Shown: positions 1-64,000 of the stretch, piece by piece
Position numbering within the stretch: the stretch's first letter is position 1
How the letters are laid out: the number at the start of each line of letters is the position of its first letter
Assembly (NCBI RefSeq): GCF_030499575.1
Contig: NZ_JASTLC010000001.1
Coordinates: 1,364,001 to 1,428,000 of the forward strand
Direction: 5' to 3'
DNA from: Streptomyces sp. DG2A-72
Lineage (GTDB): Bacteria > Actinomycetota > Actinomycetes > Streptomycetales > Streptomycetaceae
DNA length: 64,000 bases
Translations under genes and position numbers: made by a program
The notes under the pieces: generated by a model
The model's input: the letters and a program-made list of their open reading frames with translations, nothing else
Told to the model about the DNA's origin: nothing
The model's database searches: none

Positions 1-576
1 CACACAGCCCGCCCGGAATTGCTCCCGAGCCTGCTCGAGAGCGGCCGTCGCAGTGCCCGAATCCACCCCCAACAGACCAGCTGGTACGGATATGGGGTCG
101 GCCTCGGCCTCGGTGTGCCAGAGCAGGCATTGCGAGGCCCCCGGAAGGGCTCGGAAAGCGCGCTCGGCGAGCCGCCGCCTTTCGGGCGTCACGGAGCGCG
201 CCGCAAGCAGTCCGCGACCACCGGTCGGTTTGCGGAGTTCGGGCAGCACCGTGGAAATGCTCTCCTCGGCGGCCCACTCCTTGACGGTGTCCCGTACGGC
301 CGCGAGGAGTCGGGGCCGCAGCGCGCCGCCGGTGGGCCGGCCGAGCACCTGATGGAACGCGGCGGTGGCCGCCATCGCCGCTGAACTCTCCGTGGAGGCC
401 AGGCAGATGACTGCGTAGTCGTACGTCGCCCGCCAGTGCCGGGTCAGCAGCAGCGCGACGGCACGGCCACCGCCGTCGGGGCCGTTCAGCTGGGCGACGA
501 GATTGCGGTCGGACTCCCCCTGGCTCACTCCGGGCCGCGGCGCGTACGGGGGCCGTGGGGGGTAGGGAGATTGCAC
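1..576 (-). CDS. Sigma-70-region-2-like protein, N-terminal part (runs off left edge)
   Basis: The first 192 residues of a protein that continues past the left edge. It starts at GTG 574-576, with GGAAGGA about eight bases upstream. A proline-rich leader of about 25 residues is followed by helices with the pattern of sigma-70 region 2 (LLTRHWRATYDYAVICLAS, later VKEWAAEE). Many Streptomyces carry such sigma-like proteins, some with C-terminal lectin or membrane domains, but the rest is outside the window. The sigma-like relation is inferred from the residue pattern only, so the function stays open. No other gene is close enough to be its operon partner. Confidence 0.6.
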   Translation of the reverse strand, partial: MQSPYPPRPPYAPRPGVSQGESDRNLVAQLNGPDGGGRAVALLLTRHWRATYDYAVICLASTESSAAMAATAAFHQVLGRPTGGALRPRLLAAVRDTVKEWAAEESISTVLPELRKPTGGRGLLAARSVTPERRRLAERAFRALPGASQCLLWHTEAEADPISVPAGLLGVDSGTATAALEQAREQFRAGCV

Positions 577-958
577 TGAACCATTTCCTTCCAAGCCGCT
601 GGACGGCAATGCGAATGACGTCCGTCGGAAAGCAGGCGCCTGATTGGTGCAGACCGGAGAAAGAACCCTGACCATTACCTCCTCACGGGAGGCTCACTTT
701 CGCACAAGCGCCTCACAGGAAACAAGAAGTTCGAGTGACTGATGTTCAAAACGCGAGAAATTCAGACTGTTACCAGCGGTATCCGTACCCGCATTCGAAA
801 AATGCCGGAGTACGGCCGTCAAGTTGTGTGCGTCCAAAGCCGGTTGGCACACGAAATCTCCAACTTTTAGCCCAGACAAGAACCGGACCCACAGCCCCTC
901 CGGCGCTCGCACGAAGGCCCCGGGACGCGCCCGGGGCCTTCCTCTTCACTGCCGGCGT
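577..958. other. Intergenic region, no gene seen
   Basis: This 382-base gap lies between the start of the leftmost gene and the end of the thioesterase, both on the minus strand. It must hold the promoter of the leftmost gene. Its thioesterase end carries the strong hairpin at 914-940. Short open frames here have no recognisable product and poor codon structure. Confidence 0.5.
914..940 (-). terminator. Hairpin terminator after thioesterase gene
   Basis: A perfect 11-bp stem, AAGGCCCCGGG (914-924) with CCCGGGGCCTT (930-940), encloses a five-base loop. It starts 18 bases beyond the thioesterase stop codon at 959. There is no clear U tract, which is usual for Streptomyces terminators. Confidence 0.8.
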
Positions 959-1429
959 TCAGCCATTGGGCCGGAGCGTCCACACAACGGTCATCTCGCC
1001 GGTGACGGCGCCGTCCTCGCGCTGGATGGCGACGGTCACCGGGAACTCCGGGCGCTTGCCCTCGTCGAGTTCGGCGACGATGTCGGCGGCCGGGCGGCCG
1101 AGCGTCGCGGTGGCCCTGACCGGCCCGAGCGCGATCTTCTTGAAGGCGATCTCGGCGTTGACCGGGAGGGGTACGGCGCGCGAGAGCTGGTCCCCGAAGG
1201 CGGCCAGGACGATCGCGCCGCTGGCCGACTCGCCGAGGGTGAACATCGCTCCGGCGTGCGGACCGCCGACGTGATTGCGGTACTCGCTCTGGTCCGGGAG
1301 GGCCAGCACGGCCTTCTCCGGAGTGGTCTCCAGGTACTCCAGGTTCAGGGTCCGAACCATCGGCACCGTGGCGGCGAGCAGTTCGCCGATCGACATCTGG
1401 TCTGCGCTCATGTCCGGCATGTTACCCAC
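959..1429 (-). CDS. PaaI/DUF4442-type hotdog thioesterase
   Basis: A 156-residue single-domain protein of the hotdog-fold thioesterase superfamily (DUF4442/PaaI type), expected to hydrolyse acyl-CoA or a related thioester in the cytoplasm. The diagnostic segment is HVGGPHAGAMFTLGESASG (about residues 53-71), followed by the alternating strands of the hotdog sheet and a C-terminal VTGEMTVVWTLRP strand. The start is uncertain: GTG at 1429, ATG at 1420 and ATG at 1411 are all in frame, and none has a clear ribosome binding site. It is divergent from the MFS gene and followed by its own terminator, so it is probably monocistronic. The substrate is unknown. Confidence 0.85.
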   Translation of the reverse strand: MGNMPDMSADQMSIGELLAATVPMVRTLNLEYLETTPEKAVLALPDQSEYRNHVGGPHAGAMFTLGESASGAIVLAAFGDQLSRAVPLPVNAEIAFKKIALGPVRATATLGRPAADIVAELDEGKRPEFPVTVAIQREDGAVTGEMTVVWTLRPNG

Positions 1430-1531
1430 GAGTAGCCCAAGCTGACCAGATCTCGGTGGCCGGAGTCACCACGTCCCTGACGACCGGAAACGGGTTTGGC
1501 AAGCCGGGGCCGGAACGGGGATAGTCGGCCG

Positions 1532-2845
1532 GTGACCTCCGCCGCCGAATCCCGCGCCCGCCGCCCTCGCAGGCCCGAGTGGGCGGGCCGCAACTACAGC
1601 CTGCTGACCGCCGCCGCGGTCGTCACGAACCTGGGCAGTCACGGCGCGCTGATCGCCGCCGCGTTCGCCGTGATCGAGACCGGCGGCGACGGCGGTGACG
1701 TGGGCCTGGTGGCCGCCGCCCGCACGCTGCCGCTGGTGCTCTTCCTGCTGATCGGCGGCGCCGTCGCGGACCGGCTGCCCCGGCATCGCGTGATGGTCGC
1801 GGCGAACGCCCTCAACGTTGTCTCGCAGGGCGCGTTCGCCGTGCTGGTCCTCGCCGGCGAGCCGCAGCTGTGGCAGATGATGCTGCTGACCGCGCTGGGC
1901 GGCACCGGTCAGGCGTTCTTCAGCCCGGCCGCGGAGGGCATGCTGCTGTCCACGGTCAGCGGGGAGCAGGCGAGCCGCGCGTTCGCGGTGTTCCGGATGG
2001 CGATGCAGGGCGCGGCGGTGGGCGGCGCTGCCCTCGGCGGCGCGATGGTCGCCGCGATCGGGCCCGGCTGGGTCCTCGCGGCCGACGCCGCCGCCTTCGC
2101 GGTCGCCGCATCGCTGCGGTCCTTCCTCGACGTCGGCCACATCCCGCCGCGCGAGCCGGGCGGCGGACTCCTCGCCGACCTCCGGGAAGGCTGGCGGGAG
2201 TTCACCGGCCGGCCGTGGCTGTGGGCCGTCGTGGTGCAGTTCTCCGTCGCGAACGCCGTGGTCGCCGCGGCCGAGGCGGTCTACGGCCCCCTCGTCGCCC
2301 GGGACCACCTCGGCGGAGCGGGCCCGTGGGGTCTGGCACTGGGCTGCTTCGGCGCGGGCACGGTGGCCGGCGCACTCCTGATGACCCGTTGGAAGCCACG
2401 CCGTCTCCTCCTCGCCGGCACCCTCTGCGTCTTCCCCCTCGCCCTGCCGTCCGCCGCCCTCGCCGTGCCGGTGCCGGTCGCCGCGCTGTGCGCGGTGATG
2501 TTCGTGACCGGGGTGACGCTGGAGGTCTTCGGGGTTTCCTGGATGACCGCGCTCCATCAGGAGATCCCCGAGGACAAGCTGTCGCGGGTCGCCGCCTACG
2601 ACTGGTTCGGCTCGGTCGCGCTGGTGCCGCTGGCGACGGCGCTGGCGGGTCCGGCGGAGGAGGGGCTTGGGCGGACGAACGCGCTGTGGGGGTGCGCGGC
2701 GCTGGTCGTGGTGGTGACCGCGGCGGCGCTGTGCGTGCCGGACGTACGGAATCTGCGCCGCACCTCCACGCCCGTGGCCAAGGGGGCGCCGGGTGCGGAC
2801 AACGGCTCAGCCGATGCCGAACGCCCCGTCGGGGGGCTCGGGTGA
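1532..2845 (+). CDS. MFS exporter (MFS_3/EntS-like)
   Basis: A 437-residue integral membrane protein with the twelve-helix layout of major facilitator drug or siderophore exporters. The cytoplasmic signature GGAVADRLPRHRVMV follows the third helix. The N-terminal half ends near the FLDVGH linker, and a second half follows with GTVAGALLMTRW. I chose GTG 1532 because TAGTCG (1522-1527) lies just upstream and TTGGCA (1496-1501) fits a -35 box, suggesting a leaderless transcript. An in-frame TTG at 1496 would add 12 residues. The 3' end overlaps the convergent spermidine-synthase-like gene by 39 bases. The substrate cannot be read from sequence. Confidence 0.88.
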   Translation: MTSAAESRARRPRRPEWAGRNYSLLTAAAVVTNLGSHGALIAAAFAVIETGGDGGDVGLVAAARTLPLVLFLLIGGAVADRLPRHRVMVAANALNVVSQGAFAVLVLAGEPQLWQMMLLTALGGTGQAFFSPAAEGMLLSTVSGEQASRAFAVFRMAMQGAAVGGAALGGAMVAAIGPGWVLAADAAAFAVAASLRSFLDVGHIPPREPGGGLLADLREGWREFTGRPWLWAVVVQFSVANAVVAAAEAVYGPLVARDHLGGAGPWGLALGCFGAGTVAGALLMTRWKPRRLLLAGTLCVFPLALPSAALAVPVPVAALCAVMFVTGVTLEVFGVSWMTALHQEIPEDKLSRVAAYDWFGSVALVPLATALAGPAEEGLGRTNALWGCAALVVVVTAAALCVPDVRNLRRTSTPVAKGAPGADNGSADAERPVGGLG

Positions 2846-3652
2846 CGGCACGGCCTCCTCGTCCCCGACCGGACGCGCGGCGCCGGTGAAGTGCCGCAGC
2901 ACGAGCCCGTGTTCGACGCGGGCCGGGAAGGGATCGGCGGCGGTGAGCCGGGCCAGCGCGCCGGTGTCGACGGGATGGTGCGCTGCGACGAGCACCGCGT
3001 TGCCGAAGCGCCGGCCGCGCAGGACGGCCGGTTCGGCGATCAGCGCCAGCTCCTGGAACACCGTGGCGAAGGTGGCGAGTTGGGAGCGCAGGAAGGCGAA
3101 GGGCGTGGCATCGGCGAGGTTGGCGAGATAGACGCCGCCCGCTCGCAGCACCCGGTCGGCCTCCGCGGCGTAGGCGACCGACGTCAGATGCGCCGGCACA
3201 CGTGAGCCGCCGAAGACGTCCGCGACGATGACGTCCGCCGACCCGGCCGGCGCGTCCGCCAGCCACGCACGCGCGTCCGCGGCATGCAGGGCGACACCGG
3301 CTCCGTCCGTGAGCGGAAGCTGCTCGCCGACCAGCTCCAGCAGCGCCCGATCAGCCTCCACGACGTCCTGCCGGGAGCCGGGCCGCGTGGCCGCCACATA
3401 CCGGGGCAGGGTGAGCGCTCCCCCACCGAGGTGCAGGACGTCCAGCGGACTCCCCGGTTCGGCAACGGTGTCCAGGACATGCCCGAGCCGCCGCGCGTAC
3501 TCGAACTCCAGATGCGTCGGTTCATCCAGATCGACGTACGACTGCGGCGCCCCGTCGACGGTGAGCAGCCAGGCCCGCTTCCGGTCGACATCGGGCATGA
3601 GCTTGGCGATGCCGTGGTCGACCGTCCTGGTCACGGGTATGGGTTCGTTCAC
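2807..3652 (-). CDS. Spermidine-synthase-like (fused-type) protein
   Basis: A 281-residue Rossmann-fold protein of the spermidine synthase/SAM-dependent methyltransferase superfamily. The nucleotide-binding motif is VLHLGGGALTLPRY (residues about 92-105), an acidic residue follows in VVEAD, and ADVFGGSRVPAHLTS corresponds to the catalytic loop region. Actinobacterial proteins of this type are usually annotated spermidine synthase, but true aminopropyltransferase activity is often unproven, so I call only the fold. The start ATG 3652 gives MNEPIPVTR. It converges on the MFS gene with a 39-base overlap, and a copy of the 67-bp dispersed repeat lies directly upstream. Confidence 0.8.
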   Translation of the reverse strand: MNEPIPVTRTVDHGIAKLMPDVDRKRAWLLTVDGAPQSYVDLDEPTHLEFEYARRLGHVLDTVAEPGSPLDVLHLGGGALTLPRYVAATRPGSRQDVVEADRALLELVGEQLPLTDGAGVALHAADARAWLADAPAGSADVIVADVFGGSRVPAHLTSVAYAAEADRVLRAGGVYLANLADATPFAFLRSQLATFATVFQELALIAEPAVLRGRRFGNAVLVAAHHPVDTGALARLTAADPFPARVEHGLVLRHFTGAARPVGDEEAVPSPEPPDGAFGIG

Positions 3653-3683
3653 CCCTCCATTGTGCGGTGAGTGTCCCTACCCA

Positions 3684-3750
3684 GGGGCGCGGGGCTCTAT
3701 CGATGTGCGGCTCCGCCGCGTGGGCGCGACCAGCCACAACGGCCCCGCAG
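3684..3750. repeat. Dispersed Streptomyces repeat, copy 1
   Basis: A 67-bp element beginning GGGGCGCGGGGCTCTATCGA and continuing through a GCGGCTCCGCCGC hairpin into GTGGGCGCGACCAGCC. Related copies lie at 49452-49518 and 52267-52334 in the same orientation. This copy sits between the start of the spermidine-synthase-like gene and the stop of tuf3. Confidence 0.85.
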
Positions 3751-3773
3751 TCCCCCACGCACCCGTGCCACCC

Positions 3774-4943
3774 TCACACAAGGGCCGTGACGGTCCCCGC
3801 CCCAACGGTCCGTCCGCCCTCACGGATGGCGAACCCGAGCCCAGGCTCCAGCGGCACATCGCGCCCGAGCTCGACGGTCATCGTGACCGTCTCCCCGGGC
3901 CGCGCGACACCCACCTCACCGAGGTCGATGTCCCCCACCACATCCGCCGTACGGATATAGAACTGAGGCCTATATCCGGAGGAGACAGGCGTCGTACGCC
4001 CACCCTCACGCGCCGACAGGACGTACACCTGCGCCGAGAACCGACGACTGGGCACCACACTGCCGGGCGCGGCCACGACATGCCCGCGCCGGACCACGTC
4101 ACGGGCGACTCCCCGCAGCAACAGCGCCACGCTGTCCCCGGCCTGCGCCTCCTCCATCGGCTTGCCGAAGGTCTCCAGGCCGGTGACCACGGTGTCGACG
4201 GAGGCGCCGAGCACTTCGACCCGGTCGCCCACACGGACCGTGCCCCGCTCGACGGCGCCCGTCACCACCGTGCCCCTGCCGGTGATGGTGAGCACGTTCT
4301 CCACGGACAGCAGGAACGGCGCATCCAAGTACCGCTCCGGCATGGGCACATACGTGTCCACGGCGTCCAGAAGCGCCTCCACGGACGCCGTCCAACGCGG
4401 GTCGCCCTCCAGCGCCTTCAGCCCGGAGACCCGTACGACAGGCGCCGCGTCACCGCCGTACCCGTGCTGGGAGAGCAGGTCACGGACCTCCAGCTCGACC
4501 AGGTCGGTCAGCTCCTCGTCGCCCGCGTCGGCCTTGTTCAGGGCGACGACGATGTGGTCGACGCCCACCTGCCGGGCGAGCAGCACGTGTTCGGCGGTCT
4601 GCGGCATGATCCCGTCGAGCGCGGAGACGACGAGGATCGCCCCGTCGAGCTGTGCGGCCCCGGTGACCATGTTCTTGACGTAGTCGGCGTGGCCCGGCAT
4701 GTCCACGTGCGCGTAGTGGCGGGTGTCGGTCTCGTACTCGACGTGCGCGATGTTGATGGTGATGCCGCGCGCGGCCTCCTCCGGCGCCCGGTCGATCCGG
4801 TCGAACGGGACGAAGGACGCGGCGCCGCGCTCGGCGAGGACCTTGGTGATGGCGGCGGTCAGGGTGGTCTTGCCGTGGTCTACGTGGCCCATCGTGCCGA
4901 TGTTCAGATGCGGTTTGGTGCGCACGTATGCCGTCTTGGACAT
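3774..4943 (-). CDS. tuf3: Elongation factor Tu, divergent third type (EF-Tu3)
   Basis: A 389-residue EF-Tu that delivers aminoacyl-tRNA to the ribosome in a GTP-dependent way. GTPase motifs are GHVDHGKT (19-26), [14 protein letters not shown] and NKAD. Domains 2 and 3 follow, ending [19 protein letters not shown]. It starts at ATG 4943, the normal [13 protein letters not shown] terminus. It differs from housekeeping EF-Tu at conserved places: Met replaces Cys in DCPGHADY, Gly replaces Arg in GLRFAIREGG, and the domain 3 loop is [13 protein letters not shown]. It stands alone, not in the rpsL/fusA operon. In S. coelicolor such a tuf3 is a stress or ppGpp-linked paralog (recalled). The role here is inferred. 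Confidence 0.93.
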
Positions 4944-5225
4944 GGCTGTACCTCGAAGTCTCTGTCGCGAAGCCTCTGTGTGGAGAGCGGGGACCCCAAG
5001 GACTTGCCGACCCTCCCCCTGCGGGGTCCGCCGGACGATCCGGAGAGGGTCAGCTTCGGGCGCCGTCGGCAGCGGCCGGGAAGATCGCGACGGCAGCCTT
5101 CGGAGCATCCGCGACCGCGGATGCTGCAACGACGAAGGCGTACCGGAACATGGCTCCGATCATTGCCGACGCTTTGCCCGACGTCGAATGATTTATCGGG
5201 GCAGCCGAGGTCGGGGCAGCGGAGT

Positions 5226-5948
5226 TCAGGCTCCGATGTTCTTCAGCGCCTCCCGCACCGACAGCGGCGCGAGCCTCCCCTGCTTCCGGGCCACGAAGGC
5301 CCGTACGGCCTCCGGGTCGGTCTTGGCGTACTCGCGCAGGCACCAGCCGATCGCCTTGCGGATGAAGAAATCAGGGTGGCCCGACTGATGCAGGCAGTAG
5401 GCGAAGAGGCGCTCGGAGTCGGTGCGCTCCTTGTAGCGCAGCTGGTGGAGCAGGGCGGTGCGGGCGATCCACAGGTCGTCGTCGGCGATCCAGGCGTCCA
5501 TCTCGGTCTTCAGCTTCGGGTCGGCGGCGACCAGGCCTCCCACTACGTGGGAGGCGAGTGCGTCGACGGTGTCCCACCACGGGACGGTGCTCACCAAGTG
5601 CCGCGCCACCGGCAGGAAGTCCGAGGAACAGCGGCCGACGTGGCGGCGCAGATAGTCGACGGCGAAGTAGTGGTACTCCCGCTCGGGCAGCTGCCAGCAG
5701 CGCAGGGCGATCGCGGTGCAGTCGGTCTCGTCGGGGCGGGGCACGCCCTCCAGGACCGTGCGGGACAGGGCGCGCCGCTCCGGTGTGCCGAGGCCGAGAA
5801 AGGGAGCGACGTCCTTCATGTACGTCCGCATGGCCACGGCGCGTTCCGGGTCGGCCGCGGCGGCATAGGTGGTGGTGAGTCGCTTCAGGACGGTGTCGGC
5901 GACATCGCTGCGGGGTACATTCTTTGTTCCCCCTCCTGTGACGCCCAT
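5226..5948 (-). CDS. DNA alkylation repair protein, AlkD family
   Basis: A 240-residue all-helical protein of the AlkC/AlkD family, whose HEAT-like repeats grip DNA and excise positively charged alkylated bases. Supporting segments are YMKDVAPFLGLGTPERR near the N terminus, the central WWDTVDALASHVVG, and the C-terminal HPDFFIRKAIGWCLREYAKT, which is highly characteristic. I start at ATG 5948 (MGVTGGG); ATG 5960 is also possible and no start has a good ribosome binding site. The gene lies 282 bases upstream of tuf3 on the same strand, with no sign of co-transcription. Confidence 0.9.
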   Translation of the reverse strand: MGVTGGGTKNVPRSDVADTVLKRLTTTYAAAADPERAVAMRTYMKDVAPFLGLGTPERRALSRTVLEGVPRPDETDCTAIALRCWQLPEREYHYFAVDYLRRHVGRCSSDFLPVARHLVSTVPWWDTVDALASHVVGGLVAADPKLKTEMDAWIADDDLWIARTALLHQLRYKERTDSERLFAYCLHQSGHPDFFIRKAIGWCLREYAKTDPEAVRAFVARKQGRLAPLSVREALKNIGA

Positions 5949-5985
5949 GAGACGAACCATACGGCGATCACACACCTGCGTCGGT

Positions 5986-5991
5986 TAGTGT
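5986..5991 (+). promoter_or_regulatory. Leaderless -10 box (TAGTGT) of the VTT protein gene
   Basis: TAGTGT ends six bases before ATG 5998, placing the expected transcription start on or next to the start codon. There is no Shine-Dalgarno sequence. No convincing -35 box was found. Confidence 0.5.
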
Positions 5992-5997
5992 CGCCGA

Positions 5998-6768
5998 ATG
6001 CTCGATGCCACCACCCGCTCTGGGGGCACCGCACCCACGGCCGCTCCCTCGGCCGACGCCACGGAGCTCACCGCCGCCGTACCCACTCCGGGTGGCTTCG
6101 CCACGCGCTGCACGAGAGTGCTGCTGTCGCCGTGGTCGCGCCTGTCCCTGCTCGTCGCACTGCTTGCGGCGGCCGGGGCGTCGGTGCTGCTCTTCGAACC
6201 CCAGAAGCTCATGGCGCAGGGCTGGCCGCCACAGGTCGGCGGTCCCACGGCGGTGGTGATCTTCGCTGTGGCGTACGGCCTGGTCACCGTGGCGTTCGTG
6301 CCGCGGCCGCTGCTGAACCTCGCGGCCGGCGCGCTCTTCGGCTCGGCCCTGGGCATGGTCGCCGCCATGACCGGCACGGTGATCGGGGCCGCGATCTCCT
6401 TCGCGCTCGGCCGGATGCTCGGCCAGGACGCCCTGCGCCCGCTGCTGCGCGGCCGGTTGCTCAATACGGCGGACAGGCAGTTCAGCAAGCACGGTTTCCG
6501 GTCGATGCTGGCGGTGCGGCTGTTCCCCGGTGTGCCGTTCTGGGCCGCGAACTACGCCGCCTCCGTCTCCCGCATGGGCTACTTCCCGTTCCTGCTCGCC
6601 ACGGCGCTCGGTTCGATCCCCAACGTCGCCGCGTACGTCGTCGCCGGCGCCCGGGCCGGGGCGCCGACGTCTCCGGTGTTCCTGATCGCGGTGGCCGCCA
6701 TAGCTCTGCCGGTCCTCGGGGGCGCCGTGGTGGCCTGGCGCAAGCGCCACCACCTGCGCCGCCGCTGA
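5998..6768 (+). CDS. TVP38/TMEM64 (VTT-domain) membrane protein
   Basis: A 256-residue integral membrane protein of the SNARE-associated/VTT (DedA-like) superfamily. A charged, cytoplasmic N terminus of about 45 residues precedes the first helix (LSLLVALLAAAGASVLLF). The family core follows: LNLAAGALFGSALGMV, then FALGRMLGQ, then RLFPGVPFWAANYAASVSRM, and a last helix with a basic C-terminal tail. Members are implicated in lipid scrambling or membrane homeostasis, which is family knowledge and not visible here. It is divergent from the DNA repair gene and converges on the thiolase gene with a 10-base gap. Confidence 0.87.
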   Translation: MLDATTRSGGTAPTAAPSADATELTAAVPTPGGFATRCTRVLLSPWSRLSLLVALLAAAGASVLLFEPQKLMAQGWPPQVGGPTAVVIFAVAYGLVTVAFVPRPLLNLAAGALFGSALGMVAAMTGTVIGAAISFALGRMLGQDALRPLLRGRLLNTADRQFSKHGFRSMLAVRLFPGVPFWAANYAASVSRMGYFPFLLATALGSIPNVAAYVVAGARAGAPTSPVFLIAVAAIALPVLGGAVVAWRKRHHLRRR

Positions 6769-6778
6769 ACCGGTCGGG

Positions 6779-7948
6779 TCAGACCGACTCGATGACCATC
6801 GCGTTGGCGAGCCCGCCCGCCTCGCACATCGTCTGCAGGGCATACCGTGCGCCGCGCTCCCGCATCGCATGCACCAGCGTCGTCGTCAGGCGGGTGCCGC
6901 TCGCGCCGAGCGGGTGGCCGACGGCGATCGCGCCGCCGTGCACATTGACCTTGGCGAGGTCGGCGCCGGTCTCCTGCTGCCATGCCAGCACAACGCTGGA
7001 AAACGCCTCGTTGACCTCGAACAGGTCGATGTCGTCGAGGGAGAGCGACGCCTTGCGCAGCACCTTCTCCGTGGCCGGGATCACGCCGGTGAGCATGAGG
7101 ATCGGGTCGGAGCCGGTGACGGCGAAGCTGTGCAGCCGGGCCAGCGGGCGCAGGCCGAGGCGGGCAGCGGTCTCGCTGGAGGTGATGAGCACGGCGGAGG
7201 CGCCGTCGTTGACGGGGCTGGCGTTGCCCGCGGTGACGTTCCACTCGATCTGCGGGAAGCGCTCGGCGAACGCCGGGTCGTGGTAGGCGGGCTTGAGGCC
7301 GGCCAGGATCTCGGGGGTGCTGGACGGACGTACGCACTCGTCACGGGTGACGTCGTCCAGGGGCGCGACCTCGGCGTCGAACAGGCCGGCGTCCCAGGCC
7401 GCGGCGGCCTTGTGGTGGGAGGAGACCGCGAAGGTGTCCATCCGCTCGCGGGTGATCGACCACTTGGCGGCGATCAGCTCGGCGCTGATGCCCTGCGGGA
7501 CGAGTCCCTCGGAGTAGCGCTCGGCGATGCCGGGGCCGAAGGGGTCGGTGCCGGGCGGGACGTTCGACCACATCGGCACCCGGCTCATCGACTCGACTCC
7601 ACAAGCGACGACGAGGTCGTATGCGCCCGCGATGACGCCCTGGGCCGCGAAGTGCACGGCCTGCTGGGAGGAACCGCACTGGCGGTCCACGGTGGTCGCC
7701 GGGACGGTCTCCGGGAAGCCGGCGGACAGAGCGGCGTACCGGGTGGTGTTCATGGCCTGCTCGCCGACCTGGTCGACGGTGCCGCCGATCACGTCGTCGA
7801 TCAGCGCCGGGTCGATGCCGGAGCGGGCGACAAGGGTGCGCAGGGTGTGGGCGAGGAGCTCGACGGGGTGGACATGAGCGAGGGAGCCGTTCGGCTTGCC
7901 CTTGCCCATCGGGGTGCGTACGGCTTCGACGATGACTGCGTCACGCAT
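6779..7948 (-). CDS. Acetyl-CoA acetyltransferase / 3-ketoacyl-CoA thiolase
   Basis: A 389-residue thiolase that cleaves or forms 3-ketoacyl-CoA. The nucleophile is Cys91 in DRQCGSSQQ, EVNEAFS and the catalytic-His region GGAIAVGHPLGASGTR follow, and the C terminus reads MCEAGGLANAMVIES. The final motif has MCEAGG instead of CIGGG, seen in FadA5/steroid-type thiolases, which suggests degradation of longer or cyclic acyl-CoAs rather than acetoacetyl-CoA synthesis. The ATG at 7948 follows GGAGG with eight bases spacing. It is divergent from an HxlR regulator, with paired repeats between them, so that regulator probably controls it. Confidence 0.92.
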   Translation of the reverse strand: MRDAVIVEAVRTPMGKGKPNGSLAHVHPVELLAHTLRTLVARSGIDPALIDDVIGGTVDQVGEQAMNTTRYAALSAGFPETVPATTVDRQCGSSQQAVHFAAQGVIAGAYDLVVACGVESMSRVPMWSNVPPGTDPFGPGIAERYSEGLVPQGISAELIAAKWSITRERMDTFAVSSHHKAAAAWDAGLFDAEVAPLDDVTRDECVRPSSTPEILAGLKPAYHDPAFAERFPQIEWNVTAGNASPVNDGASAVLITSSETAARLGLRPLARLHSFAVTGSDPILMLTGVIPATEKVLRKASLSLDDIDLFEVNEAFSSVVLAWQQETGADLAKVNVHGGAIAVGHPLGASGTRLTTTLVHAMRERGARYALQTMCEAGGLANAMVIESV

Positions 7949-7978
7949 GGTGCGGGCCTCCACGACTACCGGTCAGTA

Positions 7979-8025
7979 GGAAATCCAAACTCACCATAGC
8001 CCGAAGGGTTGGAAAATCAAACCCT
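7979..8025. promoter_or_regulatory. Paired operator-like repeats between thiolase and HxlR genes
   Basis: GGAAATCCAAAC (7979-7990) and GGAAAATCAAAC (8011-8022) share the pattern GGAAANNCAAAC and lie 32 bases apart, about three helical turns. The second overlaps an inverted repeat AGGGTT (8005-8010)/AACCCT (8020-8025). These are good candidates for sites of the HxlR protein. Confidence 0.5.
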
Positions 8026-8035
8026 CCTCTAGACT
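8009..8035 (+). promoter_or_regulatory. Promoter of HxlR gene, leaderless type
   Basis: TTGGAA (8009-8014) and TAGACT (8030-8035) form a possible -35/-10 pair with a short 15-base spacer. The -10 box ends six bases before ATG 8042, so transcription would start at the start codon. It overlaps the repeat pair, which fits autoregulation. Confidence 0.5.
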
Positions 8036-8041
8036 GGCGTC

Positions 8042-8512
8042 ATGGCCGCCATGAAAGACGCCCGCCCCTGCTCCATCGCCGCCGCCCTGGCGCTCGTCGG
8101 TGAGAAGTACTCGCTGCTCGTCCTGCGGGAGGTGTGCCTCGGCAACGGCCGCTTCGACCAGCTCGTGCGCAACATCGGCGCCCCGCGCGACATCCTGGCC
8201 ACCCGGCTGCGCCGCCTCGTGGACGCCGGGATCCTGACGAAGCGGGCCTACAGCGAGCGCCCGCAGCGTTTCGAGTACCGGCCGACACAGGCGGGGCTCG
8301 AACTGGAGCCGGTCCTGATCACGCTCATGGCGTGGGGCGACCGCCATCTACGCGAAGACGACGACCGCCCCATGGTGATCGAGCACATCTGCGGCAATGA
8401 ACTGGTCCCGGTCGTCACCTGCTCCGCCTGCGCCGGCGCGGTGCACCACGAGGATCTGACGGCCCATCCGCAGGCGCCCGGCTGGACGGTCTCGGGACCG
8501 ACGGCGGCGTAG
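8042..8512 (+). CDS. HxlR-family transcriptional regulator
   Basis: A 156-residue winged-helix DNA-binding protein. It opens with the family signature CSIAAALALVGEKYSLLVLR, continues with RFDQLVRNIGAPRDILATRLRRLV as the recognition-helix region, and then the wing KRAYSERPQRFEYRPTQAG. A C-terminal extension carries CSACAG and a conserved Cys in EHICG that might bind metal or sense redox state. HxlR members normally regulate a neighbouring divergent gene in response to aldehydes, quinones or redox stress, so the thiolase is the likely target. The gene appears leaderless. Confidence 0.9.
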   Translation: MAAMKDARPCSIAAALALVGEKYSLLVLREVCLGNGRFDQLVRNIGAPRDILATRLRRLVDAGILTKRAYSERPQRFEYRPTQAGLELEPVLITLMAWGDRHLREDDDRPMVIEHICGNELVPVVTCSACAGAVHHEDLTAHPQAPGWTVSGPTAA

Positions 8513-8559
8513 ACCGGCTGGTACACGGCTGCGTTCAGAACGCTAATACGCCGCTGCAT

Positions 8560-9486
8560 TCACCACGCGTGCGCCTCCAGGTACTTGGCGACCTCGTCCC
8601 GCTCCCAGGCTCCGTCGGCCACGACGACCCGGTAGCGGCGGGTGAGGGTGTCGCCGGGTGCGAGTTCCAGTTCGTCGAAGAAGGCCCACGAGGGGGCGAC
8701 GCCGGCGAAGGGCTCGTTGCGTACGAACCAGTGGGCGGGGTGGGCCCCTCCCTCGCCGAGGTGGTCGTTCTCGGGGGCGTGCTCGAAGACGAGGGTCGCG
8801 TGGCCGTCGGTGCCGTCGTGTTCGCCGGAGAGGGCGAGCCAGGGCGCCCGGGTGCCCATCAGCTCCGGGCCCTCGCCGTCCGGCCCGATGATCCGCCCGT
8901 CCCGGAAGGCGCGCGGGCCACGCCAGAACAAGCCCGTATAGCCGGCCAGTTCACGCCCCGCGGTGGTCGGGCTGCCGAACCGCAGCGGCTCGTCGCGCCG
9001 ATTGGTGACCGCGGTCGTCCAGGTCAGCGCCCAGGACCCCGCGCCCGGATCGACGTCGTGCACCTCGATCCGGCGCTCCTCCTCGGCCCACAGCTCTCCG
9101 TCGTACGGGTGCCAGGTCAGCCGTTCGGCGATGACGAGCCGGTCGCCGTCCGAGGAGATCTCGTCGAAGCCGACGTGCGCCATCGACCCGACGCGCTCCG
9201 GGAGTTCGAGATACCCCTGTCCGTGCACATAGGTGTTGCCGCCCCACAGATTCGCGCCGGACAGATGCGAGGCCGTGAGCGACAGGCCCTTGTGCCAGCG
9301 GTGGTCGTTGGGCCGGTAGTCGGTGACGACGTCGCCCGCGAGGGTCCGCATCGGATGGACGTACGGCCTCGGCGCCTCCCAGGCCGCCTCCGGCCGGTAG
9401 ACATAGGCGAGCAGTTCCACACCGGTGACCGGCTCGGTCACGGTGATGCGATCGCCGTAGTCGTGCGTGATGCGCAGCCCGGTCAC
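8560..9486 (-). CDS. DUF6807 (PmoA-family) protein
   Basis: A 308-residue soluble beta-rich protein of the DUF6807/PmoA family. Recognisable stretches are HPMRTLAGDVVTDYRPNDHR, WHKGLSLTASHLSGANLWGG and FRDGRIIGPDG. These proteins almost always travel with Gfo/Idh/MocA oxidoreductases and sugar catabolic genes, but no reaction is assigned to most. Its GTG start (9484-9486) overlaps the stop of the upstream oxidoreductase in a GTGA, so the two are translationally coupled. The strict pairing suggests a shared sugar or cyclitol pathway (inference). The old methane-monooxygenase name should not be taken literally. Confidence 0.82.
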   Translation of the reverse strand: MTGLRITHDYGDRITVTEPVTGVELLAYVYRPEAAWEAPRPYVHPMRTLAGDVVTDYRPNDHRWHKGLSLTASHLSGANLWGGNTYVHGQGYLELPERVGSMAHVGFDEISSDGDRLVIAERLTWHPYDGELWAEEERRIEVHDVDPGAGSWALTWTTAVTNRRDEPLRFGSPTTAGRELAGYTGLFWRGPRAFRDGRIIGPDGEGPELMGTRAPWLALSGEHDGTDGHATLVFEHAPENDHLGEGGAHPAHWFVRNEPFAGVAPSWAFFDELELAPGDTLTRRYRVVVADGAWERDEVAKYLEAHAW

Positions 9487-10670
9487 GCCGAGACCCCCTC
9501 GCCTGCGACGGGCGCCCAGCCGGGAGCGCCGCCGTGCATCGCCGAGTAGTACGGGTCACCCGGGCCGATCTCGCCCGCCTTCACCGTCGCGTCCGTGAAC
9601 GCCGACTTGTAGAGCGCGGCGATCAGCTCCAGACTCGTCCGCCCGTCAGCGCCGCTGCTGCGCGGTCGCTGTCCGGCCCGCATGCTGGCGACCAGCTCCC
9701 TCAGCTGCGCGAGATGCGAACTGGGCACGTCCTGACCGAAGTCCTGCCATTGCGCGGCCAGTTCGGCGGGCACATCGGACGCCGGGGTGATGCGCCAGTG
9801 GGCGTTGCTGTGGCCGTAGAGGTGGGTCAGCTCGACGGTGGCGCGGGCGCAGTCGATTCGGATGCGGCTGACCTCGTCGGGCGACAGGACGCTGTTGACG
9901 ACGGTCGCCAGCGCGCCGTTCTCGAAGCGGACCAGGGCGGTGGAGACGTCCTCCGTCTCCACGTCGTGCACCAGCCGTCCGGCCATCGCCCGGACCTCGC
10001 TCCACGGGCCGAGCAGGTCGAGCAGCAGATCCATCTGATGGATGCCGTGCCCCATGGCCGGGCCGCCGCCCTCGGTCCGCCAGCGCCCGCGCCAGGGCAC
10101 CGCGTAGTAAGCGGTGTCGCGATACCAGGTGGTCTGGCAGTGCGCGACCAGCGGCCGGCCCAGGGCCTGCTCGGCGAGCAGCCGCCGTACATGCCGGGAG
10201 CCCGACCCGAAGCGGTGCTGGAAGACGATGGCGGCATAAGGCCCGCCGCCCTCGCCCTCCGCGGCCTCGACGGCGTCGAAGTCGGCCAGCGTCGGCACGG
10301 GCGGCTTCTCGCACCACACCCAGGCGCCGGCGCGCAGGGCGGCGACGGTCTGGTCGCGGTGGAGCGTGGGCGGGGTGCAGATGGTGACCAGGTCGGGCCG
10401 CTGCTCCCGGAGCATCCGGTCCAGGTCGGTGTACGCGTGCGGAATGCCGCTCTCCGCACAGCAGGCCTCGACCGAGGCGGCGTCGATGTCGACGGCGGCG
10501 ACGACCTCGACCTCTTCGGGGAGCCGGGCCAGCGCGGGCAGATGCGAGTCACGGGCGATCGCGCCGGTGCCGACGACAGCGACCCTGATACGGCGGCCGT
10601 CGAGCGGGGCGGAGTGCGGACGATACGTCCCGGGTTCGGACTCGGATGCGGGCATGGACGTGATCAGCAC
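9483..10670 (-). CDS. Gfo/Idh/MocA-family oxidoreductase
   Basis: A 395-residue NAD(P)-dependent sugar or cyclitol dehydrogenase. The Rossmann motif VAVVGTGAIARDSHLPALA is near residue 30. The conserved EKP motif occurs as WCEKPPVPT, and the second domain contains GHGIHQMDLLLDLLG with the family His/Asp pair. Starts at ATG 10670 or ATG 10655 are possible; neither has a strong ribosome binding site. It is the first gene of a two-gene operon with the DUF6807 gene. A LacI-type palindrome lies about 40 bases upstream, indicating induction by a sugar-like ligand. The substrate is unknown. Confidence 0.88.
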   Translation of the reverse strand: MLITSMPASESEPGTYRPHSAPLDGRRIRVAVVGTGAIARDSHLPALARLPEEVEVVAAVDIDAASVEACCAESGIPHAYTDLDRMLREQRPDLVTICTPPTLHRDQTVAALRAGAWVWCEKPPVPTLADFDAVEAAEGEGGGPYAAIVFQHRFGSGSRHVRRLLAEQALGRPLVAHCQTTWYRDTAYYAVPWRGRWRTEGGGPAMGHGIHQMDLLLDLLGPWSEVRAMAGRLVHDVETEDVSTALVRFENGALATVVNSVLSPDEVSRIRIDCARATVELTHLYGHSNAHWRITPASDVPAELAAQWQDFGQDVPSSHLAQLRELVASMRAGQRPRSSGADGRTSLELIAALYKSAFTDATVKAGEIGPGDPYYSAMHGGAPGWAPVAGEGVSA

Positions 10671-10705
10671 TCCTCAGGGGACGAGCAGGACTCCCCAGGG
10701 AGCCA

Positions 10706-10717
10706 GCAAGCGCTTTC
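10706..10717. promoter_or_regulatory. LacI/GalR-type operator
   Basis: GCAAGCGCTTTC contains the perfect palindrome AAGCGCTT (10708-10715) with the central CG step typical of LacI-family operators. It sits about 40 bases upstream of the Gfo/Idh start. No LacI gene is adjacent; the only one in the window is at 62986. Confidence 0.65.
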
Positions 10718-10916
10718 TCTACCGCTGCAACGTAAGCGCCGCCCCCGCCGCAGGTCAACACCGTCGAACCCGGTGCCACCGCCCGGCTGCGACGCCCCTG
10801 TGCCAGGCCTGTGGGCCGGGGACGCTACGCTGCCCCTCGACACCTGTGATCACCGCACCCGGCGGCTGGGGGCTCCCGTCGTTCCGGCCCGATCAGTACT
10901 TGGACTCCGTAACTTC

Positions 10917-11792
10917 ATGTCTTGGTTTGAATCCCTCATCCTCGGGCTCGTCCAGGGGCTGACCGAGTTTCTGCCCGTCTCCTCCAGCGCGCATCTGCGG
11001 CTGACGGCGGCCTTCTCAGGCTGGGAGGACCCGGGCGCGGCCTTCACCGCGATCACTCAGATCGGCACGGAGACCGCCGTGCTGATCTACTTCCGCAAGG
11101 ACATCGGGCGGATCATCTCGGCCTGGACGAGATCGCTCACCAACAAGGCCATGCGCAAGGATCACGACGCGCAGATGGGCTGGCTGGTGATCGTCGGCTC
11201 GATCCCGATCGGTGTGCTCGGCGTCACGCTCAAGGACCAGATCGAGGGGCCGTTCCGCGATCTGCGGATCACGGCGACCATGCTGATCGTGATCGGCGTC
11301 GTCATCGGCGTCGCCGACCGGCTGGCGGCGCGCGACGAGAGCGGCGGCCGGCATCGCGCCGCCAAGGAGCGCAAGCAGCTCGCGGACCTGAACGTGAAGG
11401 ACGGCCTGATATTCGGCGTCTGCCAGGCCATGGCCCTCATCCCCGGCGTCTCCCGCTCCGGCGCGACGATCAGCGGTGGCCTCTTCATGGGCTACCAGCG
11501 CGAGGCCGCGGCCCGCTACTCGTTCCTCCTCGCCATCCCCGCCGTGCTCGCCTCCGGCCTCTTCGAGCTGAAGGACGCGATGGAGACCGACCACGTCTCC
11601 TGGGGGCCGACTGCCTTCGCGACGGTAATTGCGTTCGTGACCGGATATGCCGTAATTGCCTGGTTCATGAAGTTCATCTCGACCAAGAGCTTCATGCCGT
11701 TCGTGTGGTACCGCATAGCGCTCGGTATCGTGATCGTCATACTCGTGACGGCGGGCGTCCTGAGCCCGCACGCGGCGGAGTCGGCGGGCTGA
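10917..11792 (+). CDS. uppP: Undecaprenyl-diphosphatase
   Basis: A 291-residue polytopic membrane enzyme that dephosphorylates undecaprenyl pyrophosphate, recycling the lipid carrier for peptidoglycan and other envelope polymers; over-expression gives bacitracin resistance in many bacteria. Both signature motifs are intact: EFLPVSSSAHL (residues 17-27) and GVSRSGATISGG (about 178-189). The start is ATG 10917 (MSWFESLILGLVQG), matching the family N terminus; the frame is open far upstream but that stretch is not coding. No clear Shine-Dalgarno sequence is seen. The gene is monocistronic between unrelated neighbours. Confidence 0.95.
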   Translation: MSWFESLILGLVQGLTEFLPVSSSAHLRLTAAFSGWEDPGAAFTAITQIGTETAVLIYFRKDIGRIISAWTRSLTNKAMRKDHDAQMGWLVIVGSIPIGVLGVTLKDQIEGPFRDLRITATMLIVIGVVIGVADRLAARDESGGRHRAAKERKQLADLNVKDGLIFGVCQAMALIPGVSRSGATISGGLFMGYQREAAARYSFLLAIPAVLASGLFELKDAMETDHVSWGPTAFATVIAFVTGYAVIAWFMKFISTKSFMPFVWYRIALGIVIVILVTAGVLSPHAAESAG

Positions 11793-11938
11793 CCCGGCCA
11801 CCCGGCGAGGACGAGGAGCCCGGCACCCAACTCCGCGTAACACCGCGGGACTTCCCCAGCCTGCACCGCCCCGGTACCCGTGACCAACCCCATACGGAAT
11901 GAGTAGCGGTCCGGTAGCGCAGTGTCAGTGCTTGCCCT

Positions 11939-11944
11939 TAGGCT
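11939..11944 (+). promoter_or_regulatory. Leaderless -10 box (TAGGCT) of the 59-residue protein gene
   Basis: TAGGCT ends seven bases before ATG 11952, and no ribosome binding site is present. This matches the arrangement at 5998, 8042, 25894 and 55759. Confidence 0.5.
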
Positions 11945-11951
11945 TGCCCGC

Positions 11952-12131
11952 ATGCCCCGCGAATCCGTGTCCTCTGGTTCCTTGCGGTCTGCCGCCGAGG
12001 TGAATGAGCAGATCCGCGCGCTGTGGATGCGCGCGGGCGGCTCGCTGTCGGCACAGGAGCGCGCGGAATACGAGCTGTTGGTGGTCGAGTGGGCGGCAGC
12101 GATCCGTGGCGATGTGATCGAGGCGGCCTGA
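11952..12131 (+). CDS. Small conserved-looking protein, 59 residues
   Basis: A 59-residue protein, MPRESVSSGS to DVIEAA. Its middle is strongly helical (VNEQIRALWMRAGG, then LSAQERAEYELLVVEWAAAI) and acidic/amphipathic, with no signal peptide or membrane segment. I recall similar short proteins in this position in other streptomycetes but cannot assign a function. Support comes from codon bias, a leaderless -10 box and the absence of any competing frame. It lies 20 bases before the end of the convergent SDR gene. Confidence 0.65.
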   Translation: MPRESVSSGSLRSAAEVNEQIRALWMRAGGSLSAQERAEYELLVVEWAAAIRGDVIEAA

Positions 12132-12151
12132 GCGTTCGGCGAACCGGCAGG

Positions 12152-12892
12152 TCATCTTCCGCCCGAGACCCGCAGCACTGCCCCCGTCGCGTAGGACGCG
12201 TCCGGTGACATCAGCCACGCCACCGCCGCCGCGATCTCCTCGGCCTGTCCCGGACGGCGCAGCGGGATCGTGGCAGCCGCGCGCCGGGCGCGATCCGGGT
12301 CGCCCATGGCCGCGTGCATCTCCGTGTCGATCACGCCGGGGGCCACGGCGTTGACGCGGATGCCGTCCGGGCCGAGTTCCTTGGCCAGGCCCAGGGTCAG
12401 CGCGTCCACGGCCGCCTTGGTCGCCGCGTAGTGCACATACTCGCCGGGGCTGCCGAGGGTCGCCGCGGCCGACGAGACGTTCACGATCACGCCGCTCCCC
12501 CGCGCCGTCATCAGCTGTGCCGCCCGGCGCGAACACAGCAGCGCACCCAGCAGGTTGACGTCGACGACCCGCCGCAGGACCGCGGGGTCCGTGTCCGCGA
12601 GCCGCCCCAGCGGGCCGGTCACCGCAGCGTTGTTCACCAGCCCCGTCACCGGACCGAGTTGCTCCTCCGCCACCTCGAAGAGCCGCGCCACATCCGCCTC
12701 GACCGACGTGTCCACCCGCACCGGCACCGACCGGCCGCCGGCCTTCCGCACTCCGTCGGCCACCGCCTCGGCGGCCTCGGCGTCCCGGACGTACCCCACC
12801 ACGACGTCGTGCCCCTCCGTCGCGAGCCGCAGACAGGTCGCGGCCCCGATGCCCCGGCTGCCGCCGGTGACCACGGTGACGGGACGGCTCAT
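12152..12892 (-). CDS. SDR-family oxidoreductase
   Basis: A 246-residue classical short-chain dehydrogenase/reductase. The cofactor motif TGGSRGIG is at residues 9-16, VNNAAV follows, then the catalytic Ser region NVSSAAATLG, the YAATK catalytic Tyr/Lys, and the substrate-loop motif VAPGVIDTEM. The ATG at 12892 is preceded by AGGAGG with good spacing. The NADP or NAD preference and the substrate are not predictable. It is divergent from the NTF2-like gene and ends 20 bases from the 59-residue gene. Confidence 0.92.
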   Translation of the reverse strand: MSRPVTVVTGGSRGIGAATCLRLATEGHDVVVGYVRDAEAAEAVADGVRKAGGRSVPVRVDTSVEADVARLFEVAEEQLGPVTGLVNNAAVTGPLGRLADTDPAVLRRVVDVNLLGALLCSRRAAQLMTARGSGVIVNVSSAAATLGSPGEYVHYAATKAAVDALTLGLAKELGPDGIRVNAVAPGVIDTEMHAAMGDPDRARRAAATIPLRRPGQAEEIAAAVAWLMSPDASYATGAVLRVSGGR

Positions 12893-13023
12893 TCGGTACC
12901 TCCTGGCTCGCTCACGGCATGAAGATCGCCCCAGTTTCGCAGAAGGGGTACGACCGCTCGGTACGGTCCCCCTGGTGAACGGCCCCCGAATATCGCCGCG
13001 TACCCCTTGGCTCGGCCCGTCAC

Positions 13024-13518
13024 ATGCCCAAAACTGAGCCGATGACGCAGCGTGTGGAGCTTGCCACCGTGATGGACCGGCTGGCGGTCGACGGAGTGAT
13101 CACCGACTATGCGGTGGCCGTGGACGACGGCGACTGGGAGGCGTACCGGGAGTTGTTCACGGCGGACGGGCGGGCGGACTACCGCTCGGCCGGCGGGATC
13201 GAGGCAGATGCCGGGAAGGTCGCGGAGTGGCTCGCCGAGAGTATGCGGCTGTTCCCCATGCGGCAGCATCTGATCGTCAACCGCCGGGTGCGGTTCGGGA
13301 CCCTGGAGCAGGACACCGGCGACACCGCCCGGGTGCAGGCCGACTATGTGAATCCGATGCGGTTCGCCGGTGACGACGGCGGGTCGGCCGCTCCGGACTT
13401 CCTGTGCGGTGGCCGGTACGCCTTCTCCCTGACGCGCACCTACGACGGCTGGCGGCTGCGCGAGGTCGTGGTGCAGGAGAAGTGGCGCCGCATGCCCGAC
13501 CGGCAGCCCACGCCCTGA
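13024..13518 (+). CDS. NTF2/SnoaL-like protein
   Basis: A protein of up to 164 residues with the cone-shaped NTF2/SnoaL fold pattern: an N-terminal helix pair (VMDRLAVDGVITDYAVAVDDGDWEAYRELF), FTADGRADY, HLIVNRRVRF and the final strands SLTRTYDGWRLREVVV. The family contains cyclases, dehydratases, ring-hydroxylating dioxygenase small subunits and many uncharacterised ligand-binding proteins. The start may be ATG 13024 or ATG 13042; neither has a clear ribosome binding site. It is divergent from an SDR gene, so the two could act in one small-molecule pathway, but that is speculation. Confidence 0.82.
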   Translation: MPKTEPMTQRVELATVMDRLAVDGVITDYAVAVDDGDWEAYRELFTADGRADYRSAGGIEADAGKVAEWLAESMRLFPMRQHLIVNRRVRFGTLEQDTGDTARVQADYVNPMRFAGDDGGSAAPDFLCGGRYAFSLTRTYDGWRLREVVVQEKWRRMPDRQPTP

Positions 13519-13643
13519 CCGGGCCGAGGCGACGGACAGCCGACGCCCCTGACCGCCCCGGGGTGATCAAGTCGGCCGATGCCGTCTGTCCCGCGATCAT
13601 CCGGGCGCGCACACTGGAGGGACACCGGTCTGGGAGGCGCCGT

Positions 13644-15209
13644 ATGAAGTCGTTCGGGCAGTGGCTCACCTCCCCATGGCGCCGGTCCGCGCTCGCCGCC
13701 CTGGCCGGCGCCCTGGCCGTGCTCGCGTTCCCCGCGCCGTCGCTGTGGTGGTTCGCCTACGTCGCCCTGGTCCCCTGGATCGCGCTGATCCGCTCCGCGC
13801 CGACCGGGAAACGGGCCCTGTACGACGGCTGGAGCGGCGGCTTCGGGTTCATGCTGGCGATGCACCACTGGCTGCTGCCGAACCTGCACGTCTTCACCTT
13901 CGTTCTCGCGGCGCTGCTCGGCGCCCTCTGGGCCCCCTGGGGGTGGCTGGTACGGCATTTCCTGGCCGGGGTGCCGTCCGCGGGCCGTATCGCCGCCGCG
14001 CTCGCCGTCCTGCCGGCCGGCTGGCTGATGGTGGAGCTGGTGCGGTCCTGGCAGGGACTGGGCGGGCCGTGGGGCATGATCGGCTCCAGCCAGTGGCAGG
14101 TGGAACCCGCGCTGCGGCTCGCCTCGGTCGGCGGGGTGTGGCTGCTGAGCTTCCTGGTGGTTGCCGTGAACGTCGCGGTCGCCGTGCTGGTGGCGATACG
14201 CGCGTCCCGCGTGCCCGCTGTCGCCGGGCTCGTCGCCACCGCGGCCGCCACCTCGGCGGTCTGGGTGTGGTCACCACGTCCCGACACGGACGACCGGATA
14301 CGGATCGCCGTCGTACAGCCGGGCGTCGTCCTCGGCCCCGACAACCGCTTCACCCGCGAGGAGCAGCTCACCCGCGAACTGGCCGGGCAGAACCTCGACC
14401 TGATCGTCTGGGGCGAGAGCAGCGTCGGCTACGACCTGGGCAGGCGGCCCGACCTCGCGCGGCGGATCGCCGCGCTGTCCCGTGAGACGGGGACGGACAT
14501 CCTCGTCAACGTGGACGCCCGGCGCTCCGACCGGCCCGGCATCTACAAGAGCTCGGTGCTCATCGGCCCGAACGGCTACACCGGCACCCGCTACGACAAG
14601 ATGCGGCTCGTCCCCTTCGGCGAATACGTCCCGTTCCGCTCGGTCCTCGGCTGGGCGACCTCCGTCGGCGAGGCGGCGGGCGAGGACCGCAGGCGCGGCA
14701 CCGAGCAGGTCGTCATGGACGTCGGCCAGGGGCTGCGGGTCGGGCCGATGGTGTGCTTCGAGTCCGCGTTCCCCGACATGAGCCGCCATCTCGCCGACGA
14801 CGGCGCCGACGTACTGATCGCGCAGTCGGCGACCTCGACGTTCCAGCAGAGCTGGGCCCCCGAGCAGCATGCCTCGCTCGCCGCGCTGCGTGCCGCCGAG
14901 ACCGGCCGCCCGATGGTGCACGCCACGCTGACCGGCGTCTCCGCGGTCCACGGGCCCGATGGAGAGCGGGTCGGCCCGTGGCTCGGCACGAGCGAGAGCG
15001 CCTCGCAGGTCTACGACGTGCCGCTGTCCCACGGTGTCACGCCGTACGTCCGCTTCGGCGACTGGGTGGTGCGGGCCGCGCTGCTGATCATGGCCGCGTG
15101 GGGTGCGGTCGAGGGCGTACGGGCGCTGCGGTTCAGGCGGCACGCTCCTCGACCGCCTGTACGACCCGCTCGCACAGTTCGTGGGTGGCCAGCGCGTCAC
15201 GGGCACTGA
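13644..15209 (+). CDS. lnt: Apolipoprotein N-acyltransferase
   Basis: A 521-residue enzyme that adds the third acyl chain to the N-terminal cysteine of lipoproteins. The N-terminal 200 residues hold the transmembrane helices. The C-terminal half is a nitrilase-type domain with the catalytic triad visible: Glu in WGESSVG (about 257), Lys in DKMRLVPFGEYVPF (about 317) and Cys in VCFESAFP (about 370). ATG 13644 follows GGGAGG at six bases. Streptomycetes often carry two Lnt homologs, so this may be one of a pair. The 3' end overlaps the convergent Gfo/Idh gene by 77 bases. The lipoproteins at 17724, 21146 and 45801 are possible substrates. Confidence 0.93.
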   Translation: MKSFGQWLTSPWRRSALAALAGALAVLAFPAPSLWWFAYVALVPWIALIRSAPTGKRALYDGWSGGFGFMLAMHHWLLPNLHVFTFVLAALLGALWAPWGWLVRHFLAGVPSAGRIAAALAVLPAGWLMVELVRSWQGLGGPWGMIGSSQWQVEPALRLASVGGVWLLSFLVVAVNVAVAVLVAIRASRVPAVAGLVATAAATSAVWVWSPRPDTDDRIRIAVVQPGVVLGPDNRFTREEQLTRELAGQNLDLIVWGESSVGYDLGRRPDLARRIAALSRETGTDILVNVDARRSDRPGIYKSSVLIGPNGYTGTRYDKMRLVPFGEYVPFRSVLGWATSVGEAAGEDRRRGTEQVVMDVGQGLRVGPMVCFESAFPDMSRHLADDGADVLIAQSATSTFQQSWAPEQHASLAALRAAETGRPMVHATLTGVSAVHGPDGERVGPWLGTSESASQVYDVPLSHGVTPYVRFGDWVVRAALLIMAAWGAVEGVRALRFRRHAPRPPVRPARTVRGWPARHGH

Positions 15210-16038
15210 GCACCTTGCCCGCCCGCACCGCGTCGAGGAAGGCACCCGCGGCCTGCTCGATGCCGCGCTGCCGGGCCACCGGCACCCAGTCACCGCGCCG
15301 TCGCACCGTCGGCTGCCCCTTGTGGTCGATCACCTCGGCGAGATTGACCACCTGACGCTTGGTGTCCTGCCCGGACACCTCCAGGATCTCCTCCGCCGAA
15401 CCGCTGAGCCGGTTCATCACACCGAGCGCGGTGAAGCCGTCCCCGGCGAGTTGGAGCACCACGTGGTGCAGCAGACCGCCCTCGGTGCGGGCGCGCACGG
15501 TCACGTCGTCGACCGGGCCCGGCACCAGGAAGCGCAGCGTGTCCACGACATGGATGAAGTCGTCGAGGACCATCGTGCGCGGCTCCTCCGGCAGCCCGAT
15601 CCGGTTCTTCTGCATCAGGATCAGCTCGCGCGGATGATCGGCGCACTGCACATACCCGGGCGCGTACCGCCGGTTGAACCCGACGGCCAGCGAAACGCCC
15701 CGCTGCTCCGCGAGCGCCACCAGCCGCTCGGAGCCGGCGAGTTCGTACGCCAGCGGCTTGTCGACGTACGTCGGTACGCCCGCCTCCAGCAGCCGGGCGA
15801 CGATCTCGGGGTGCGCGACGGTGGGCGCGTGCACGAACGCGGCGTCGAGGTCCTGGGCGAGGAGCGCGTCGAGGTCCCGGTGACGCCGGGTGCCGGGGAG
15901 GTGGAGCGTGTCGGCGACGCGGTCGAGCGTCGCGGGTGTGCGGGTCTGGAGGTGCAGTTCGATGTCCGGCTGCGTTCCCAGCACCGGCAGGTACGCCTTC
16001 TCCGCGATGTCACCGAGTCCGATGCAGCCGACCTTCAC
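15133..16038 (-). CDS. Gfo/Idh/MocA-family oxidoreductase
   Basis: A 301-residue NAD(P)-dependent oxidoreductase. The Rossmann motif VGCIGLGDIAEKAYLPVLG is at the extreme N terminus, the EKP motif is replaced by VDKPLAYE, and NRRYAPG and DDFIHVVDTLRFLVPG follow. The GTG start at 16038 has AGGAGC seven bases upstream. It is shorter than the other Gfo/Idh protein at 9483 and is not its close copy. The upstream monooxygenase remnant ends 29 bases inside this gene, so they were probably once co-transcribed. Its 3' end overlaps lnt by 77 bases. Confidence 0.88.
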   Translation of the reverse strand: MKVGCIGLGDIAEKAYLPVLGTQPDIELHLQTRTPATLDRVADTLHLPGTRRHRDLDALLAQDLDAAFVHAPTVAHPEIVARLLEAGVPTYVDKPLAYELAGSERLVALAEQRGVSLAVGFNRRYAPGYVQCADHPRELILMQKNRIGLPEEPRTMVLDDFIHVVDTLRFLVPGPVDDVTVRARTEGGLLHHVVLQLAGDGFTALGVMNRLSGSAEEILEVSGQDTKRQVVNLAEVIDHKGQPTVRRRGDWVPVARQRGIEQAAGAFLDAVRAGKVLSARDALATHELCERVVQAVEERAA

Positions 16039-16795
16039 GGGGTGTGCTCCTCTTACGGTTGCCTGCCAGCGTCCTCCCGGAAGCATACGGTTGCTGCGGT
16101 GGCCGCCAGTCGGCGATCCCGTCGAAGCCCCGCAGGAGCAGCGCCGGTCCCGCCTTCGACACCATGGCGATCAGGGTGTTGCGTACGGCCATGGCGGCCC
16201 GGTTGCTGGTCAGGTTCAGGCGCGCGACCCGCACGGCCTGCCGGGCGATGGCCGTGGTACGAGGCAGCCGCGCCGACGTATACGCCGCGAGGTCGTCGCA
16301 GTGGTGCGCCAGCACGATCGCGTCCTCGATCGCCTGGTTGCCGCCCTGGCCGAGTGTCGGGGGCATGGCATGCGCGGCGTCGCCGAGGAGGGCGGCCCGG
16401 CCGCGGTGGAAGGCGGGCAGCGGGTCGGCGATGTGGTGGACGTCGTGGCGCAGGACGTCCTCGGGGCGGGCCGCGGCGAGGATGGCGGGGATCGGGTCTC
16501 GTGCCAGTCGCCGAACAGGCGGACCAGCTCGGCCTTCTCGTCGGCGGGCGCCCGCTCCCCCGACGGGGCCGAGGCGGCGGCGTACGCATAGACCCGGCCG
16601 TCCTTCAGCGGCTGTGTGCCCCAGATACGGCCCCTGCCCCAGGTCTCGTGCGCGGCGAACTCGGCACCTGGCACCGGGATCACCACCCGCCACGCGGTGA
16701 AGCCGGAGTAGACGGGTCCGGGGTGCTCGGGGAACAGGGTCCGCCGTACGCCGGAGTGGATGCCGTCGGCGGCCACGACGAGGTCGGCCTCCCAC
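16010..16795 (-). pseudogene. FAD-dependent monooxygenase, broken
   Basis: The C-terminal two thirds of an FAD-dependent aromatic-ring-type monooxygenase. It begins abruptly at EADLVVAADGIHS (about 16790), so the N-terminal FAD-binding GxGxxG region is missing. There is also a frameshift: the sequence reads to LFGDWHE, then continues in another frame as RDPIPAI. The cause is an apparent two-base duplication (TCTC at 16497-16500 on the plus strand). The second FAD motif, GRAALLGDAAHAMPPTLGQG, is intact. The missing N terminus abuts a TetR remnant on the other strand, consistent with one deletion between divergent genes. It should be non-functional. Confidence 0.88.
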
Positions 16796-17071
16796 TCGCG
16801 CTACGAGCTGGCCCTGGAAGCGACGCGCCGTCCCGAGCTGCGCGCCTACTTCGACGCCACCGGTGCCCGGTTCCGTGACCAGCTCACCGCCCTGGCCACG
16901 GCGATGGGCTCGACCGCCCCGGCGCGGCACGCGCTGTCGCTGATCGCCTGGGCGGACGGGCTGATGTTCTCGTGCGTGGCCGGGTCCTTCGGTGCGCAGG
17001 TGCCTAGCCTCGACGAAGTGCGGGCGGGGCTGCGGGAGTTGCTCGACGGGATGCTGCCCGGGGCTTCGTAA
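16796..17071 (+). pseudogene. TetR-family regulator, C-terminal remnant
   Basis: About 92 residues corresponding to the ligand-binding C-terminal half of a TetR-type regulator, from RYELALEATRRPELRAYF to LRELLDGMLPG. The helix-turn-helix half and promoter are absent. Going left, the reading frame enters antisense sequence of the monooxygenase remnant at about 16786-16798. In the intact ancestor this would have been the divergent repressor of that monooxygenase (inference from geometry). Without a DNA-binding domain or start it cannot work as a regulator. Confidence 0.85.
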
Positions 17072-17111
17072 TTGCCTGGTGGGGCCGGGCGAGTTGGGTC
17101 AGGATGCAGGC

Positions 17112-17624
17112 ATGACCATCGAGCGCCGTGAACCCGCGAACACCGCCGACGAACGCACCATGCTGGAGGGCTGGCTGGACTACCACCGCGAGACCCTCGC
17201 CTGGAAGTGCGAGGGCCTGACCGACGCCCAGCTCAGGAACGCCTCCGTGGAGCCGTCCTCGCTCTCGCTGATGGGGCTGGTGCGGCACATGGCGGAGGTG
17301 GAGCGCGGCTGGTTCCGCAAGGTGCTCATGGACGAGGACGCGGGGCCCATCTACTACTCCGACGAGGATCCGGACGGCGACTTCCACGTCACCGAGGAGG
17401 AAACCTGGGAGGAGGCGCACGCCACCTGGCGGGCCGAGATCGACATTGCCCGGCGCAACGCGGCCGGCTTCGACCTGGACGACCTCTCCAAGGGCAGGGG
17501 CCGACGCACCGGCGAGCAGTTCAACCTCCGCTGGCTCTACACCCACATGATCGAGGAGTACGCCCGCCACAACGGCCACGCCGACCTGATCCGCGAGCGG
17601 ATCGACGGCACCACGGGCGACTGA
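17112..17624 (+). CDS. DinB-family (DUF664) protein
   Basis: A 170-residue four-helix-bundle protein of the DinB/DUF664 type. The first helix carries YHRETLAWKCEGLTDAQL. The metal-ligand helices contain GLVRHMAEVERGWF and YTHMIEEYARHNGHADLIRE, with the conserved histidines intact. Members include mycothiol- or bacillithiol-dependent transferases and many uncharacterised proteins. Mycothiol is the main thiol in actinomycetes, so a mycothiol-linked reaction is plausible but unproven. The start is ATG 17112. It stands 41 bases after the TetR remnant, with no evidence of co-transcription. Confidence 0.88.
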   Translation: MTIERREPANTADERTMLEGWLDYHRETLAWKCEGLTDAQLRNASVEPSSLSLMGLVRHMAEVERGWFRKVLMDEDAGPIYYSDEDPDGDFHVTEEETWEEAHATWRAEIDIARRNAAGFDLDDLSKGRGRRTGEQFNLRWLYTHMIEEYARHNGHADLIRERIDGTTGD

Positions 17625-17723
17625 CGTCGACGCGCCCACCGTACGGCGGCGTCGATCACCCATGTGGGGCATCCTGCGCTGTCCGCCGCCCCGGAGGGCA
17701 GCCGACGCAGCAGAGTTGCGCGC

Positions 17724-18182
17724 GTGCATCGAACGTCGACCACCGCAACGCTCCTGGTCACCGTGGCTGTCTCGGCCCTCTCCGGCTGTGTGACGGTGCA
17801 GCTGCCGCCCGCGTCGGGGCCCTCGGCGCCGCCGTCCCGGGCCGTTCCGGCCCTGCCGGACGACAGCGCGGAGCCGCAGATCGTGCAGGCGCCCGCGCGG
17901 GAGGCACTGGAGCGGATGGGACCGCCACGTGAGCCCGCGCCGACGGCATCGGTGCGGCGGCCTCCCCCACCGGCGCAGACGCCGGAGAAGGCGGCGCCTT
18001 CACGTCCGCGCCCACCGCGTCCGGCACCGCGGACTCCAGAGGCACCGCAGCGGCCGCGTGCCGAGGTGACCCAGACGGTTCCCTCGGACCTCGGCGATGT
18101 CTGTGACCTCGGCAGGCAGTACGGCGGCTGGCCGCAGGACAGCCCGCAGTCGAGGATCTGCGAGCAGACGTACGGGCGTTGA
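17724..18182 (+). CDS. Proline-rich putative lipoprotein
   Basis: A 152-residue secreted protein with no recognised domain. GTG 17724 gives VHRTSTTATLLVTVAVSALS, a signal peptide ending in the lipobox LSGC, so the mature protein should be lipidated and surface-exposed. The central 90 residues are rich in Pro, Ala and Arg, probably an extended spacer. The conserved-looking C-terminal 30 residues contain two cysteines (GDVCDLGRQYGGWP and SRICEQTYG), which may form a disulfide. Reading from 17664 would add 20 residues but hide the signal peptide. Function unknown. Confidence 0.7.
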   Translation: MHRTSTTATLLVTVAVSALSGCVTVQLPPASGPSAPPSRAVPALPDDSAEPQIVQAPAREALERMGPPREPAPTASVRRPPPPAQTPEKAAPSRPRPPRPAPRTPEAPQRPRAEVTQTVPSDLGDVCDLGRQYGGWPQDSPQSRICEQTYGR

Positions 18183-18219
18183 GGGATTCCCGCGTATGCA
18201 TGGGGCGCGCGGCCCCGCG

Positions 18220-18714
18220 CTACGTCCCCAACCGCAGTTCCAGCCGGCTGATGGCCGCCCGCACTCCGTCCCCGTAGGGATCGTCCCCCAGGGCGTGCAC
18301 CGCACCTCGTGCCCGCCGGACATGTGCACGCGCGGCATCGGCGCGGCCCAGCTTCACATAGTCGGCGGCCAGATTGAGATGCAGGGAGGGATACAGCGCC
18401 CGCGCGGCCAAAGCCCCCTCGTGCTCGGCGAGCCGCTCGTCCGTGAGTTCTTCCGCCGCGGTCAGCGCCCGCAGATCCCAGGCCAGTTCGTCCACGGGAT
18501 CGTCCTGCGTGTCGGCCATGTAGTGCGCCAGGGTGCAGCGGTGCAGCGGATCCCCGGTCGCGCCGATCTCCGCCCAGAGGTCCAGGAAGCGGTGCCGGGC
18601 CTCCTCGCGGTCGCCCGCGTGGTGCAGCATGACGACCTGGCCGATCCGGGTCATGACCGCATCCGGCGCCGCCTGCTCCTGTCGCTCCGCCACCGCACCC
18701 TCCCAGCCCTTCAC
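18220..18714 (-). CDS. Tetratricopeptide-like hypothetical protein
   Basis: A 164-residue helical protein. Repeating helix pairs such as GDREEARHRFLDLWAEIG, LAHYMADTQDDPVDELAWDL and LHLNLAADYVKLGRADAARAHVRRA resemble degenerate tetratricopeptide repeats, so a protein-interaction role is likely. No catalytic motif, signal peptide or membrane segment is visible. It is convergent with the proline-rich lipoprotein gene and lies 85 bases before the end of ung on the same strand. Confidence 0.75.
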   Translation of the reverse strand: MKGWEGAVAERQEQAAPDAVMTRIGQVVMLHHAGDREEARHRFLDLWAEIGATGDPLHRCTLAHYMADTQDDPVDELAWDLRALTAAEELTDERLAEHEGALAARALYPSLHLNLAADYVKLGRADAARAHVRRARGAVHALGDDPYGDGVRAAISRLELRLGT

Positions 18715-18799
18715 CGATGTCGCTGTCCGACGACGCTAACCGCAGCCACTGACAATCCCGGCGAGGCGGGGCCGACCCGGAGGGCCGGCCCGCTCCAGG

Positions 18800-19483
18800 T
18801 CAGCCGAGGTTCGGGATGCGCCAGTCGATCGGCTCGTGGCCCTGCCGGGCGACCGCCTCGTCGATCTGCGTGAAGGGACGGGAGCCGAAGAACTTCTTCG
18901 CCGACAGCGGGGAAGGGTGGGCGCCCTTCACCACCACGTGGCGCTGTTCGTCGATCAGCGGGAGCTTCTTCTGGGCGTAGTTCCCCCACAGGACGAAGAC
19001 CGCCGGGTCCGGGCGGCCGGCCACGGCGCGGATCACCGCGTCGGTGAACTTCTCCCAGCCCTTGCCCTTGTGCGAGTTGGCCTCGCCTGCGCGGACCGTG
19101 AGCACCGCGTTGAGCAGGAGCACGCCCTGCTCGGCCCACGGCATGAGATAGCCGTTGTCCGGAACGGGCGTGCCCAGCTCGGCCTGCATCTCCTTGTAGA
19201 TGTTGCGGAGGGAGGGCGGGGTCTTGACTCCCGGGCGGACCGAGAAGCACAGGCCGTGCCCCTGGCCCTCGCCGTGGTACGGGTCCTGGCCGAGGATCAG
19301 GACCTTCACCTTGTCGTACGGCGTCGCCGCCAGCGCGGCGAAGACCTCTTCACGCGGAGGGTAGACAGGACCCTTCGCCCGCTCCTCCTCGACGAACTCC
19401 GTCAGCTCCTTGAAGTAGGGCTGCTGCAGTTCGTCGCCCAGAACCCCGCGCCAGGACTCGGGCAGCATGGAGATGTCGGTCAC
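18800..19483 (-). CDS. ung: Uracil-DNA glycosylase, family 1
   Basis: A 227-residue base-excision repair enzyme that removes uracil from DNA. The catalytic motif GQDPYHGEGQGHGLCFSV (Asp67 activates water), the Pro-rich loop TPPSLRNIYKE, and the DNA-intercalation loop HPSPLSAKKFFGS are all intact. The GTG start at 19483 follows AAGGAA at about six to seven bases, and the length equals other actinobacterial Ung proteins. It matters in a high-G+C genome, where cytosine deamination is frequent. Streptomycetes may carry a second ung elsewhere. Confidence 0.96.
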   Translation of the reverse strand: MTDISMLPESWRGVLGDELQQPYFKELTEFVEEERAKGPVYPPREEVFAALAATPYDKVKVLILGQDPYHGEGQGHGLCFSVRPGVKTPPSLRNIYKEMQAELGTPVPDNGYLMPWAEQGVLLLNAVLTVRAGEANSHKGKGWEKFTDAVIRAVAGRPDPAVFVLWGNYAQKKLPLIDEQRHVVVKGAHPSPLSAKKFFGSRPFTQIDEAVARQGHEPIDWRIPNLG

Positions 19484-19564
19484 GTCGACTTCCTTACGAT
19501 GTGCGGTCGCTTCGATGTCCCAGAACCTACCGGCGACCACTGACAATCGGCGCTGCCAACCGCA

Positions 19565-21146
19565 CTACCAGCTGGTCTTCCAGGACAGCTCCCACATGAC
19601 CATCATCGTCGCGGGGTCGATGACGTTCTCCAGACCGGCGATCTCCTCGTTCGCGGCCGTGTACGCCTTGCCCTGCCACAGCGGGATCAGCCGCGCGTCG
19701 TCCACGAGGATCTGCTGGGCCTCCTCGAACTCGTCGGCCAGGGCCGCGCGGTCGCTCTCCGCGCGTGACGCCGGCAGCAGATCGTCGGTGATCTCGGGGG
19801 CGTCGTACGGGGTGCCGAGCGCGTTCTGCTCGCCCACGAAGGGGGCGATGAAGTTGTCGGGGTCGTTGAAGTCGGGGCTCCAGCCACGCCCGAAGACCGG
19901 GTACTCGCCCTTCTGGTAGCCCTCGAAGTAGGTCTTCCAGGGGCGGCTCTTCAGCGTGACCGTGAACAGTCCGGACTCCTCCAGCTGTCGCTTCAGCTCC
20001 TCGAAAGCCGGCTTGGTCTGGGAGCCGTAACGGTCGGTGGTGTACCAGAGCGTGAGAGGAACCGTTTCGGTGATGCCCGCCTCGGTGAGGATGGCCTTCG
20101 CCTTGGTCGCGCTGGGGTTGCCGTAGTCGTCGAAGAAGCCCGTCCCGTGGCCCACCAGACCCCTGGGGATCATGGAGTACAGCGGCTCGACGGTGTCCTT
20201 GTAGACGTTGTGGGCGAGCGCCTTGCGGTCGATGACCTGGGCGACCGCCTTGCGGACCGCGGGGTTCTTGGCCCAGGTGTCCTTGGGGTTGAACACCAGA
20301 TAGCTGATCTCGGTGGTGGGGTTCTCCGCGATCTGGAGCCCCTGGTCGTCGTAGTGGGTCTGGATGTCCACGATGTCCGCGGCGCCGAGACCACGGTAGA
20401 TGACCGAAATAGCCTTGCTCTTCAGGGCCTTGACCAGCTCGTCCGACTGCTGGAAGTACCGGATGGTGACGGCGGAGTTCTTGACGTCCGCCAGGCCCTT
20501 GTAGTTCTCGTTGCGGACCAGCTCGGCCTTCTCGCCGTCTTCGTAGGAGGAGAGTTCGTAGGGCCCCGAGCCGGTGATGTCCCCGTCCTCGCGGAGCTTG
20601 TTCGCGGGGTACTCCTCGGGGTCCACGATCGACATGGCGGGCGTGGTGAGCACCAGGGGGAAGGTCGCGTTCGGGCTGGCTGAGGTGGAAGACGACCTCG
20701 CGGTCGCCCTTCACCTGCACCCTGGAGAGGGTGGTCAGCAGACCCGCGGGGCCACCGTTGACGTTGATCTTCTTGATCCGGTCGAACGAATGCTTGACGG
20801 CCTTGGCGTCCAGCGCGCGCCCGCCGGAGAACTTCAGGCCCTCGCGCAGCGTGCACGTGTACACGGTGCTGGAGCTGTCCGTGAACTCGCAGCTCTCGGC
20901 GGCGTCGGGTTCGGGCTGGGTCGCACCGGGCGAGTAGCCCAGAAGGGGCTGGTACACGTTGCGCATCAGCTCCCAGGAGCTGTCCCAGGCCGCGGCCGGG
21001 TCCAGGGTGCTCGGCGCGCTGGTCGTCCCCACGATGATCGGGTCCGCGTCTTCGGAGGCGTCCGAGGAGAACACACCGCACCCGGTCACCATGGATATGG
21101 ACGCGATCACCGCGAGTGGCGGCAAGAATCGGTTCCGACTGAACAC
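19565..21146 (-). pseudogene. ABC transporter family-5 solute-binding lipoprotein, frameshifted
   Basis: An oligopeptide/nickel-type (SBP family 5) solute-binding lipoprotein of about 526 residues when the frames are joined. GTG 21146 has GAGGAG seven bases upstream. The signal peptide ends in lipobox VTGC, and PSTLDPAAAWDSSWELMRNV is the family N-terminal motif. The frame breaks after VVFHLSQP: one extra base (C at 20672 on the plus strand) shifts the rest, which is otherwise clean to the C-terminal MVMWELSWKTSW. This could be a true frameshift or a sequencing error, as the rest shows no decay. No permease genes are adjacent, so it would be an orphan receptor. Confidence 0.85.
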
Positions 21147-21272
21147 GTGCATGCTCCTCGAAATGCCGTACACAAGTGGCCGAACGATACCGCAGGCCCC
21201 TGGAACCGCTCCCGCCCGTCTGACAGGGCTCTCGGTCAGTCCGTTTGCGACGGTTTTTCGAGTCCTCGTGAG

Positions 21273-21331
21273 GAGTGCGGGCGGGCGCCGGAGATGTTCG
21301 GTGAATTCCCGCACCGGCGCCCACCGCACTC
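21273..21331 (-). terminator. Long hairpin after the fabG pair
   Basis: GAGTGCGG plus GGGCGCCGG (21273-21291) pair with CCGGCGCCC plus CCGCACTC (21314-21331), giving a 17-bp stem with a small internal loop and a 22-base apical loop. It begins three bases after the stop of the reductase ending at 21334. Confidence 0.75.
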
Positions 21332-21333
21332 AG

Positions 21334-22098
21334 TCAGCCGACCCCGGCGTTCAGGAAGATGCCGCCGTCGATGACGAGGGTCTGGCCGGTGATCCAGTCG
21401 GACTCTGTCGAGGTGAGGAACGCGGCGGCGCCGCCGATGTCGGAGGGCACGCCGAGCCTGGCCAGCGGGTAGGAGGCGGCGGCCTCCTCCTCGCGGCCCT
21501 CGTACAGCGCCTTCGCGAACTTGGTCTTCACGACGGCCGGGGCGATCGCGTTGACCCGCACCTTGGGCGCGAACTCGTGGGCGAGCTGCTGGGTCAGGTT
21601 GATCAGCGCGGCCTTGCTGACGCCGTAGGCGGCGATGAACGGCGAGGGCGCGATGCCCGCGACGGACGCGATGTTGACGATCGCGCCGCCGTTGTCCTTC
21701 TGCCAGGCGTGCCAGGTCTTCTGTGCGAAGCCGAGCGCCGAGATCACGTTGGTCTCGAAGACCTTGCGGGCCACATCCAGGTCGAGGTCGGCGATCGGCC
21801 CGAACACCGGGTTCGTACCGGCGTTGTTGACCAGGAAGTCGACCCGGCCGAAGGCCTCCATGGCGCGCTCGACGGCGACGGCCTGGTGGGCCACGTCGTG
21901 CGCCTTGCCGGCGACGCCGATGACGCGGTCGGCGCCGAGCGCCTCGACGGCCTCCTTGAGGGCGTCCTCGTTGCGGCCGGTGATGCACACGCGGTCACCG
22001 CGCGCGACGAGCGCCTCGGCGACGCCGTAGCCGATGCCGCGGCTGGCGCCCGTGACGAGCGCGGCCTTGCCCGAAAGCTCGGGGAGCTGTGAAGTCAT
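21334..22098 (-). CDS. SDR oxidoreductase, FabG-like
   Basis: A 254-residue classical SDR. Motifs are TGASRGIG, VNNAGTNP, NIASVAG and the catalytic YGVSK. The loop IAPAVVKTKFAKALYEG and the C terminus SDWITGQTLVIDGGIFLNAG are typical of the 3-oxoacyl-ACP reductase-like group. It lies 11 bases downstream of another FabG-type gene, so the two form an operon. The pair resembles the tandem fabG paralogs of S. coelicolor (recalled). Without fab neighbours it is more likely an accessory reductase than part of the core fatty-acid operon. Confidence 0.9.
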   Translation of the reverse strand: MTSQLPELSGKAALVTGASRGIGYGVAEALVARGDRVCITGRNEDALKEAVEALGADRVIGVAGKAHDVAHQAVAVERAMEAFGRVDFLVNNAGTNPVFGPIADLDLDVARKVFETNVISALGFAQKTWHAWQKDNGGAIVNIASVAGIAPSPFIAAYGVSKAALINLTQQLAHEFAPKVRVNAIAPAVVKTKFAKALYEGREEEAAASYPLARLGVPSDIGGAAAFLTSTESDWITGQTLVIDGGIFLNAGVG

Positions 22099-22109
22099 GT
22101 CCCTGATCC

Positions 22110-22871
22110 CTAGTCGAGCGGTCCGCCGGCGATGTACAGCACCTGGCCGGAGACGAATCCGGCGTCCTCGCCGGTGAAGAAGGCGATCGCGTTCGCGATG
22201 TCGGCTGGCTCGCCGACGCGCTGCACGGGGATCTGGGTGGCGGCGGCGGCCTTGAAGTCGTCGAAGCCCATGCCGACCCGGTCGGCGGTGGCCTTGGTCA
22301 TCTCGGTGGCGATGAAGCCGGGGGCGACCGCGTTGGCGGTGACGCCGAACTTGCCGAGCTCGATGGCGAGCGTCTTGGTGAAGCCCTGCATGCCGGCCTT
22401 GGCGGCGGAGTAGTTGACCTGGCCGCGGTTGCCGAGCGCGGACGACGAGGAGAGGTTGACGATCCGGCCGAACTTGGCGTCCACCATGTACTTCTGGCAG
22501 GCCTTCGACATCAGGAAGGCGCCCCGCAGATGCACGTTCATGACGGTGTCCCAGTCGGAGACGCTCATCTTGAACAGCAGGTTGTCGCGGAGCACGCCCG
22601 CGTTGTTCACGAGGATCGTCGGCGCGCCGAGCTCCTCGGCGATCCGCGCGACGGCCGCCTCGACCTGCGCCTCGTCCGAGACGTTGCAGCCGACCGCGAT
22701 CGCCTTGCCGCCGGCCGCGGTGATCTGCTCCACGGTGTCCTTGCAGGCCGCCTCGTCGAGGTCGATCACGGCGACCGCGCGGCCCTCGGCGGCCAGTCGT
22801 ACGGCGGTGGCGGCGCCGATGCCGCGTGCTCCGCCGGTGACTACGGCGACCCGCTGCTCAGTGGTGGACAT
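22110..22871 (-). CDS. fabG: 3-oxoacyl-ACP reductase, FabG family
   Basis: A 253-residue SDR closer to canonical FabG than its neighbour. Visible are TGGARGIG, VNNAGVLRDNLLFKM (the FabG-type NAG plus RDxL sequence), NLSSSSALGNRGQVNYSAAKAG with catalytic Ser, Tyr and Lys, and VAPGFIATEM. It would reduce 3-oxoacyl thioesters with NADPH. The ATG at 22871 follows GAGGAG. It is the first gene of a two-gene operon and is preceded by a short dyad at 22891-22900 that could bind a TetR-type regulator. Confidence 0.9.
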   Translation of the reverse strand: MSTTEQRVAVVTGGARGIGAATAVRLAAEGRAVAVIDLDEAACKDTVEQITAAGGKAIAVGCNVSDEAQVEAAVARIAEELGAPTILVNNAGVLRDNLLFKMSVSDWDTVMNVHLRGAFLMSKACQKYMVDAKFGRIVNLSSSSALGNRGQVNYSAAKAGMQGFTKTLAIELGKFGVTANAVAPGFIATEMTKATADRVGMGFDDFKAAAATQIPVQRVGEPADIANAIAFFTGEDAGFVSGQVLYIAGGPLD

Positions 22872-22890
22872 GGGTGACTCTCCTCGAGTG

Positions 22891-22900
22891 AGCGACCGCT
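22891..22900. promoter_or_regulatory. Dyad AGCG-N2-CGCT upstream of fabG operon
   Basis: AGCGACCGCT lies 19 bases upstream of the fabG start codon. The arms AGCG and CGCT are inverted. It resembles TetR-type operators that control fatty-acid genes in actinomycetes, but it is short and unconfirmed. Confidence 0.35.
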
Positions 22901-22984
22901 TAGTACCTTCGATGACGTGACGCTAGAAGCCCTGGCACGCGGTGTCAACGGCAACCGCGCGCATGTGATCCATTACCCGATCGG

Positions 22985-23434
22985 TCACTTCACCAACAGA
23001 TCGAGCAGCCGCTGCGCCTCGGCCGCCGGATCGGACGTGAGTCCGGTGTGCACGGGCCCCGGCTGGACGACCGTGGAACGGGGAGCGATCAGCCAGCGAA
23101 AGCGCCGCCCGGCGTCGTCGCCCCCGGCCTGCCCCGCGGCCTCGCTGCCGGCGCTGACCCTCTCGACAGCCCCGAGGGCGGCCCGGACGCCGGCCACGTC
23201 CGCGTTCGGGTCGAGGGCGAGCAGCCGCGCCTCGTCGAGGTGGGTGCGGGCGCCGACGTAGCCCTGGGCCCGGCAGTACACCAGCACGCCCGCGTTGACG
23301 CACTCGCCGCGCTCGATGCGGGGTACGACCCGCAGGAGGGCGTACTCGAAGACGTCCCGGTCGTTCTGCTCGCTGCCCCGGATGATGTGGCGTTCGACCA
23401 CATGGCCGGCCATGTGGATGTGGCGCTCGCTCAC
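22985..23434 (-). CDS. DUF3037 protein, partner of HipA-like kinase
   Basis: A 149-residue protein of the DUF3037 family. Hallmarks are FEYALLRVVPRIERGECVNAGVL and the following YVGARTHLDEARLLALDP. No catalytic function is established. It follows the HipA-like kinase gene with a four-base overlap (GTG start at 23434 inside GTGA), implying coupled translation and roughly equal dosage. DUF3037 genes often sit beside HipA-like kinases, so a protein-protein partnership or a toxin-antitoxin-like arrangement is possible (inference). The C-terminal 40 residues are less conserved and proline-poor. Confidence 0.85.
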   Translation of the reverse strand: MSERHIHMAGHVVERHIIRGSEQNDRDVFEYALLRVVPRIERGECVNAGVLVYCRAQGYVGARTHLDEARLLALDPNADVAGVRAALGAVERVSAGSEAAGQAGGDDAGRRFRWLIAPRSTVVQPGPVHTGLTSDPAAEAQRLLDLLVK

Positions 23435-24195
23435 TTGCCCTCCTCGATTCCGGTGACACGCTCGTGAACGATGGCGGCGCGAGCGAGCAGAGGGCGCGCA
23501 TAGGCACGCCGGAGATCGTCAGGGGTGTCGAAGCCGGGTTCACCGGCCAGCCAGGCGTCCGGAATCTCTGCGACGACCTCGGCGAGCAGGTCCTCGGTGA
23601 CGCGCGGCGCGAGGTCGGCGGCGGCGCCGGCGACATCGGGCGCGAAGCGGGCCAGCGCGTGGTCCGAGGCGTCGTACGGGCGGGCCGCTGAGGTCTCGGC
23701 GCCGGGCCAGTTGTGGTGCCAGATCATCGTGGCGCCGTGGTCGATGAGCCACAGGTCGCTGTGCCACATCAGCAGGTTGGGGTTGCGCCAGGACCGGTCG
23801 ACGTTGCCCACCAGCGCGTCGAACCAGACGATCCGCCCGGCCTCCTCGGGGGTCACTTCAAAGGCGAGCGGATCAAAACCGAGCGCGCCGGACAGGAAGT
23901 CCATGCCGAGATTGGTGCCGCCGCTGGACTTGAGCAACTCCTGCACCTGCTGGTCGGGTTCGCCGAGCCCGAGGACCGGGTCGAGGTCGAGCGTCACGAG
24001 CCGGGGGACGCGGAAGCCCAGCCGACGGGCGAGTTCGCCGCACACCACCTCGGCGACCAGCGTCTTGCGGCCCTGTCCGGCGCCGGTGAACTTCATGACG
24101 TAGGTCCCGAAGTCGTCGGCCTCGACGAGCCCCGGCAGCGAGCCGCCCTCACGCAGGGGTGTGATGTAGCGGGTCGCGACGACCTCTTTCAACAT
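23431..24195 (-). CDS. HipA-family kinase-like protein
   Basis: A 254-residue protein with the HipA kinase-like core. TYVMKFTGAGQG supplies the lysine of the nucleotide site, LVAEVVCGELARRLG is the helix after it, DALVGNVDRSWRNPNLL corresponds to the catalytic loop (Asp and Asn), and LWLIDHGATM to the metal-binding Asp. It lacks the N-terminal subdomain of classical HipA. The start is unclear: ATG 24195 is almost on top of GGGAGA, while TTG at codon 2 has better spacing. Its first 100 bases are repeated at 45565-45642, marking it as the probable integration site of the element to its right. It is the first gene of the pair with DUF3037. Confidence 0.85.
   Translation of the reverse strand: MLKEVVATRYITPLREGGSLPGLVEADDFGTYVMKFTGAGQGRKTLVAEVVCGELARRLGFRVPRLVTLDLDPVLGLGEPDQQVQELLKSSGGTNLGMDFLSGALGFDPLAFEVTPEEAGRIVWFDALVGNVDRSWRNPNLLMWHSDLWLIDHGATMIWHHNWPGAETSAARPYDASDHALARFAPDVAGAAADLAPRVTEDLLAEVVAEIPDAWLAGEPGFDTPDDLRRAYARPLLARAAIVHERVTGIEEGK
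24091..24190 (-). repeat. Left direct repeat (candidate attL), inside the HipA-like gene
   Basis: The first 30 bases (24091-24120) are identical to 45565-45594. The match then continues with 10- and 12-base gaps through the blocks CAGCGAGCCGCCCTCACGCAG and GCGGGTCGCG up to about codon 3 of the gene. Confidence 0.75.
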
Positions 24196-24216
24196 TCTCC
24201 CAGGCCATCCATCTCT

Positions 24217-24411
24217 TCAGCCTTGCAATCCACGACCGCCGCTGGAGGTGCGCCCCTTGCTTCCGGCCTCCGGCACGAAGTGAGCATAGTAACCGAGGGT
24301 GATCGCGGGCGAGGAATGCCCGAGCCACCGCGCCAAGGTCACGACGGACTCTCCGGCCTCCAGCGCGCGTTGATGACGTCGCGAACTCGCAGCGCCGTCT
24401 CCAACGGTCAA
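24217..24411 (-). pseudogene. Tyrosine recombinase (phage integrase), C-terminal remnant
   Basis: About 50 residues of a tyrosine recombinase catalytic domain: LEAGESVVTLARWLGHSS then PAITLGYYAHFVPEAG and a short tail. The conserved His (LGHSS) and nucleophilic Tyr (TLGYYAH) are both present, but everything upstream of about 24375 is unrelated, so the Arg-containing core is lost and the protein cannot be active. Its position next to the left repeat marks the end of the integrated element. Confidence 0.85.
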
Positions 24412-24546
24412 GCCTCGCCTCCCTCCTGCGGCGCTCCATCAGTGCGTGCGCTCGCAACTGGCTGAGCAGGAGCAGAAGGCCGTACGAATTGACGCATGGA
24501 TGGGTACTCCTCGCAGAGCAATGCACCGAGGCCCTGGCAGCCGTGG

Positions 24547-24891
24547 AACATTGCTACCGATGTCGTCAGTGACGCGGGCGAGGGCGACGAGTGGCCACGG
24601 GTCCACGACAAGCTCTTGCGCTCGCACATCCTGGCCATCGCCTCACCGACCTGGCTGGGACGCCCTTCCTCAGTTGCCCAGCGTGTCCTCGAACGCATGA
24701 ACGCGACCAAGCCCTCGCGGACATCGGATATACCGTTCCCGGCCAGGCGTGGACCTACTGGCGTCTCGGCCCCGGCCCGGGCCCCGAACTACCTGGACGA
24801 CCAGCGCGGCCACGAGTGGGCCCACCGCACCGGCCGTGCCATGGCCGACCACCTCAACGGCGTCGCCCGGGCGCCGGCCGCGGAAGGGTGA
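24547..24891 (+). pseudogene. Flavodoxin/NADPH-dependent FMN reductase family, broken
   Basis: Fragments of a flavodoxin-fold oxidoreductase in three pieces. GEGDEWPRVHDKLL and HILAIASPTWLGRPSSVAQR hold the FMN-phosphate-binding loop in one frame. After VLERMNA the middle of the protein is missing and the match resumes one frame away as ALADIGYTVPGQAWTYW. It then returns to the first frame as NYLDDQRGHEWAHRTGRAMA. The N-terminal nucleotide-binding strand is also absent. Two compensating shifts plus an internal deletion indicate a dead gene. Confidence 0.8.
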
Positions 24892-25064
24892 TCCCATGAC
24901 AGCCGTCTCCTGGGCTTCGGCTCCGCCTTTGCATGACCAGCAGCGAGATCTCTGAACCGGTTCTCCAGCCGTTCAGGCCCTGCGTGGGGCGGTGCCTCCT
25001 GCCCGCCAAGCCACCACGGCCGGACGCCCTCATGGCTGAATACGGCGCAGCCGCAGGTACCGAG

Positions 25065-25826
25065 TCAGCCGGAAGTCGCCGCTGAGTCGCGAAGCTCGTT
25101 CACCGCCGCGGCCAAGTGCGTTTGCAGCGTGTCGGGCAGCGGTTCGCCATGGATGGCCGTCAAAAGCTCCTCGGCTATCTGATGGAGCTTGGTGTTCGTG
25201 TTCTGGGAGGTCGCGACCAGCACGGCCCACGCATCCTCGGCGCTCAGGGAGAACGTGGCCATCAGAATGCCTGTGGCCTGGTCTATGACCGGGCGCGTGC
25301 GCATGGCGCGGCGCAGTTGAGTGACCTCGTTCCGCAGGTCTTCCTGACCCTCGCTCAGAGCATCCTCCATCGGCTGGGTGCCCGCGAACAGCGGCCACGT
25401 GTCCGTCTTGACCAGGAGCCTGTGCACGGCGGGGCTGGACGCCCGCATGGTGAGGAGTTTTCCTTGTCGCTCGGCACGCCGCCGCGCGGCCAGCAGGAGG
25501 TTCAGCGCCGAGCAGTCGCAGAACGTGACACCGCTCAGGTCCAGCTCCACACAGCGTGCGCACCGACTGACGGAGTCCTCCAGCACACTCCGCAGCAGTT
25601 CCTCGCTGTCCATGTCCAACTCACCGCAGACCTTGACGGTCACGTCGCCGTCATGCGCCAGCGTCTGGATCGCCGGTTCGTACGGCATGGCCTCCCCCAG
25701 GTCCACCGGCGTGTCGGCTGCCGCCCCCTCCGCGGCGCCGGAGCGATGCGGGATCCGTAGCTGCTGCATGGCGGCCTCCAGCGAGGACAATGGCTCCAAT
25801 TCAGGCTCCCCCGCCCACCATTGCAC
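25065..25826 (-). CDS. STAS-ANTAR fusion regulator
   Basis: A 253-residue protein with two signalling domains. Residues about 55-160 form a STAS domain (anti-sigma-factor antagonist type) with VKVCGELDMDSEELL and the phosphorylation-site region CVELDLSGVTFCDCSALNLL. Residues about 175-235 form an ANTAR RNA-binding domain: RRAMRTRPVIDQATGILMA and the second helix pair LSAEDAWAVLVATSQNTN. The ANTAR output would act on nascent RNA terminators, while STAS normally binds anti-sigma kinases, so it could link the sigma-B-like switch to antitermination (inference). It is divergent from the small winged-helix gene. It appears intact although surrounded by pseudogenes. Confidence 0.87.
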   Translation of the reverse strand: MQWWAGEPELEPLSSLEAAMQQLRIPHRSGAAEGAAADTPVDLGEAMPYEPAIQTLAHDGDVTVKVCGELDMDSEELLRSVLEDSVSRCARCVELDLSGVTFCDCSALNLLLAARRRAERQGKLLTMRASSPAVHRLLVKTDTWPLFAGTQPMEDALSEGQEDLRNEVTQLRRAMRTRPVIDQATGILMATFSLSAEDAWAVLVATSQNTNTKLHQIAEELLTAIHGEPLPDTLQTHLAAAVNELRDSAATSG

Positions 25827-25858
25827 GTCAAGAGATACCGGAAATTCGTTTCAGGCTT

Positions 25859-25887
25859 TTGAATGCATGAAAACCATGTCCTAGCCT
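25859..25887 (+). promoter_or_regulatory. Promoter TTGAAT-17-TAGCCT, leaderless
   Basis: TTGAAT (25859-25864) and TAGCCT (25882-25887) are separated by exactly 17 bases, a good housekeeping-sigma promoter. The -10 box ends six bases before ATG 25894, so the mRNA should begin at the start codon. Confidence 0.65.
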
Positions 25888-25893
25888 GGGGGC

Positions 25894-26223
25894 ATGGCCC
25901 AAGCCCCTGAGCCGCACACCGGCTGGACGTTCCTCACCAATCACGCACGCGTCCTGGCCGCCATCGCCGGCAACCACGCCACCCGCATCCGCGACATCGC
26001 CGCACGCTGCCAGCTCACCGAAAGGGCTGTGCAGAAGATCATCGCCGACCTGGAGGGCGACGGTTATCTCACCCATACCCGTCAAGGCAGAACCAACGCC
26101 TACCGCATCCAGCCGGACACCGTCCTCCGTCACCCGGCGGACAGCGGACTCACCGTCGCCGACCTGCTCGTCTTCCTCCAGCAGCACGACCACAGCCGCA
26201 GCGGCCAGACGGCCACCTCCTGA
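25894..26223 (+). CDS. Small winged-helix (MarR/ArsR-like) regulator
   Basis: A 109-residue DNA-binding protein that is essentially one winged helix: FLTNHARVLAAIAGNHATRI, then RDIAARCQLTERAVQKIIADL as the helix-turn-helix, and the wing GDGYLTHTRQGRTNAYRIQP. A short C-terminal helix may dimerise. No effector domain is present. Expression looks leaderless from a strong promoter. Being divergent from the STAS-ANTAR gene, it may regulate the shared 67-base intergenic region. Confidence 0.85.
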   Translation: MAQAPEPHTGWTFLTNHARVLAAIAGNHATRIRDIAARCQLTERAVQKIIADLEGDGYLTHTRQGRTNAYRIQPDTVLRHPADSGLTVADLLVFLQQHDHSRSGQTATS

Positions 26224-26564
26224 TCCTGCGACCGGCTGTCCACGCCTCGCATTGGCCTCCGAGGTCCAATGCGGCGCCGCGGGTGCTCTCCGGAGGCGGG
26301 TCCCCATCCGTGGTGGTGGTCTGGTCGGCTACGCGGCACGGCTCGCCGTCCGGCTGGGGGTCAGCAGCCGCAATGGAAGTGCGGGAACACCCCGCCGTCG
26401 CGCATGCGTCCGTGGGCCGCAGACGGGCAGGGCTCGGCACTGTTCCGCGGTGTGGCACCGCGCGTGCGACTGGCTTGCCCGTCAACGACGGCACCAGCCC
26501 GCACGCCGACAGCATGTGTCCGCGTGCGGGCCAACCGGGTACCGGTGAGCGCGGCGTCTCGTGA

Positions 26565-27041
26565 TCAGAGGGGAGCGCCCGGATCTCCAGGCCGGATCCG
26601 TCCACGCCAGGCACCGCTTTCGCCGCCGCGGTCCTCGATGTAGTCCTTGAAGCGGCGCAGATCCCCCTTCACCCGGCGGTCGATGACGCCGAGCATGTCC
26701 CCGCCCTTCTCGACGGCACCGGTGGGTTCGACGTCCATCGTGAGTTCCACCCGGGTGTGCATGTCGTCCAGGCGCTGGAAGCGGACGGATCCCCGCTGCT
26801 GGGAGTCGCCGCCGATGGACCTCCAGGTGATCCTGTCGTCCGGCATCTGGTCGACGATCTCGGTATCGAACTCGCGCCGGACTCCGCCGATCTTGGTGGT
26901 CCAGTGGTTGTGCCGGTCGTCGAGCTGCGTGACCTCCTCGACGCCCTCCATGAAGTTCGGGAAGTCCTCGAACTGCGTCCACTGGTTGTAGGCCGTGTGC
27001 ACGGGGACCTCGACATCCACCGTTTCCTTGACCGTGCTCAT
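26565..27041 (-). CDS. SRPBCC (polyketide cyclase/dehydrase-like) protein
   Basis: A 158-residue START/Bet-v1-fold protein with the pattern of the polyketide cyclase/dehydrase family: VDVEVPVHTAYNQWTQFEDF, then FPNFMEGVEEVTQLDD, the strand IGGVRREFDTEIVDQMPD, and a long C-terminal helix VIDRRVKGDLRRFKDYIEDR. Such proteins bind hydrophobic ligands; stand-alone stress-associated versions are common in streptomycetes. ATG 27041 follows AGGAGG at about five bases. It has no pathway neighbours and is one of the intact genes in the element. Confidence 0.85.
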   Translation of the reverse strand: MSTVKETVDVEVPVHTAYNQWTQFEDFPNFMEGVEEVTQLDDRHNHWTTKIGGVRREFDTEIVDQMPDDRITWRSIGGDSQQRGSVRFQRLDDMHTRVELTMDVEPTGAVEKGGDMLGVIDRRVKGDLRRFKDYIEDRGGESGAWRGRIRPGDPGAPL

Positions 27042-27226
27042 CTCTTCCTCCTTGCCGGTCGTCTGCCGCGCCGTGCCTCTCGGCGCCGTGTGCATCTGTG
27101 CGACACCGAGTACCCATGCCGACGGCGCGAAGACTCCCGACAGTGCGGGCAACACCTGGCGCCGGAGGCGTCCCGTCCGACAGGTCACGCTGATTGCCGA
27201 ACCGGCCGGCCGGGCACCCGGGCGCC

Positions 27227-28278
27227 GTGGCACAGCGACCGCGGATTCTGCTGACCGGGTGGTTCGGCTTCCTGGACGGGGAGGCGACCGCCGGGGACGT
27301 GCCGGCGCTGCACCGGGTGCAGGAACTACTCGTGCGGGCGGGGCTGGACCACGACGTCGGCCGGAGTCCCGGCTTCCGGCCCGCCGGACCGCATCTGGCG
27401 CGGGCTCGCCCCGAGGACTCTCCCACCTGGTGTTCGTCTGCGGTCCCCTGCACGGGCCGCAGATCGAGGAGTTGCATCGGCGGTTCGCACACTGCGTGCG
27501 GATCGCCGTGGGCACCTCCGTTGTCGACGCCGGCAGCCCGGCCGTCACCGGGTTCCACCAGGTACTGGCGCGGGACGCCCCGGGCATCGAGTCCACGGTG
27601 GACCTGGCGGCCCGCGTCCCCTTCCCGACCCCCCGACCCGTCGTCGGGGTGATCCTCACCCACGGCCAGCACGAGTACGGCGCGCGCCGACGGCATGCAC
27701 GGGTGGCGGAAGAGGTGACGGAGTGGTTGTCCGGCCGGGACTGCGCCCGCCTGGAACTGGAAACCCGGCTCGACGTGCACGACTGGCGGCTGAGTGCGAC
27801 CCCTGCCCAGTTGGAGGCCGTGCTTTCGCGGCTCGGCATGGTCGTCACCGACCGACTGCACGGGCTGGTGCTCGCTCTGCGGGCGGGGGTTCCCGCGGTG
27901 GCCGTCGACCCGGTCGAGGGCGGCGCGAAGGTGACGGCGCAGGCGCGCGCCTGCGGCTGGCCCGCGCTGGTGCCCGCCGAGCGGCTCGACGCGTCGGCAC
28001 TGAATCACTGGTGGGACTGGTGCGCGAACTCCGGCCGCGACCTCGCCCAGGAGATCGGTGCCAGGTTCCGGCAGGGTGCCATGTCGGACTGCGCGGACGG
28101 CCTCCTCCAAGCTCTTGCCGACGGTGCACTCCAAGCCCTCCCACCACGCCCGTCCTGTCAGTCGGACGGCCGCCGGGCACTGGGCCGGTGTCGGAGCCGG
28201 CCGCAGCAGCCGCCGCCCCACTGCGCGTTGGTCTTGACCAACGTTTCCCGGAGCTCCGAACGGACACTCGGTCAATAG
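27227..28278 (+). pseudogene. Polysaccharide pyruvyl transferase-like, frameshifted
   Basis: A polysaccharide pyruvyl transferase superfamily protein in two frames. The first part reads RILLTGWFGFLDGEATAGD and continues to ARPEDS. A missing base at about 27418 then moves the sequence to a second frame: LSHLVFVCGPLHGPQIEELH, THGQHEYGARRRH and VVTDRLHGLVLALRAGVP. The TDRLHG motif is the hallmark C-terminal sequence. The start could be GTG 27227 or TTG 27194. A single frameshift is the only lesion I see. It is a different subtype from the intact enzyme at 37996. Confidence 0.8.
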
Positions 28279-28554
28279 GCAACAGATATGAGCCCTACGG
28301 GGCGAAGGAACGAACCGAACCGCGACGGGCCGGATACAGAAAGAAGATGAACCGCCGTGACTGTGGAAGCCAGGAAGACGACGCCCGCCGTCCGTCGACC
28401 CGAAACAGGCTGGGCGAGAGCACGCCGCGTACGTGGTCAGAGCATACGTACCTGCGTGCGCGCGACGATCGACGGCGACGCGGGTCGGCTTCGGCGCGGG
28501 GACGACTGGAACGTCGTGCGGGGCGAGGACTGAGTCACTGTCACATGGGAACGG

Positions 28555-29039
28555 ACCAGTCTCACCCAGGTGGGGCAGCGCGGCGGCGATCGTCACCCCC
28601 TCTTCGTAGAGTTCGATCACCCGTGGGTTGATGCAGGAAGCCCGGCAGACCGCGGGCGTGTTGCCGAGATACAGGGCCACTTCGCGCGCCGCGCGTCCTT
28701 GGCGCAGATGTCCAGGCCGGACACCTCCTGGAGGTACGCGTTGACCTCGTCGCCGCTCACGTCGTGCCAGGCGCGCCGCTCCCAGTAGGCCAGCAGCCGG
28801 TCACCGCCGTTCCTGCGCCGCAGCATCGCCCTCAGACTGCGGCAGGCGGCGGGATCGGTGACGGTATGGACGAGTTCTTGACCGGCCTTGGGGCCGTAAC
28901 CTTCGTTCAGTTCGGCGTACCGGTCGCTGCCGATACGGAAGAACCCGAGGTCGAGCAGGCACACAGCGGTGGCGAGGACTCGTCGGCGAGTCAGCCCCCG
29001 GTCGCTCAAGTGCCCCTCGACAACGGCCCGTACGGCGGG
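28555..29039 (-). pseudogene. DNA topoisomerase IB, broken
   Basis: Remains of a poxvirus-type bacterial topoisomerase IB. From right to left: VVEGHLSDRGLTRRRVLATA, LLDLGFFRIGSDRYAELNEG, a short internal deletion, HTVTDPAACRSLRAMLRRR, and AYWERRAWHDVSGDEVNAYL. A larger deletion with a frame change follows SGLDICAKD, resuming as ALYLGNTPAVCRASCINPRV and IELYEEGVTIAAALPHLGE. The catalytic tyrosine expected in SYINPRV is a cysteine (TGC) here. The N-terminal half is missing. It is clearly non-functional. Confidence 0.85.
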
Positions 29040-29379
29040 TTACCAGGTCCGCTCGGTGCGCACCGTCCCGTCCCGCCCGCGCAGTTCGGCCTCGACCCCG
29101 TCGGCGTCCTGCCGCAGCGAGACCAGCTCCGTTCCCGACCGGATCTCCACGCCCACCGCCTCGGCCAGCTCCCGGAGCACACGCTCGGTCTCGTACTGCG
29201 GAGTCACCAGGACGAAAGGAAACCGGGTGGGCAACCGCGCCAGGTCAAGTTCAGCTGCGCCGAACACCCGGACCCTGTCGATCGTGGCGGCCCCAGCGAC
29301 CAGTTCGTCGGCCGTGCCCCAGCCCGGTGGGGCCGGCGCCCACCACCAGAACGTCCGTGTCCGGGGCCTTGTCGGTCAT
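29040..29379 (-). pseudogene. FAD-dependent monooxygenase fragment
   Basis: It begins properly with GGAG upstream and ATG 29379, followed by DTDVLVVGAGPTGL, the FAD-binding GxGxxG. The frame then fails. A second piece reads LARLPTRFPFVLVTPQYETE and ELVSLRQDADGVEAELRGRD, matching the region after the FAD domain of aromatic hydroxylases (TfdB/PheA type). It ends at a TAA exactly where the topoisomerase remnant begins. Most of the protein is deleted. Confidence 0.8.
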
Positions 29380-29567
29380 CTCCGGTCCTCCGCCCGGTCC
29401 GACGCGCTACGCGGGACGCTGCTGTCACAACGACCTCGTGGCCGCGTGCCCTCACGGCAGGTGCATAAACTCGCGGCGCGGTACGTGCAGCCGGGCGAAG
29501 TGTCGCGAACCGGGGGACGGGGACTCGGCCTACGGGCAGCCGGCCACGACCCTGAAGGAGGGACACC

Positions 29568-30752
29568 ATGCGCGCACTGACCTGGCAGGGCAAACGAGAC
29601 GTGCGGGTGGAAACCGTTCCCGACCCGCGGATCGAGAAGCCCGACGACATCATCGTGAAGGTCACGTCGTCCGGCATTTGCGGCTCCGACCTCCACCTGT
29701 ACGAGCTCTTCGGCCCCTATCTGGACCCGGGTGACATCCTTGGCCATGAGCCGATGGGGGTGGTCGAGGAAGTGGGGCCGGATGTCCAGGCGGTCACAAC
29801 CGGCGACCGCGTCGTCATTCCCTTCAACATTTCCTGTCGCGACTGCTTCATGTGTGACCAGGGACTGCACTCGCAGTGCGAGACGACCCAGGTCCGCGAG
29901 CGCCACAGCGGCGCCGCACTGTTCGGCTACACCAAGCTCTACGGGCAAGTGCCGGGCGGCCAGGCCGAGTTGCTGCGTGTGCCGTTCGGAAACAAGCTGC
30001 CCATCAAGGTGCCCGCGGGGCCGCCCGACGACCGTTACGTCTATCTCTCCGACGTCCTGCCGACTGCCTGGCAGGCGGTCGAGTACGCGGACATTCCCGA
30101 GGCGGGCACCGTCACCGTCCTTGGCCTCGGACCCATCGGAGACATGGCCGCACGGATCGCCCGGCACCGCGGCGCCCGCCTGGTCGTCGGTGTGGACCTC
30201 GTCACCGAGCGTCTTTCGCGGGCGAGCGCCCGCGGCGTCACTTGCTTCGACGCGCGACGCCACGGGAAGGACCTGCCGGAGGCGGTGCGAGACCTCACGG
30301 ACGGGCGCGGGACCGACGCGGTCATTGACGCCGTGGGCATGGAGGCGCATGGCGCGCCGTTCGCCAAGGCGGCGCAGTGGGTCACCGGGCTCCTGCCCGA
30401 CGTGGTGGCCCAGCCGCTCATGGAGCATGCCGGAGTGGACCGGCTGGGGGCCCTGCACACCGGCATCGACCTCGTACGCCGCGGCGGCACGCTCTCCGTC
30501 TCCGGGGTCTACGGCGGTGCTGCCAGCCCGATGCCGCTGCTGACGATGTTCGACAAGCAGATCCAGGTACGGATGGGCCAGGCCAATGTCTGGCGCTGGG
30601 TGGAGGACATCCTGCCGCTTCTCACGGACGACGATCCGCTCGGCGTTGACACATTCAAGACGCACGCGATGCCGCTGGAGGACGCCCCCAAGGCGTACGC
30701 CATGTTCCAGGCCAAGGAAGACGGCATGGTCAAGACCCTTCTCAAGCCCTGA
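29568..30752 (+). CDS. Zinc-dependent alcohol/formaldehyde-type dehydrogenase
   Basis: A 394-residue medium-chain zinc dehydrogenase similar to glutathione-independent formaldehyde dehydrogenases. The catalytic zinc ligands are in SSGICGSDLHLY and GHEPMGVVEEVG; the structural zinc cluster is SCRDCFMCDQGLHSQC; the NAD motif is VTVLGLGPIGDMAARIA; and QANVWRWVEDILPLL is in the C-terminal region. ATG 29568 follows GGAGGGACACC. The sequence appears fully intact. Substrates of this subgroup are poorly known. It may serve aldehyde or alcohol detoxification within the stress-gene content of the element. Confidence 0.9.
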   Translation: MRALTWQGKRDVRVETVPDPRIEKPDDIIVKVTSSGICGSDLHLYELFGPYLDPGDILGHEPMGVVEEVGPDVQAVTTGDRVVIPFNISCRDCFMCDQGLHSQCETTQVRERHSGAALFGYTKLYGQVPGGQAELLRVPFGNKLPIKVPAGPPDDRYVYLSDVLPTAWQAVEYADIPEAGTVTVLGLGPIGDMAARIARHRGARLVVGVDLVTERLSRASARGVTCFDARRHGKDLPEAVRDLTDGRGTDAVIDAVGMEAHGAPFAKAAQWVTGLLPDVVAQPLMEHAGVDRLGALHTGIDLVRRGGTLSVSGVYGGAASPMPLLTMFDKQIQVRMGQANVWRWVEDILPLLTDDDPLGVDTFKTHAMPLEDAPKAYAMFQAKEDGMVKTLLKP

Positions 30753-30870
30753 CGCAACCCTCAGGCTCCGCGCCGATAAAGGAGCTGACAGGCGGCCAGG
30801 TGTGGGCGAGGCCACGCCGCTCACGCGGCCGTAGGTATGTCGGCTGCCGGGTACGACGGATTACCGTCTG

Positions 30871-31440
30871 ATGGATCCCCTGTTCATCGCCAGTACCTCG
30901 GACGGCCCGGCAGTGCTCACAGATCTCTCCCCGCTCATCGCGGCGACCACGCAATGGCTGACGCGTTCCTACCCGGCGTGTGGCGGCGCGCTGGCCGCGG
31001 CCCTGAGCGAGGTGCAGGCCCGGCAGGCCGTAACGGTGGCCGCGTGGCTGCGGTATCCGACGCCGACGGACGTGGCCCTGGTCCAGATGGCCGGCCCCGG
31101 CGGCTCGGCCGGCCTGGACTGGATCACCGGCGCGGACGCGACCGCGCACGACGACGCGGACGACTTCGCCTGGCGCACCTGGGTGGACGAGGTCGTGGCG
31201 AGCTGGGCGGCCTGCCTGCTCACCGACGCCGAACTGGCCCGGCTGGCGGTCGCCGCGATCGCCGACGGCGGCCATGCGACCGGGGTGCCCATCGAATTCC
31301 GGCGCCTGGTGTCGCCCGACGCCCGCGACCGCCAGGCGGCTGCCCTGCTGCGCCACCCCGACCTCCTCGCTCCCGTGGCCGTACTGCACCGCACCGCACT
31401 CCACGAGCACCTCGGCCCGGGCCAGGTGCTCATCGCCTGA
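30871..31440 (+). CDS. Hypothetical protein, 189 residues
   Basis: A 189-residue soluble, mostly helical protein with no domain I recognise. It is rich in Ala and Asp, with an acidic central segment (DATAHDDADDFAWRTWVDE) and a regular pattern of tryptophans. No signal peptide, membrane helix or catalytic motif is visible. Codon bias is good over the full length and no stop interrupts it, so I think it is real. There is no ribosome binding site before ATG 30871. Its neighbours, a dehydrogenase and a dead MFS gene, give no clue. Confidence 0.6.
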   Translation: MDPLFIASTSDGPAVLTDLSPLIAATTQWLTRSYPACGGALAAALSEVQARQAVTVAAWLRYPTPTDVALVQMAGPGGSAGLDWITGADATAHDDADDFAWRTWVDEVVASWAACLLTDAELARLAVAAIADGGHATGVPIEFRRLVSPDARDRQAAALLRHPDLLAPVAVLHRTALHEHLGPGQVLIA

Positions 31441-31576
31441 GCCCCGAGGCACGGCCCTCGACGCGGACCGCACCAGGCCGGACGGCCGAGGCGTCGCCGT
31501 CCTCCGCGCGATCGCCCACGCGGGACTGCCGAACGGCGCCGCCGAGCGTCGCATGATCCCGCGCCGTGCCCCCGCC

Positions 31577-32870
31577 TCAGGCAGCCGTGCCCAGCACCTC
31601 TCGGCCCGTGAGGTCGCCGTTCTTCGTCGGGAAGGTCACCGGGGTCTGCGTGCGGCGGGTGCGCAGGACGAAGCCCGTTCCGATCGCGCCCGCGATGATC
31701 AGGCCGCCCGTCACCAGGGCTCCGCGTGCTCCGGCCGTCTCCATGAGGAGGCCCAGCGCCGGCGGGCCGCCGAGGCCCCAGACGGTGCCGATGCTGCTCC
31801 ACACGCCGAGGACGCGTCCGCGCAGGTGAGCGGGCGGGTCGGTCTGCAGTACGGCCGTTCCGGCGGTGTCGGAGACGGACTCCACGACGGCCATCGGCAG
31901 GACCAGGACCAGCAACACCGCAAGCGACGGGGAGAGCCCCGCCGCCACCTGCAGCAGGCCACCCGCGGCCGCCAGCGTGCCCACGAGCCGGACCGAGGGC
32001 CGGCGCAGCCGGGCGCCGAGGACCGCGCCCACGATGCCGCCGACGGCGAGAACAGTGGAGACCGTGCCGAAGGAGCCCGCGCCGCCCGCGAGCGGCCCGG
32101 TCACGAGCACGGCCAGGGTGAGGCCGTAATTACGCCCGAAGACCGCGCTGATCCCGGTGACCGAGGCGAGCGCGACCAGGCGGGGCTGGCGCGCGAAGAA
32201 GAGCAGGCCCTGGCGCACGGTCATGTCGGGGTCCGACTTGCCGCGCTCGCGCCCTCGATCGGCACGCACCTGGGCGGCGTGGCGCACAGCGCCCGGCGCC
32301 GGGCGCCGGGCGCAGGAACGGGATGACCGAGGCCACGAAGACGAACGACAGACCGTTCGCGGCGTACGCGGCGGCCGTGCCGAGGAAGCCGACGGTCACG
32401 CCGGCCAGGGCGGTGCCCACGAGCCGGCCCGCGTTGTGCACGAGCGCGCCGACGCCGATGACGGAGGGAACGTCCTCCACCGGGACGAGGTCGTTGCCCA
32501 GCAGGGCGCACGCCGGTCCGTCGACGGTGGCGATCATGCCGGTCACGGCGGCCAGGATCATCAGGGACGTCACGGTCAGCTGGTCCGTCGCCACCAGTAC
32601 GGCCGTGGTGAAGGCGACGGCTCCGAGCAGTGCCTGGCTGACGGAGGCCGTCAGCTTGAAGGGCCGGCGGTCCACCGCCGTGCCGCCCAGCAGGCTCATG
32701 AAGAGGGCGGGAGCGGCCTGGACGGACATCGAAAGGCCCGTCGCCGCCGCGGAGCCGGTGCTCTGCAGGACGAGCAGGTTCTGCACCGTGAGCTGCATCC
32801 ACGTACCGGCGTTCGACAGGAAGTTGGCGGACCATCAGCGCATGCTGCGCTACCGCAGCGACCGCCAGGG
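31577..32870 (-). pseudogene. MFS transporter with nonsense codons and a frameshift
   Basis: An MFS_3-type exporter in pieces. The N-terminal segment reads WRSLR-stop-RSMR-stop-WSANFLSNAGTW, with two in-frame stop codons in the first helix region. The next part is clean (QLTVQNLLVLQSTGSAAATG to VFVASVIPFLRPAP). The frame then changes near 32290, where part of the central loop is disturbed, and resumes as MTVRQGLLFFARQPRLVALA to the C terminus. The two nonsense codons plus the frameshift make sequencing error an unlikely full explanation. Confidence 0.85.
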
Positions 32871-33220
32871 CGAGCGGGAGCCGCCCTTGGACGGGACGGA
32901 GGCGGTTTTCGGCGCAGGTGGGGGCCGGGCAGGAGTGTGGGAAGACACGGTGCGGTACTCGACAACCAGGAGGAGTCAGGAGGGACCGGGGGAACCGATA
33001 TCGCCGGCTGCGTCGCGCGGCGGTTCACCGAGTCGGTCACGGCGCGGACCATCGTCACAGACGGGACCCCCGAGTCGATGACGCCTGTCCCTGCCGCGCT
33101 ATCGTCTCGGGGGCCAACTGCCCGGGAAACTCCCGTATTTGGATGATCGAGTGTGGATGCTCACAGCCCTCGTTCACAGCCCGCGGGCGGCTGGACCGCA
33201 CGGCCGTCCACCCAGCGGGT
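32871..33220. other. Intergenic region, nothing recognised
   Basis: About 350 bases between the 5' end of the broken MFS gene and the end of the hemerythrin gene. I see no supported gene, RNA or strong hairpin. Short open frames on both strands have no recognisable product. Confidence 0.4.
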
Positions 33221-33784
33221 TCAGCCCTTCTTGCCGCGGCCCGTCAGCGCGTCGCGCATGCGGTCGACCAGACCGGCTCCCGGGGCCAGCAGCTTGTTGG
33301 CCGGCGGTTTGTCCGGGGCGGACGGGTGCGGGCGGGTCGGTGCCATCTTCTTCGCCTGACGCACCTTGTCGCCCAGGCCGTCGAGCGTCTCCGCGGAACA
33401 CGCCGCGCGCAGCCTGGGGAAGAGGTTGCCCTCCTCGTCGGCGATGTGCGAGCGGACCTCGCTCATCAGCATCCCGATGAGCCGGTCGAACTCGGGATCA
33501 TCCGCGTCGCACCCCTCCAGGTCCTTCATGATCTGCTCGGCCTTGGAGTGATCCTCGATCTCCTTGTCGGCCAGCGCGTCCCCGCCCGCGATGTGCTCCC
33601 GCACGGCCGGGTAGAGGTACTCCTCTTCGGCCACCGAGTGCCGGATCAGCTCCATCGTGGCTTGGTCGGCGAACACCTTCCGGTCCTTGTCACCGGACGG
33701 AAGCCCCTCGATCCGACCGAAGATCTGCTCGACCTCGCGGTGATCGGTCACCAGCTCGTCGATGACGTTCCCACCATGACCCAT
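33221..33784 (-). CDS. Hemerythrin HHE-domain protein
   Basis: A 187-residue protein with a hemerythrin-like four-helix bundle that would bind a di-iron centre. Ligand motifs are ELVTDHREVEQIF, ELIRHSVAEEEYLYPAVREH, DHSKAEQIM and VRSHIADEEGNLFPRL. After residue 145 comes a basic, Pro/Lys-rich tail (KKMAPTRPHP, KPPANKLLAPG) that may bind nucleic acid or membranes. ATG 33784 follows GGAGG at eight bases. Such proteins are linked to oxygen, nitric oxide or redox sensing in actinomycetes. It is intact, and nothing in its neighbourhood suggests co-transcription. Confidence 0.9.
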   Translation of the reverse strand: MGHGGNVIDELVTDHREVEQIFGRIEGLPSGDKDRKVFADQATMELIRHSVAEEEYLYPAVREHIAGGDALADKEIEDHSKAEQIMKDLEGCDADDPEFDRLIGMLMSEVRSHIADEEGNLFPRLRAACSAETLDGLGDKVRQAKKMAPTRPHPSAPDKPPANKLLAPGAGLVDRMRDALTGRGKKG

Positions 33785-34112
33785 GTCCTTCACCTCCAGC
33801 TCCTGCGGCGGTCCGGACGGACCCGCCGCCGGCTCCGAGTGCCCGCAGTCGGCGGCTCCACACGGGAGTCGCGAGTGTCTGTGAACCGGCGCACAGTGGG
33901 AATCAACGCGTGAAAACAACTGACCCGGGAACTCCGCGTCAGTGCGTCGCCGGAGATGGGCGATCCGCCAGGGCGGTTCTGCTCCTCAGCGCCACCCGCG
34001 GCCTGTTCTTTCACTCTCGCCCATAGCCCGGGAAAGCTCACCGAAGCTTTCCGTGGCTCTCAGAATCCCTCTGGTGCCGCGCCGAACGGCCTGTGCCGGG
34101 CGCCGGCCCCGG
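33785..34112. other. Intergenic region, possible lost 5' end of epimerase
   Basis: A 328-base gap upstream of the epimerase remnant. No gene is supported. The sequence immediately before 34113 does not resemble an epimerase start, so the normal 5' end has probably been replaced or scrambled. Confidence 0.4.
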
Positions 34113-35061
34113 TGCCTTCGGGCGGCGGCGCCGGCTTCCTCGGCAGCCATCTGTGCGAGCGCCTGCTGAATTCAGACGTCGAAGTCGACTGCGCCGACAA
34201 CCTGTCCTCCGGGGCCCGTAAAACACCGCGCATCTCGAAGGCGGCCCCGGATTCCGGTTCGTCGAATGCGACGTCTCGGCCCTCGACGCCCCACAGCGGC
34301 TGCCGGGACCGTACGACCTGGTCCTGCACTTCGCCTGCCCCGCGTCACCAGCCGACTACCTGCGGTTGCCGCTGGAGACGCTCGACGTCGGCAGCCTGGG
34401 CACGCGCAACATGCTGGCCGTCGCGGAGCGTGACGGAGCCCGCTTCCTGCTCGCCTCGACGTCCGAGGTGTACGGCGATCCGCTGAGCCATCCGCAGCGC
34501 GAGGACTACTGGGGCAACGTCAATCCGGTGGGGCCGTGCAGCGTGTACGACGAGTCCAAGCGGTTCGCCGAGGCGCTGGTGACCGCCCATGTCCGCGCGA
34601 GGGGCGCGAACGCGGGCATGGTCCGCCTTTTCACGTACGGGCCGCGCATGCGCGCGCACGACGGTCGTGCCGTCCCGACCTTCGTCAGTCAGGCACTGGC
34701 CGGCGAACCGCTCACGGTCGCGGGGGACGGACGGCAGACGCGGTCCCTGTGCTACGTGGACGACACGGTCGACGGCGTCCTGCTGGTCGCGGCGAGTCAC
34801 TCCGTCCGGCCCGTCAACATCGGCGGCACCGACGAGGTCACCGTCGGCGAGATCGCCCACCGCGTCGTCGAACTGACCGGCTCCTCCTCCCGGATCAGGC
34901 ACGTCGACCGCCCGACCGACGACCCGCAGCGACGCCGCCCGGACACGGGCCAGGCACGTGAACTGCTGGGCTGGACGCCCCGCGTGCCCTGGGAGGAGGG
35001 CATCAGGCAGACCATCGCCTACTTCGCCACGGCACAGTCCGCGAGCGATCCGGCCCCGTAG
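34113..35061 (+). pseudogene. NAD-dependent nucleotide-sugar epimerase/decarboxylase, frameshifted
   Basis: An extended-SDR nucleotide-sugar enzyme resembling UDP-glucuronate decarboxylase. The cofactor motif GGGAGFLGSHLCERLL is at the left. After DNLSSGAR one base is missing (about 34220), and the protein resumes in another frame as FRFVECDVSALDAPQRLPG, YDLVLHFACPASPADYL, the catalytic CSVYDESKRFAEAL (YxxxK) and NIGGTDEVTVGEIAHRV. The N terminus before the Gly motif (VPSGGG instead of VTGG) is also disturbed. It is the first of a run of dead cell-surface sugar genes transcribed rightward. Confidence 0.82.
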
Positions 35062-35100
35062 GCACGACAGCACTCCTCCCGTACCGCACGGAGGAATCGC

Positions 35101-35935
35101 ATGCGAGTCCTGGGAATCAGCGCCCTCTTCCACGACCCCGCCGCCGCCCTGGTCATGGACGGCAGGATCGTGGCGGCGGAGGAGGAGGAACGCTTCAGCC
35201 GGCGCAAGCACGGCAAGCGGCCCATCCCCTTCTCCGCCTGGGAACTGCCCGAACTGTCCGCCCGATGGTGCCTGGACCGGGCCGGCCTGACCCCGTCCGA
35301 CCTGGACGCGGTCGCCTACTCCTACCACCCTGAACTCGCCCGCCCCGCAGACCAGTTGGGCCTGCACGACCCCTGGGACCACCTGCGTCAGGAGTCCGCC
35401 GCGCCCCCGAGTTCCTCGCCGAGGCACTGCCCGGACTCGACCCGGACAAGGTCCGCTTCGTCCCCCACCACGTCGCGCACGCCGCCTCCGCCGGACAGGC
35501 CGCATCGTATCCCGACAGCGCCGTCCTGGTGCTGGACGGCCGCGGCGAATGCGGCTCCCACCTCGCCGGCCGCTACGCGAACCGCGAACTGACCGTGCTG
35601 GGCTCGCAGTCGCTGCCCGACTCGATGGGCCTGTTCTACGAGGACCTCACCCAGCACCTCGGATTCCTGCGCAGCAGCGACGAGTTCAAAGTGATGGCGC
35701 TGGCGTCCTACGGCACGCCCCGCTTCCTCGACCAACTGCGCGCGTACGTCCACCTGGACGGCCACGGCGGATTCCGGGCCCGCCCCGTGCCGTGGGCGTC
35801 GCTGGTCCCGCCGCGTCCGAAGGGCGGCGCCTGGACGCAGGACCACGCCGACATCGCCGCCGGCGCCCAGTTGTGCCTGGAGGAGGTCCTGCTGGGCCTC
35901 GCGCGGCGGCTGCACGACCGTAGCGACCAGAACGC
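35101..35935 (+). pseudogene. Carbamoyltransferase (NodU/CmcH family), N-terminal half, frameshifted
   Basis: ATG 35101 follows GGAGG at six bases. The N terminus MRVLGISALFHDPAAALVMD and EEEERFSRRKHGKRPIPFSA is the classic NodU/CmcH carbamoyltransferase Kae1-like domain. At about 35398 bases are missing (near RQES) and the match continues in another frame as EFLAEALPGLDPDKVRFVPH, HVAHAASAGQAAS and LTQHLGFLRSSDEFKVMALA. It stops near RRLHDR, before the C-terminal YrdC-like half. The remaining frame runs straight into a sugar-kinase fragment. It cannot make a complete enzyme. Confidence 0.83.
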
Positions 35936-36190
35936 GCCGTGCGCGGACACCAGGGCCCTCCCGGCGTCCGTGGCCGTGACGCTCGGCGGGCGCGGGGCAC
36001 TGCTGTCGCACGGCGGAACACCGCTGCTGGTGCCCTCACCGGTCACGGCCGAGGGCGACGCCTGCGGGGCCGGGGACCGGTTCGCGGCGACCGCCGCCAG
36101 GGTTCTGGCGGACGGCGAACTCGTCGAGACGGCCGTACGCGAAGCCGTGCACGCCGCCACCCGGTACGTCGCCGAAGGAGGCGTCCGCTC
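35936..36190 (+). pseudogene. PfkB/RfaE-type sugar kinase, C-terminal fragment
   Basis: About 75 residues of the C-terminal part of a PfkB-family kinase similar to the heptose-kinase domain of RfaE/HldE: VAVTLGGRGALLSHGGTP, LVPSPVTAEGDACGAGDRFA (the GAGD catalytic motif) and AVHAATRYVAEGG. It is in frame with the preceding carbamoyltransferase fragment, so a hybrid polypeptide is theoretically readable, but both partners lack essential halves. A deletion that removed the genes' facing ends explains it best. Its 3' end abuts a glycosyltransferase fragment on the other strand. Confidence 0.8.
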
Positions 36191-36191
36191 C

Positions 36192-36450
36192 TCCCGTCAG
36201 CGGGGAGTCCCTGAGCTCCCGGACGACCGGATCCTCCTGTCCGAAGGGCTCCACGAGGATGCGGGCGGTGACCGCCGCGAGCCGTGGCCGCTCGTCGAGC
36301 AGGTCCGCCGCCCTTCGGAGGCTGCCGGGTTCCCACCAGGTGTCGTCGTCGCAGAAGGCGACGTAGGGCGTATGGATCCGGCTCATCGCGAGGTTGCGTC
36401 CAACCGCGCCCAGGTTGCGGCCGGGCCGCAGCAACACGACGGAGCCGCGT
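36192..36450 (-). pseudogene. Glycosyltransferase family 2 fragment A
   Basis: The middle of a GT-A fold glycosyltransferase: SVVLLRPGRNLGAVGRNLAM then HTPYVAFCDDDTWWEPGSL, containing the DDD metal and nucleotide-sugar motif, and on to TARILVEPFGQEDP. Both the N-terminal strand and the whole C-terminal half are missing. To the right it runs directly into the C-terminal end of fragment B, as if a deletion had fused two tandem paralogs. Confidence 0.78.
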
Positions 36451-37215
36451 GCTCCACACGAGCCGGCAGCCGCCTGCGGCGCGAGACGGCAGCGGGAAGT
36501 CGCGCCAGCACTTCGCGCAGGGCCCGGCGGGCGCCGGGCGCACCGGCGACGGCGGCTGCCGTCAGGCGCGCGCTGCCCCGCAGGGCGACGGGCAGCGGCC
36601 GGCGCAGCCACAGGCTCAGCACTTCGTTGCGCCGCACAAGATGGCTTCGGCCGTCGCGGCCTCCCGGCTCGGGGAGGTGACGGGCCGTCAGTGAGGGCTC
36701 GTACGTCACTCCCAAGCCATCGGCCGCGAGGTCATAGGCGAGCAGGGCCTCCTCCCCGCCGAAGAAGAGCAGCGGGTGGTACCCGCCCGCTGTGAGGAAC
36801 GCGTCCCGGCGCACCACGCAGGCGCAGCCCAGGAAGCCGAGCACCGGACGCCCCGGCAGGTCGGGCGCGCCGGGAAGCGGTGAGCTTCCGAGGACTGCGT
36901 TGAGCGGGTCCTCGGCTTGGTCGGGACCGACCAGCGTGCGGGCGGCCAGCAGCCGAGCCGGGGGTGCACGTCGAGCAGGTCGGCCGCCTGCCGCAGCGCG
37001 CCCGGTGTCCACCAGGAGTCGTCGTCGCTGAACGCGACGTAGGGCGTGTCCGCGTGCCGCACGGCGAGGTTGCGGCCGAGCGCGCCCGTGTTCTCGCCGG
37101 GCCTGAGGAGCCGGGGGGCGGCCGATGCCGGCGCAGCGCGGAGCAGGCCGAGTCGTCGGAACCGTTGTCGACGACGCGCACGGCGGCCCGCACCCGGGCT
37201 GCCGTGCGCAGGGCG
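36451..37215 (-). pseudogene. Glycosyltransferase family 2 fragment B
   Basis: A nearly full-length but multiply frameshifted paralog of fragment A. From the N-terminal side: VRVVDNGSDDS, then NTGALGRNLAVRHADTPYVA (another frame), FSDDDSWWTPGALRQAADLL, and after a shift near 36945, PVLGFLGCACVVRRDAFLTA, GGYHPLLFFGGEEALLAYDL and RRNEVLSLWLRRPLPVAL. It ends at RRLPARVE, where fragment A begins. At least two frame changes are visible. It is divergent from fragment C. Confidence 0.8.
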
Positions 37216-37234
37216 TCGTCCCTCGGCTCGGCGT

Positions 37235-37721
37235 CGGACGACCCGACTGGTTGCCGGGGCCGGCCCTCGGGTCCTTCCTCGCCGCCGCCACCGTCATGCG
37301 CACCGACGCCTTCCGGGCCGCGGGCGGCTTCCATCCGGGGCTGTGGCTCGGCGGTGAGGAGGAACTACTGGCCACCGATCTGCAGCGGCAGGGCTGGTGG
37401 CTGAGCTACGCCGAGGAGCTGACCGTCCATCACAAGGCTTCCGTGCTGCGGGACAGCACGGCACGCAGGATCCTGGGGCTGCGCAATACGCTCTGGTTCA
37501 CCTGGCTGCGCCGCCCGCTCCTGCCGGCCCTGCGGCGTACGGCCTACCTGATGGCCACGGTCCCCCACGACGTGGCCTCGGCCCGCGCCTTCGCCCGTGC
37601 GGCGGCCGGTCTGCCATGGGTACTACGGCAGCGCGACCCGGTGCCGCCGGAGATCGAGGACCGGCTGACGGCGCTCCAGCACGCCCGGCGCTCGTCGTCC
37701 GCACGCAGGTACGTCGGGTGA
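37235..37721 (+). pseudogene. Glycosyltransferase family 2 fragment C (C-terminal half)
   Basis: The clean C-terminal half of a third related glycosyltransferase: ALGSFLAAATVMRTDAFRAA, GGFHPGLWLGGEEELLATDL, HHKASVLRDSTARRILGLRN and TLWFTWLRRPLLPALRRTAY. The nucleotide-sugar-binding half is absent. On its left the sequence becomes the antisense of fragment B's N terminus, so a deletion has removed the intergenic region and the 5' half of this gene. This is the same geometry as the monooxygenase/TetR scar at 16.79 kb. Confidence 0.8.
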
Positions 37722-37995
37722 AAGCGGAGCCGGGAAACCCGGCAGCGTCGAGCGCAGGACCGCCGGTGCGGGAGCGCCCATACTGTCCCTACGGGCGGAG
37801 CTCTCCCCCGTGCCCGCCGCCGGACCGGCGGCCACTGGAAGTCTCGCGTGAGGTTTCCTCCGAACGTCCCGGGCAACTCGGGCCCGACGCGTCGCCGGCG
37901 TGTTGCCCCACCCAAGACCCGATCTGGCAGTTCCTGGCAGCGAAACAGCCGGACTGCACCGCGGGTCCCCCGCCTCCTTGGAACAGGAGCTCCGG

Positions 37996-39234
37996 ATGAC
38001 GATCAACCAGCGCCCGTCGCCTGTTTCGTCGGAGCTGCGGATCGGCCTGCTCGGCTCGTACGGCGGGCGCAACATCGGCGACGAAGCGATCCTGCTGTGT
38101 GTTCTGAGTTGCCTGCGCGCCCACCGGCCGGGCGCCCGACTCGTCGTCTTCAGCCGGAACGCCGAACACACCCGCACCCATCAACGGGAAGCGGACGAGG
38201 TGGTCGACTGGGAGGGCGTCCCGCAGAAACCCGTGCTCGACGCGGTCGCCGGGCTGAACCTGCTGGTGCTGGGCGGCGGCGGGATCCTCTACGACGGTGA
38301 GGCGCGGCGCTATCTGCGGCTGGTGCGGGCGGCACAGGAGCGCGGCATCCCCACCTTCGCCTACGCGATCGGCGCGGGCCCGCTGCGTGAGGCGGACGAC
38401 CGGGAGGCCGTACGCATCGTGCTGCCGGAGATGACCGACGTCGTGGTCCGGGACGAGGAGTCCCGTCTCGTCCTGGAGGAGGTCGGCGTCGAGCGCGAGC
38501 TCACCGTCAGCGCCGACCCGGCGCTGCTGCTCACGCCGGAACCCTTCACCGAGCAGATGATGCGGCAGGAGGGCCTTCCCACCGATGCCCGGCTGGTCGG
38601 GATGTCCGTGCGCGAGCCCGGCCGGGCGGCGGAGAAGCTCGACGAGGACGACTACCACGCGCTGCTCGCCGATGTCGCGGACTTCCTCGCCCGCCGCCTG
38701 GAGGCGCACGTGGTCTTCGTGCCGATGGAACGCGAGGACGTGCGGCACGCACACGGCGTGCTGTCGCGGATGAGCGCTCCGGACCTGGGCCGCATCCTGC
38801 ACAACTCCTACAGCCCCGGCGAGGTCCTCGGCTTCATGAGCCACCTGGACATGGTCGTCGGCATGCGCCTGCACGTCGTGATGTTCGCGGCGCTGTCCGG
38901 CCTGCCCGTGCTGCCGCTGCCCTACTCGGGCAAGGTCTTCGACTTCGCCCGCCGTACGGGGGCACCCGCGCTCGTCGGTGTGGCGCGGGAGCAGGCCGGA
39001 CTCCTGCTCGCCGAGGTGGACCGGCTCTGGGACGAGTTCCCCCGGCGGCACGAGGACCTGAACAGCCGGGTTCAGGGGCTGCGGGCCCTGGCCCGGGAGA
39101 CCTGCGCCCGCTGCGGAGCCCTGCTGGACTCCCTCGACGGCGGTGCGCGCGACACACTGCGGGCGCAGGACGCCGACCTGATTCTCACCCACGGTTCCCG
39201 GACCGACGACCACCTCAGGAACCACGGGATGTGA
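37996..39234 (+). CDS. Polysaccharide pyruvyl transferase
   Basis: A 412-residue enzyme of the polysaccharide pyruvyl transferase family (CsaB/WcaK type), which transfers pyruvate from phosphoenolpyruvate to a sugar hydroxyl to form a ketal. Key stretches are GLLGSYGGRNIGDEAILL, LVLGGGGILYDGEARRYLRL, YAIGAGPL and the C-terminal MVVGMRLHVVMFAALSGLP. ATG 37996 follows AGGAG at about six bases. It is intact, in contrast to the frameshifted relative at 27227, and is followed after six bases by the FAD oxidoreductase gene. The pyruvylated acceptor is unknown; the dead sugar genes nearby hint at an exopolysaccharide. Confidence 0.9.
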   Translation: MTINQRPSPVSSELRIGLLGSYGGRNIGDEAILLCVLSCLRAHRPGARLVVFSRNAEHTRTHQREADEVVDWEGVPQKPVLDAVAGLNLLVLGGGGILYDGEARRYLRLVRAAQERGIPTFAYAIGAGPLREADDREAVRIVLPEMTDVVVRDEESRLVLEEVGVERELTVSADPALLLTPEPFTEQMMRQEGLPTDARLVGMSVREPGRAAEKLDEDDYHALLADVADFLARRLEAHVVFVPMEREDVRHAHGVLSRMSAPDLGRILHNSYSPGEVLGFMSHLDMVVGMRLHVVMFAALSGLPVLPLPYSGKVFDFARRTGAPALVGVAREQAGLLLAEVDRLWDEFPRRHEDLNSRVQGLRALARETCARCGALLDSLDGGARDTLRAQDADLILTHGSRTDDHLRNHGM

Positions 39235-39240
39235 CGTGCG

Positions 39241-40686
39241 ATGCCGATCCTGGAACCACTCCGACCCGCCCGGACCGTCACCCTTCCCCCGCGTGCGGCC
39301 CGCCACGGGGGCCGCACCGACGTCCTGGTCGTCGGCGGCGGTCCGGCCGGCACCGCCGCGGCCTACGCGGCGGCCGATGCCGGCGCCGACGTCGTCCTCG
39401 TGGAGCGCTACGGCTTCCTCGGCGGCAACGCCACCGTGGCCCTGGTGATGCCGCTGATGTCGTTCCACAACGAGCAGAAACAGGCCGTGTTCAACGAGAG
39501 CGGACACGGCCGCCGGCTGCTGCCCACCGACCACGGCGAGGGCGAGCCGGTGGTGGCCGGATTCCTGTGGCTCCTGCTGGACCGGCTCACCGCACGCGGC
39601 GGCTGCATCCCACCGTCCCCCGACACCGGCTACACGGTGCCGTTCGATCCGGAGCTCTACAAACTCACCCTCCTCGACCTGCTCGACGAGGCGGGTGTGC
39701 GCATGCTGTTCCACTCCTTCGCCTCCGCCGCGCTGCCCCTCGACGACGGCTGGCGGGTGGTCTTCGAGACCAAGTCCGGGCCGGTCGTGATCGACGCAGG
39801 GGTCGTCGTCGACGGGACGGGGGACGGCGACATCGCCGCCGCGTGCGGAGCGCCGTACGAGATCGGCCGTCCGGAGGACGGGCTCGTGCAGCCGATGACG
39901 CTGATGTTCCGTGTCGTCGACTTCCTGCAGCCGCGTTTCGCCGAGTACGTCGGCGAGCACCCCGACCAGTGGCGGGGCGTGCACGGTCTGTGGGACCTCG
40001 TCCAGGAGGCCACCGAAGCGGGGGAACTGCGACTGCCCCGCGAGGACATCCTGTTCTTCGGCACCCCGCATCCCCGCGAGGTCAGCGTCAACAGCACCCG
40101 GGTCACCCGGGCGCTCGGCACCGACGTGTGGGACCTCAGCCGGGCCGAGTACGCCGCCCGCCGCCAGCTGGAACAGATCGACCGCTTCCTGCGCGGGCGC
40201 GTGCCGGGTTTCAAGAAGGCGTACGTGGCACAGAGCGGCGTCCAGATCGGAGTGCGGGAGACGCGCCGCATCCTCGGCGAATACCACCTGACCGGCCACG
40301 ACATCCTCGCGGCGCGTTCCTTCCCCGACGCCGTGGCGCACGGCGCCTACCCCGTCGACATCCACAACCCCCGCGGCAGCGGCACCGTCCTCAAGCGCGT
40401 CCCCCGGGGGAGCTTCTACGACATCCCCCTGCGCTGTCTGCTGCCCCGCGACACCGACCGGCTGCTGGTCGCCGGACGCTGTATCTCCGGCTCGCACGTG
40501 GCGCACTCGTCCTACCGTGTCATGCCCATCTCGATGGCCACCGGTCAGGCGGCCGGTGTCTGCGCCGCGCTGTCCGTCCGTCTCGGCCGCAGTCCCCGCG
40601 AGGTGCCGTGCCACCTCGTCCAGCGCACCCTCAAGCGCCAGGGCGCCCATCTGCGCCTGGAGCCCCGGGAACCCGTACGGCGCTGA
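39241..40686 (+). CDS. FAD-dependent oxidoreductase (FAD_oxidored type)
   Basis: A 481-residue flavoprotein. VLVVGGGPAGTAAAYAAADA is the FAD Rossmann motif, followed by VLVERYGFLGGNATVALVMP, the family GG(N/M)AT signature. VVDGTGDGDIAAACGAPYE is the second FAD region, and RLLVAGRCISGSHVAHSSYR with PISMATGQAAGVCAAL closes the fold. The start ATG 39241 is six bases after the stop of the pyruvyl transferase gene, implying one transcript and coupled translation. Family members oxidise diverse substrates and few are characterised. Coupling to a pyruvyl transferase is unusual. Confidence 0.88.
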   Translation: MPILEPLRPARTVTLPPRAARHGGRTDVLVVGGGPAGTAAAYAAADAGADVVLVERYGFLGGNATVALVMPLMSFHNEQKQAVFNESGHGRRLLPTDHGEGEPVVAGFLWLLLDRLTARGGCIPPSPDTGYTVPFDPELYKLTLLDLLDEAGVRMLFHSFASAALPLDDGWRVVFETKSGPVVIDAGVVVDGTGDGDIAAACGAPYEIGRPEDGLVQPMTLMFRVVDFLQPRFAEYVGEHPDQWRGVHGLWDLVQEATEAGELRLPREDILFFGTPHPREVSVNSTRVTRALGTDVWDLSRAEYAARRQLEQIDRFLRGRVPGFKKAYVAQSGVQIGVRETRRILGEYHLTGHDILAARSFPDAVAHGAYPVDIHNPRGSGTVLKRVPRGSFYDIPLRCLLPRDTDRLLVAGRCISGSHVAHSSYRVMPISMATGQAAGVCAALSVRLGRSPREVPCHLVQRTLKRQGAHLRLEPREPVRR

Positions 40687-40772
40687 CCGCGTCTCGGCGT
40701 CGCCGGTTCGTCGCGGGCTCCTCGGGTACCCGGACAACTGGCAATGAAGGCGACCAGAACGGACGAAAGGCC

Positions 40773-41798
40773 GTGAGGATGCCTCCCCTTACACAGACTC
40801 CCGCGATGGAACCCCGAGTGAGGCGCCGTGCCTCCACACGCACCGCACGTTCGCGCGGCCGGGTCCCCGAACCCGACGAGGAACCGGATCTACTCGGCCA
40901 GTACCTGGCCCGGATCGCGGCGACCCCACTGCTCACCGCGGAGGACGAGGTACGGCTGGCCCAGCGCATCGAGGCCGGAGTGCGGGCCGTCGAGGAACTG
41001 CGGGAGGCCGACGCCGGCGAGCGCGACCCGGCGCCGGAGCGGCGCCGGGAACTCGACGCGGTCGCCCGCGACGGCAAGGCCGCCAAGGACCACATGATCC
41101 GGGCCAACCTCCGGCTCGTGGTGGCGATGGCCAAGCGGCACGCCCACCGGGGTGTGCCCCTGCTCGACGTCATCCAGGAGGGCAACCTGGGGCTGATCCG
41201 GGCGGTGGAGAAGTTCGACCACACCAAGGGCTTCAAGTTCTCCACGTACGCGACCTGGTGGATCCGCCAGGCGATCGAGCGAGGCCTCGCCCAGCACGCC
41301 AGGGCCGTATGGCTGCCGATGCACGTGGTGGGGGAGCTGCGGATGCTCGGCAAGGTCGAACGGCGCCTGCAGCTCGACCTGGGTCGCGAGCCCACCGCCG
41401 AGGAGGTCGCCCGGGACAGCGGCTTCTCCGAGGCCCGGGTCGGCTGGCTGCGCCGCGTCGGGCGGCAGGCGGTCAGCCTGGACACGCCGGTCGACGAAAC
41501 CGGTGAGACGGTGATCGGCGACCTCATCCCCGACACCGAGGTGCTGCAGGCCGCGGACATCGCCGAGTACCAGGCACTCGCGCAGGACCTGAGGAGGGCC
41601 ATCGGCACCCTCGCGCCCCGCGAGGCCATGATCCTCAGTCTCCGCTACGGCCTGCACGACGGAGAGCAGCGCACCCTCGAACAGGTCGCCCGCCACGTGG
41701 GCCTCACACGCGAGCGCGTCCGCCAGCTGGAGAAGCAGTCGCTGGCAAGGCTGCGGGCCCCCGAGACGGGGCAGCGCCTGCTGACGTGGGCGAGCTGA
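40773..41798 (+). CDS. Group-2 sigma factor (HrdD/HrdC-like)
   Basis: A 341-residue sigma-70 factor lacking region 1.1. Region 1.2 reads PDLLGQYLARIAATPLLTAE; region 2 has LRLVVAMAKRHAHRGVPLLD, DVIQEGNLGLIRAVEKFDHT and KGFKFSTYATWWIRQAIERG; region 3 has AVWLPMHVVGELRML; region 4 has LSLRYGLHDGEQRTLEQVAR and VGLTRERVRQLEKQSLARLR. The -10 and -35 binding helices are intact, so it should direct transcription. Starts at GTG 40773, ATG 40779 or ATG 40806 are all possible. It lies about 86 bases after the FAD oxidoreductase and could share its transcript. No anti-sigma gene is adjacent. Confidence 0.92.
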   Translation: MRMPPLTQTPAMEPRVRRRASTRTARSRGRVPEPDEEPDLLGQYLARIAATPLLTAEDEVRLAQRIEAGVRAVEELREADAGERDPAPERRRELDAVARDGKAAKDHMIRANLRLVVAMAKRHAHRGVPLLDVIQEGNLGLIRAVEKFDHTKGFKFSTYATWWIRQAIERGLAQHARAVWLPMHVVGELRMLGKVERRLQLDLGREPTAEEVARDSGFSEARVGWLRRVGRQAVSLDTPVDETGETVIGDLIPDTEVLQAADIAEYQALAQDLRRAIGTLAPREAMILSLRYGLHDGEQRTLEQVARHVGLTRERVRQLEKQSLARLRAPETGQRLLTWAS

Positions 41799-42041
41799 TC
41801 CCCGTACTCGTCTACGGTTTCTGCAGTCGCAGCAGCAACGGCAGGCGGTGCTCTTCCCGTACCCGCGAAAGGTCCTGCCGTTCTCGACCCTGGTCGGCCT
41901 CGGTTGCCGACCCGCCCGTATCCGTCCGCTGGAGCCACGCGTCCTGATGCGCTGCTGGCGCGCGTCCGCGACGGGCTTTCGGTGGGGGCGAGGCGGGAAC
42001 CCGGTCAGCGTTCACGCCCGCCCAGCGGTCAGGAGGCCGTC

Positions 42042-42932
42042 GTGACCGATCCGCAGCACACCCAGCAGAACCCGGCCACCCAGCACCCGCGCCCCGACTT
42101 TCCCTCGCAGGACCAGCCGCACCCCGGATGGACCGGGCCGATGGACCCGCCACCCGACCACGGCGAGGAGAGCTACCAAGGCACCGGCCGGCTGGAAGGC
42201 CGCGAAACCGTCATCACCGGCGGCGACTCCGGCATCGGGCGGGCCGTGGCCCTGGCCTTCGCCCGGGAAGGTGCCGACGTGCTCTTCACCCACCTCGAGG
42301 AGGAGGCGGACGAGGCCCGCGAAACGTCCCGTCTCGTGGAGGAGGCCGGCCGCAAGGCGGTCGCCGTCTCCTGCGACATCCGCGAGGAGGACAACTGCCG
42401 GTCCCTGATCGAGCGTGCGGTCGGGGAGTTCGGGCGCATCGACGTCCTGGTGAACAACGCCGCCTACCAGATGTCCCAGCCCGACGGCATCGAGGCGATC
42501 CCGACCGAGCAGTTCGACCGGGTGATGCGCACCAACCTCTACGGCATGTTCTGGCTGACGAAGTTCGCCCTGCCGCACATTCCCGAGGGCGGCAGCGTCA
42601 TCAACTCCACGTCGGTGCAGGCCTACAAGCCCAGCCCGCACCTGCTGGACTACGCGATGACGAAAGCCGCGATCGTGACCTTCACCCAGGGGCTGGCCCA
42701 GATGCTCGTCGACCGCGGTATCCGCGTCAACGCGGTCGCCCCGGGACCGGTGTGGACGCCTTTGATCCCCGCGACGATGCCCGACACGGTCGAGTTCGGC
42801 AAGCAGAGCCCCCTGGGACGCCCGGCCCAACCCGCCGAACTGGCTCCCGCGTACGTCTACCTCGCCTCTCAGGAGGCCAGCTTCGTCACCGCGGAGATCC
42901 TCAACGCGACAGGCGGGACACCACTTCCGTAG
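42042..42932 (+). CDS. SDR oxidoreductase, stress-type (YghA/GSP39-like)
   Basis: A 296-residue SDR with a distinctive 45-residue N-terminal extension (HPRPDFPSQDQPHPGWTGPM, then PPPDHGEESYQGTGRLEGR), typical of the YghA/general stress protein 39 group. Core motifs are TGGDSGIGRAVALAFAREGA, VNNAAYQMSQ, NSTSVQAYKPSPHLLDYAMT with the catalytic YxxxK, and VAPGPVWTPLIPATMP. GTG 42042 follows AGGAGG at five bases. Family members reduce aldehydes or sugars and are often induced by osmotic or general stress, which fits the other intact genes here. It is probably monocistronic. Confidence 0.92.
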   Translation: MTDPQHTQQNPATQHPRPDFPSQDQPHPGWTGPMDPPPDHGEESYQGTGRLEGRETVITGGDSGIGRAVALAFAREGADVLFTHLEEEADEARETSRLVEEAGRKAVAVSCDIREEDNCRSLIERAVGEFGRIDVLVNNAAYQMSQPDGIEAIPTEQFDRVMRTNLYGMFWLTKFALPHIPEGGSVINSTSVQAYKPSPHLLDYAMTKAAIVTFTQGLAQMLVDRGIRVNAVAPGPVWTPLIPATMPDTVEFGKQSPLGRPAQPAELAPAYVYLASQEASFVTAEILNATGGTPLP

Positions 42933-43159
42933 CCGAGTCCCGCGACGCGGTCGGCAGCATGCCGGACCGCGTCGGACCGGGAACGCGCGCGTTCAGGCAG
43001 ACGACGGGCTCCTCCTACGCCTGACCGAGCACCACGGGATCACGGTGGGTTACGTCTTGCCCGGGCCTCCGCTGCCGAACGCGCCGCTGGAGCCCGGATT
43101 CCACCGTCGGCGTTTCTGACTCTCGCTGCGTGCTGCCGGACGGCTGAAGCGCGTGCGGG

Positions 43160-43360
43160 GTGAGCCGATCGGTCTTGTCCGGTCCGGCCGGCCTGATCGC
43201 CGTCCTCATCGGCGGCCTCCTCGTCGCCGGCGCCCTGGTGTGGGCCGTCCGGCTCGGCATCAAGGTACGGCGCCGCGAACCGGGCCCTCCGGGGCCTGAT
43301 GAGCAGCCCTCGGTGCCGGGCACCGGACCGGTCCGCGAGACCCGGGAGCACCGGGGTCTG
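43160..43360 (+). pseudogene. DUF6479 small membrane protein, truncated
   Basis: GTG 43160 opens SRSVLSGPAGLIAVLIGGLL, a single transmembrane helix, followed by RLGIKVRRREPGPPGPDEQP and RETREHR. This is the N-terminal two thirds of the DUF6479 family, found almost only in streptomycetes. The usual C-terminal tail is missing: at about 43360 the sequence switches to a cytochrome b fragment. The frame stays open beyond but is antisense to the DUF5709 gene and not real coding sequence. Confidence 0.65.
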
Positions 43361-43364
43361 ACTG

Positions 43365-43550
43365 ACGCTCTTCTTCAAGCCGGACATGACCGAGGTGGTC
43401 TACGAGGGTCGGTTCGTACCCATGCACGGCATTCGTATGTCCGCGGCCTTCGACTCCACCCTGCACATCAGCTTCGGCGTACGCGGCGGGCTCCTCGTCC
43501 GGCAGACACACCACTGGGCGGCGCTCGTCTTCGTCGCCGCGATCGGCCTG
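43365..43550 (+). pseudogene. Cytochrome bc complex cytochrome b subunit (QcrB) fragment
   Basis: About 62 residues matching the segment before and within the heme-binding helix of actinobacterial QcrB: TLFFKPDMTEVVYEGRF, HISFGVRGGLLVRQTHHWAA and LVFVAAIGL, including the conserved HHW histidine pair. Both ends are missing. It is fused to the end of the DUF6479 fragment and ends close to the stop of the DUF5709 gene. It is a relic of a second, non-essential qcrB copy. Confidence 0.78.
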
Positions 43551-43585
43551 CTCCGACACCCGTGGGCTGTTCCGCGCCGATTGGT

Positions 43586-44089
43586 TCAAGCGGTCCGCGA
43601 TCCCTCGTCGTCGGACTCGGCCGGGTTGTCCACGACGTGCACCGCGGCCTCTTCGGAGGATGCCGCGCCGCCGGCGATACCAGCATCTTCGGCCACAGTG
43701 TCATCCTGCGTCTCGGCCCCTTCAGCCGCAGCCGTCAACCGTCCCGCACGCCTGTCACCGGCCTCCGCGTCGACAGGCTCGCCTTCCCCGTCAGGCACAT
43801 CTCCGATCTCGTCGCCCGGCGGCGGCTCCGTGTCGGGACGCTCGGCCTGCAGGCGCTCGTCCAGCGAGTCCCGCTCACGCTGCTCCGCGGCCGTGGTACC
43901 GCGGCGCTGCACCGCCAGCGGCTTCTCGGGCGGCGAGTAGCCCTCGTCGATCGCCGGGTCGATACCGCGGTCGTCCAGGGTGTCCTCCGGGTCCATGACC
44001 CCGGCATCGTCCTGGACCTCCGAATCGTCGGGTTGGTACACCTCGTCGCCCATGGATTCGTCGTCGTACTCACGCTGTTCGTCGGGCAT
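43586..44089 (-). CDS. DUF5709 protein
   Basis: A 167-residue highly acidic, probably disordered soluble protein of the DUF5709 family. Hallmarks are YQPDDSEVQDDAGVMDPEDT, LDDRGIDPAIDEGYSPPEKP and the RGTTAAEQRERDSLDERL helix; the C terminus has ASSEEAAVHVV. ATG 44089 follows GAGGAG at six bases. The function is unknown. In streptomycetes such genes occur among osmotic or general stress genes, which is in line with this part of the element. It is divergent from the DUF6480 gene. Confidence 0.87.
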   Translation of the reverse strand: MPDEQREYDDESMGDEVYQPDDSEVQDDAGVMDPEDTLDDRGIDPAIDEGYSPPEKPLAVQRRGTTAAEQRERDSLDERLQAERPDTEPPPGDEIGDVPDGEGEPVDAEAGDRRAGRLTAAAEGAETQDDTVAEDAGIAGGAASSEEAAVHVVDNPAESDDEGSRTA

Positions 44090-44194
44090 CCGGTGCTCCT
44101 CAGGCAGTCGTGCCGGCTCTCTCTCGCGAACTGCTCGCACCGGGTTTCCGCTGGCCGAACGCGTGAAACCCGTCAAAAGCGAAGGGGAGAGCTC

Positions 44195-44461
44195 ATGAAC
44201 GACAAACATGCACACCAAACCGAAGGCGCTGCGGCTGAGACCGATCCCCGACCCGTGGAAGGACTGGCCGTACCTGAGGACACCTCGATGGCTCCCGGTG
44301 CGGCACCTCCCGCCGAATCCGGAGTCTCCGGGCTCGGCGCCCCCGAGCGCGAAGCGCTGAAGAAGGGATGGGCCGTCGCGCCCCTCACACTGATCTGGAT
44401 CGTCGTCGCACTCGTCGTCATCGGCCTGGTGGCGATGGTGGTCGCGCTGGCGACCACATGA
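44195..44461 (+). CDS. DUF6480 small membrane protein
   Basis: An 88-residue protein whose C terminus is one transmembrane helix (LTLIWIVVALVVIGLVAMVV) preceded by LKKGWAVAP; the N-terminal 60 residues are acidic and proline-rich (LAVPEDTSMAPGAAPPAES). This layout and the GW-AP motif fit the DUF6480 family of actinomycete small membrane proteins. The ATG at 44195 follows GGGGAGAG. Function unknown. A strong terminator follows at 44486-44519. Confidence 0.83.
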   Translation: MNDKHAHQTEGAAAETDPRPVEGLAVPEDTSMAPGAAPPAESGVSGLGAPEREALKKGWAVAPLTLIWIVVALVVIGLVAMVVALATT

Positions 44462-44485
44462 CCACGAATACGGAGCGGGACGGGG

Positions 44486-44519
44486 AAGCCCCGGCCCGTG
44501 AGTTCACTGGCCGGGGCTT
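44486..44519. terminator. Bidirectional hairpin terminator
   Basis: AAGCCCCGGCC (44486-44496) pairs perfectly with GGCCGGGGCTT (44509-44519). It lies between the convergent DUF6480 and cold-shock genes and can serve both. Confidence 0.85.
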
Positions 44520-44531
44520 CTTCGTGCGTCG

Positions 44532-44735
44532 TCAGGCGGGAGTGATGTTCTCCGCCTGCGGGCCCTTTTGGCCCTGCGCGATGTCGAAGCTCACCTTCTG
44601 GCCTTCCTGGAGCTCACGGAAGCCCGAGCTGGCGATGTTCGAGTAGTGGGCGAAGACGTCGGGGCCGCCGCCGTCCTGCTCGATGAAGCCGAAGCCCTTC
44701 TTGGAGTTGAACCACTTCACAGTGCCTGTAGCCAT
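44532..44735 (-). CDS. Cold-shock domain protein
   Basis: A 67-residue single-domain CSP that binds single-stranded RNA or DNA. Both nucleic-acid motifs are perfect: KGFGFIEQ (RNP1) and VFAHYSNI (RNP2), within [20 protein letters not shown]. The C terminus [10 protein letters not shown] is typical. ATG 44735 follows AAGGAG. It has a leader of about 90 bases between the upstream terminator and the start codon, long enough for the structured 5' UTR often seen for csp mRNAs. Streptomycetes carry several paralogs; this one is on the element. Confidence 0.95.
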
Positions 44736-44826
44736 CTGCCTGTCTCCTTCGACGGGACTCGTATCGGACCCCGCACCGTGCGGGATCCGGAGGTGATCGC
44801 CCTGGTCCGGAGAGGCGTTGAACAGC

Positions 44827-44855
44827 AAAAACGCCCGTGACTGCGATCACGGGCG
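44827..44855 (-). terminator. Intrinsic terminator upstream of the csp gene
   Basis: On the minus strand the stem CGCCCGTGA/TCACGGGCG is followed by TTTTT (A tract at 44827-44831 on the plus strand). It closes transcription from the GAF-ANTAR remnant side before the cold-shock gene. A real U tract is unusual for this genus. Confidence 0.85.
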
Positions 44856-44936
44856 AACGGGACTTCGGAACCACGACTGCTGATCATGACGCTACACCGG
44901 CTGGCGGCGCTCGGCCACTGAAACGCAGAGTTGGTC

Positions 44937-45397
44937 TCATAAGCTGTGGGCGGCGGCAGTAGCTGTATCACCTTCGCTCCGCGCGGAGCAGCTCGCATAG
45001 GCGCTGAGCAACCGGGGCGCCTCACCGATCGTCGACCCCGCGTACTGCGCGACCATGCCCTTGGCGATCTCCAGCGTGCCCTTCGCCGCGATCACGCTCT
45101 GCACGCGGGTGATCACATCGTCGACCTGCGCCGGCTCCGTGGACCAGTGCATCAGGCCCAGCGCGGCGGAGTCCGCGAGGGCCTGTGCCAGATGTACGTC
45201 GTCCTCCACGAGATGCCCCGAGCGCTGACGCATCAGCGTGAGGGGCTCCCAGCGGTTGCTCGCGCAAACGCATCTGGATCGCCTGCAGGGACTCGTACCC
45301 GTTCTCGATCACCGCCGTGACCAGTTTCGGCCAAGCGGACACTTAGGCCGCGCAGTTCGACGACGAAAGCCTGCGCCAGTTGGCGCTCGCGGTTCAT
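44937..45397 (-). pseudogene. GAF-ANTAR regulator, broken
   Basis: ATG 45397 with GGAGGAG upstream begins NRERQLAQAFVVELRG, the normal start of a GAF-ANTAR protein. The body of the GAF domain is then deleted. The sequence resumes as VTAVIENGYESLQAIQMRLR, shifts frame after EQPLGA, and continues as DDVHLAQALADSAALGLMHW and the ANTAR part VQSVIAAKGTLEIAKGMVAQ, AGSTIGEAPRLLSAYA. The ANTAR half is nearly complete, but a functional protein is not possible without the deleted and frameshifted parts. Confidence 0.82.
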
Positions 45398-45564
45398 GTT
45401 CTCCTCCCCGGCGCTGTGGTCACGGTCATCGGCACATGTGCCGTCCGTTCAGTCATCGCGGAGGTCCATGCTGCGGTCGATGATCGCCGGGGCCACCCCA
45501 CCCAACGGTTTCACGCGATCTTGGCACAGGCAAACAGCCATGGTCAGCGCCGCTCCGCGGACCC

Positions 45565-45642
45565 CTTCATGACGTAGGTCCCGAAGTCGTCGGCCCCGGC
45601 AGCGAGCCGCCCTCACGCAGGCGGGTCGCGGTGACTTCCTTG
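45565..45642 (-). repeat. Right direct repeat (candidate attR), degraded HipA 5' end
   Basis: Bases 45565-45594 are identical to 24091-24120. The copy then lacks 10 bases, matches CCCGGCAGCGAGCCGCCCTC, lacks 12 bases, and matches GCGGGTCGCG before fading near codon 3. Read on the minus strand it gives KEVTATR and LREGGSLPG, so it is a decayed copy of the HipA-like N terminus. Confidence 0.75.
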
Positions 45643-45645
45643 GGG

Positions 45646-45688
45646 CCGACAGCGGATCGACAGTCGTCGACAGGGAACCGACAGCTCC
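45646..45688. repeat. Four helically phased CGACAG repeats
   Basis: CGACAG occurs at 45647, 45658, 45668 and 45679, spaced 11, 10 and 11 bases, always preceded by C or T. Such one-turn spacing indicates a protein binding one DNA face. It may be an arm-type site for the element's recombinase or excisionase, or an activator site for the Rieske gene. Confidence 0.6.
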
Positions 45689-45800
45689 GCTTTACCCGCA
45701 CCTCTCCGGAGACGGGCCAGGATTTCCCCATCGTCTGAACAGCCGGTCCTCATGGACCGTACCTCTCGGCAGATCACGAACACCCGGAAGGAACGTCAGC

Positions 45801-46268
45801 ATGACCAGCGAATCAGTTCAGCCGGTGTCGGCACCGAGCCGCCGTACCGTCGTGGCGGCGGTCGGCGCGGCGGGGCTCGCCGTCGCGCTGACCGCGTGCG
45901 GGTCGGAGGACGACGCGTCCGGCTCGTCCACCGAGCAGGGCGCCGACGCCAGTTCCCCCGCAGCGGAGGGCGGCGCCGGCGGTGCCGCGCTCGCGAAGAC
46001 CTCCGACATACCGGAGGGCAGTGGCAAGGTCTTCAGCGACGAGAAGGTCGTGGTCTCGCAGCCGACGGCGGGTGACTACAAGGCTTACTCGACGATCTGC
46101 ACGCATCAGGGCTGTCCGATGACGGACCTCAAGGAGGACATCATCTCCTGCGCCTGCCACGGCAGTACCTTCTCCATCGCCGACGGCAGTGTGCAGAAGG
46201 GCCCCGCCACCAAGCCGCTGGAGGCCAAGGAGATCACCGTGTCCGGGGACTCGATCACGCTCGCGTGA
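45801..46268 (+). CDS. Rieske [2Fe-2S] lipoprotein
   Basis: A 155-residue exported iron-sulfur protein. The N terminus SRRTVVAAVGAAGLAVALTA followed by CG is a twin-arginine signal with a lipobox (LTAC), so it folds with its cluster inside and is then exported and lipidated. The Rieske motifs are CTHQGCPM and CACHGSTF, giving the two Cys and two His ligands. A Ser/Ala/Gly-rich linker follows the lipidation site. It is not next to a bc1 operon, so it is probably an electron-transfer or oxidoreductase partner of unknown kind. ATG 45801 follows GGAAGGA. Its 3' end overlaps the isochorismatase gene by 14 bases. Confidence 0.92.
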   Translation: MTSESVQPVSAPSRRTVVAAVGAAGLAVALTACGSEDDASGSSTEQGADASSPAAEGGAGGAALAKTSDIPEGSGKVFSDEKVVVSQPTAGDYKAYSTICTHQGCPMTDLKEDIISCACHGSTFSIADGSVQKGPATKPLEAKEITVSGDSITLA

Positions 46269-46905
46269 CCGGGCGCGGTCGTTTCCAGCAACCCAGCACC
46301 TCGTCCGTGGTCGCGACCGTGGCGACCAATGCGAGGGTGTTGCGGATCATCGCCGGGGTGTAGTCGGAGGGCACCCCGGCGATGGCGTCCGCCGGGACGA
46401 CGGCGGTGTAGCCGCGGTTGACCGCGTCGAAGACGGCGTTGGGGACGGCCACGTTGGCCGAGACGCCGGTGACGATCAGGGTGCGGCAGCCGAGGTTGCG
46501 CAGCAGCGCGTCGACCTCGGTGCCCTGGACCGGCGACAGCCCGTGCAGCCGTCGTACGACGAAGTCCTCCTCGGCGACCTCGATCGGGGCCGCCACCCGG
46601 ACCGCCGTGGAGCCGGCGAGCTGCTGGACGGGGAGCCGTTCGGCGGCGCGGAACAGCCGGGCATTACGGCTCGCGCCCCGGCCGTCCGGGCGGCGTTCGG
46701 CGATCGCGTGGATCACCTGCACCCCGCTCTCGTGCGCCCCCGCCACCAGCCGGGCGACGTTGGCGAGGGCGCCGGAGGAGCGGGCCTCCTTCGCGAGGTC
46801 CGGCAGCGCGCTGTCCGGGCCGACGACGCCCTGCTGGCACTCGACCGTGAGCAGCACGGTGGTCACGGGGTCGAGGAGTTCGCGAAGCTGTTCGTACGAC
46901 GGCAT
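46255..46905 (-). CDS. Isochorismatase-family hydrolase
   Basis: A 216-residue cysteine hydrolase of the isochorismatase/nicotinamidase superfamily. VLLTVECQQGVVGP holds the first acidic catalytic residue position (Glu rather than Asp), the Lys expected before the Gly-rich turn is hard to place because EEDFVVRRLHG has Arg, and the nucleophile position GCRTLIVTGVSANVAV shows Ser where most members have Cys. These changes suggest a divergent activity or loss of catalysis. ATG 46905 is preceded by AAGGGGG. It is divergent from the F420 oxidoreductase, sharing a regulatory region with two dyads. Confidence 0.83.
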   Translation of the reverse strand: MPSYEQLRELLDPVTTVLLTVECQQGVVGPDSALPDLAKEARSSGALANVARLVAGAHESGVQVIHAIAERRPDGRGASRNARLFRAAERLPVQQLAGSTAVRVAAPIEVAEEDFVVRRLHGLSPVQGTEVDALLRNLGCRTLIVTGVSANVAVPNAVFDAVNRGYTAVVPADAIAGVPSDYTPAMIRNTLALVATVATTDEVLGCWKRPRPVTRA

Positions 46906-46983
46906 GGTGCCCCCTTGTCGCCGACCTGATGGGGCGGGCGAGACTAGCCACCATTGCGCAGGGAAGGAAGACCGCTCATCCTT

Positions 46984-47016
46984 TTCTGACGTGATGTCAG
47001 AGGATCTCTCCTCTGA
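46984..47016. promoter_or_regulatory. Overlapping dyads upstream of F420 oxidoreductase gene
   Basis: TTCTGACGTGATGTCAG (46984-47000) is a TTCTGACG-N5-TCAG site with dyad TCTGAC/GTCAGA. It overlaps a second, perfect 8-bp dyad TCAGAGGA (46997-47004)/TCCTCTGA (47009-47016). The same 17-base pattern recurs at 54392-54408. Confidence 0.6.
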
Positions 47017-47047
47017 CACGACGTGGGAGAAGAGAAGAGGGGGACAC

Positions 47048-47515
47048 ATGACCGCCACGCAGCGCCGGGGCCGGAAGATCATGATGACACCGGGTGAGCT
47101 GGACGAGTTCCTCACCAGCCAGCGCACCTGCAGGGTCGCCACCGTGTCCGCCGACGGCGCCCCGCACGTGAGCACCCTCTGGTTCGCCTGGGACGGCACC
47201 TCGATGTGGCTGTACTCGGTGGTGCGGAGCAAGCGGTGGACCGATCTGCGGCGGGATCCACGGGTCGCGATCGTGGTCGACACGGGTGAGGAGTACGACG
47301 AACTGCGCGGCGTCGAGCTGTCCGGGACCGTCGACTTCGTGGGCGAGAGCCCGCGCACCGGCGAGCTCCGCGCGGAACTCGACGTCCCGGAGACCTTGTT
47401 CGCACGGAAGAACTTCGGCCTCGAGGAAATGCCGCACGACGGACGGCACGCATGGGTGCGGCTGACGCCGGAGAGGATCGTCTCCTGGGACTTCCGCAAG
47501 TTGGGTTCCGCGTAG
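47048..47515 (+). CDS. PPOX-class F420-dependent oxidoreductase
   Basis: A 155-residue split-barrel protein of the pyridoxamine-phosphate-oxidase-like fold. The pattern LTSQRTCRVATVSADGAPHV, TLWFAWDGTSMWLYSVVRSK and RWTDLRRDPRVAIVVDTGEE is typical of actinobacterial F420-binding reductases, but an FMN or heme role cannot be excluded from sequence. ATG 47048 follows AGAGGGGG. It ends one base before the convergent LysR gene. The dyads upstream suggest tight regulation, perhaps by a TetR-type protein. Confidence 0.87.
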   Translation: MTATQRRGRKIMMTPGELDEFLTSQRTCRVATVSADGAPHVSTLWFAWDGTSMWLYSVVRSKRWTDLRRDPRVAIVVDTGEEYDELRGVELSGTVDFVGESPRTGELRAELDVPETLFARKNFGLEEMPHDGRHAWVRLTPERIVSWDFRKLGSA

Positions 47516-47516
47516 T

Positions 47517-48419
47517 TCAGCCGACCTTCAGGGCTGCCTCACGCAGCGCCTCCACCGCCGCCCGGATCGACGGGCGGCGGTCCGCGTCCGCGCGCCACAC
47601 CGCGTAGATGTACCGCTGGGCGCCGTGCCGCACAGGCACGGCCCGCACTCCCGCGGGCATCGGGTCGCGGCCGAGCCGGGGGGCGACGCAGACGCCCAAC
47701 CCGGCCGCGACCAGGGCGAGTTGGGTGTGGTGCTCCTCGGCGCGATGGGCGATGCGGGGCTCGATGCCCTTGGCGCGCAGGGTGTAGAGCAGCCACTCGT
47801 GGCAGAACTCGCCCTCGGGCCAGGCGACCCACTCGTCACCCGCGAAGTCCTCCAGGTCGACCTCGTCCCGCCCGGCGAGCGGATGCCCGTCGGCCATGGC
47901 GACACCGACGGGATCCTCGAGGATCGACGCCTTGGCGAGCCCCTGCGGCATGGGCAGCGGCTTGTTGTACCAGTCGAGGACGACGGCCAGGTCGGCGTCG
48001 CCCCGGAGCACCGCGTTGACCCCGTTCTCCGGCTCCAGTTCCCGCGAGCGCACGCGCAGCGCGGGATGGTGGGTGCGCAGGGCGGTGAGCGCTATGGGGA
48101 ACAGCCCGCGCAGGGCGGTGGGGAACGCGGCCAGCCGCAGCTCGCCGACGACCTGCCCGCGCTGCGCCTCCAGATCCGACTGGGCGAGCTCCACCTGGGA
48201 GAGGATGCGCGCCGCGTGCTCGGCGAGGAGCCGGCCGGCGTCCGTGAGCCGCACACCCCGGCCGTTCTTGGCGAGGAGTTGCTGGCCGACCTCGCGCTCC
48301 AGCTTGGACATCTGCTGCGAGACGGCCGAGGTCGTGATGTGCAGGCCCTCGGCGGCACCACTGACCGAGCCGTGCCGGGCCAGGGCGTCCAGGGTGCGGA
48401 GGCGCTCCAGGTTCAACAT
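47517..48419 (-). CDS. LysR-family transcriptional regulator
   Basis: A 300-residue LTTR. The N-terminal winged helix is NLERLRTLDALARHGSVSGA followed by AEGLHITTSAVSQQMSKLER. The C-terminal periplasmic-binding-like effector domain contains LRLAAFPTALRGLFP and the LALVAAGLGVCVAPRLG loop. The divergent EamA exporter gene is the expected target. Two direct repeats TGCTACGAG, 33 bases apart, sit between the genes. The effector is unknown; control of a divergent EamA exporter is typical of amino-acid or metabolite efflux switches. Confidence 0.93.
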   Translation of the reverse strand: MLNLERLRTLDALARHGSVSGAAEGLHITTSAVSQQMSKLEREVGQQLLAKNGRGVRLTDAGRLLAEHAARILSQVELAQSDLEAQRGQVVGELRLAAFPTALRGLFPIALTALRTHHPALRVRSRELEPENGVNAVLRGDADLAVVLDWYNKPLPMPQGLAKASILEDPVGVAMADGHPLAGRDEVDLEDFAGDEWVAWPEGEFCHEWLLYTLRAKGIEPRIAHRAEEHHTQLALVAAGLGVCVAPRLGRDPMPAGVRAVPVRHGAQRYIYAVWRADADRRPSIRAAVEALREAALKVG

Positions 48420-48427
48420 GTAAGCAA

Positions 48428-48485
48428 TGCTACGAGATACCGTGCGGAAAATCTAGGTTGTGCTACGAGGTGGTGGTCCACCACC
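48428..48485. promoter_or_regulatory. LysR target region: TGCTACGAG direct repeats and 5' hairpin
   Basis: TGCTACGAG occurs at 48428-48436 and 48461-48469, 33 bases apart (three helical turns), fitting side-by-side binding of an LTTR. Directly after is GGTGGTGG-T-CCACCACC (48469-48485), a hairpin ending nine bases before the EamA start codon that could mask translation. Confidence 0.6.
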
Positions 48486-48494
48486 CTGGTCGCC

Positions 48495-49466
48495 ATGAGC
48501 ACCTCCACCCCCGTCCGCGCCGCCCTCGACTGGCGGCTCCGCTTCGGCGCCCTCGCCCTGGTCTGGGGCTTCAGCTTCCTGCTCATCAAGGTGGGCACCG
48601 AGGGCTACGCCCCCTTCCAGGTCACGCTCGGCCGGCTGGTGTTCGGGACGGCGGTGCTCGCTGCCGCGATGGCGATGAAGCGGCAGCGGCTGCCGCGCGA
48701 GCCGCGGACCTGGGGGCACCTCGCAGTCGCCGCGTTCCTGCTCAACGCGCTGCCGTTCTCCCTCTTCGCCTACGCCGAGCTGACCATCCCGTCCACCCTG
48801 GCCGGCATCTGCAACGCCACCTCGCCGCTGTGGGGCATGGCCCTCTCCCTGGTCGCCCTCTCCGAGGACCGGCCCACCCGGGTCCGTGTCGCCGGTCTCG
48901 GCCTCGGCTTCCTCGGCGTCCTCACGGTGCTCGGCGCCTGGCAGGGCTTCCACGGCCTGGACGCCACGGGCACGGCGATGGCACTGGGAGCGTCCCTGAG
49001 CTATCCGATCGGCTGGATCTACGTCCGCCGCACCCTCGCCGGATCCGACCACTCGCATCTCTCGCTGACCGGCGCCCAGTTGCTGCTAGCCACCCTGCAA
49101 CTGGCCGTCGTGACCCCACTGTTCACGTCCTGGCCGACACAGGTGGCCCTCGGCCCGCTGCTGGCCATAGCGGCCCTGGGCACACTCGGCACCGGCCTCG
49201 CCTTCCTGATCCAGTACGGCCTGGTCGCCGAGGTCGGCCCCACAACGGCCACGATGGTCACGTACTTCATCCCCGTCATCGCCACGGCCGCGGGTGTCGC
49301 GATCCTGGGCGAGTCGCTGAACTGGTGGACACCGGTGGGCGCGGCCGTGGTGCTGGCGGGCGCGGCGCTGACGCAGGTGCGGCCGAAGACGGAGCGCCGG
49401 CCGGGCCGAGTGGCCCAAGCGGGGTCGGCTGCGGTTCGGAAGCGCCCCGAAGGGGCGCGGGGCTGA
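48495..49466 (+). CDS. EamA-family (DMT) exporter
   Basis: A 323-residue ten-helix drug/metabolite transporter with two EamA repeats: LRFGALALVWGFSFLLIKVG opens the first and GTAMALGASLSYPIGWIYVR the second. The conserved PLWGMALSLVAL after helix 4 and PVIATAAGVAILGE near helix 9 are the family signatures. Such proteins export amino acids or related metabolites. ATG 48495 has no strong Shine-Dalgarno sequence. It is divergent from its probable LysR regulator. The last residues and stop codon lie inside a copy of the dispersed repeat. Confidence 0.9.
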   Translation: MSTSTPVRAALDWRLRFGALALVWGFSFLLIKVGTEGYAPFQVTLGRLVFGTAVLAAAMAMKRQRLPREPRTWGHLAVAAFLLNALPFSLFAYAELTIPSTLAGICNATSPLWGMALSLVALSEDRPTRVRVAGLGLGFLGVLTVLGAWQGFHGLDATGTAMALGASLSYPIGWIYVRRTLAGSDHSHLSLTGAQLLLATLQLAVVTPLFTSWPTQVALGPLLAIAALGTLGTGLAFLIQYGLVAEVGPTTATMVTYFIPVIATAAGVAILGESLNWWTPVGAAVVLAGAALTQVRPKTERRPGRVAQAGSAAVRKRPEGARG

Positions 49467-49518
49467 ATCGATGTGCGGCTCCGCCGCGTGGGCGCGACCA
49501 GCCACGACGGCGCCGCGG
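49452..49518. repeat. Dispersed Streptomyces repeat, copy 2
   Basis: It starts GGGGCGCGGGGCTGAATCGA and contains the GCGGCTCCGCCGC hairpin and GTGGGCGCGACCAGCC. The TGA within GGGCTGAATC is the stop codon of the EamA gene, so the repeat has supplied the gene's end. Confidence 0.85.
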
Positions 49519-49555
49519 CGGACCGCCAACACCTCCCGCCACTGCCCCGAATCAC

Positions 49556-50887
49556 TCAGACGTAGCTCCGGATCGGCGCGGGCCCCACCGCTGAGGAGAT
49601 CGCGTCCGCCAGCGCCACCGTCTCGTCCACCGCCAGCGTCGAGACGGTGACCCGGATGCCGGGCGGTGCGCTCATCCGGAAACGAGCACCAGGCGCAACG
49701 GCCCAGCCGGCGTGCAGCAGGCGGGCCACGGCTCCGGTCTCGTCCGGCACGGGAATCCAGACGTTCAGACCGCTGCGCCCGTACGCGACGACCCCGCGCT
49801 CCGCGAGCGCGCCGATCAGCGCGTCCCGGCGCCCCCCGTACGCCGCCGCCACCGCACGCGCGTCCACCGCGCCGTCGGCCCACAGCCGGACGACGGCCCG
49901 CTGGGTGATCCGACTCACCCAGCCGGGCCCGAGCCGGTGCCGCCCGCACACCCGGTCGACGGTGACGGCGTCCCCGGTGAGCACGGCGAGCCGCAGATCG
50001 GGACCGTACGCCTTGGCGACCGAGCGCACGAAGGCCCAGCTGCCGGTGGCACCGGCGAGGGTGTGCAGAGGCAGGTCGACGATGCCGTGCCCGTGATCGT
50101 CGTCGATCAGCAGGATGTCCGGGCGCTCTCGCAACACAGCACGCAGGGCACGCGCGCGTGACGCGCTCACCGCGGCACCGGTCGGGTTCTGCGCCCGGTC
50201 GGTGACGATCAGGGCGCGCGCCCCGGCCGCGAGGACACGGCGTACGTCATCGGGGAGCGGGCCCTCGTCGTCGACGCCGACGGCGACGGTGCGCAGCCCG
50301 AGCGCGGGGACGAGGTCGAGCAGGCTGCCCCAGCCGGGGTCCTCGACGGCGACCGTGTCCCCGGGCTTGAGGTGAGCGGCGAGGACACGCTCGATGGCGT
50401 CGAGGGAGCCGGAGGTCACCGCGAGAGGCCCGTCCGGCACACCGCCCGCGTCCAGATCGGCCCGCGCGCGACGGGCCAACTCCGGTTCCACCGGATCGTC
50501 TCCGTACAGCACGGGCTCTCGGTCGGCCTGCTCGGCGGCGACCGCGAACGCCTTGGCCAGCGAGGGCAGCAGCGCGGGATCGGGGTTGCCGCTCGCCACG
50601 TCCCGCACGCCCTCGGGCACGTCCACCCGGAGGTACTCGCGCCCCGTGGTGGCCGGCTTGGACCGCACCCGGCTGCCACGGCGCCCGGCGGTCTCGATGA
50701 CCCCGCGCTCACGCAGGATGCGGTACGCCGCCGCGACCGTGTTGGGATTCACGCCCAGCTCGACCGCCAACTCCCGCATCGGCGGGAGCAGTTGGCCCGG
50801 CTCCAGCCCGCCCGAGCCCACCGCGCTCTCGACGCTGGCCGCAATCTCGGCTGCACGTCGCCCACTGATCCGATATCCTTCTAGCAC
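49556..50887 (-). CDS. MocR-type (GntR/aminotransferase) regulator
   Basis: A 443-residue PLP-binding transcription factor. Residues 1-80 form a GntR winged helix (LPPMRELAVELGVNPNTVAA, AYRILRERGVIETAGRRGSR). The rest is a fold-type-I aminotransferase domain with PGWGSLLDLVPALG and SVAKAYGPDLRLAVL, whose Lys is the likely PLP-binding residue. MocR proteins typically sense PLP or an amino compound. The GTG start (50885-50887) is only 23 bases from the divergent PPOX gene, and a perfect palindrome lies in that gap. Control of the PPOX/PaiB pair is therefore very likely. Confidence 0.92.
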   Translation of the reverse strand: MLEGYRISGRRAAEIAASVESAVGSGGLEPGQLLPPMRELAVELGVNPNTVAAAYRILRERGVIETAGRRGSRVRSKPATTGREYLRVDVPEGVRDVASGNPDPALLPSLAKAFAVAAEQADREPVLYGDDPVEPELARRARADLDAGGVPDGPLAVTSGSLDAIERVLAAHLKPGDTVAVEDPGWGSLLDLVPALGLRTVAVGVDDEGPLPDDVRRVLAAGARALIVTDRAQNPTGAAVSASRARALRAVLRERPDILLIDDDHGHGIVDLPLHTLAGATGSWAFVRSVAKAYGPDLRLAVLTGDAVTVDRVCGRHRLGPGWVSRITQRAVVRLWADGAVDARAVAAAYGGRRDALIGALAERGVVAYGRSGLNVWIPVPDETGAVARLLHAGWAVAPGARFRMSAPPGIRVTVSTLAVDETVALADAISSAVGPAPIRSYV

Positions 50888-50898
50888 AAAATAGATTA

Positions 50899-50910
50899 TG
50901 CACTAGTGCA
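50899..50910. promoter_or_regulatory. Perfect palindrome TGCACTAGTGCA between MocR and PPOX genes
   Basis: This 12-bp palindrome ends directly at the PPOX start codon. A second half-site-like CTAGCAC (50881-50887) overlaps the MocR start. Together they form a compact shared operator. Confidence 0.7.
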
Positions 50911-51615
50911 ATGGAGAGCGCAATGCAGGGGACCCAGCAGCAGCCGACGCAACACCAGGCCGCCTACACACCGAGCGACCGCACCGTTCCCACGCGCTCC
51001 GCCGACCGGGCGTCGTACGACAAGGACCTGGTGCACGCGATACTCGACGAGGCCTACGTCTGCCACCTCGGCTTCGTTCGCGACGGAGCGCCGGTGGTGC
51101 TGCCCACCCTGTACGCCCGGGTCGGCGAGCGGCTTTACGTGCACGGCTCGACGGGTTCACGCCCGCTGCGGATGACGGGCCAGACCGACCCCGGCCTCCC
51201 CGTGTGCCTGACGGTCACGCACGTGGACGCGCTCATCCTGGCCCGCTCGGCCTTCCACCACTCGATCAACTACCGCTCGGTCGTGGTCCACGGCGTTGCC
51301 CACGACGTCACCGACCCCGAGGAGAAGCGGGCCGCCCTCGACGCCCTCGTCGACCATGTCGTGCCCGGACGCGCCAACGACGTCCGGCCCGCCAACAAGA
51401 AGGAACTGGCCGCCACCGCCGTCATCCGCCTCGACCTCGACGAGGTCTCCGCCAAGGCCCGTACCGGCGGGGTGAACGACGAGCCCGAGGACCTCTCCCT
51501 CCCGCACTGGGCCGGAGTCGTCCCCCTGCGCATGGGCTACGAAACCCCGGTCGCGGACGCCCAACTGGCCCCCGGCACCGAACTCCCCGACTACCTGGCG
51601 GCCCTGTCATGCTGA
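50911..51615 (+). CDS. PPOX-fold flavin/PLP-type oxidoreductase
   Basis: A 234-residue FMN-binding split-barrel protein. YDKDLVHAILDEAYVCHLGF is followed by VVLPTLYARVGERLYVHGST, the FMN-site strand, and CLTVTHVDALILARSAFHHS with SINYRSVVVHGVAHDV, characteristic of the NimA/pyridoxamine-oxidase-like group. The start may be ATG 50911 or ATG 50923. Its stop overlaps the next gene by seven bases. Family members include nitroimidazole reductases and B6-related oxidases; the MocR neighbour favours a B6 or amino-compound role (inference). Confidence 0.88.
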   Translation: MESAMQGTQQQPTQHQAAYTPSDRTVPTRSADRASYDKDLVHAILDEAYVCHLGFVRDGAPVVLPTLYARVGERLYVHGSTGSRPLRMTGQTDPGLPVCLTVTHVDALILARSAFHHSINYRSVVVHGVAHDVTDPEEKRAALDALVDHVVPGRANDVRPANKKELAATAVIRLDLDEVSAKARTGGVNDEPEDLSLPHWAGVVPLRMGYETPVADAQLAPGTELPDYLAALSC

Positions 51616-52241
51616 TCCACCCCTGGGACGCACCCCACGACGACACCGAGTGGCAGCAGTGGCTGGCCGTCCACGACTTCGGGCACCTCGCCGTCAACGG
51701 CCTGGACGGCGCGCCACCGCACGTCCAGCCCTTGCACTTCACCTACGACGCCGGCCGCGGCGAGGCCCTCACGCACCTGGCCCGCCCCAACCCCATATGG
51801 CCCGCACTCCTGGCCAACCCCGAGGTCGCCCTGAGCGTCGTCGACGACTACGTGTACGTACCCGGCCCCTGGCAGGCAGGACCGGAGGACCCACCCGAGC
51901 ACGGCACACCGACCAGCTTCTACGCGGCGGTCCAACTCCGGTGCCGGGCCCACGTCGTGGACGACCCGACCGAGAAGTCCGAACTGCTCAACCGCCAGGT
52001 CGACCACTTCCAGCCGGAGGGCGGCTCGGCGAAGGTGGCGGTGGGTGAAGCACCGTACGGCAGGCTGCTGTCCGGCATCCGGGGGCTGCGGCTCGAAGTC
52101 ACCGACGTACACGCCAAGTTCAAGTACGCGAGCCACCGGCCGGAGGAGGTCAAGGACCGAATCGCGAAGGAACTGGCGAACAGGGCCGGTCCAAGAGACG
52201 CAGCGGCGCACGAGCATCTGCAGCGCAGGCGCACCACATGA
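51609..52241 (+). CDS. FMN-binding PaiB-like protein
   Basis: A 210-residue protein of the PaiB/FMN-binding split-barrel family. Typical parts are GHLAVNGLDGAPPHVQPLHF, THLARPNPIWPALLANPEVA, SVVDDYVYVPGPWQ and GIRGLRLEVTDVHAKFKYAS near the end. PaiB was named as a negative regulator of sporulation genes in Bacillus, but most members are probable flavoenzymes. It overlaps the preceding PPOX gene by seven bases, so both are made together. The 3' side carries dispersed repeat copy 3. Confidence 0.88.
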   Translation: MLIHPWDAPHDDTEWQQWLAVHDFGHLAVNGLDGAPPHVQPLHFTYDAGRGEALTHLARPNPIWPALLANPEVALSVVDDYVYVPGPWQAGPEDPPEHGTPTSFYAAVQLRCRAHVVDDPTEKSELLNRQVDHFQPEGGSAKVAVGEAPYGRLLSGIRGLRLEVTDVHAKFKYASHRPEEVKDRIAKELANRAGPRDAAAHEHLQRRRTT

Positions 52242-52266
52242 ACAGCGGTACGGCAGTGCCCCGAAA

Positions 52267-52334
52267 GGGACGCGGGGCTGTATCGATTTGCGGCGCCGCC
52301 GCGTGGGCGCGACCAGCCCCAACGAACCCGCAGC
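52267..52334. repeat. Dispersed Streptomyces repeat, copy 3
   Basis: It reads GGGACGCGGGGCTGTATCGA, then TTTGCGGCGCCGCCGCGTGG and GCGCGACCAGCCCC. It is slightly more diverged than the other two copies. It lies between the PaiB-like gene and the convergent EamA gene. Confidence 0.85.
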
Positions 52335-52357
52335 TCAACACGCACCCAGCGCGGCAC

Positions 52358-53362
52358 TCACCCGGCCGTCCCCCGCGCCGACACCCGCGTGTCGGCCCCG
52401 CCCTCAGCAACGGGCTCGGCGGAGCCCTTCGCCGGCGCCGAAGACTGCGCGATGAACGCCCCCACCAGCACCACCACCCCACCCACAATCTGCGGAGCCG
52501 AAAGGTGCTCACCGAGCAGCACCCACGCAAGGACCGTCGCAATGACCGCCTCAAGACAGGCCACCACACCCGCGACCTGCGGAGACAGCCGCCGCACGGA
52601 CACCACGCCGGTCACATACGCGACGACCGTGGCCACAAGCACGATCCACACGAGCAACAGACCCGCAGCGACCGGCGTCCCGTTCATGTCCGCACTGTCC
52701 GCCAACAGCGACCACTCCATGCTCCACGGGCGCGCGACAACGGTCAGCACCACGGCGCCGACCAGCAAGCCGTAGGCGATGACGCCCAGCGGATCCGGCG
52801 CCTGCGCGCCGGAGTCCCCGCCATGGTCGGACAGCACGAAGTAGCCGACCTGGCAGCAAGCGGCGCCGAACGCGAGGAGCAGTCCGAGGGCGTCGAAACT
52901 CAGCCCGGACCACACCTCCACGACACAGGCGAGCCCACCGACCGCGAGGACCACGCCGAGCACGGCCGCACGCGTGACCGGCCGCCGCTGCACGAACCGC
53001 ACCCAGCCGAGGACGAGGGCGGGCGCGAAGTACTCGATGAGCAGGGCGACCCCGACGGGGATCCGGGAGATCGAGGCGAAGTAGCAGGCCTGGACACCGG
53101 CGACGGCGAACAGCCCGAACCCGGCGAGCAGCGCGGGTCGGCGGCGCAGCAGCGAACGATGACGCACAGCCAGCGGCAGCATCACCAGGGCCGCCCCCGC
53201 CACCCTCAGCCACACCACATGGAGCGGGTCGAGCCCCGCCTCGATCAGCGGCTTGGCCGCGACACCGGATCCCCCGAAGGCGAGCGCGGAAGCGAGCGCG
53301 AGACCGAGCCCCATGCCCCTTCCACCGCTGCCGCTGCTGCTGTCTGACGTATGCACCGGCAC
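52358..53362 (-). CDS. EamA-family (DMT) exporter
   Basis: A 334-residue ten-helix DMT protein. LGLALASALAFGGSGVAAKP and VWLRVAGAALVMLPL form the first repeat, ISRIPVGVALLIEYFAPALV the conserved Pro/Glu helix, and RRLSPQVAGVVACLEAVIAT with VLAWVLLGEHLSAPQIVGG the second. It is not closely similar to the exporter at 48495. A Ser/Gly-rich cytoplasmic leader precedes helix 1. There is no adjacent regulator, and the substrate is unknown. Confidence 0.9.
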   Translation of the reverse strand: MPVHTSDSSSGSGGRGMGLGLALASALAFGGSGVAAKPLIEAGLDPLHVVWLRVAGAALVMLPLAVRHRSLLRRRPALLAGFGLFAVAGVQACYFASISRIPVGVALLIEYFAPALVLGWVRFVQRRPVTRAAVLGVVLAVGGLACVVEVWSGLSFDALGLLLAFGAACCQVGYFVLSDHGGDSGAQAPDPLGVIAYGLLVGAVVLTVVARPWSMEWSLLADSADMNGTPVAAGLLLVWIVLVATVVAYVTGVVSVRRLSPQVAGVVACLEAVIATVLAWVLLGEHLSAPQIVGGVVVLVGAFIAQSSAPAKGSAEPVAEGGADTRVSARGTAG

Positions 53363-53442
53363 ATGATGACAGGCGATGACATGAGCGTCACCCCCGTTGA
53401 CACCTGTCTCAGCGCGTGGACGGGACCCACGTCACCGGCCGG

Positions 53443-53973
53443 TCAGCCGGTCTTCTCCAAGTGCCTCTCGATCCGCACGTAGAGGGCGTGCGCGTCGACC
53501 CCGGCGCGGTCGAGCACCTCGACGGCGCGTGCCTGCGGGTCCACGACGATGGCGGCGAGGAGGTCGATCCCGAGCGCCGGTTCGCCACCGCGCCGGGCGG
53601 CGCGCTCGCGGGCGTACTCCATCGCGCCCGCGGCGAGTGGAGAGAAGCCCGCCTCGCCCCTCACGATGGGTACGGCACCGGAGTCCTCGACGGAGCCCTG
53701 CCAGCGCAGGCCGTAGCCGATGCTGCGCTGCACGAGGTAGCCGAGCAGCCGGGCCACCTGCGTGCCGTCCTCGAAGACGGCCCGCACCTCGGGGTCGGAC
53801 TCCAGGAGCGAGTGCAGCAGATGGGCCGTGTCGATCTGCCGGTCCCCGTCCCGGACGGCCCGTCGGCGGGCACCGGAGAGCACCGCTGCCAGCTCGTCGC
53901 TGAGCCCGGCATCGTTCTCCGTTCGCCGGCCGCCCTGTTCTTGGGCCGCCTGCCGGGGGATTCGGGGTTGCAC
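53443..53973 (-). CDS. Clp N-domain (R-domain) protein
   Basis: A 176-residue protein made of the double Clp repeat domain found at the N terminus of ClpA/ClpC ATPases but without any ATPase part. LSDELAAVLSGARRRAVRDG, IDTAHLLHSLLESDPEVRAV and LAAGAMEYARERAARRGGEP, GIDLLAAIVVDPQARAVEVL show both repeats. Free-standing forms may act as adaptors or substrate binders of ClpC, or have independent roles. I chose GTG 53973 (VQPRIPRQ) by recalled family similarity; the ribosome binding site is weak. It is divergent from the 62-residue gene. Confidence 0.83.
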   Translation of the reverse strand: MQPRIPRQAAQEQGGRRTENDAGLSDELAAVLSGARRRAVRDGDRQIDTAHLLHSLLESDPEVRAVFEDGTQVARLLGYLVQRSIGYGLRWQGSVEDSGAVPIVRGEAGFSPLAAGAMEYARERAARRGGEPALGIDLLAAIVVDPQARAVEVLDRAGVDAHALYVRIERHLEKTG

Positions 53974-54174
53974 ACCCCCTACCCCATCAGTCCCTCCAGA
54001 TCGGGACATCCCCGGAGGGAAGCATTTTTGCGTCCCACGGAGAGTGGACCCGGGCGGCCCCCATCTCCTCCTTACGGATGAGATCACGCCCTTTCGCCCG
54101 CGGGGGCGCACATCTCCCGTCCCCCGTGCGCCGCACGCAACCGTAACGCTCCGTCGCACGTCCCCTACAGAGGG

Positions 54175-54363
54175 ATGGAGAGCAGGTGCTGGCTGGTGAC
54201 CCTTCCGGCCGTCGACGGCAGGCAGTACGTGTACCGGGTGTACGCCCCGGAGGACGCACTGCCGGCCGACCTGTTCTGGGATGCCTGGCACTGCCACGAG
54301 GAGAGCGCCTTCCCGCGCGCGTGGGACCTGTTCGACGCGGCGGAGATACGGCTGGTCGGCTGA
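54175..54363 (+). CDS. Small conserved-looking protein, 62 residues
   Basis: A 62-residue soluble acidic protein, MESRCWLVTLPAVDGRQYVY to EIRLVG. It is rich in aromatic residues (DLFWDAWHCHEESAFPRAWD), suggesting a compact folded domain rather than a spurious frame. I cannot name a family. ATG 54175 comes directly after AGAGGG, so translation may be leaderless or weak. It precedes the SRPBCC gene by about 110 bases on the same strand. Confidence 0.65.
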   Translation: MESRCWLVTLPAVDGRQYVYRVYAPEDALPADLFWDAWHCHEESAFPRAWDLFDAAEIRLVG

Positions 54364-54391
54364 GGCAGGTCCGGCAGGCCGCCTCCACATT

Positions 54392-54408
54392 TTCTGACGG
54401 TTCATCAG
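54392..54408. promoter_or_regulatory. TTCTGACG-N5-TCAG site upstream of SRPBCC gene
   Basis: TTCTGACGGTTCATCAG lies about 70 bases before ATG 54476 and has the same 17-base layout as 46984-47000, with arms CTGA/TCAG. A run ATTGAATG follows it. Confidence 0.6.
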
Positions 54409-54475
54409 TATTGAATGTTCCAGGCCGTGCGGCTACGTTCCGCGACACCGTAGCCCGACACGAAGAGGTGGTCGC

Positions 54476-54904
54476 ATGGCCGAAGTCAGCGCGGAGGCAC
54501 GTATCGGGGCCCCCGCGGAGAAGGTGTGGGCGCAGCTCACGGACTGGTCCGCGTACGCCGAGTGGAACGCGACCCACACCGGCTTCCCCAAGGGCGGTCC
54601 CGAGACCCTCACAGTGGGCGGGACCTTCCAGGAGAACCTGAAGCTGATGGGCTTCCCGGCCGAGGTCGACTGGACCATCGAGGAACTGGAGCCGGCCCGG
54701 GTGCTGGCCATCCGCGGCAAGGGCCCGATGGCGGTCGACCTGGCCACGCGCTACACGCTGACGCCGGACGGCGACGCCACCACGGTCCGCATCGACGGCG
54801 AGTTCACGGGCGCCGCGGTGTCGTTGATGGCGGGCCGGCTGAAGGACTCGGCGACGGCCGCGCTGAACGAGTCGCTGCGCAAGCTGGCGGGGCTGGTCGC
54901 CTGA
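54476..54904 (+). CDS. SRPBCC-family protein
   Basis: A 142-residue START-fold protein: EVSAEARIGAPAEKVWAQLT, DWSAYAEWNATHTGFPKGGP, VDWTIEELEPARVLAIRGKG and a C-terminal helix LKDSATAALNESLRKLAGL. Proteins of this type bind hydrophobic ligands or act as aromatase/cyclase-like or co-chaperone-like proteins; none can be assigned here. The ATG follows AAGAGG. The upstream TTCTGACG-type site suggests it is part of a regulon with the F420 oxidoreductase at 47048. Confidence 0.85.
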   Translation: MAEVSAEARIGAPAEKVWAQLTDWSAYAEWNATHTGFPKGGPETLTVGGTFQENLKLMGFPAEVDWTIEELEPARVLAIRGKGPMAVDLATRYTLTPDGDATTVRIDGEFTGAAVSLMAGRLKDSATAALNESLRKLAGLVA

Positions 54905-54919
54905 CCCCGGACGCGCGAA

Positions 54920-54951
54920 GGCGCCCCCACGGATGTCTCCGCGAGGGCGCC
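54920..54951. terminator. Hairpin between convergent SRPBCC and PadR genes
   Basis: GGCGCCC (54920-54926) pairs with GGGCGCC (54945-54951) around an 18-base loop. It lies in the 75-base gap between two stop codons and can serve both. Confidence 0.6.
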
Positions 54952-54979
54952 CTGCGCCGGGCCCGAGCCTCGGCCCTCG

Positions 54980-55582
54980 TCAGTCCTCGTCGGCGAGGAT
55001 CAGGTACAGCTTCTTGCGGGCTTCGTTGATGACGGCCAGCGCCTTCTCGCGCTGCTCCTTGCTGCCGGTCTTCCAGACCTGCCCGAAGGCCTCCATCAGA
55101 CCGAAGCCTGCCTGCCGGATCTCACCGAGAGCCTCCCAGTCGACGCCGCGGGAGGCCTCCTCCCAGGGCGCCTCGGGGCCCTCCTCGGCCGCGGTACGGC
55201 CGGCCTCGGTGAGCGAGAACAGCTTCTTGCCGCCCTCGGACTCACTGGTGATCAGGCCCTCGTCCTCCAGCAGCTGGAGGGTGGGGTACACCGAGCCGGG
55301 GCTGGGCTTCCACGCCCCGCCGCTGCGCTCGGCGATCTCCTGGATCATCTCGTAACCGTGCATCGGCCGGTCCTTCAGCAGGGCGAGGATCGACGCGCGT
55401 ACGTCGCCGCGCCGCGCCCTCCCCCGCGGTCCGCCGCGCCCTCGATGACCCCAGGGGCCCGGTCCGCCGAAGCCGGGGCCGCCCGGCCCGAAGGGTCCGA
55501 AGGCACCACGCAGGGCCTCGAATCCGCCTCGCTCGTGCGAGCCGTGTCCACCGTGTCCTCGTTCGAATCCATGGGAACGCAT
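54980..55582 (-). CDS. PadR-family transcriptional regulator
   Basis: A 200-residue winged-helix protein. After a flexible Gly/His/Arg-rich leader of about 55 residues (HGFERGHGGHGSHERGGFEA) comes the PadR core: DVRASILALLKDRPMHGYEM, IQEIAERSGGAWKPSPGSVY and PTLQLLEDEGLITSESEGGK. The C-terminal dimerisation helix includes INEARKKLYLIL. ATG 55582 has GGAG eight bases upstream; ATG 55588 is possible. A CGATATATCG palindrome just upstream is the likely autoregulatory site. The effector is unknown and the nearest target candidate is the divergent PhzF gene. Confidence 0.9.
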   Translation of the reverse strand: MRSHGFERGHGGHGSHERGGFEALRGAFGPFGPGGPGFGGPGPWGHRGRGGPRGRARRGDVRASILALLKDRPMHGYEMIQEIAERSGGAWKPSPGSVYPTLQLLEDEGLITSESEGGKKLFSLTEAGRTAAEEGPEAPWEEASRGVDWEALGEIRQAGFGLMEAFGQVWKTGSKEQREKALAVINEARKKLYLILADED

Positions 55583-55624
55583 CGCCATCACTCCATTCAG
55601 TCGTTGATCAGTCGCGATGCCTCA

Positions 55625-55634
55625 ACGATATATC
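55625..55634. promoter_or_regulatory. Palindrome CGATATATCG, probable PadR operator
   Basis: A perfect 10-bp AT-rich palindrome about 40 bases before the PadR start, in an otherwise G+C-rich sequence. TATATCG elements are common in PadR operators of streptomycetes. Confidence 0.55.
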
Positions 55635-55686
55635 GGAACAGTTCGCCTGGCAACACCCGCCCGGAAGACAGCCCTGAAGACGGCCC

Positions 55687-55702
55687 GGACCAAAATCGGT
55701 CC
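55687..55702. promoter_or_regulatory. Dyad GGACC-N6-GGTCC upstream of phzF-like gene
   Basis: GGACC (55687-55691) and GGTCC (55698-55702) flank AAAATC. The site is about 57 bases before the PhzF start, suitable for an activator or repressor. Confidence 0.5.
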
Positions 55703-55745
55703 AGCACCCCCGAATTGGCCTTGGCCTGCCGCTTCGCGCCGCGCC

Positions 55746-55751
55746 TAGCGT
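55746..55751 (+). promoter_or_regulatory. Leaderless -10 box (TAGCGT) of PhzF gene
   Basis: TAGCGT ends seven bases before ATG 55759 and no ribosome binding site is present. TTGGCC at 55721 could serve as a -35 box with a long spacer. Confidence 0.5.
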
Positions 55752-55758
55752 CTGCGGC

Positions 55759-56568
55759 ATGCGGATTCGAATCGTCGACGCCTTCACCAACCGCCCCTTC
55801 GCCGGCAACCCGGCTGGCGTCCTGCTCCTGGACGCCTTCCCGGACGAGACCTGGCTCCAGAACGTGGCCAGGGAGGTCAACCACGCCGAGACGGCCTTCG
55901 CCCACCGCCTGCCCGAGGGTGGCGAGGCCGACTGGGCGCTGCGCTGGTTCACGCCCGTCACCGGGGTCGCCATGTGCGGCCACGCCACGCTCGCCACGGC
56001 CCACGTCCTGCACACCATCGGCGCCCACCAGGGCCCGGTGCGCTTCGCCACCCGCAGCGGCGTGCTGGTCGCGACGCCGGGCGAGGACGGCTCGATCACC
56101 CTGGACTTCCCGACCGCACCGCTCACCCCGGTCGACGTGCCGGACGGGGTCACCGACGCGCTGGGCGCCGAGCCGCGCGCCGCCTTCGACACCGGACCGA
56201 ACGTCGGCGACCTGCTCCTCGAACTCGCCGACGAGAAGACCGTCCACGCCCTGGCGCCGGACCACAAGGCGCTGGCCGCCTATTCCACCCGCGGCATCAT
56301 CGCCACCGCCCGCGCCGAGGACCCCACGCGGGGCTACGACTACGTCTCCCGCTGCTTCTTCCCGAACGTCGGCATCGACGAGGACCCGGTCACCGGCAGT
56401 GCCCACACCGCCCTCGCCCCGTACTGGTCCGAGCGCCTCGGCCGCCCCGGCCTCACCGGCCTCCAGGCCTCACCCCGCTCCGGCCGCGTCCGCACCGAGC
56501 TGCGCGGCGACCGCACGCTGCTCACCGGACGCGCGGTCACCGTCATCGACGGGGAACTGCTCGCGTAA
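55759..56568 (+). CDS. PhzF-family isomerase-like protein
   Basis: A 269-residue protein of the PhzF/diaminopimelate-epimerase-like fold. FTNRPFAGNPAGVLLLDAFP carries the conserved catalytic Glu region (AREVNHAETAFA follows), GVAMCGHATLATAHVL is the first conserved GHAT motif, and NVGIDEDPVTGSAHTALAPY is the second (DPVTGSAH). Only some members make phenazines; most are isomerases of unknown substrate, and no phz operon is present. It is leaderless, divergent from PadR, and ends before a strong terminator. Confidence 0.92.
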   Translation: MRIRIVDAFTNRPFAGNPAGVLLLDAFPDETWLQNVAREVNHAETAFAHRLPEGGEADWALRWFTPVTGVAMCGHATLATAHVLHTIGAHQGPVRFATRSGVLVATPGEDGSITLDFPTAPLTPVDVPDGVTDALGAEPRAAFDTGPNVGDLLLELADEKTVHALAPDHKALAAYSTRGIIATARAEDPTRGYDYVSRCFFPNVGIDEDPVTGSAHTALAPYWSERLGRPGLTGLQASPRSGRVRTELRGDRTLLTGRAVTVIDGELLA

Positions 56569-56581
56569 CGGCGCTCCATCG

Positions 56582-56623
56582 AAAGGGGCCGTACCAAAGG
56601 GGCCACACCAAAGGGGGCGTACG
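56582..56623. repeat. Three 14-bp tandem repeats
   Basis: AAAGGGGCCGTACC, AAAGGGGCCACACC and AAAGGGGGCGTACG follow each other without gaps. The third forms the left arm of the terminator at 56611-56643. Confidence 0.7.
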
Positions 56624-56643
56624 AACCTGTCGTACGCCCCCTT
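56611..56643. terminator. Bidirectional terminator, 14-bp perfect stem
   Basis: AAGGGGGCGTACGA (56611-56624) pairs perfectly with TCGTACGCCCCCTT (56630-56643) around ACCTG. It lies between the convergent PhzF and CPBP genes. Confidence 0.88.
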
Positions 56644-56652
56644 CGAAAGCAC

Positions 56653-57453
56653 TCAAGCGGTCGGCAGCCAGCCCACCTTCCCGGCCAGCAGCGCATAGCC
56701 GACGAACGCCCCTATGTCGAGCAGCGAATGCGCCACGACCAGGGGACCGACCCGGCCCCAGCGCCGGTACAGGTAGACGAACACCACGCCCATCGCCAGG
56801 TTGCCGAGGAAGCCACCGATGCCCTGGTAGAGGTGGTAGGAGCCGCGCAGTACGGAACTGGCCATCAGCGCGGTGCCCGGGGTCCAGCCCAACTGGCCGA
56901 GCCGGCGCAGCAGATAGCCGACGACGATGACCTCTTCGAGGATCGCGTTCTGCATCGCGGACATGATCAGGACCGGGTACTTCCACCACACGTCGGGCAG
57001 CGCCTCGGGCACCACCGTGAGGTTGAAGCCGAAGCCGCGGGCGGCCAGGTAGAAGGCGATTCCGGTGCTGCCGATCACGGCCGCGATCGCCGCACCGCGG
57101 CCGAGGTCGGGCCAGGGTTCGGTCCGGTCGAAGCCGAGGGTGCGCAGGCTCTCGCCCTCGCGCAGCAGGAAGTGCGCGACGAGCAGGACGGGCACGAGTG
57201 CGGTGGTGATCCCGAAGAGCTGCCAGGCGAGATCCAGCCAGGGACGGCCCGGCGCGGCCGAGGCGTTGAGAGTGGCCGCCTGGTCCTTGAGACCTCCCGG
57301 CTTGGTGACCGATCCGACAAAACTGATCAGGGCGGACACACCGCTCGCACCGAGTGAAAGGCCCAGAACGAGCAGCGTCTCGGAACGGAGAATGCGCCGT
57401 GAGGGCCGCTCCTGAGGAAAAGAATCGGCCACCGGACCCGCCTCCGACTGCAC
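56653..57453 (-). CDS. CPBP-family intramembrane metalloprotease
   Basis: A 266-residue multi-helix membrane protein of the CPBP (CAAX protease and bacteriocin-processing, Abi) family. The metal-binding motif is NAILEEVIVVGYLLRRL (EExxxxR-like), then SYHLYQGIGGFLGN and a final VVAHSLLDIGAFVGY with the second conserved His. GTG 57453 has GGAGG about five bases upstream. The family processes peptides in the membrane or confers immunity to bacteriocins, but most actinobacterial members have no known substrate. It is divergent from the VWA protein gene. Confidence 0.88.
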   Translation of the reverse strand: MQSEAGPVADSFPQERPSRRILRSETLLVLGLSLGASGVSALISFVGSVTKPGGLKDQAATLNASAAPGRPWLDLAWQLFGITTALVPVLLVAHFLLREGESLRTLGFDRTEPWPDLGRGAAIAAVIGSTGIAFYLAARGFGFNLTVVPEALPDVWWKYPVLIMSAMQNAILEEVIVVGYLLRRLGQLGWTPGTALMASSVLRGSYHLYQGIGGFLGNLAMGVVFVYLYRRWGRVGPLVVAHSLLDIGAFVGYALLAGKVGWLPTA

Positions 57454-57637
57454 ACCTGCCTCCAGTTGAGTAATCCCGCCGCATCCCCATCGCCGCGCCG
57501 CCAGGGTCTCGAAAGAAGTTACGAAGATCGTGCGCGACAGGCCGTTGAGGGGCGGACGCCGTACGGGGCGTACCTCCCCTTTGCATGCCATGTGGCCGTT
57601 TCCCGCCACTGGGTCGACAGGGAGGGGCACCACCGTC

Positions 57638-59503
57638 ATGGGACGTCACAGCTTGCCCGATCAGTATGGGGCGGGCGGCAGCGACCCCCGTCCAGGCGCC
57701 CGCAGCCGCACGGTGGCCGTCGCCACGGCGCTGGTTCTCGCCATCGCCGGGGGCACCGCGGTCGCCGTCCAGAGCGGGCTGCTCTCCTTCGGCTCCTCCT
57801 GCCAGGACGACCCGGTCCGGCTGAAGCTCGCCGCCTCCCCGGGCATGGCCCCCGCGCTGCGGGAGGCGGCGAAGCAGGCGCGCGAGGACGACATCACCTC
57901 CGGCGGGCGGTGCGTCGCGGTCTCGGTGAGCGCACGCGACCCGTACAAGGCCGACGCGCTCGCCACGGGCGAGAAGGCCGACGTCCAGGTGTGGGTGCCG
58001 GACTCGGACGTGTGGGTGCAGCGGGTCACGGCGGACAGCGGTGCCACGCAGGTGACTCCGGCAGGCACGGTGGCGTCCACTCCGGTCGGGGTGGCGATGG
58101 TGCCGTCGGCCGCGAAGTCGCTGGGGTGGCCGAAGCGGACGTACAGCTGGATGGAGCTGGCCGGGACCAGCCTCCAGGACGACGCCCTCAGGCTCGGCGC
58201 GGCCGACCCGGCGCGCAGTGCGACCGGGGTGCTCGCACTCACCCAGGTCGGCACGGCCGCCGCGCGGATCAAGGGCGGGGACACCCAGGCCGCGGCCCTG
58301 ATGAAGACGCTGTCGCAGCGCACCTCCGACAGCGACACCCAGGTCCTGGACACCCTGCCGCGTGACTCCTCGGGCACCGAGCAGGGCAACCCCAGGCGCA
58401 ACCAGGCGCTGATCCTCAGCGAGCAGGCGGCGTTCGCGTACAACTCCTCGGCCGCGGGCGCGGGCAGCCTGGACATGTTCTATCCGAAGGACGGCTCGCC
58501 CCGCCTCGACCACCCCTACACCCTGGTCGACCAGACGCGGCTGTCGACGGACGAGAACCGGGCCGCGATCCGGTTCATGAGCCATCCGCGGCAGCCGGAG
58601 CAGCGCCGGGTGCTGGAGAGGTACGGCTTCCGGACCTCCGACGACGAGGTGTCGGAGGCGTTGGTGACCAAGGCAGGGGGCAGCCGCCCGCAGCCGTACG
58701 CGCAGCCCGCCGAGCGGCCCGCCGACGAGATCGCGCTCCAGGAAGCGCTCGGCATCTGGACGATCACGGTGCAGAGCGCCCGGATCACCACCGTCGTGGA
58801 CGCCTCCTCGTCCATGTCCGAACCCGTCGGCAACACCGGACAGAGCCGTATGGACGTCACCAAGGCCTCGCTGTTGCAGGCCCACGCCACGTTCACGCCC
58901 GAGGACGAGATCGGGCTGTGGGACTTCTCCACCAAGCTGGACGGCGACAAGGACTACCGCGTCCGCGTCCGCGTGCCGACCGAGCGGCTCGGCGACCGGA
59001 CCGTCGAGGGCACACAGCGGGATCTGCTGTCGGCGGCGTTCAGCGCGCTGGCGCCGGTGCCGAACGGAGCGACCGGGCTGTACGACACGACGCTCGCCGC
59101 GTATCAGGCGGCCACGTCCTCGTACGGCAAGGGCAAGTTCAACGCGCTGGTCATCCTCACCGACGGAGTGAACCAGGATCCGGGCAGCATCTCCCGCTCC
59201 GGCCTCGTCGAGCGGCTGGAGCAGCTCACCAACCCCGAGCGCCCGGTCCCGCTCATCATGATCGCCGTCGGCCCGGACGCCGACCGCGAAGAGGCCGAGC
59301 AGATCGCCAAGGCGGCCAGCGGCTCAGGACACGAGGTCAGCGCCCCGTCGCAGATCCACTCGGTGAATCCTGCAGGCGATCGTCGCGGCAGGGGCGCGGG
59401 GAAGTCAGGGGTGACCGTCGGCTCCTACCCCATCGGGACCGCCTCGGGCAGCCCCACCGGCCAGGTGTGCACCGGCTCCCCGTGGTGCATCAGTTCGCGG
59501 TAA
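57638..59503 (+). CDS. Substrate-binding plus VWA domain exported protein, frameshifted tail
   Basis: A 621-residue protein as read. It has an N-terminal membrane anchor or signal (RTVAVATALVLAIAGGTAVA). Residues about 50-370 resemble an extracellular solute-binding module (VQVWVPDSDVWVQRVTADSG). A VWA domain at about 385-580 begins ITTVVDASSSMSEPVG (MIDAS DxSxS) and continues FNALVILTDGVNQDPG. Near the end one extra base (A, 59366-59367) replaces the expected HSVILQAIVAAGARGSQG and stop at 59412 with an unrelated 46-residue tail that overlaps the ligase gene by 79 bases. The VWA domain itself is whole. ATG 57638 lies well after GGGAGGGG. Confidence 0.88.
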   Translation: MGRHSLPDQYGAGGSDPRPGARSRTVAVATALVLAIAGGTAVAVQSGLLSFGSSCQDDPVRLKLAASPGMAPALREAAKQAREDDITSGGRCVAVSVSARDPYKADALATGEKADVQVWVPDSDVWVQRVTADSGATQVTPAGTVASTPVGVAMVPSAAKSLGWPKRTYSWMELAGTSLQDDALRLGAADPARSATGVLALTQVGTAAARIKGGDTQAAALMKTLSQRTSDSDTQVLDTLPRDSSGTEQGNPRRNQALILSEQAAFAYNSSAAGAGSLDMFYPKDGSPRLDHPYTLVDQTRLSTDENRAAIRFMSHPRQPEQRRVLERYGFRTSDDEVSEALVTKAGGSRPQPYAQPAERPADEIALQEALGIWTITVQSARITTVVDASSSMSEPVGNTGQSRMDVTKASLLQAHATFTPEDEIGLWDFSTKLDGDKDYRVRVRVPTERLGDRTVEGTQRDLLSAAFSALAPVPNGATGLYDTTLAAYQAATSSYGKGKFNALVILTDGVNQDPGSISRSGLVERLEQLTNPERPVPLIMIAVGPDADREEAEQIAKAASGSGHEVSAPSQIHSVNPAGDRRGRGAGKSGVTVGSYPIGTASGSPTGQVCTGSPWCISSR

Positions 59504-60942
59504 CGCTTGGTGGTGGCCGCCAGCGCGGCCTCCCGGGACAGCCCCGTCTCCAGGGCCCGGTGGAAGGTCGCCGACTGCCATGCCGCCCCGTTGACCCGGC
59601 GCCGGCAGCGCTCCTCGATCACGCCGAGATACAGGTCCCGGTCGGCCGGATCGACGCCCCACGCGTCCAGCCCGGCTTCGGCGAGCGGCAGCAGTTCGTC
59701 GCGTACGAGGCTCACCGCGTCGACCTCGGTGGTACCGCCGTAGCGCCCGCGCCGGGGCCAGATCAGGCGGGCGTCGATGCCGTGCCGGCACGCGGTGTCG
59801 AAGTTGGCGGCGGCCGCCTCGAACGGCAGCCGGGACCAGACCGGCCGGGACTCCTCGGCGAGGGCGCGGACGACGCCGTAGAAGAAGGCGGCGTTGGCGA
59901 GGACGTCCGTGACGGTCGGCCCGGCGGGCAGGACGCGGTTCTCGACGCGCAGGTGCGGGATGTCGTCGGCGATGCCGTAGACGGGCCGGTTCCAGCGGTA
60001 CACGGTGCCGTTGTGCAGGACGAGTTCGGCGAGTTTCGGGGTGCCGCCCGCGTCGAGGACGGCGAGGGGGTCCTCGTCGTTGCAGATCGGCAGCAGGGCC
60101 GGGAAGAAGCGCAGGTTCTCCTCGAAGAGGTCGTACGCCGAGGAGATCCACCGTTCGCCGAACCAGGTGCGCGGCCGGACGCCCTGGGCCTGGAGCTCGG
60201 GCGGGCGGGTGTCGGTGGACTGCTGGAACAGCGGCGGCCGGGACTCGCACCACAGCTCGCGGCCGAACAGGAAGGGCGAGTTGGCGCCCACGGCGATCTG
60301 TGCGGCGGCGACGGCCTGCGCGGCGTTCCACACGGCGGCGAAGCGGCCCGGCGTGACCTGGAGGTGCAGTTGGACCGAAGTGCAGGCGGCTTCCGGCGCG
60401 ATGGACCTGGAGGTGCAGCGCAGATGCTCCACGCCCGCTATGTCGAGCACGAAGTCCTCGCCGCGGGCGGCCACGATCTGGTCGTTGAGGAGGGTGTAGC
60501 GGTCGACGTCGGAGAGGTTCGTGGAGACCAGGTCGTCGCGGTCGAGTGTCGGCAGAATACCGATCATCACGATGCCCGCATCGACCTCGCGCGCTTTCCG
60601 GTCGGCATATGCCAGTGAGGTGCGCAGTTCCTCGGCGAGCCGGTCGAATACCCGCCCGGTCAAGCGATGTGGGGCTATGTTGACTTCCAGGTTGAACATG
60701 GCGAGTTCTGTTTGGAAATCTCGGCTTGCGATCCTCTCCAGTACTTGCGCATTCAGCATTTTCGGCATGCCGTCGGCACCGGTGAGATTCAATTCGATCT
60801 CCAGCCCCATGAGGTTCTTCGGGCGATCGAACCGCTGCTCCGCCAGAAGCCGCTCCAGTCCCGTCAGGCACTCCCGGAGCTTGCCGCGGTGCCGCTGCCG
60901 ATCGGACAGGTCGAACCCGCCTGCCACGACCTTCTCCCCCAT
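59425..60942 (-). CDS. Glutamate-cysteine ligase (GCS2) family enzyme
   Basis: A 505-residue ATP-grasp-like carboxylate-amine ligase of the GCS2 family. Supporting segments are LMGLEIELNLTGADGMPKML with the metal-binding Glu residues, FQTELAMFNLEVNIAPHRLT, CTSVQLHLQVTPGRFAAVWN and RWNRPVYGIADDIPHLRVEN. Such enzymes join glutamate to cysteine or another amine. Actinomycetes use mycothiol rather than glutathione, so the product could be an ergothioneine precursor or an unrelated gamma-glutamyl compound. It is not in an egt cluster. ATG 60942 follows no strong ribosome binding site. The 3' end overlaps the VWA gene's aberrant tail. Confidence 0.88.
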   Translation of the reverse strand: MGEKVVAGGFDLSDRQRHRGKLRECLTGLERLLAEQRFDRPKNLMGLEIELNLTGADGMPKMLNAQVLERIASRDFQTELAMFNLEVNIAPHRLTGRVFDRLAEELRTSLAYADRKAREVDAGIVMIGILPTLDRDDLVSTNLSDVDRYTLLNDQIVAARGEDFVLDIAGVEHLRCTSRSIAPEAACTSVQLHLQVTPGRFAAVWNAAQAVAAAQIAVGANSPFLFGRELWCESRPPLFQQSTDTRPPELQAQGVRPRTWFGERWISSAYDLFEENLRFFPALLPICNDEDPLAVLDAGGTPKLAELVLHNGTVYRWNRPVYGIADDIPHLRVENRVLPAGPTVTDVLANAAFFYGVVRALAEESRPVWSRLPFEAAAANFDTACRHGIDARLIWPRRGRYGGTTEVDAVSLVRDELLPLAEAGLDAWGVDPADRDLYLGVIEERCRRRVNGAAWQSATFHRALETGLSREAALAATTKRYRELMHHGEPVHTWPVGLPEAVPMG

Positions 60943-61500
60943 CGAAGCGTCCCTCCTCGAATGGGCAGGCCGATCAGGTCCGGCCGCCGGTGTCCCGGGT
61001 CAGGTGGGATGATGCCCAGCCGAAGCGATCGATAACGTCGCGGGCGGAGCGGGCGCGCGCTACCCTGGCGGACGTGACCGGCGGCACATTCACCGGGCAT
61101 GGCACATAGTGCAGTTTCCGGCACCTTGCCAACTCGTGAAAAACACCGACGAGTATTGGCCGACCGCTTCATCCACATTTCCCGAGGTCATCGCCGGGCG
61201 ACGGGTTCGGAACCGGGATGATTCCCGCTTGTCGCCGACCGAATGGACCCTTGCCGAAGTCCCCGGAAACAGCTAGACGAAACACAATCTGAACACGTGT
61301 CGTATAAACTCCGCGAACAAGGCAGAGGGTTGGCGCCCCGGTCCGGGTTCCTGCCGTCAGGTGACGTGCGGCAGGCTTCACTCACACCCACGCATCCCCA
61401 GACCCCGGCCCCCGCCTCTCTGACCCCGCGAGCTGACAGCGCCGTCCGCCCCCGCCACGCCCTCGCGCCACTGTGCCTGTCGAATGAGAGGCGACCCACC
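60943..61500. other. Long intergenic region, no gene recognised
   Basis: A 558-base gap between divergent genes. It is less G+C-rich toward 61130-61310. A perfect ACACGTGT palindrome lies at 61293-61300, followed at once by TATAAA (61303-61308), which may be the promoter of the gene at 61501 with a long leader of about 190 bases. I found no tRNA or clear riboswitch. Frames up to 104 codons exist on the minus strand but have no recognisable product. Confidence 0.45.
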
Positions 61501-62085
61501 ATGCCGCTGCATGTCCCCCCGGCTCCAGCGCCCGCCCTTCGCTCCGTCCTCACCGCCCTCGGTTCCCCCACCGCGGTCCGCGAGGCCCGGACTCCCGCCC
61601 TGCGCACCGCGCAGGGCACCGCCACTCCCGAACTCCCACTGCCCGTGCACGTACTCGACCGCATCACCTCCGAGGGCGTGTCCGCGACACGGCTGGCCGG
61701 GTGGCGCTTCCTGATCCGCTGCGGCGACCGTGCGGTGGCCGCGGCCGAGACCATGCTGACCCCTGACGGCTGGGCCTTCTCGCACTTCTTCGAGGGCCCG
61801 TACGTCGCCTCCACCGAGCGCGCGCTGCGCCAGGCCGAGTCGGTGACCGGGGCCTACCAGCCGCGCCTGCTGTCGCTGCCCGGCCTGTACATGCTCACGC
61901 TGTGGCTGCACGGCGACTGCTCCTCGGACGGCACCACCGGCCACCCCGCCGCGACCGACCTGCTCGTCCCGCTGGCGCCGGCCCCGCCCGGCATCGCGGC
62001 ACACCGGCCGCACCAGGTCGCCGAGCTCCTTCCGATGCTCACCCACCGAGTGACACCCGCCCCGCTGCTCGGCCAGCCCGCCTGA
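61501..62085 (+). CDS. Conserved-looking Streptomyces hypothetical protein, 194 residues
   Basis: A 194-residue protein. An Ala/Pro-rich N-terminal region of about 45 residues precedes a compact domain: LPLPVHVLDRITSEGVSATR, LAGWRFLIRCGDRAVAAAET, MLTPDGWAFSHFFEGPYVAS and LSLPGLYMLTLWLHGD. I recall related proteins in streptomycetes but know no function. ATG 61501 follows GAGAGG. No signal peptide or membrane helix is present. The gene ends just before a strong terminator and is probably monocistronic. Confidence 0.75.
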   Translation: MPLHVPPAPAPALRSVLTALGSPTAVREARTPALRTAQGTATPELPLPVHVLDRITSEGVSATRLAGWRFLIRCGDRAVAAAETMLTPDGWAFSHFFEGPYVASTERALRQAESVTGAYQPRLLSLPGLYMLTLWLHGDCSSDGTTGHPAATDLLVPLAPAPPGIAAHRPHQVAELLPMLTHRVTPAPLLGQPA

Positions 62086-62108
62086 CCGACCCGTCCCGCG
62101 AAACACCC

Positions 62109-62147
62109 TCGTACCCCGCCGCCGGAATTCCGGGTAGCGGGGTACGA
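62109..62147 (+). terminator. Hairpin terminator with inner palindrome
   Basis: TCGTACCCCGC (62109-62119) pairs perfectly with GCGGGGTACGA (62137-62147). Its loop contains a second palindrome, CCGGAATTCCGG (62122-62133), so two stems can stack. It starts 24 bases after the stop of the preceding gene. Confidence 0.82.
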
Positions 62148-62168
62148 CGCTGTTTCCGGTACCCGTAC

Positions 62169-62259
62169 GCTCGTACGCGCTACAGGAATACTTGTACGCG
62201 CTTGGAACCCCCATCAAGCCTTATCACGCTCGCACGAGCATTACCGCGCTCGAACGAGC
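62169..62259. repeat. Four operator-like 12-mers (RCTYGNACGMGC)
   Basis: GCTCGTACGCGC (62169), ACTTGTACGCGC (62190), GCTCGCACGAGC (62228) and GCTCGAACGAGC (62248) lie 21, 38 and 20 bases apart. The last two are palindromes. The array sits between the terminator and the DUF5999 gene and has the look of a regulator-binding region. Confidence 0.6.
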
Positions 62260-62532
62260 CGAAAAGGGTCCGTCTCCCCGTCCTGACTAGCCCCATCCGA
62301 CCATCCCGAACCACCCGAAGTGGCAGTGCAGTTGGAATGAACCCTCCGCGCGGGTGATGCGTCCTGAACCTGTGAGAAGCGGTGCCGCTAAATCCCTGCG
62401 GATTGACGCCCGTGGGGCAACACTGGGTTCGACCGACTTATACAAACGGGGGCGGCCATGAACGAGGCTTCACGCCACAGGACAGACCCGACAACCCACT
62501 CACTCCACACGACAGAGCGAAAGATCCCACCC

Positions 62533-62727
62533 ATGTGCCAGCACCAGCCACCCTGTCCGACAGCCGAATCAGCCGACCGGGAGTCCGCCCGACTCGTGGC
62601 GCACCACCCGGAGCAGGGATGGAGCCTGCTGTGCAACGGCGTTCTGCTGTTCGAGGACACCGGTGAGCTTCTGCCCGACGGCCAGATCATCGCCCCGCAC
62701 CGTGCACAGGTGATGACCGCGGCCTGA
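62533..62727 (+). CDS. DUF5999 protein
   Basis: A 64-residue protein starting MCQHQPPCPTAESADRESAR and continuing VAHHPEQGWSLLCNGVLLFE, DTGELLPDGQIIAPHR. This is the DUF5999 family, small cytoplasmic proteins of streptomycetes; several have Cys and His residues (CQHQPPC) that may bind a metal. The start ATG 62533 with GAAAGA about nine bases upstream fits the family N terminus; an upstream ATG 62458 is unlikely. The 447 bases before it are non-coding but carry the 12-mer array. Confidence 0.85.
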   Translation: MCQHQPPCPTAESADRESARLVAHHPEQGWSLLCNGVLLFEDTGELLPDGQIIAPHRAQVMTAA

Positions 62728-62766
62728 GCGGCACCGGGCGGACGGACATCCCGCCCGGAGATATGA

Positions 62767-62802
62767 GGGGCCGGACGCAGACCCATCCTGCGAACCGGCC
62801 CC
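62767..62802 (+). terminator. Hairpin terminator after DUF5999 gene
   Basis: GGGGCCGG (62767-62774) pairs with CCGGCCCC (62795-62802), with an inner CGCAG/CTGCG stem. It is positioned 40 bases after the DUF5999 stop. Confidence 0.8.
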
Positions 62803-62985
62803 GACGCATGTCGAGCATCGGTCACTCCCCGTAGTCCCCCGTGTGTGATCCGGTCCCGTGATCCGGTCCGCCTCACCCCATTCCCTTCCCAACACCACCC
62901 GCTTTCCGGAAGACTCCTGGAAGTTTCGAGGCGTGTGTCCGGTACGGCGGTGGCGGATGCGCAACCGGTCGACGGAGGTGGGGAA

Positions 62986-64000
62986 TTGGCAGCACGCGAG
63001 GCCGATGCCGAGCAGGCGCCGGAGGACGGGGGCAGGGTCACCATCACGGAGATCGCCCGGCAGGCCGGGGTCTCGGTGCCGACCGTGTCCCGGGTCGTCA
63101 ACGGCCGCTCGGACGTGTCGCCCCAGACCCGCGCCCGCGTGGAGGACCTGCTGCGCCGGCACGGATACCGCAGGCGCCCCGCGACCTCCGCCACCCGTGC
63201 CGCCCTGCTCGACCTGGTCTTCAACAGCCTCGACAGCCCCTGGGCCGTGGAGATCATCCGGGGTGTGGAGGAGGCGGCCCACACGGCCGGCGTCGGCACT
63301 GTGGTGTCGGCGATCCACGGACGCTCGGGCGACGCCCGCGAGTGGATGCGCAACCTGCGGGCCCGCGCCTCCGACGGCGTCATCCTCGTCACCTCGGCCC
63401 TGGAGCCGGTGCTGTACGAGGAACTGCGCATCCTCGGTGTCCCGCTCGTGGTCGTCGACCCGGCCGGCTCGCCCGCCCTGGACGCGCCCACCATCGGCGC
63501 CGCCAACTGGTCCGGCGGCATGGCGGCCACCGAGCACCTGCTGGCCCTCGGCCACCGCAGGATCGGCCTGATCGCCGGGCCGCCCCGGCTGCTGTGCTCC
63601 CGGGCCCGGCTGGACGGCTACCGTACGGCCCTGGAAAGCGCAGGTCTCACACTCGACGACGCCCTCGTCGTGCCCGGCGACTTCCACCCCGAGTCCGGAT
63701 TCGCCGGCTGCAACGCCCTCCTGGACCTGCCCGATCCGCCCACCGCCGTCTTCGCGGCCAGCGACCAGATGGCGCTCGGCGCGATCGAGGCGTTGCGGCG
63801 GCGGGGCCTCAGGGTGCCGGAGGACATGAGCCTGGTCGGTTTCGACGACCTTCCAGAAGTCCGCTGGTCGGCCCCACCGCTCACCACCGTCCGCCAGCCG
63901 CTCGCCGACATGGGCAAGCTCGCCGTCCGTACGGTGCTGCGCCTGGCCCGCGGCGAGCAGCCGGACTCGCCGCGGGTGGAGCTGGGCACGGATCTGGTGG
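62986..64000 (+). CDS. LacI-family transcriptional regulator (3' end cut by window)
   Basis: At least 338 residues. TTG 62986 follows a strong GGAGGTG at five bases; GTG 62950 is an alternative that would bury that site. The helix-turn-helix is VTITEIARQAGVSVPTVSRV then NGRSDVSPQTRARVEDLLRR. The periplasmic-binding-like sensor domain includes LDLVFNSLDSPWAVEIIRGV, IGAANWSGGMAATEHLLALG, HRRIGLIAGPP and FAASDQMALGAIEALRRRGL. Ligands are usually sugars. The transported or degraded substrate should be encoded to the right of the window. Its operator is not obvious here. Confidence 0.93.
   Translation, partial: MAAREADAEQAPEDGGRVTITEIARQAGVSVPTVSRVVNGRSDVSPQTRARVEDLLRRHGYRRRPATSATRAALLDLVFNSLDSPWAVEIIRGVEEAAHTAGVGTVVSAIHGRSGDAREWMRNLRARASDGVILVTSALEPVLYEELRILGVPLVVVDPAGSPALDAPTIGAANWSGGMAATEHLLALGHRRIGLIAGPPRLLCSRARLDGYRTALESAGLTLDDALVVPGDFHPESGFAGCNALLDLPDPPTAVFAASDQMALGAIEALRRRGLRVPEDMSLVGFDDLPEVRWSAPPLTTVRQPLADMGKLAVRTVLRLARGEQPDSPRVELGTDLV

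What the first reader, a model, noticed from the sequence alone, without database searches (positions are those of the whole stretch)
24091..45642. A decayed integrated element flanked by two copies of a HipA-like gene's 5' end
A 30-base block is identical at 24091-24120 and 45565-45594, and the match continues with gaps over about 100 bases of the HipA-like gene's start. An integrase C-terminal remnant lies 22 bases from the left copy. The right copy is worn down by 10- and 12-base deletions, as expected when it is free of selection. Integration into the 5' end of a protein gene, not a tRNA, is unusual.
Basis: partly seen in the sequence, partly recalled or inferred. Interest (0 to 1): 0.72.

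Follow-up and report, generated by a model that had tools for sequence, protein, structure and literature searches.

The report
Decayed island in a HipA-like gene
A worn-out mobile island in a Streptomyces-type chromosome sits in the front end of a HipA-like kinase gene, of a kind linked elsewhere to phage defence, and has replaced that gene's start with its own copy; many related bacteria carry such islands at the same spot.

Summary
The repeats are the two attachment-site scars of a genomic island about 21.4 kb long, inserted at codons 32-35 of a HipA_2 kinase gene by a tyrosine integrase that is now a remnant.

Relatives show empty sites (hipA beside the Rieske gene, one copy), filled sites with the integrase about 131 bp upstream of hipA, a tandem array, and one pair of scars 195 kb apart with conjugation genes between. 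The window's left 5' end is of the island type. The worn right copy is the host's displaced original. Islands of this family carry regularly spaced CTCCCCA repeats on both arms (21 of 25 attL, 23 of 30 attR, 0 of 6 empty sites), as expected for integrase arm sites; the window has lost them.

hipA and its DUF3037 neighbour match PADLOC PDC-M66. Related pairs defend against phage in E. coli. Islands often remove a promoter-like motif from hipA, so they may re-wire a defence-type kinase; this is untested.

The kind is known (dusA, prfC). I found no description of this target or integrase clade. Part of the cargo lies elsewhere in the closest relative, so the 21 kb may be composite.

The parts
23431..24195 (-). 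HipA_2 kinase gene (254 aa), the target; intact, a chimera of host body (K35 onward) and island-supplied codons 1-34
   Evidence: Open frame; PF20613; PADLOC PDC-M66A; codon type of its 5' end
22985..23434 (-). DUF3037 partner gene, overlapping hipA
   Evidence: PF11236; PADLOC PDC-M66B, weak, 24.4 bits
24091..24102 (-). attL core, codons Y32-V33-M34-K35 (TACGTCATGAAG read on the minus strand)
   Evidence: Sequence; shared junction across relatives
24094..24195 (-). Island-supplied codons 1-34 of hipA
   Evidence: 2.8 of 23 mismatches to the island set against 5.2 to the native set
24196..24232 (-). Island-type leader of hipA
   Evidence: Score 33 of a possible 37 against the island leader; best of 200 random sequences scored 10
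24235..24366 (-). Tyrosine-integrase C-terminal remnant; a frameshifted further piece lies just upstream (about 24368-24407)
   Evidence: 86% identity over residues 370-413; three-frame reading
24420..45540 (.). Island interior: STAS-ANTAR protein, SRPBCC protein, alcohol dehydrogenase, hemerythrin, polysaccharide-type genes (several truncated), FAD oxidoreductase, sigma factor, SDR, cold-shock-like protein (by sequence)
   Evidence: Gene calls; Pfam and NCBIfam; partly composite by comparison with G022
45542..45551 (-). Trace of the island's right-end arm (GGTCAGCGCC on +), conserved beside attR in relatives
   Evidence: Sequence compared with the attR alignments
45565..45641 (-). attR: the host's original hipA 5' end, eroded (10- and 12-base deletions, start codon lost)
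   Evidence: native-type codons, 2.5 of 23 mismatches to native against 6.4 to island set
45801..46268 (+). Rieske-type gene, hipA's neighbour at empty sites

Best explanation
A genomic island was inserted by its own tyrosine integrase at codons 32-35 of a conserved HipA_2 kinase gene. The island's attP carries a copy of the gene's 5' end (leader plus codons 1-34), with the integrase gene ending about 130 bp upstream of it and pairs of CTCCCCA repeats on both arms. Recombination therefore leaves an intact chimeric hipA at attL and pushes the host's own 5' end to attR beside the Rieske gene. Shown by comparison: the site, the geometry, the origin of each copy, recurrence, a tandem array and decay. 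Inferred: that this integrase catalyses the insertion, that the CTCCCCA repeats are its arm sites, and that the chimeric kinase works. In the window the integrase is a remnant, the arm repeats are gone and attR is eroded, so the island should be immobile.
For: Empty sites. One junction at all resolved scars. attR signature in 41 of 392 genomes against 3 of 392 for the off-by-one control. Island-type leader and integrase go together: 10 of 11 loci with such a leader have an integrase match upstream, 0 of 19 others. Gap from the last matched integrase residue to the hipA or hipA2 start 127-138 bp in 14 of 34 integrase loci, exactly 131 in 8. CTCCCCA repeats at fixed places in 21 of 25 attL and 23 of 30 attR loci and 0 of 6 empty sites. 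Codon type of each copy in the window. Tandem array in G308.
Against: The window itself keeps only a short integrase remnant, no arm repeats, no recognisable leader on the right copy and no recognised transfer gene in the proteins scanned. Of 30 attR-signature loci read, 9 carry no recognisable hipA start and 1 only part of it, so the signature is not confined to hipA. Part of the cargo lies elsewhere in G022. Several attL leaders (G004, G308, G361) are not of the main island type. No excision or integration was observed.
Confidence: 0.92

Rival explanations
1. The scars are real, but the interior is composite: an island integrated, decayed by deletion, and other chromosomal or mobile DNA was gained between the scars, by accretion or rearrangement.
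For: In G022, whose flanking genes are among the closest to the window's, five blocks homologous to window 28242-43179 lie in the same order on contig C160:13.9-19.4 kb, not at hipA. Tandem arrays exist in relatives (G308). Several interior genes are truncated.
Against: No internal attR scar is seen in the window, though it could have decayed. The cargo may have moved in G022 instead.
Confidence: 0.4
2. Docking re-wires the host: the island swaps the promoter region and N-terminal segment of a phage-defence-type kinase and so changes when it is made. This goes further than the best explanation and does not contradict it.
For: TANNNT about 12 bp before the start codon in 6 of 6 empty sites but 5 of 21 attL loci chosen by arm repeats. 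hipA lies on the same strand close downstream of int. The pair matches PDC-M66. Related pairs are defence systems in which DUF3037 loss is toxic (PMC12548924) and kinase activity is needed (PMC13092281), passages read.
Against: No expression data. Five attL loci keep the motif. An earlier count, 16 of 16 native against 1 of 24 island leaders, is partly circular, because the island class was set by a motif containing TGGCCT; leaders of neither class had it in 16 of 32. The gene is near-universal (390 of 392), which may mean a household role. The PDC-M66B match is weak.
Confidence: 0.2
3. The right copy is a chance repeat or the relic of an old hipA paralog, with no integration.
For: Other repeats of similar length exist in the window, and a HipA_2 paralog exists in the genome.
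Against: The right copy is of the local native codon type and lies at the native place beside the Rieske gene; the same junction recurs in many genomes.
Confidence: 0.02

Closest known systems
dusA-associated genomic islands and prophages (PMC4482086; passages and section 18 read)
   Same: Integrase gene beside the 5' end of a conserved protein gene; the island supplies a new 5' end and the original is displaced to the far scar; semi-conserved direct repeats.
   Different: Other target gene and, as the paper describes it, another gene arrangement (5' ends of integrase and target adjoin; here the integrase is upstream on the same strand). Homology of the two integrases was not tested.
SXT/R391 ICEs in the 5' end of prfC (PMC2791158; passages)
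   Same: Tyrosine integrase, 5' end of a conserved protein gene.
   Different: Other target and hosts; near-identical Int defines that family and was not compared here.
PAISt of Streptomyces turgidiscabies (PMC4057263; abstract, outline and passages)
   Same: Large Streptomyces island with a tyrosine recombinase, target-gene duplication at the scars, arrays, erosion of integrase and scars; core TTCATGAA is close to CTTCATGAC here.
   Different: 3' end of bacA, not the 5' end of hipA. IntSt is described there as not recognised by Pfam; the integrase here matches PF00589. No sequence of it was compared.
Actinomycete ICEs (AICEs) (PMC3218068 passages; PMC9513070 passages and section 13)
   Same: Integrase-borne elements in Streptomyces; accretion and decay at shared sites.
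   Different: Mostly tRNA genes for tyrosine-integrase AICEs in PMC3218068; neither main text mentions hipA.
HipAD / DS-6 / PDC-M66 phage defence (PMC13092281 and PMC12548924; passages)
   Same: HipA-like kinase next to a DUF3037 protein.
   Different: Here the pair is a near-universal chromosomal locus serving as an attachment site; its defence activity is unknown.

Membership tests
Genomic island that replaces the 5' end of a protein gene (dusA/prfC kind) | Two scars, one an intact gene start, the other the displaced original | tested here: met
Genomic island that replaces the 5' end of a protein gene (dusA/prfC kind) | Empty site in relatives | tested here: met
Genomic island that replaces the 5' end of a protein gene (dusA/prfC kind) | Tyrosine integrase gene at the target end | tested here: met
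   Remnant in the window; open or longer copies in relatives
Genomic island that replaces the 5' end of a protein gene (dusA/prfC kind) | Excision and integration | not testable with these tools
   Needs PCR or mating
dusA-associated integrase family | Homology to the dusA integrases; dusA as target | tested here: not met
   Target is HipA_2; integrase homology itself was not tested
SXT/R391 ICE | prfC target | tested here: not met
   Target is HipA_2
AICE | TraB/FtsK-type transfer and replication genes | tested here: not met
   None among the 19 interior proteins scanned with Pfam and/or NCBIfam; about 22 genes of 60 aa or more were called in the interior
ICE with type IV secretion | Relaxase and type IV secretion genes in the element | tested here: not met
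   Not in the window's scanned proteins. In the 195-kb G291 stretch: relaxase, SCO6880 and SCO6881 above cut-off, VirB4-like below cut-off
HipAD/PDC-M66 defence pair | HipA-like kinase plus DUF3037 protein side by side | tested here: met
   (second match weak)
HipAD/PDC-M66 defence pair | Kinase-dependent phage defence; toxicity without DUF3037 | not testable with these tools
   Shown for other pairs only (PMC12548924, PMC13092281, passages)

The most novel reading that the evidence does not exclude
A genus-wide family of islands, some with conjugation genes, uses a host HipA-DUF3037 phage-defence-type kinase gene as its docking site. On docking, each island swaps the kinase's promoter region and N-terminal segment, up to the invariant lysine 35, for its own version. 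Control of the kinase thus passes to the island, is reset at each excision or new arrival, and is inherited by the host after the island decays.
Probability: 0.2. Interest if true: 0.82.

Novelty: new member of a known kind. Interest (0 to 1): 0.57.

Why it matters
It defines a recurrent, well-bounded integration site in Streptomyces-type genomes. A 37-base scar signature makes hidden and decayed islands easy to map, and relatives offer open integrases and an attB/attP pair to test as a new docking site. It also raises a testable question: do islands that use a defence-type kinase gene as their address change how the host defends itself?

Tried and rejected
Paralog relic or chance repeat: rejected by place, codon type and shared junction. 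tRNA-borne island: no tRNA. Composition as a sign of foreign DNA: uninformative, G+C 0.706 inside, 0.706 and 0.709 outside. Phage or plasmid origin of the integrase: matches in 991 phage and 70 plasmid records, all under 60% identity. Shared cargo: besides the integrase, 3 protein families recur in 3 or more genomes among 413 proteins of the regions compared, so cargo does not define the family. K35 as the ATP-binding lysine therefore rests on its invariance in 50 of 50 aligned proteins and on recalled kinase motifs. The sequence search of solved structures gave only a weak hit, E 0.3. The first attR pattern had my spacer one base too long and is kept as a control. Rows left out: the codon comparison used 28 of 56 sequences, sorted by me by leader type; the first arm-repeat count used 13 attL and 27 attR loci and was redone on all 25 and 30.
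Full report
WHAT IS THERE. The window is G000:C1:1364001-1428000 of a 10.58-Mb genome. Close homologues of its hipA carry Streptomyces names. The copies align at 24091-24189 and 45565-45641, with 10- and 12-base gaps in the right copy; the exact block is 31 bases. The left copy is inside the open gene 23431-24195 (minus), a HipA_2 kinase (PF20613), followed by an overlapping DUF3037 gene (PF11236). They match PADLOC PDC-M66A at E 8.2e-18 and PDC-M66B at 4.5e-6. Just upstream of hipA lies a tyrosine-integrase remnant.

EMPTY SITES. In G007, G001, G020, G016 and G013, hipA is next to the divergent Rieske gene. In G003 the Rieske gene was not found and hipA adjoins the next gene. All six show one hipA start in the 20 kb read. 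The gene's first 45 residues match in 390 of 392 genus genomes.

FILLED SITES. Of 47 genomes that I chose because they gave extra or suspicious matches, 30 carry a further, truncated hipA start ending at or before codon 42 at E below 1e-6 (my count). Laid side by side they show one junction: the gene reads TACGTCATGAAGTTCACCGG, the fragment TACGTCATGAAGTTGTCTACC, then ten bases and CTGACCTGC, with variation. A pattern for this attR junction hits 47 places in 41 of 392 genomes; with the spacer one base longer it hits 3 of 392. Of the 47 places I read 30. Of these, 20 carry a clear hipA start (25 or more of 36 residues), 1 a partial one, and 9 none that I could recognise.

WHO SUPPLIED WHICH COPY. 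Two main leader types occur: native (CCAGTAACCTGGGGCG before the start) and island (TGGATTGCAAGGCTGAAGAGATGGGTGGCCTGGGAAA). Of 30 fragments, 7 have a clear native leader and all 7 lie beside Rieske-side genes. Four have a clear island leader and none has those genes in the 3-8 kb held; one of the four (G152) is nearer the paralog, so it tells nothing here. In all, 14 of 30 have Rieske-side genes within 9 kb. The window's right copy has lost its leader and is assigned by its codons: 2.5 of 23 mismatches to the native set (13 sequences), 6.4 to the island set (15). Its left copy has 5.2 and 2.8. So the right copy is the host's original start, displaced and decaying. In the 30 loci nearest to the window's gene, an integrase match lies upstream of hipA in 10 of 11 with an island-type leader and 0 of 19 others.

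ANATOMY. Among 34 integrase loci, the gap from the last matched integrase residue to a HipA_2 start is 127-138 bp in 14 (131 in 8), 200 in G361, and 40-61 in three worn loci (window, G009, G022). Two (G378, G379) have 107-111 bp to a gamma-glutamyltransferase gene. Thirteen, with 66-69% identical integrases, have neither gene in the sequence held. In G126 the 1.5 kb held shows none, but a hipA paralog lies about 2.2 kb away on its contig. CTCCCCA repeats occur upstream of hipA in 21 of 25 attL loci (104 and 93 bp before the start in 13) and beyond the core in 23 of 30 attR loci (typically at 105, 116, 135 and 146 bp), but in 0 of 6 empty sites; the background is 0.066 per 300 bp. This looks like integrase arm sites (inference). 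The window has none. G308 holds two islands in tandem, with one island-made and one native fragment. In G291 the scars are about 195 kb apart. Between them lie a relaxase (PF03432), SCO6880 and SCO6881 family proteins above cut-off, a VirB4-like ATPase below cut-off and a type I-E Cas7 (at most nine proteins picked and scanned per library). Its integrase frame has one stop.

BEYOND THIS LOCUS. The integrase clade also uses the HipA_2 paralog (G299, G374, G177, G132, G175). The window's own genome has an integrase remnant there too (G000:C1:8595294-8595404, paralog start 8595510). In G378 an attR about 59 kb from the gamma-glutamyltransferase gene carries that gene's start. So related integrases address different gene starts in the same way.

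CARGO. The interior has stress- and surface-type genes, several truncated, and no recognised transfer gene among those scanned. The FAD oxidoreductase occurs in 7 of 61 genomes, the window's own included. In G022 five homologous blocks lie in the same order on contig C160, not at hipA; G022's hipA site has an insert of about 4 kb instead. The 21 kb may be composite or rearranged.

MECHANISM AND FUNCTION. Best reading: integrase-mediated insertion that replaces the target's 5' end. The core covers Y32-V33-M34-K35; K35 is invariant in 50 of 50 aligned kinases of two paralog groups. A conserved catalytic codon would make a dependable address (inference; the structure model failed). TANNNT lies about 12 bp before the start in 6 of 6 empty sites and 5 of 21 attL loci picked by arm repeats. 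A first count by leader type (16 of 16 native, 1 of 24 island, 16 of 32 others) was partly circular. Docking may thus change hipA expression; that is not shown. HipA-DUF3037 pairs elsewhere act as toxin-antitoxin-like phage defence (PMC12548924, PMC13092281, passages).

WHAT IS KNOWN. dusA islands replace the 5' end of their target and displace the original (PMC4482086, passages and section 18). SXT ICEs use the 5' end of prfC (PMC2791158, passages). A review of mobilizable elements says 5'-end sites are the rarer case, and its hipA mentions that I saw concern cargo (PMC5704250, passages). Three searches for a hipA attachment site in Streptomyces (open-licence papers only, capped lists, no supplements) showed me no such description. 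The kind is known; target and integrase clade seem undescribed there.

VERDICT. Observation confirmed; interpretation supported, with the origin of the two copies settled and the single-import claim left open.

Noticed in passing
L132 (G378:C1:6538000-6544000), L123 (G378:C1:6480632-6483668), L134 (G379): Related integrases (about 73% and 69% identical) sit 107-111 bp before a gamma-glutamyltransferase gene; in G378 an attR about 59 kb away carries that gene's start.
   Followed up: partly
G000:C1:8595294-8595404 and 8576349-8576652 (L182, L183): The window's own genome has integrase remnants beside, and about 19 kb from, its HipA_2 paralog: probable further decayed insertions.
   Followed up: partly
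G000:C1:115621-115657 (L148); L102 (G215): The attR arm signature follows truncated genes that are not hipA: an SDR gene in the window's own genome and an MFS-like transporter in G215. Possibly secondary integration sites.
   Followed up: partly
L135-L147 (13 loci): Thirteen integrases 66-69% identical to the hipA-type one have neither hipA nor the gamma-glutamyltransferase gene downstream in the sequence held; many lie near a CorA-like gene (by sequence), so their site is another, unidentified one.
   Followed up: no
L047 (G022:C87:44000-63999): In G022 many flanking genes are 91-99% identical to the window's, but hipA is 86% and DUF3037 77%; two other genes there are also near 70%. Possibly local gene replacement.
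   Followed up: no
window 3699, 49467, 52296: A G+C-rich intergenic repeat shared within the window belongs to a family with tens of copies in the genome.
   Followed up: no
window 36278-36427 and 36954-37103: A 150-base direct repeat, 75% identical, within the polysaccharide-type debris of the island interior.
   Followed up: no
L159:964-2088 (G291): The 195-kb G291 stretch between hipA scars holds a type I-E CRISPR Cas7 gene.
   Followed up: no
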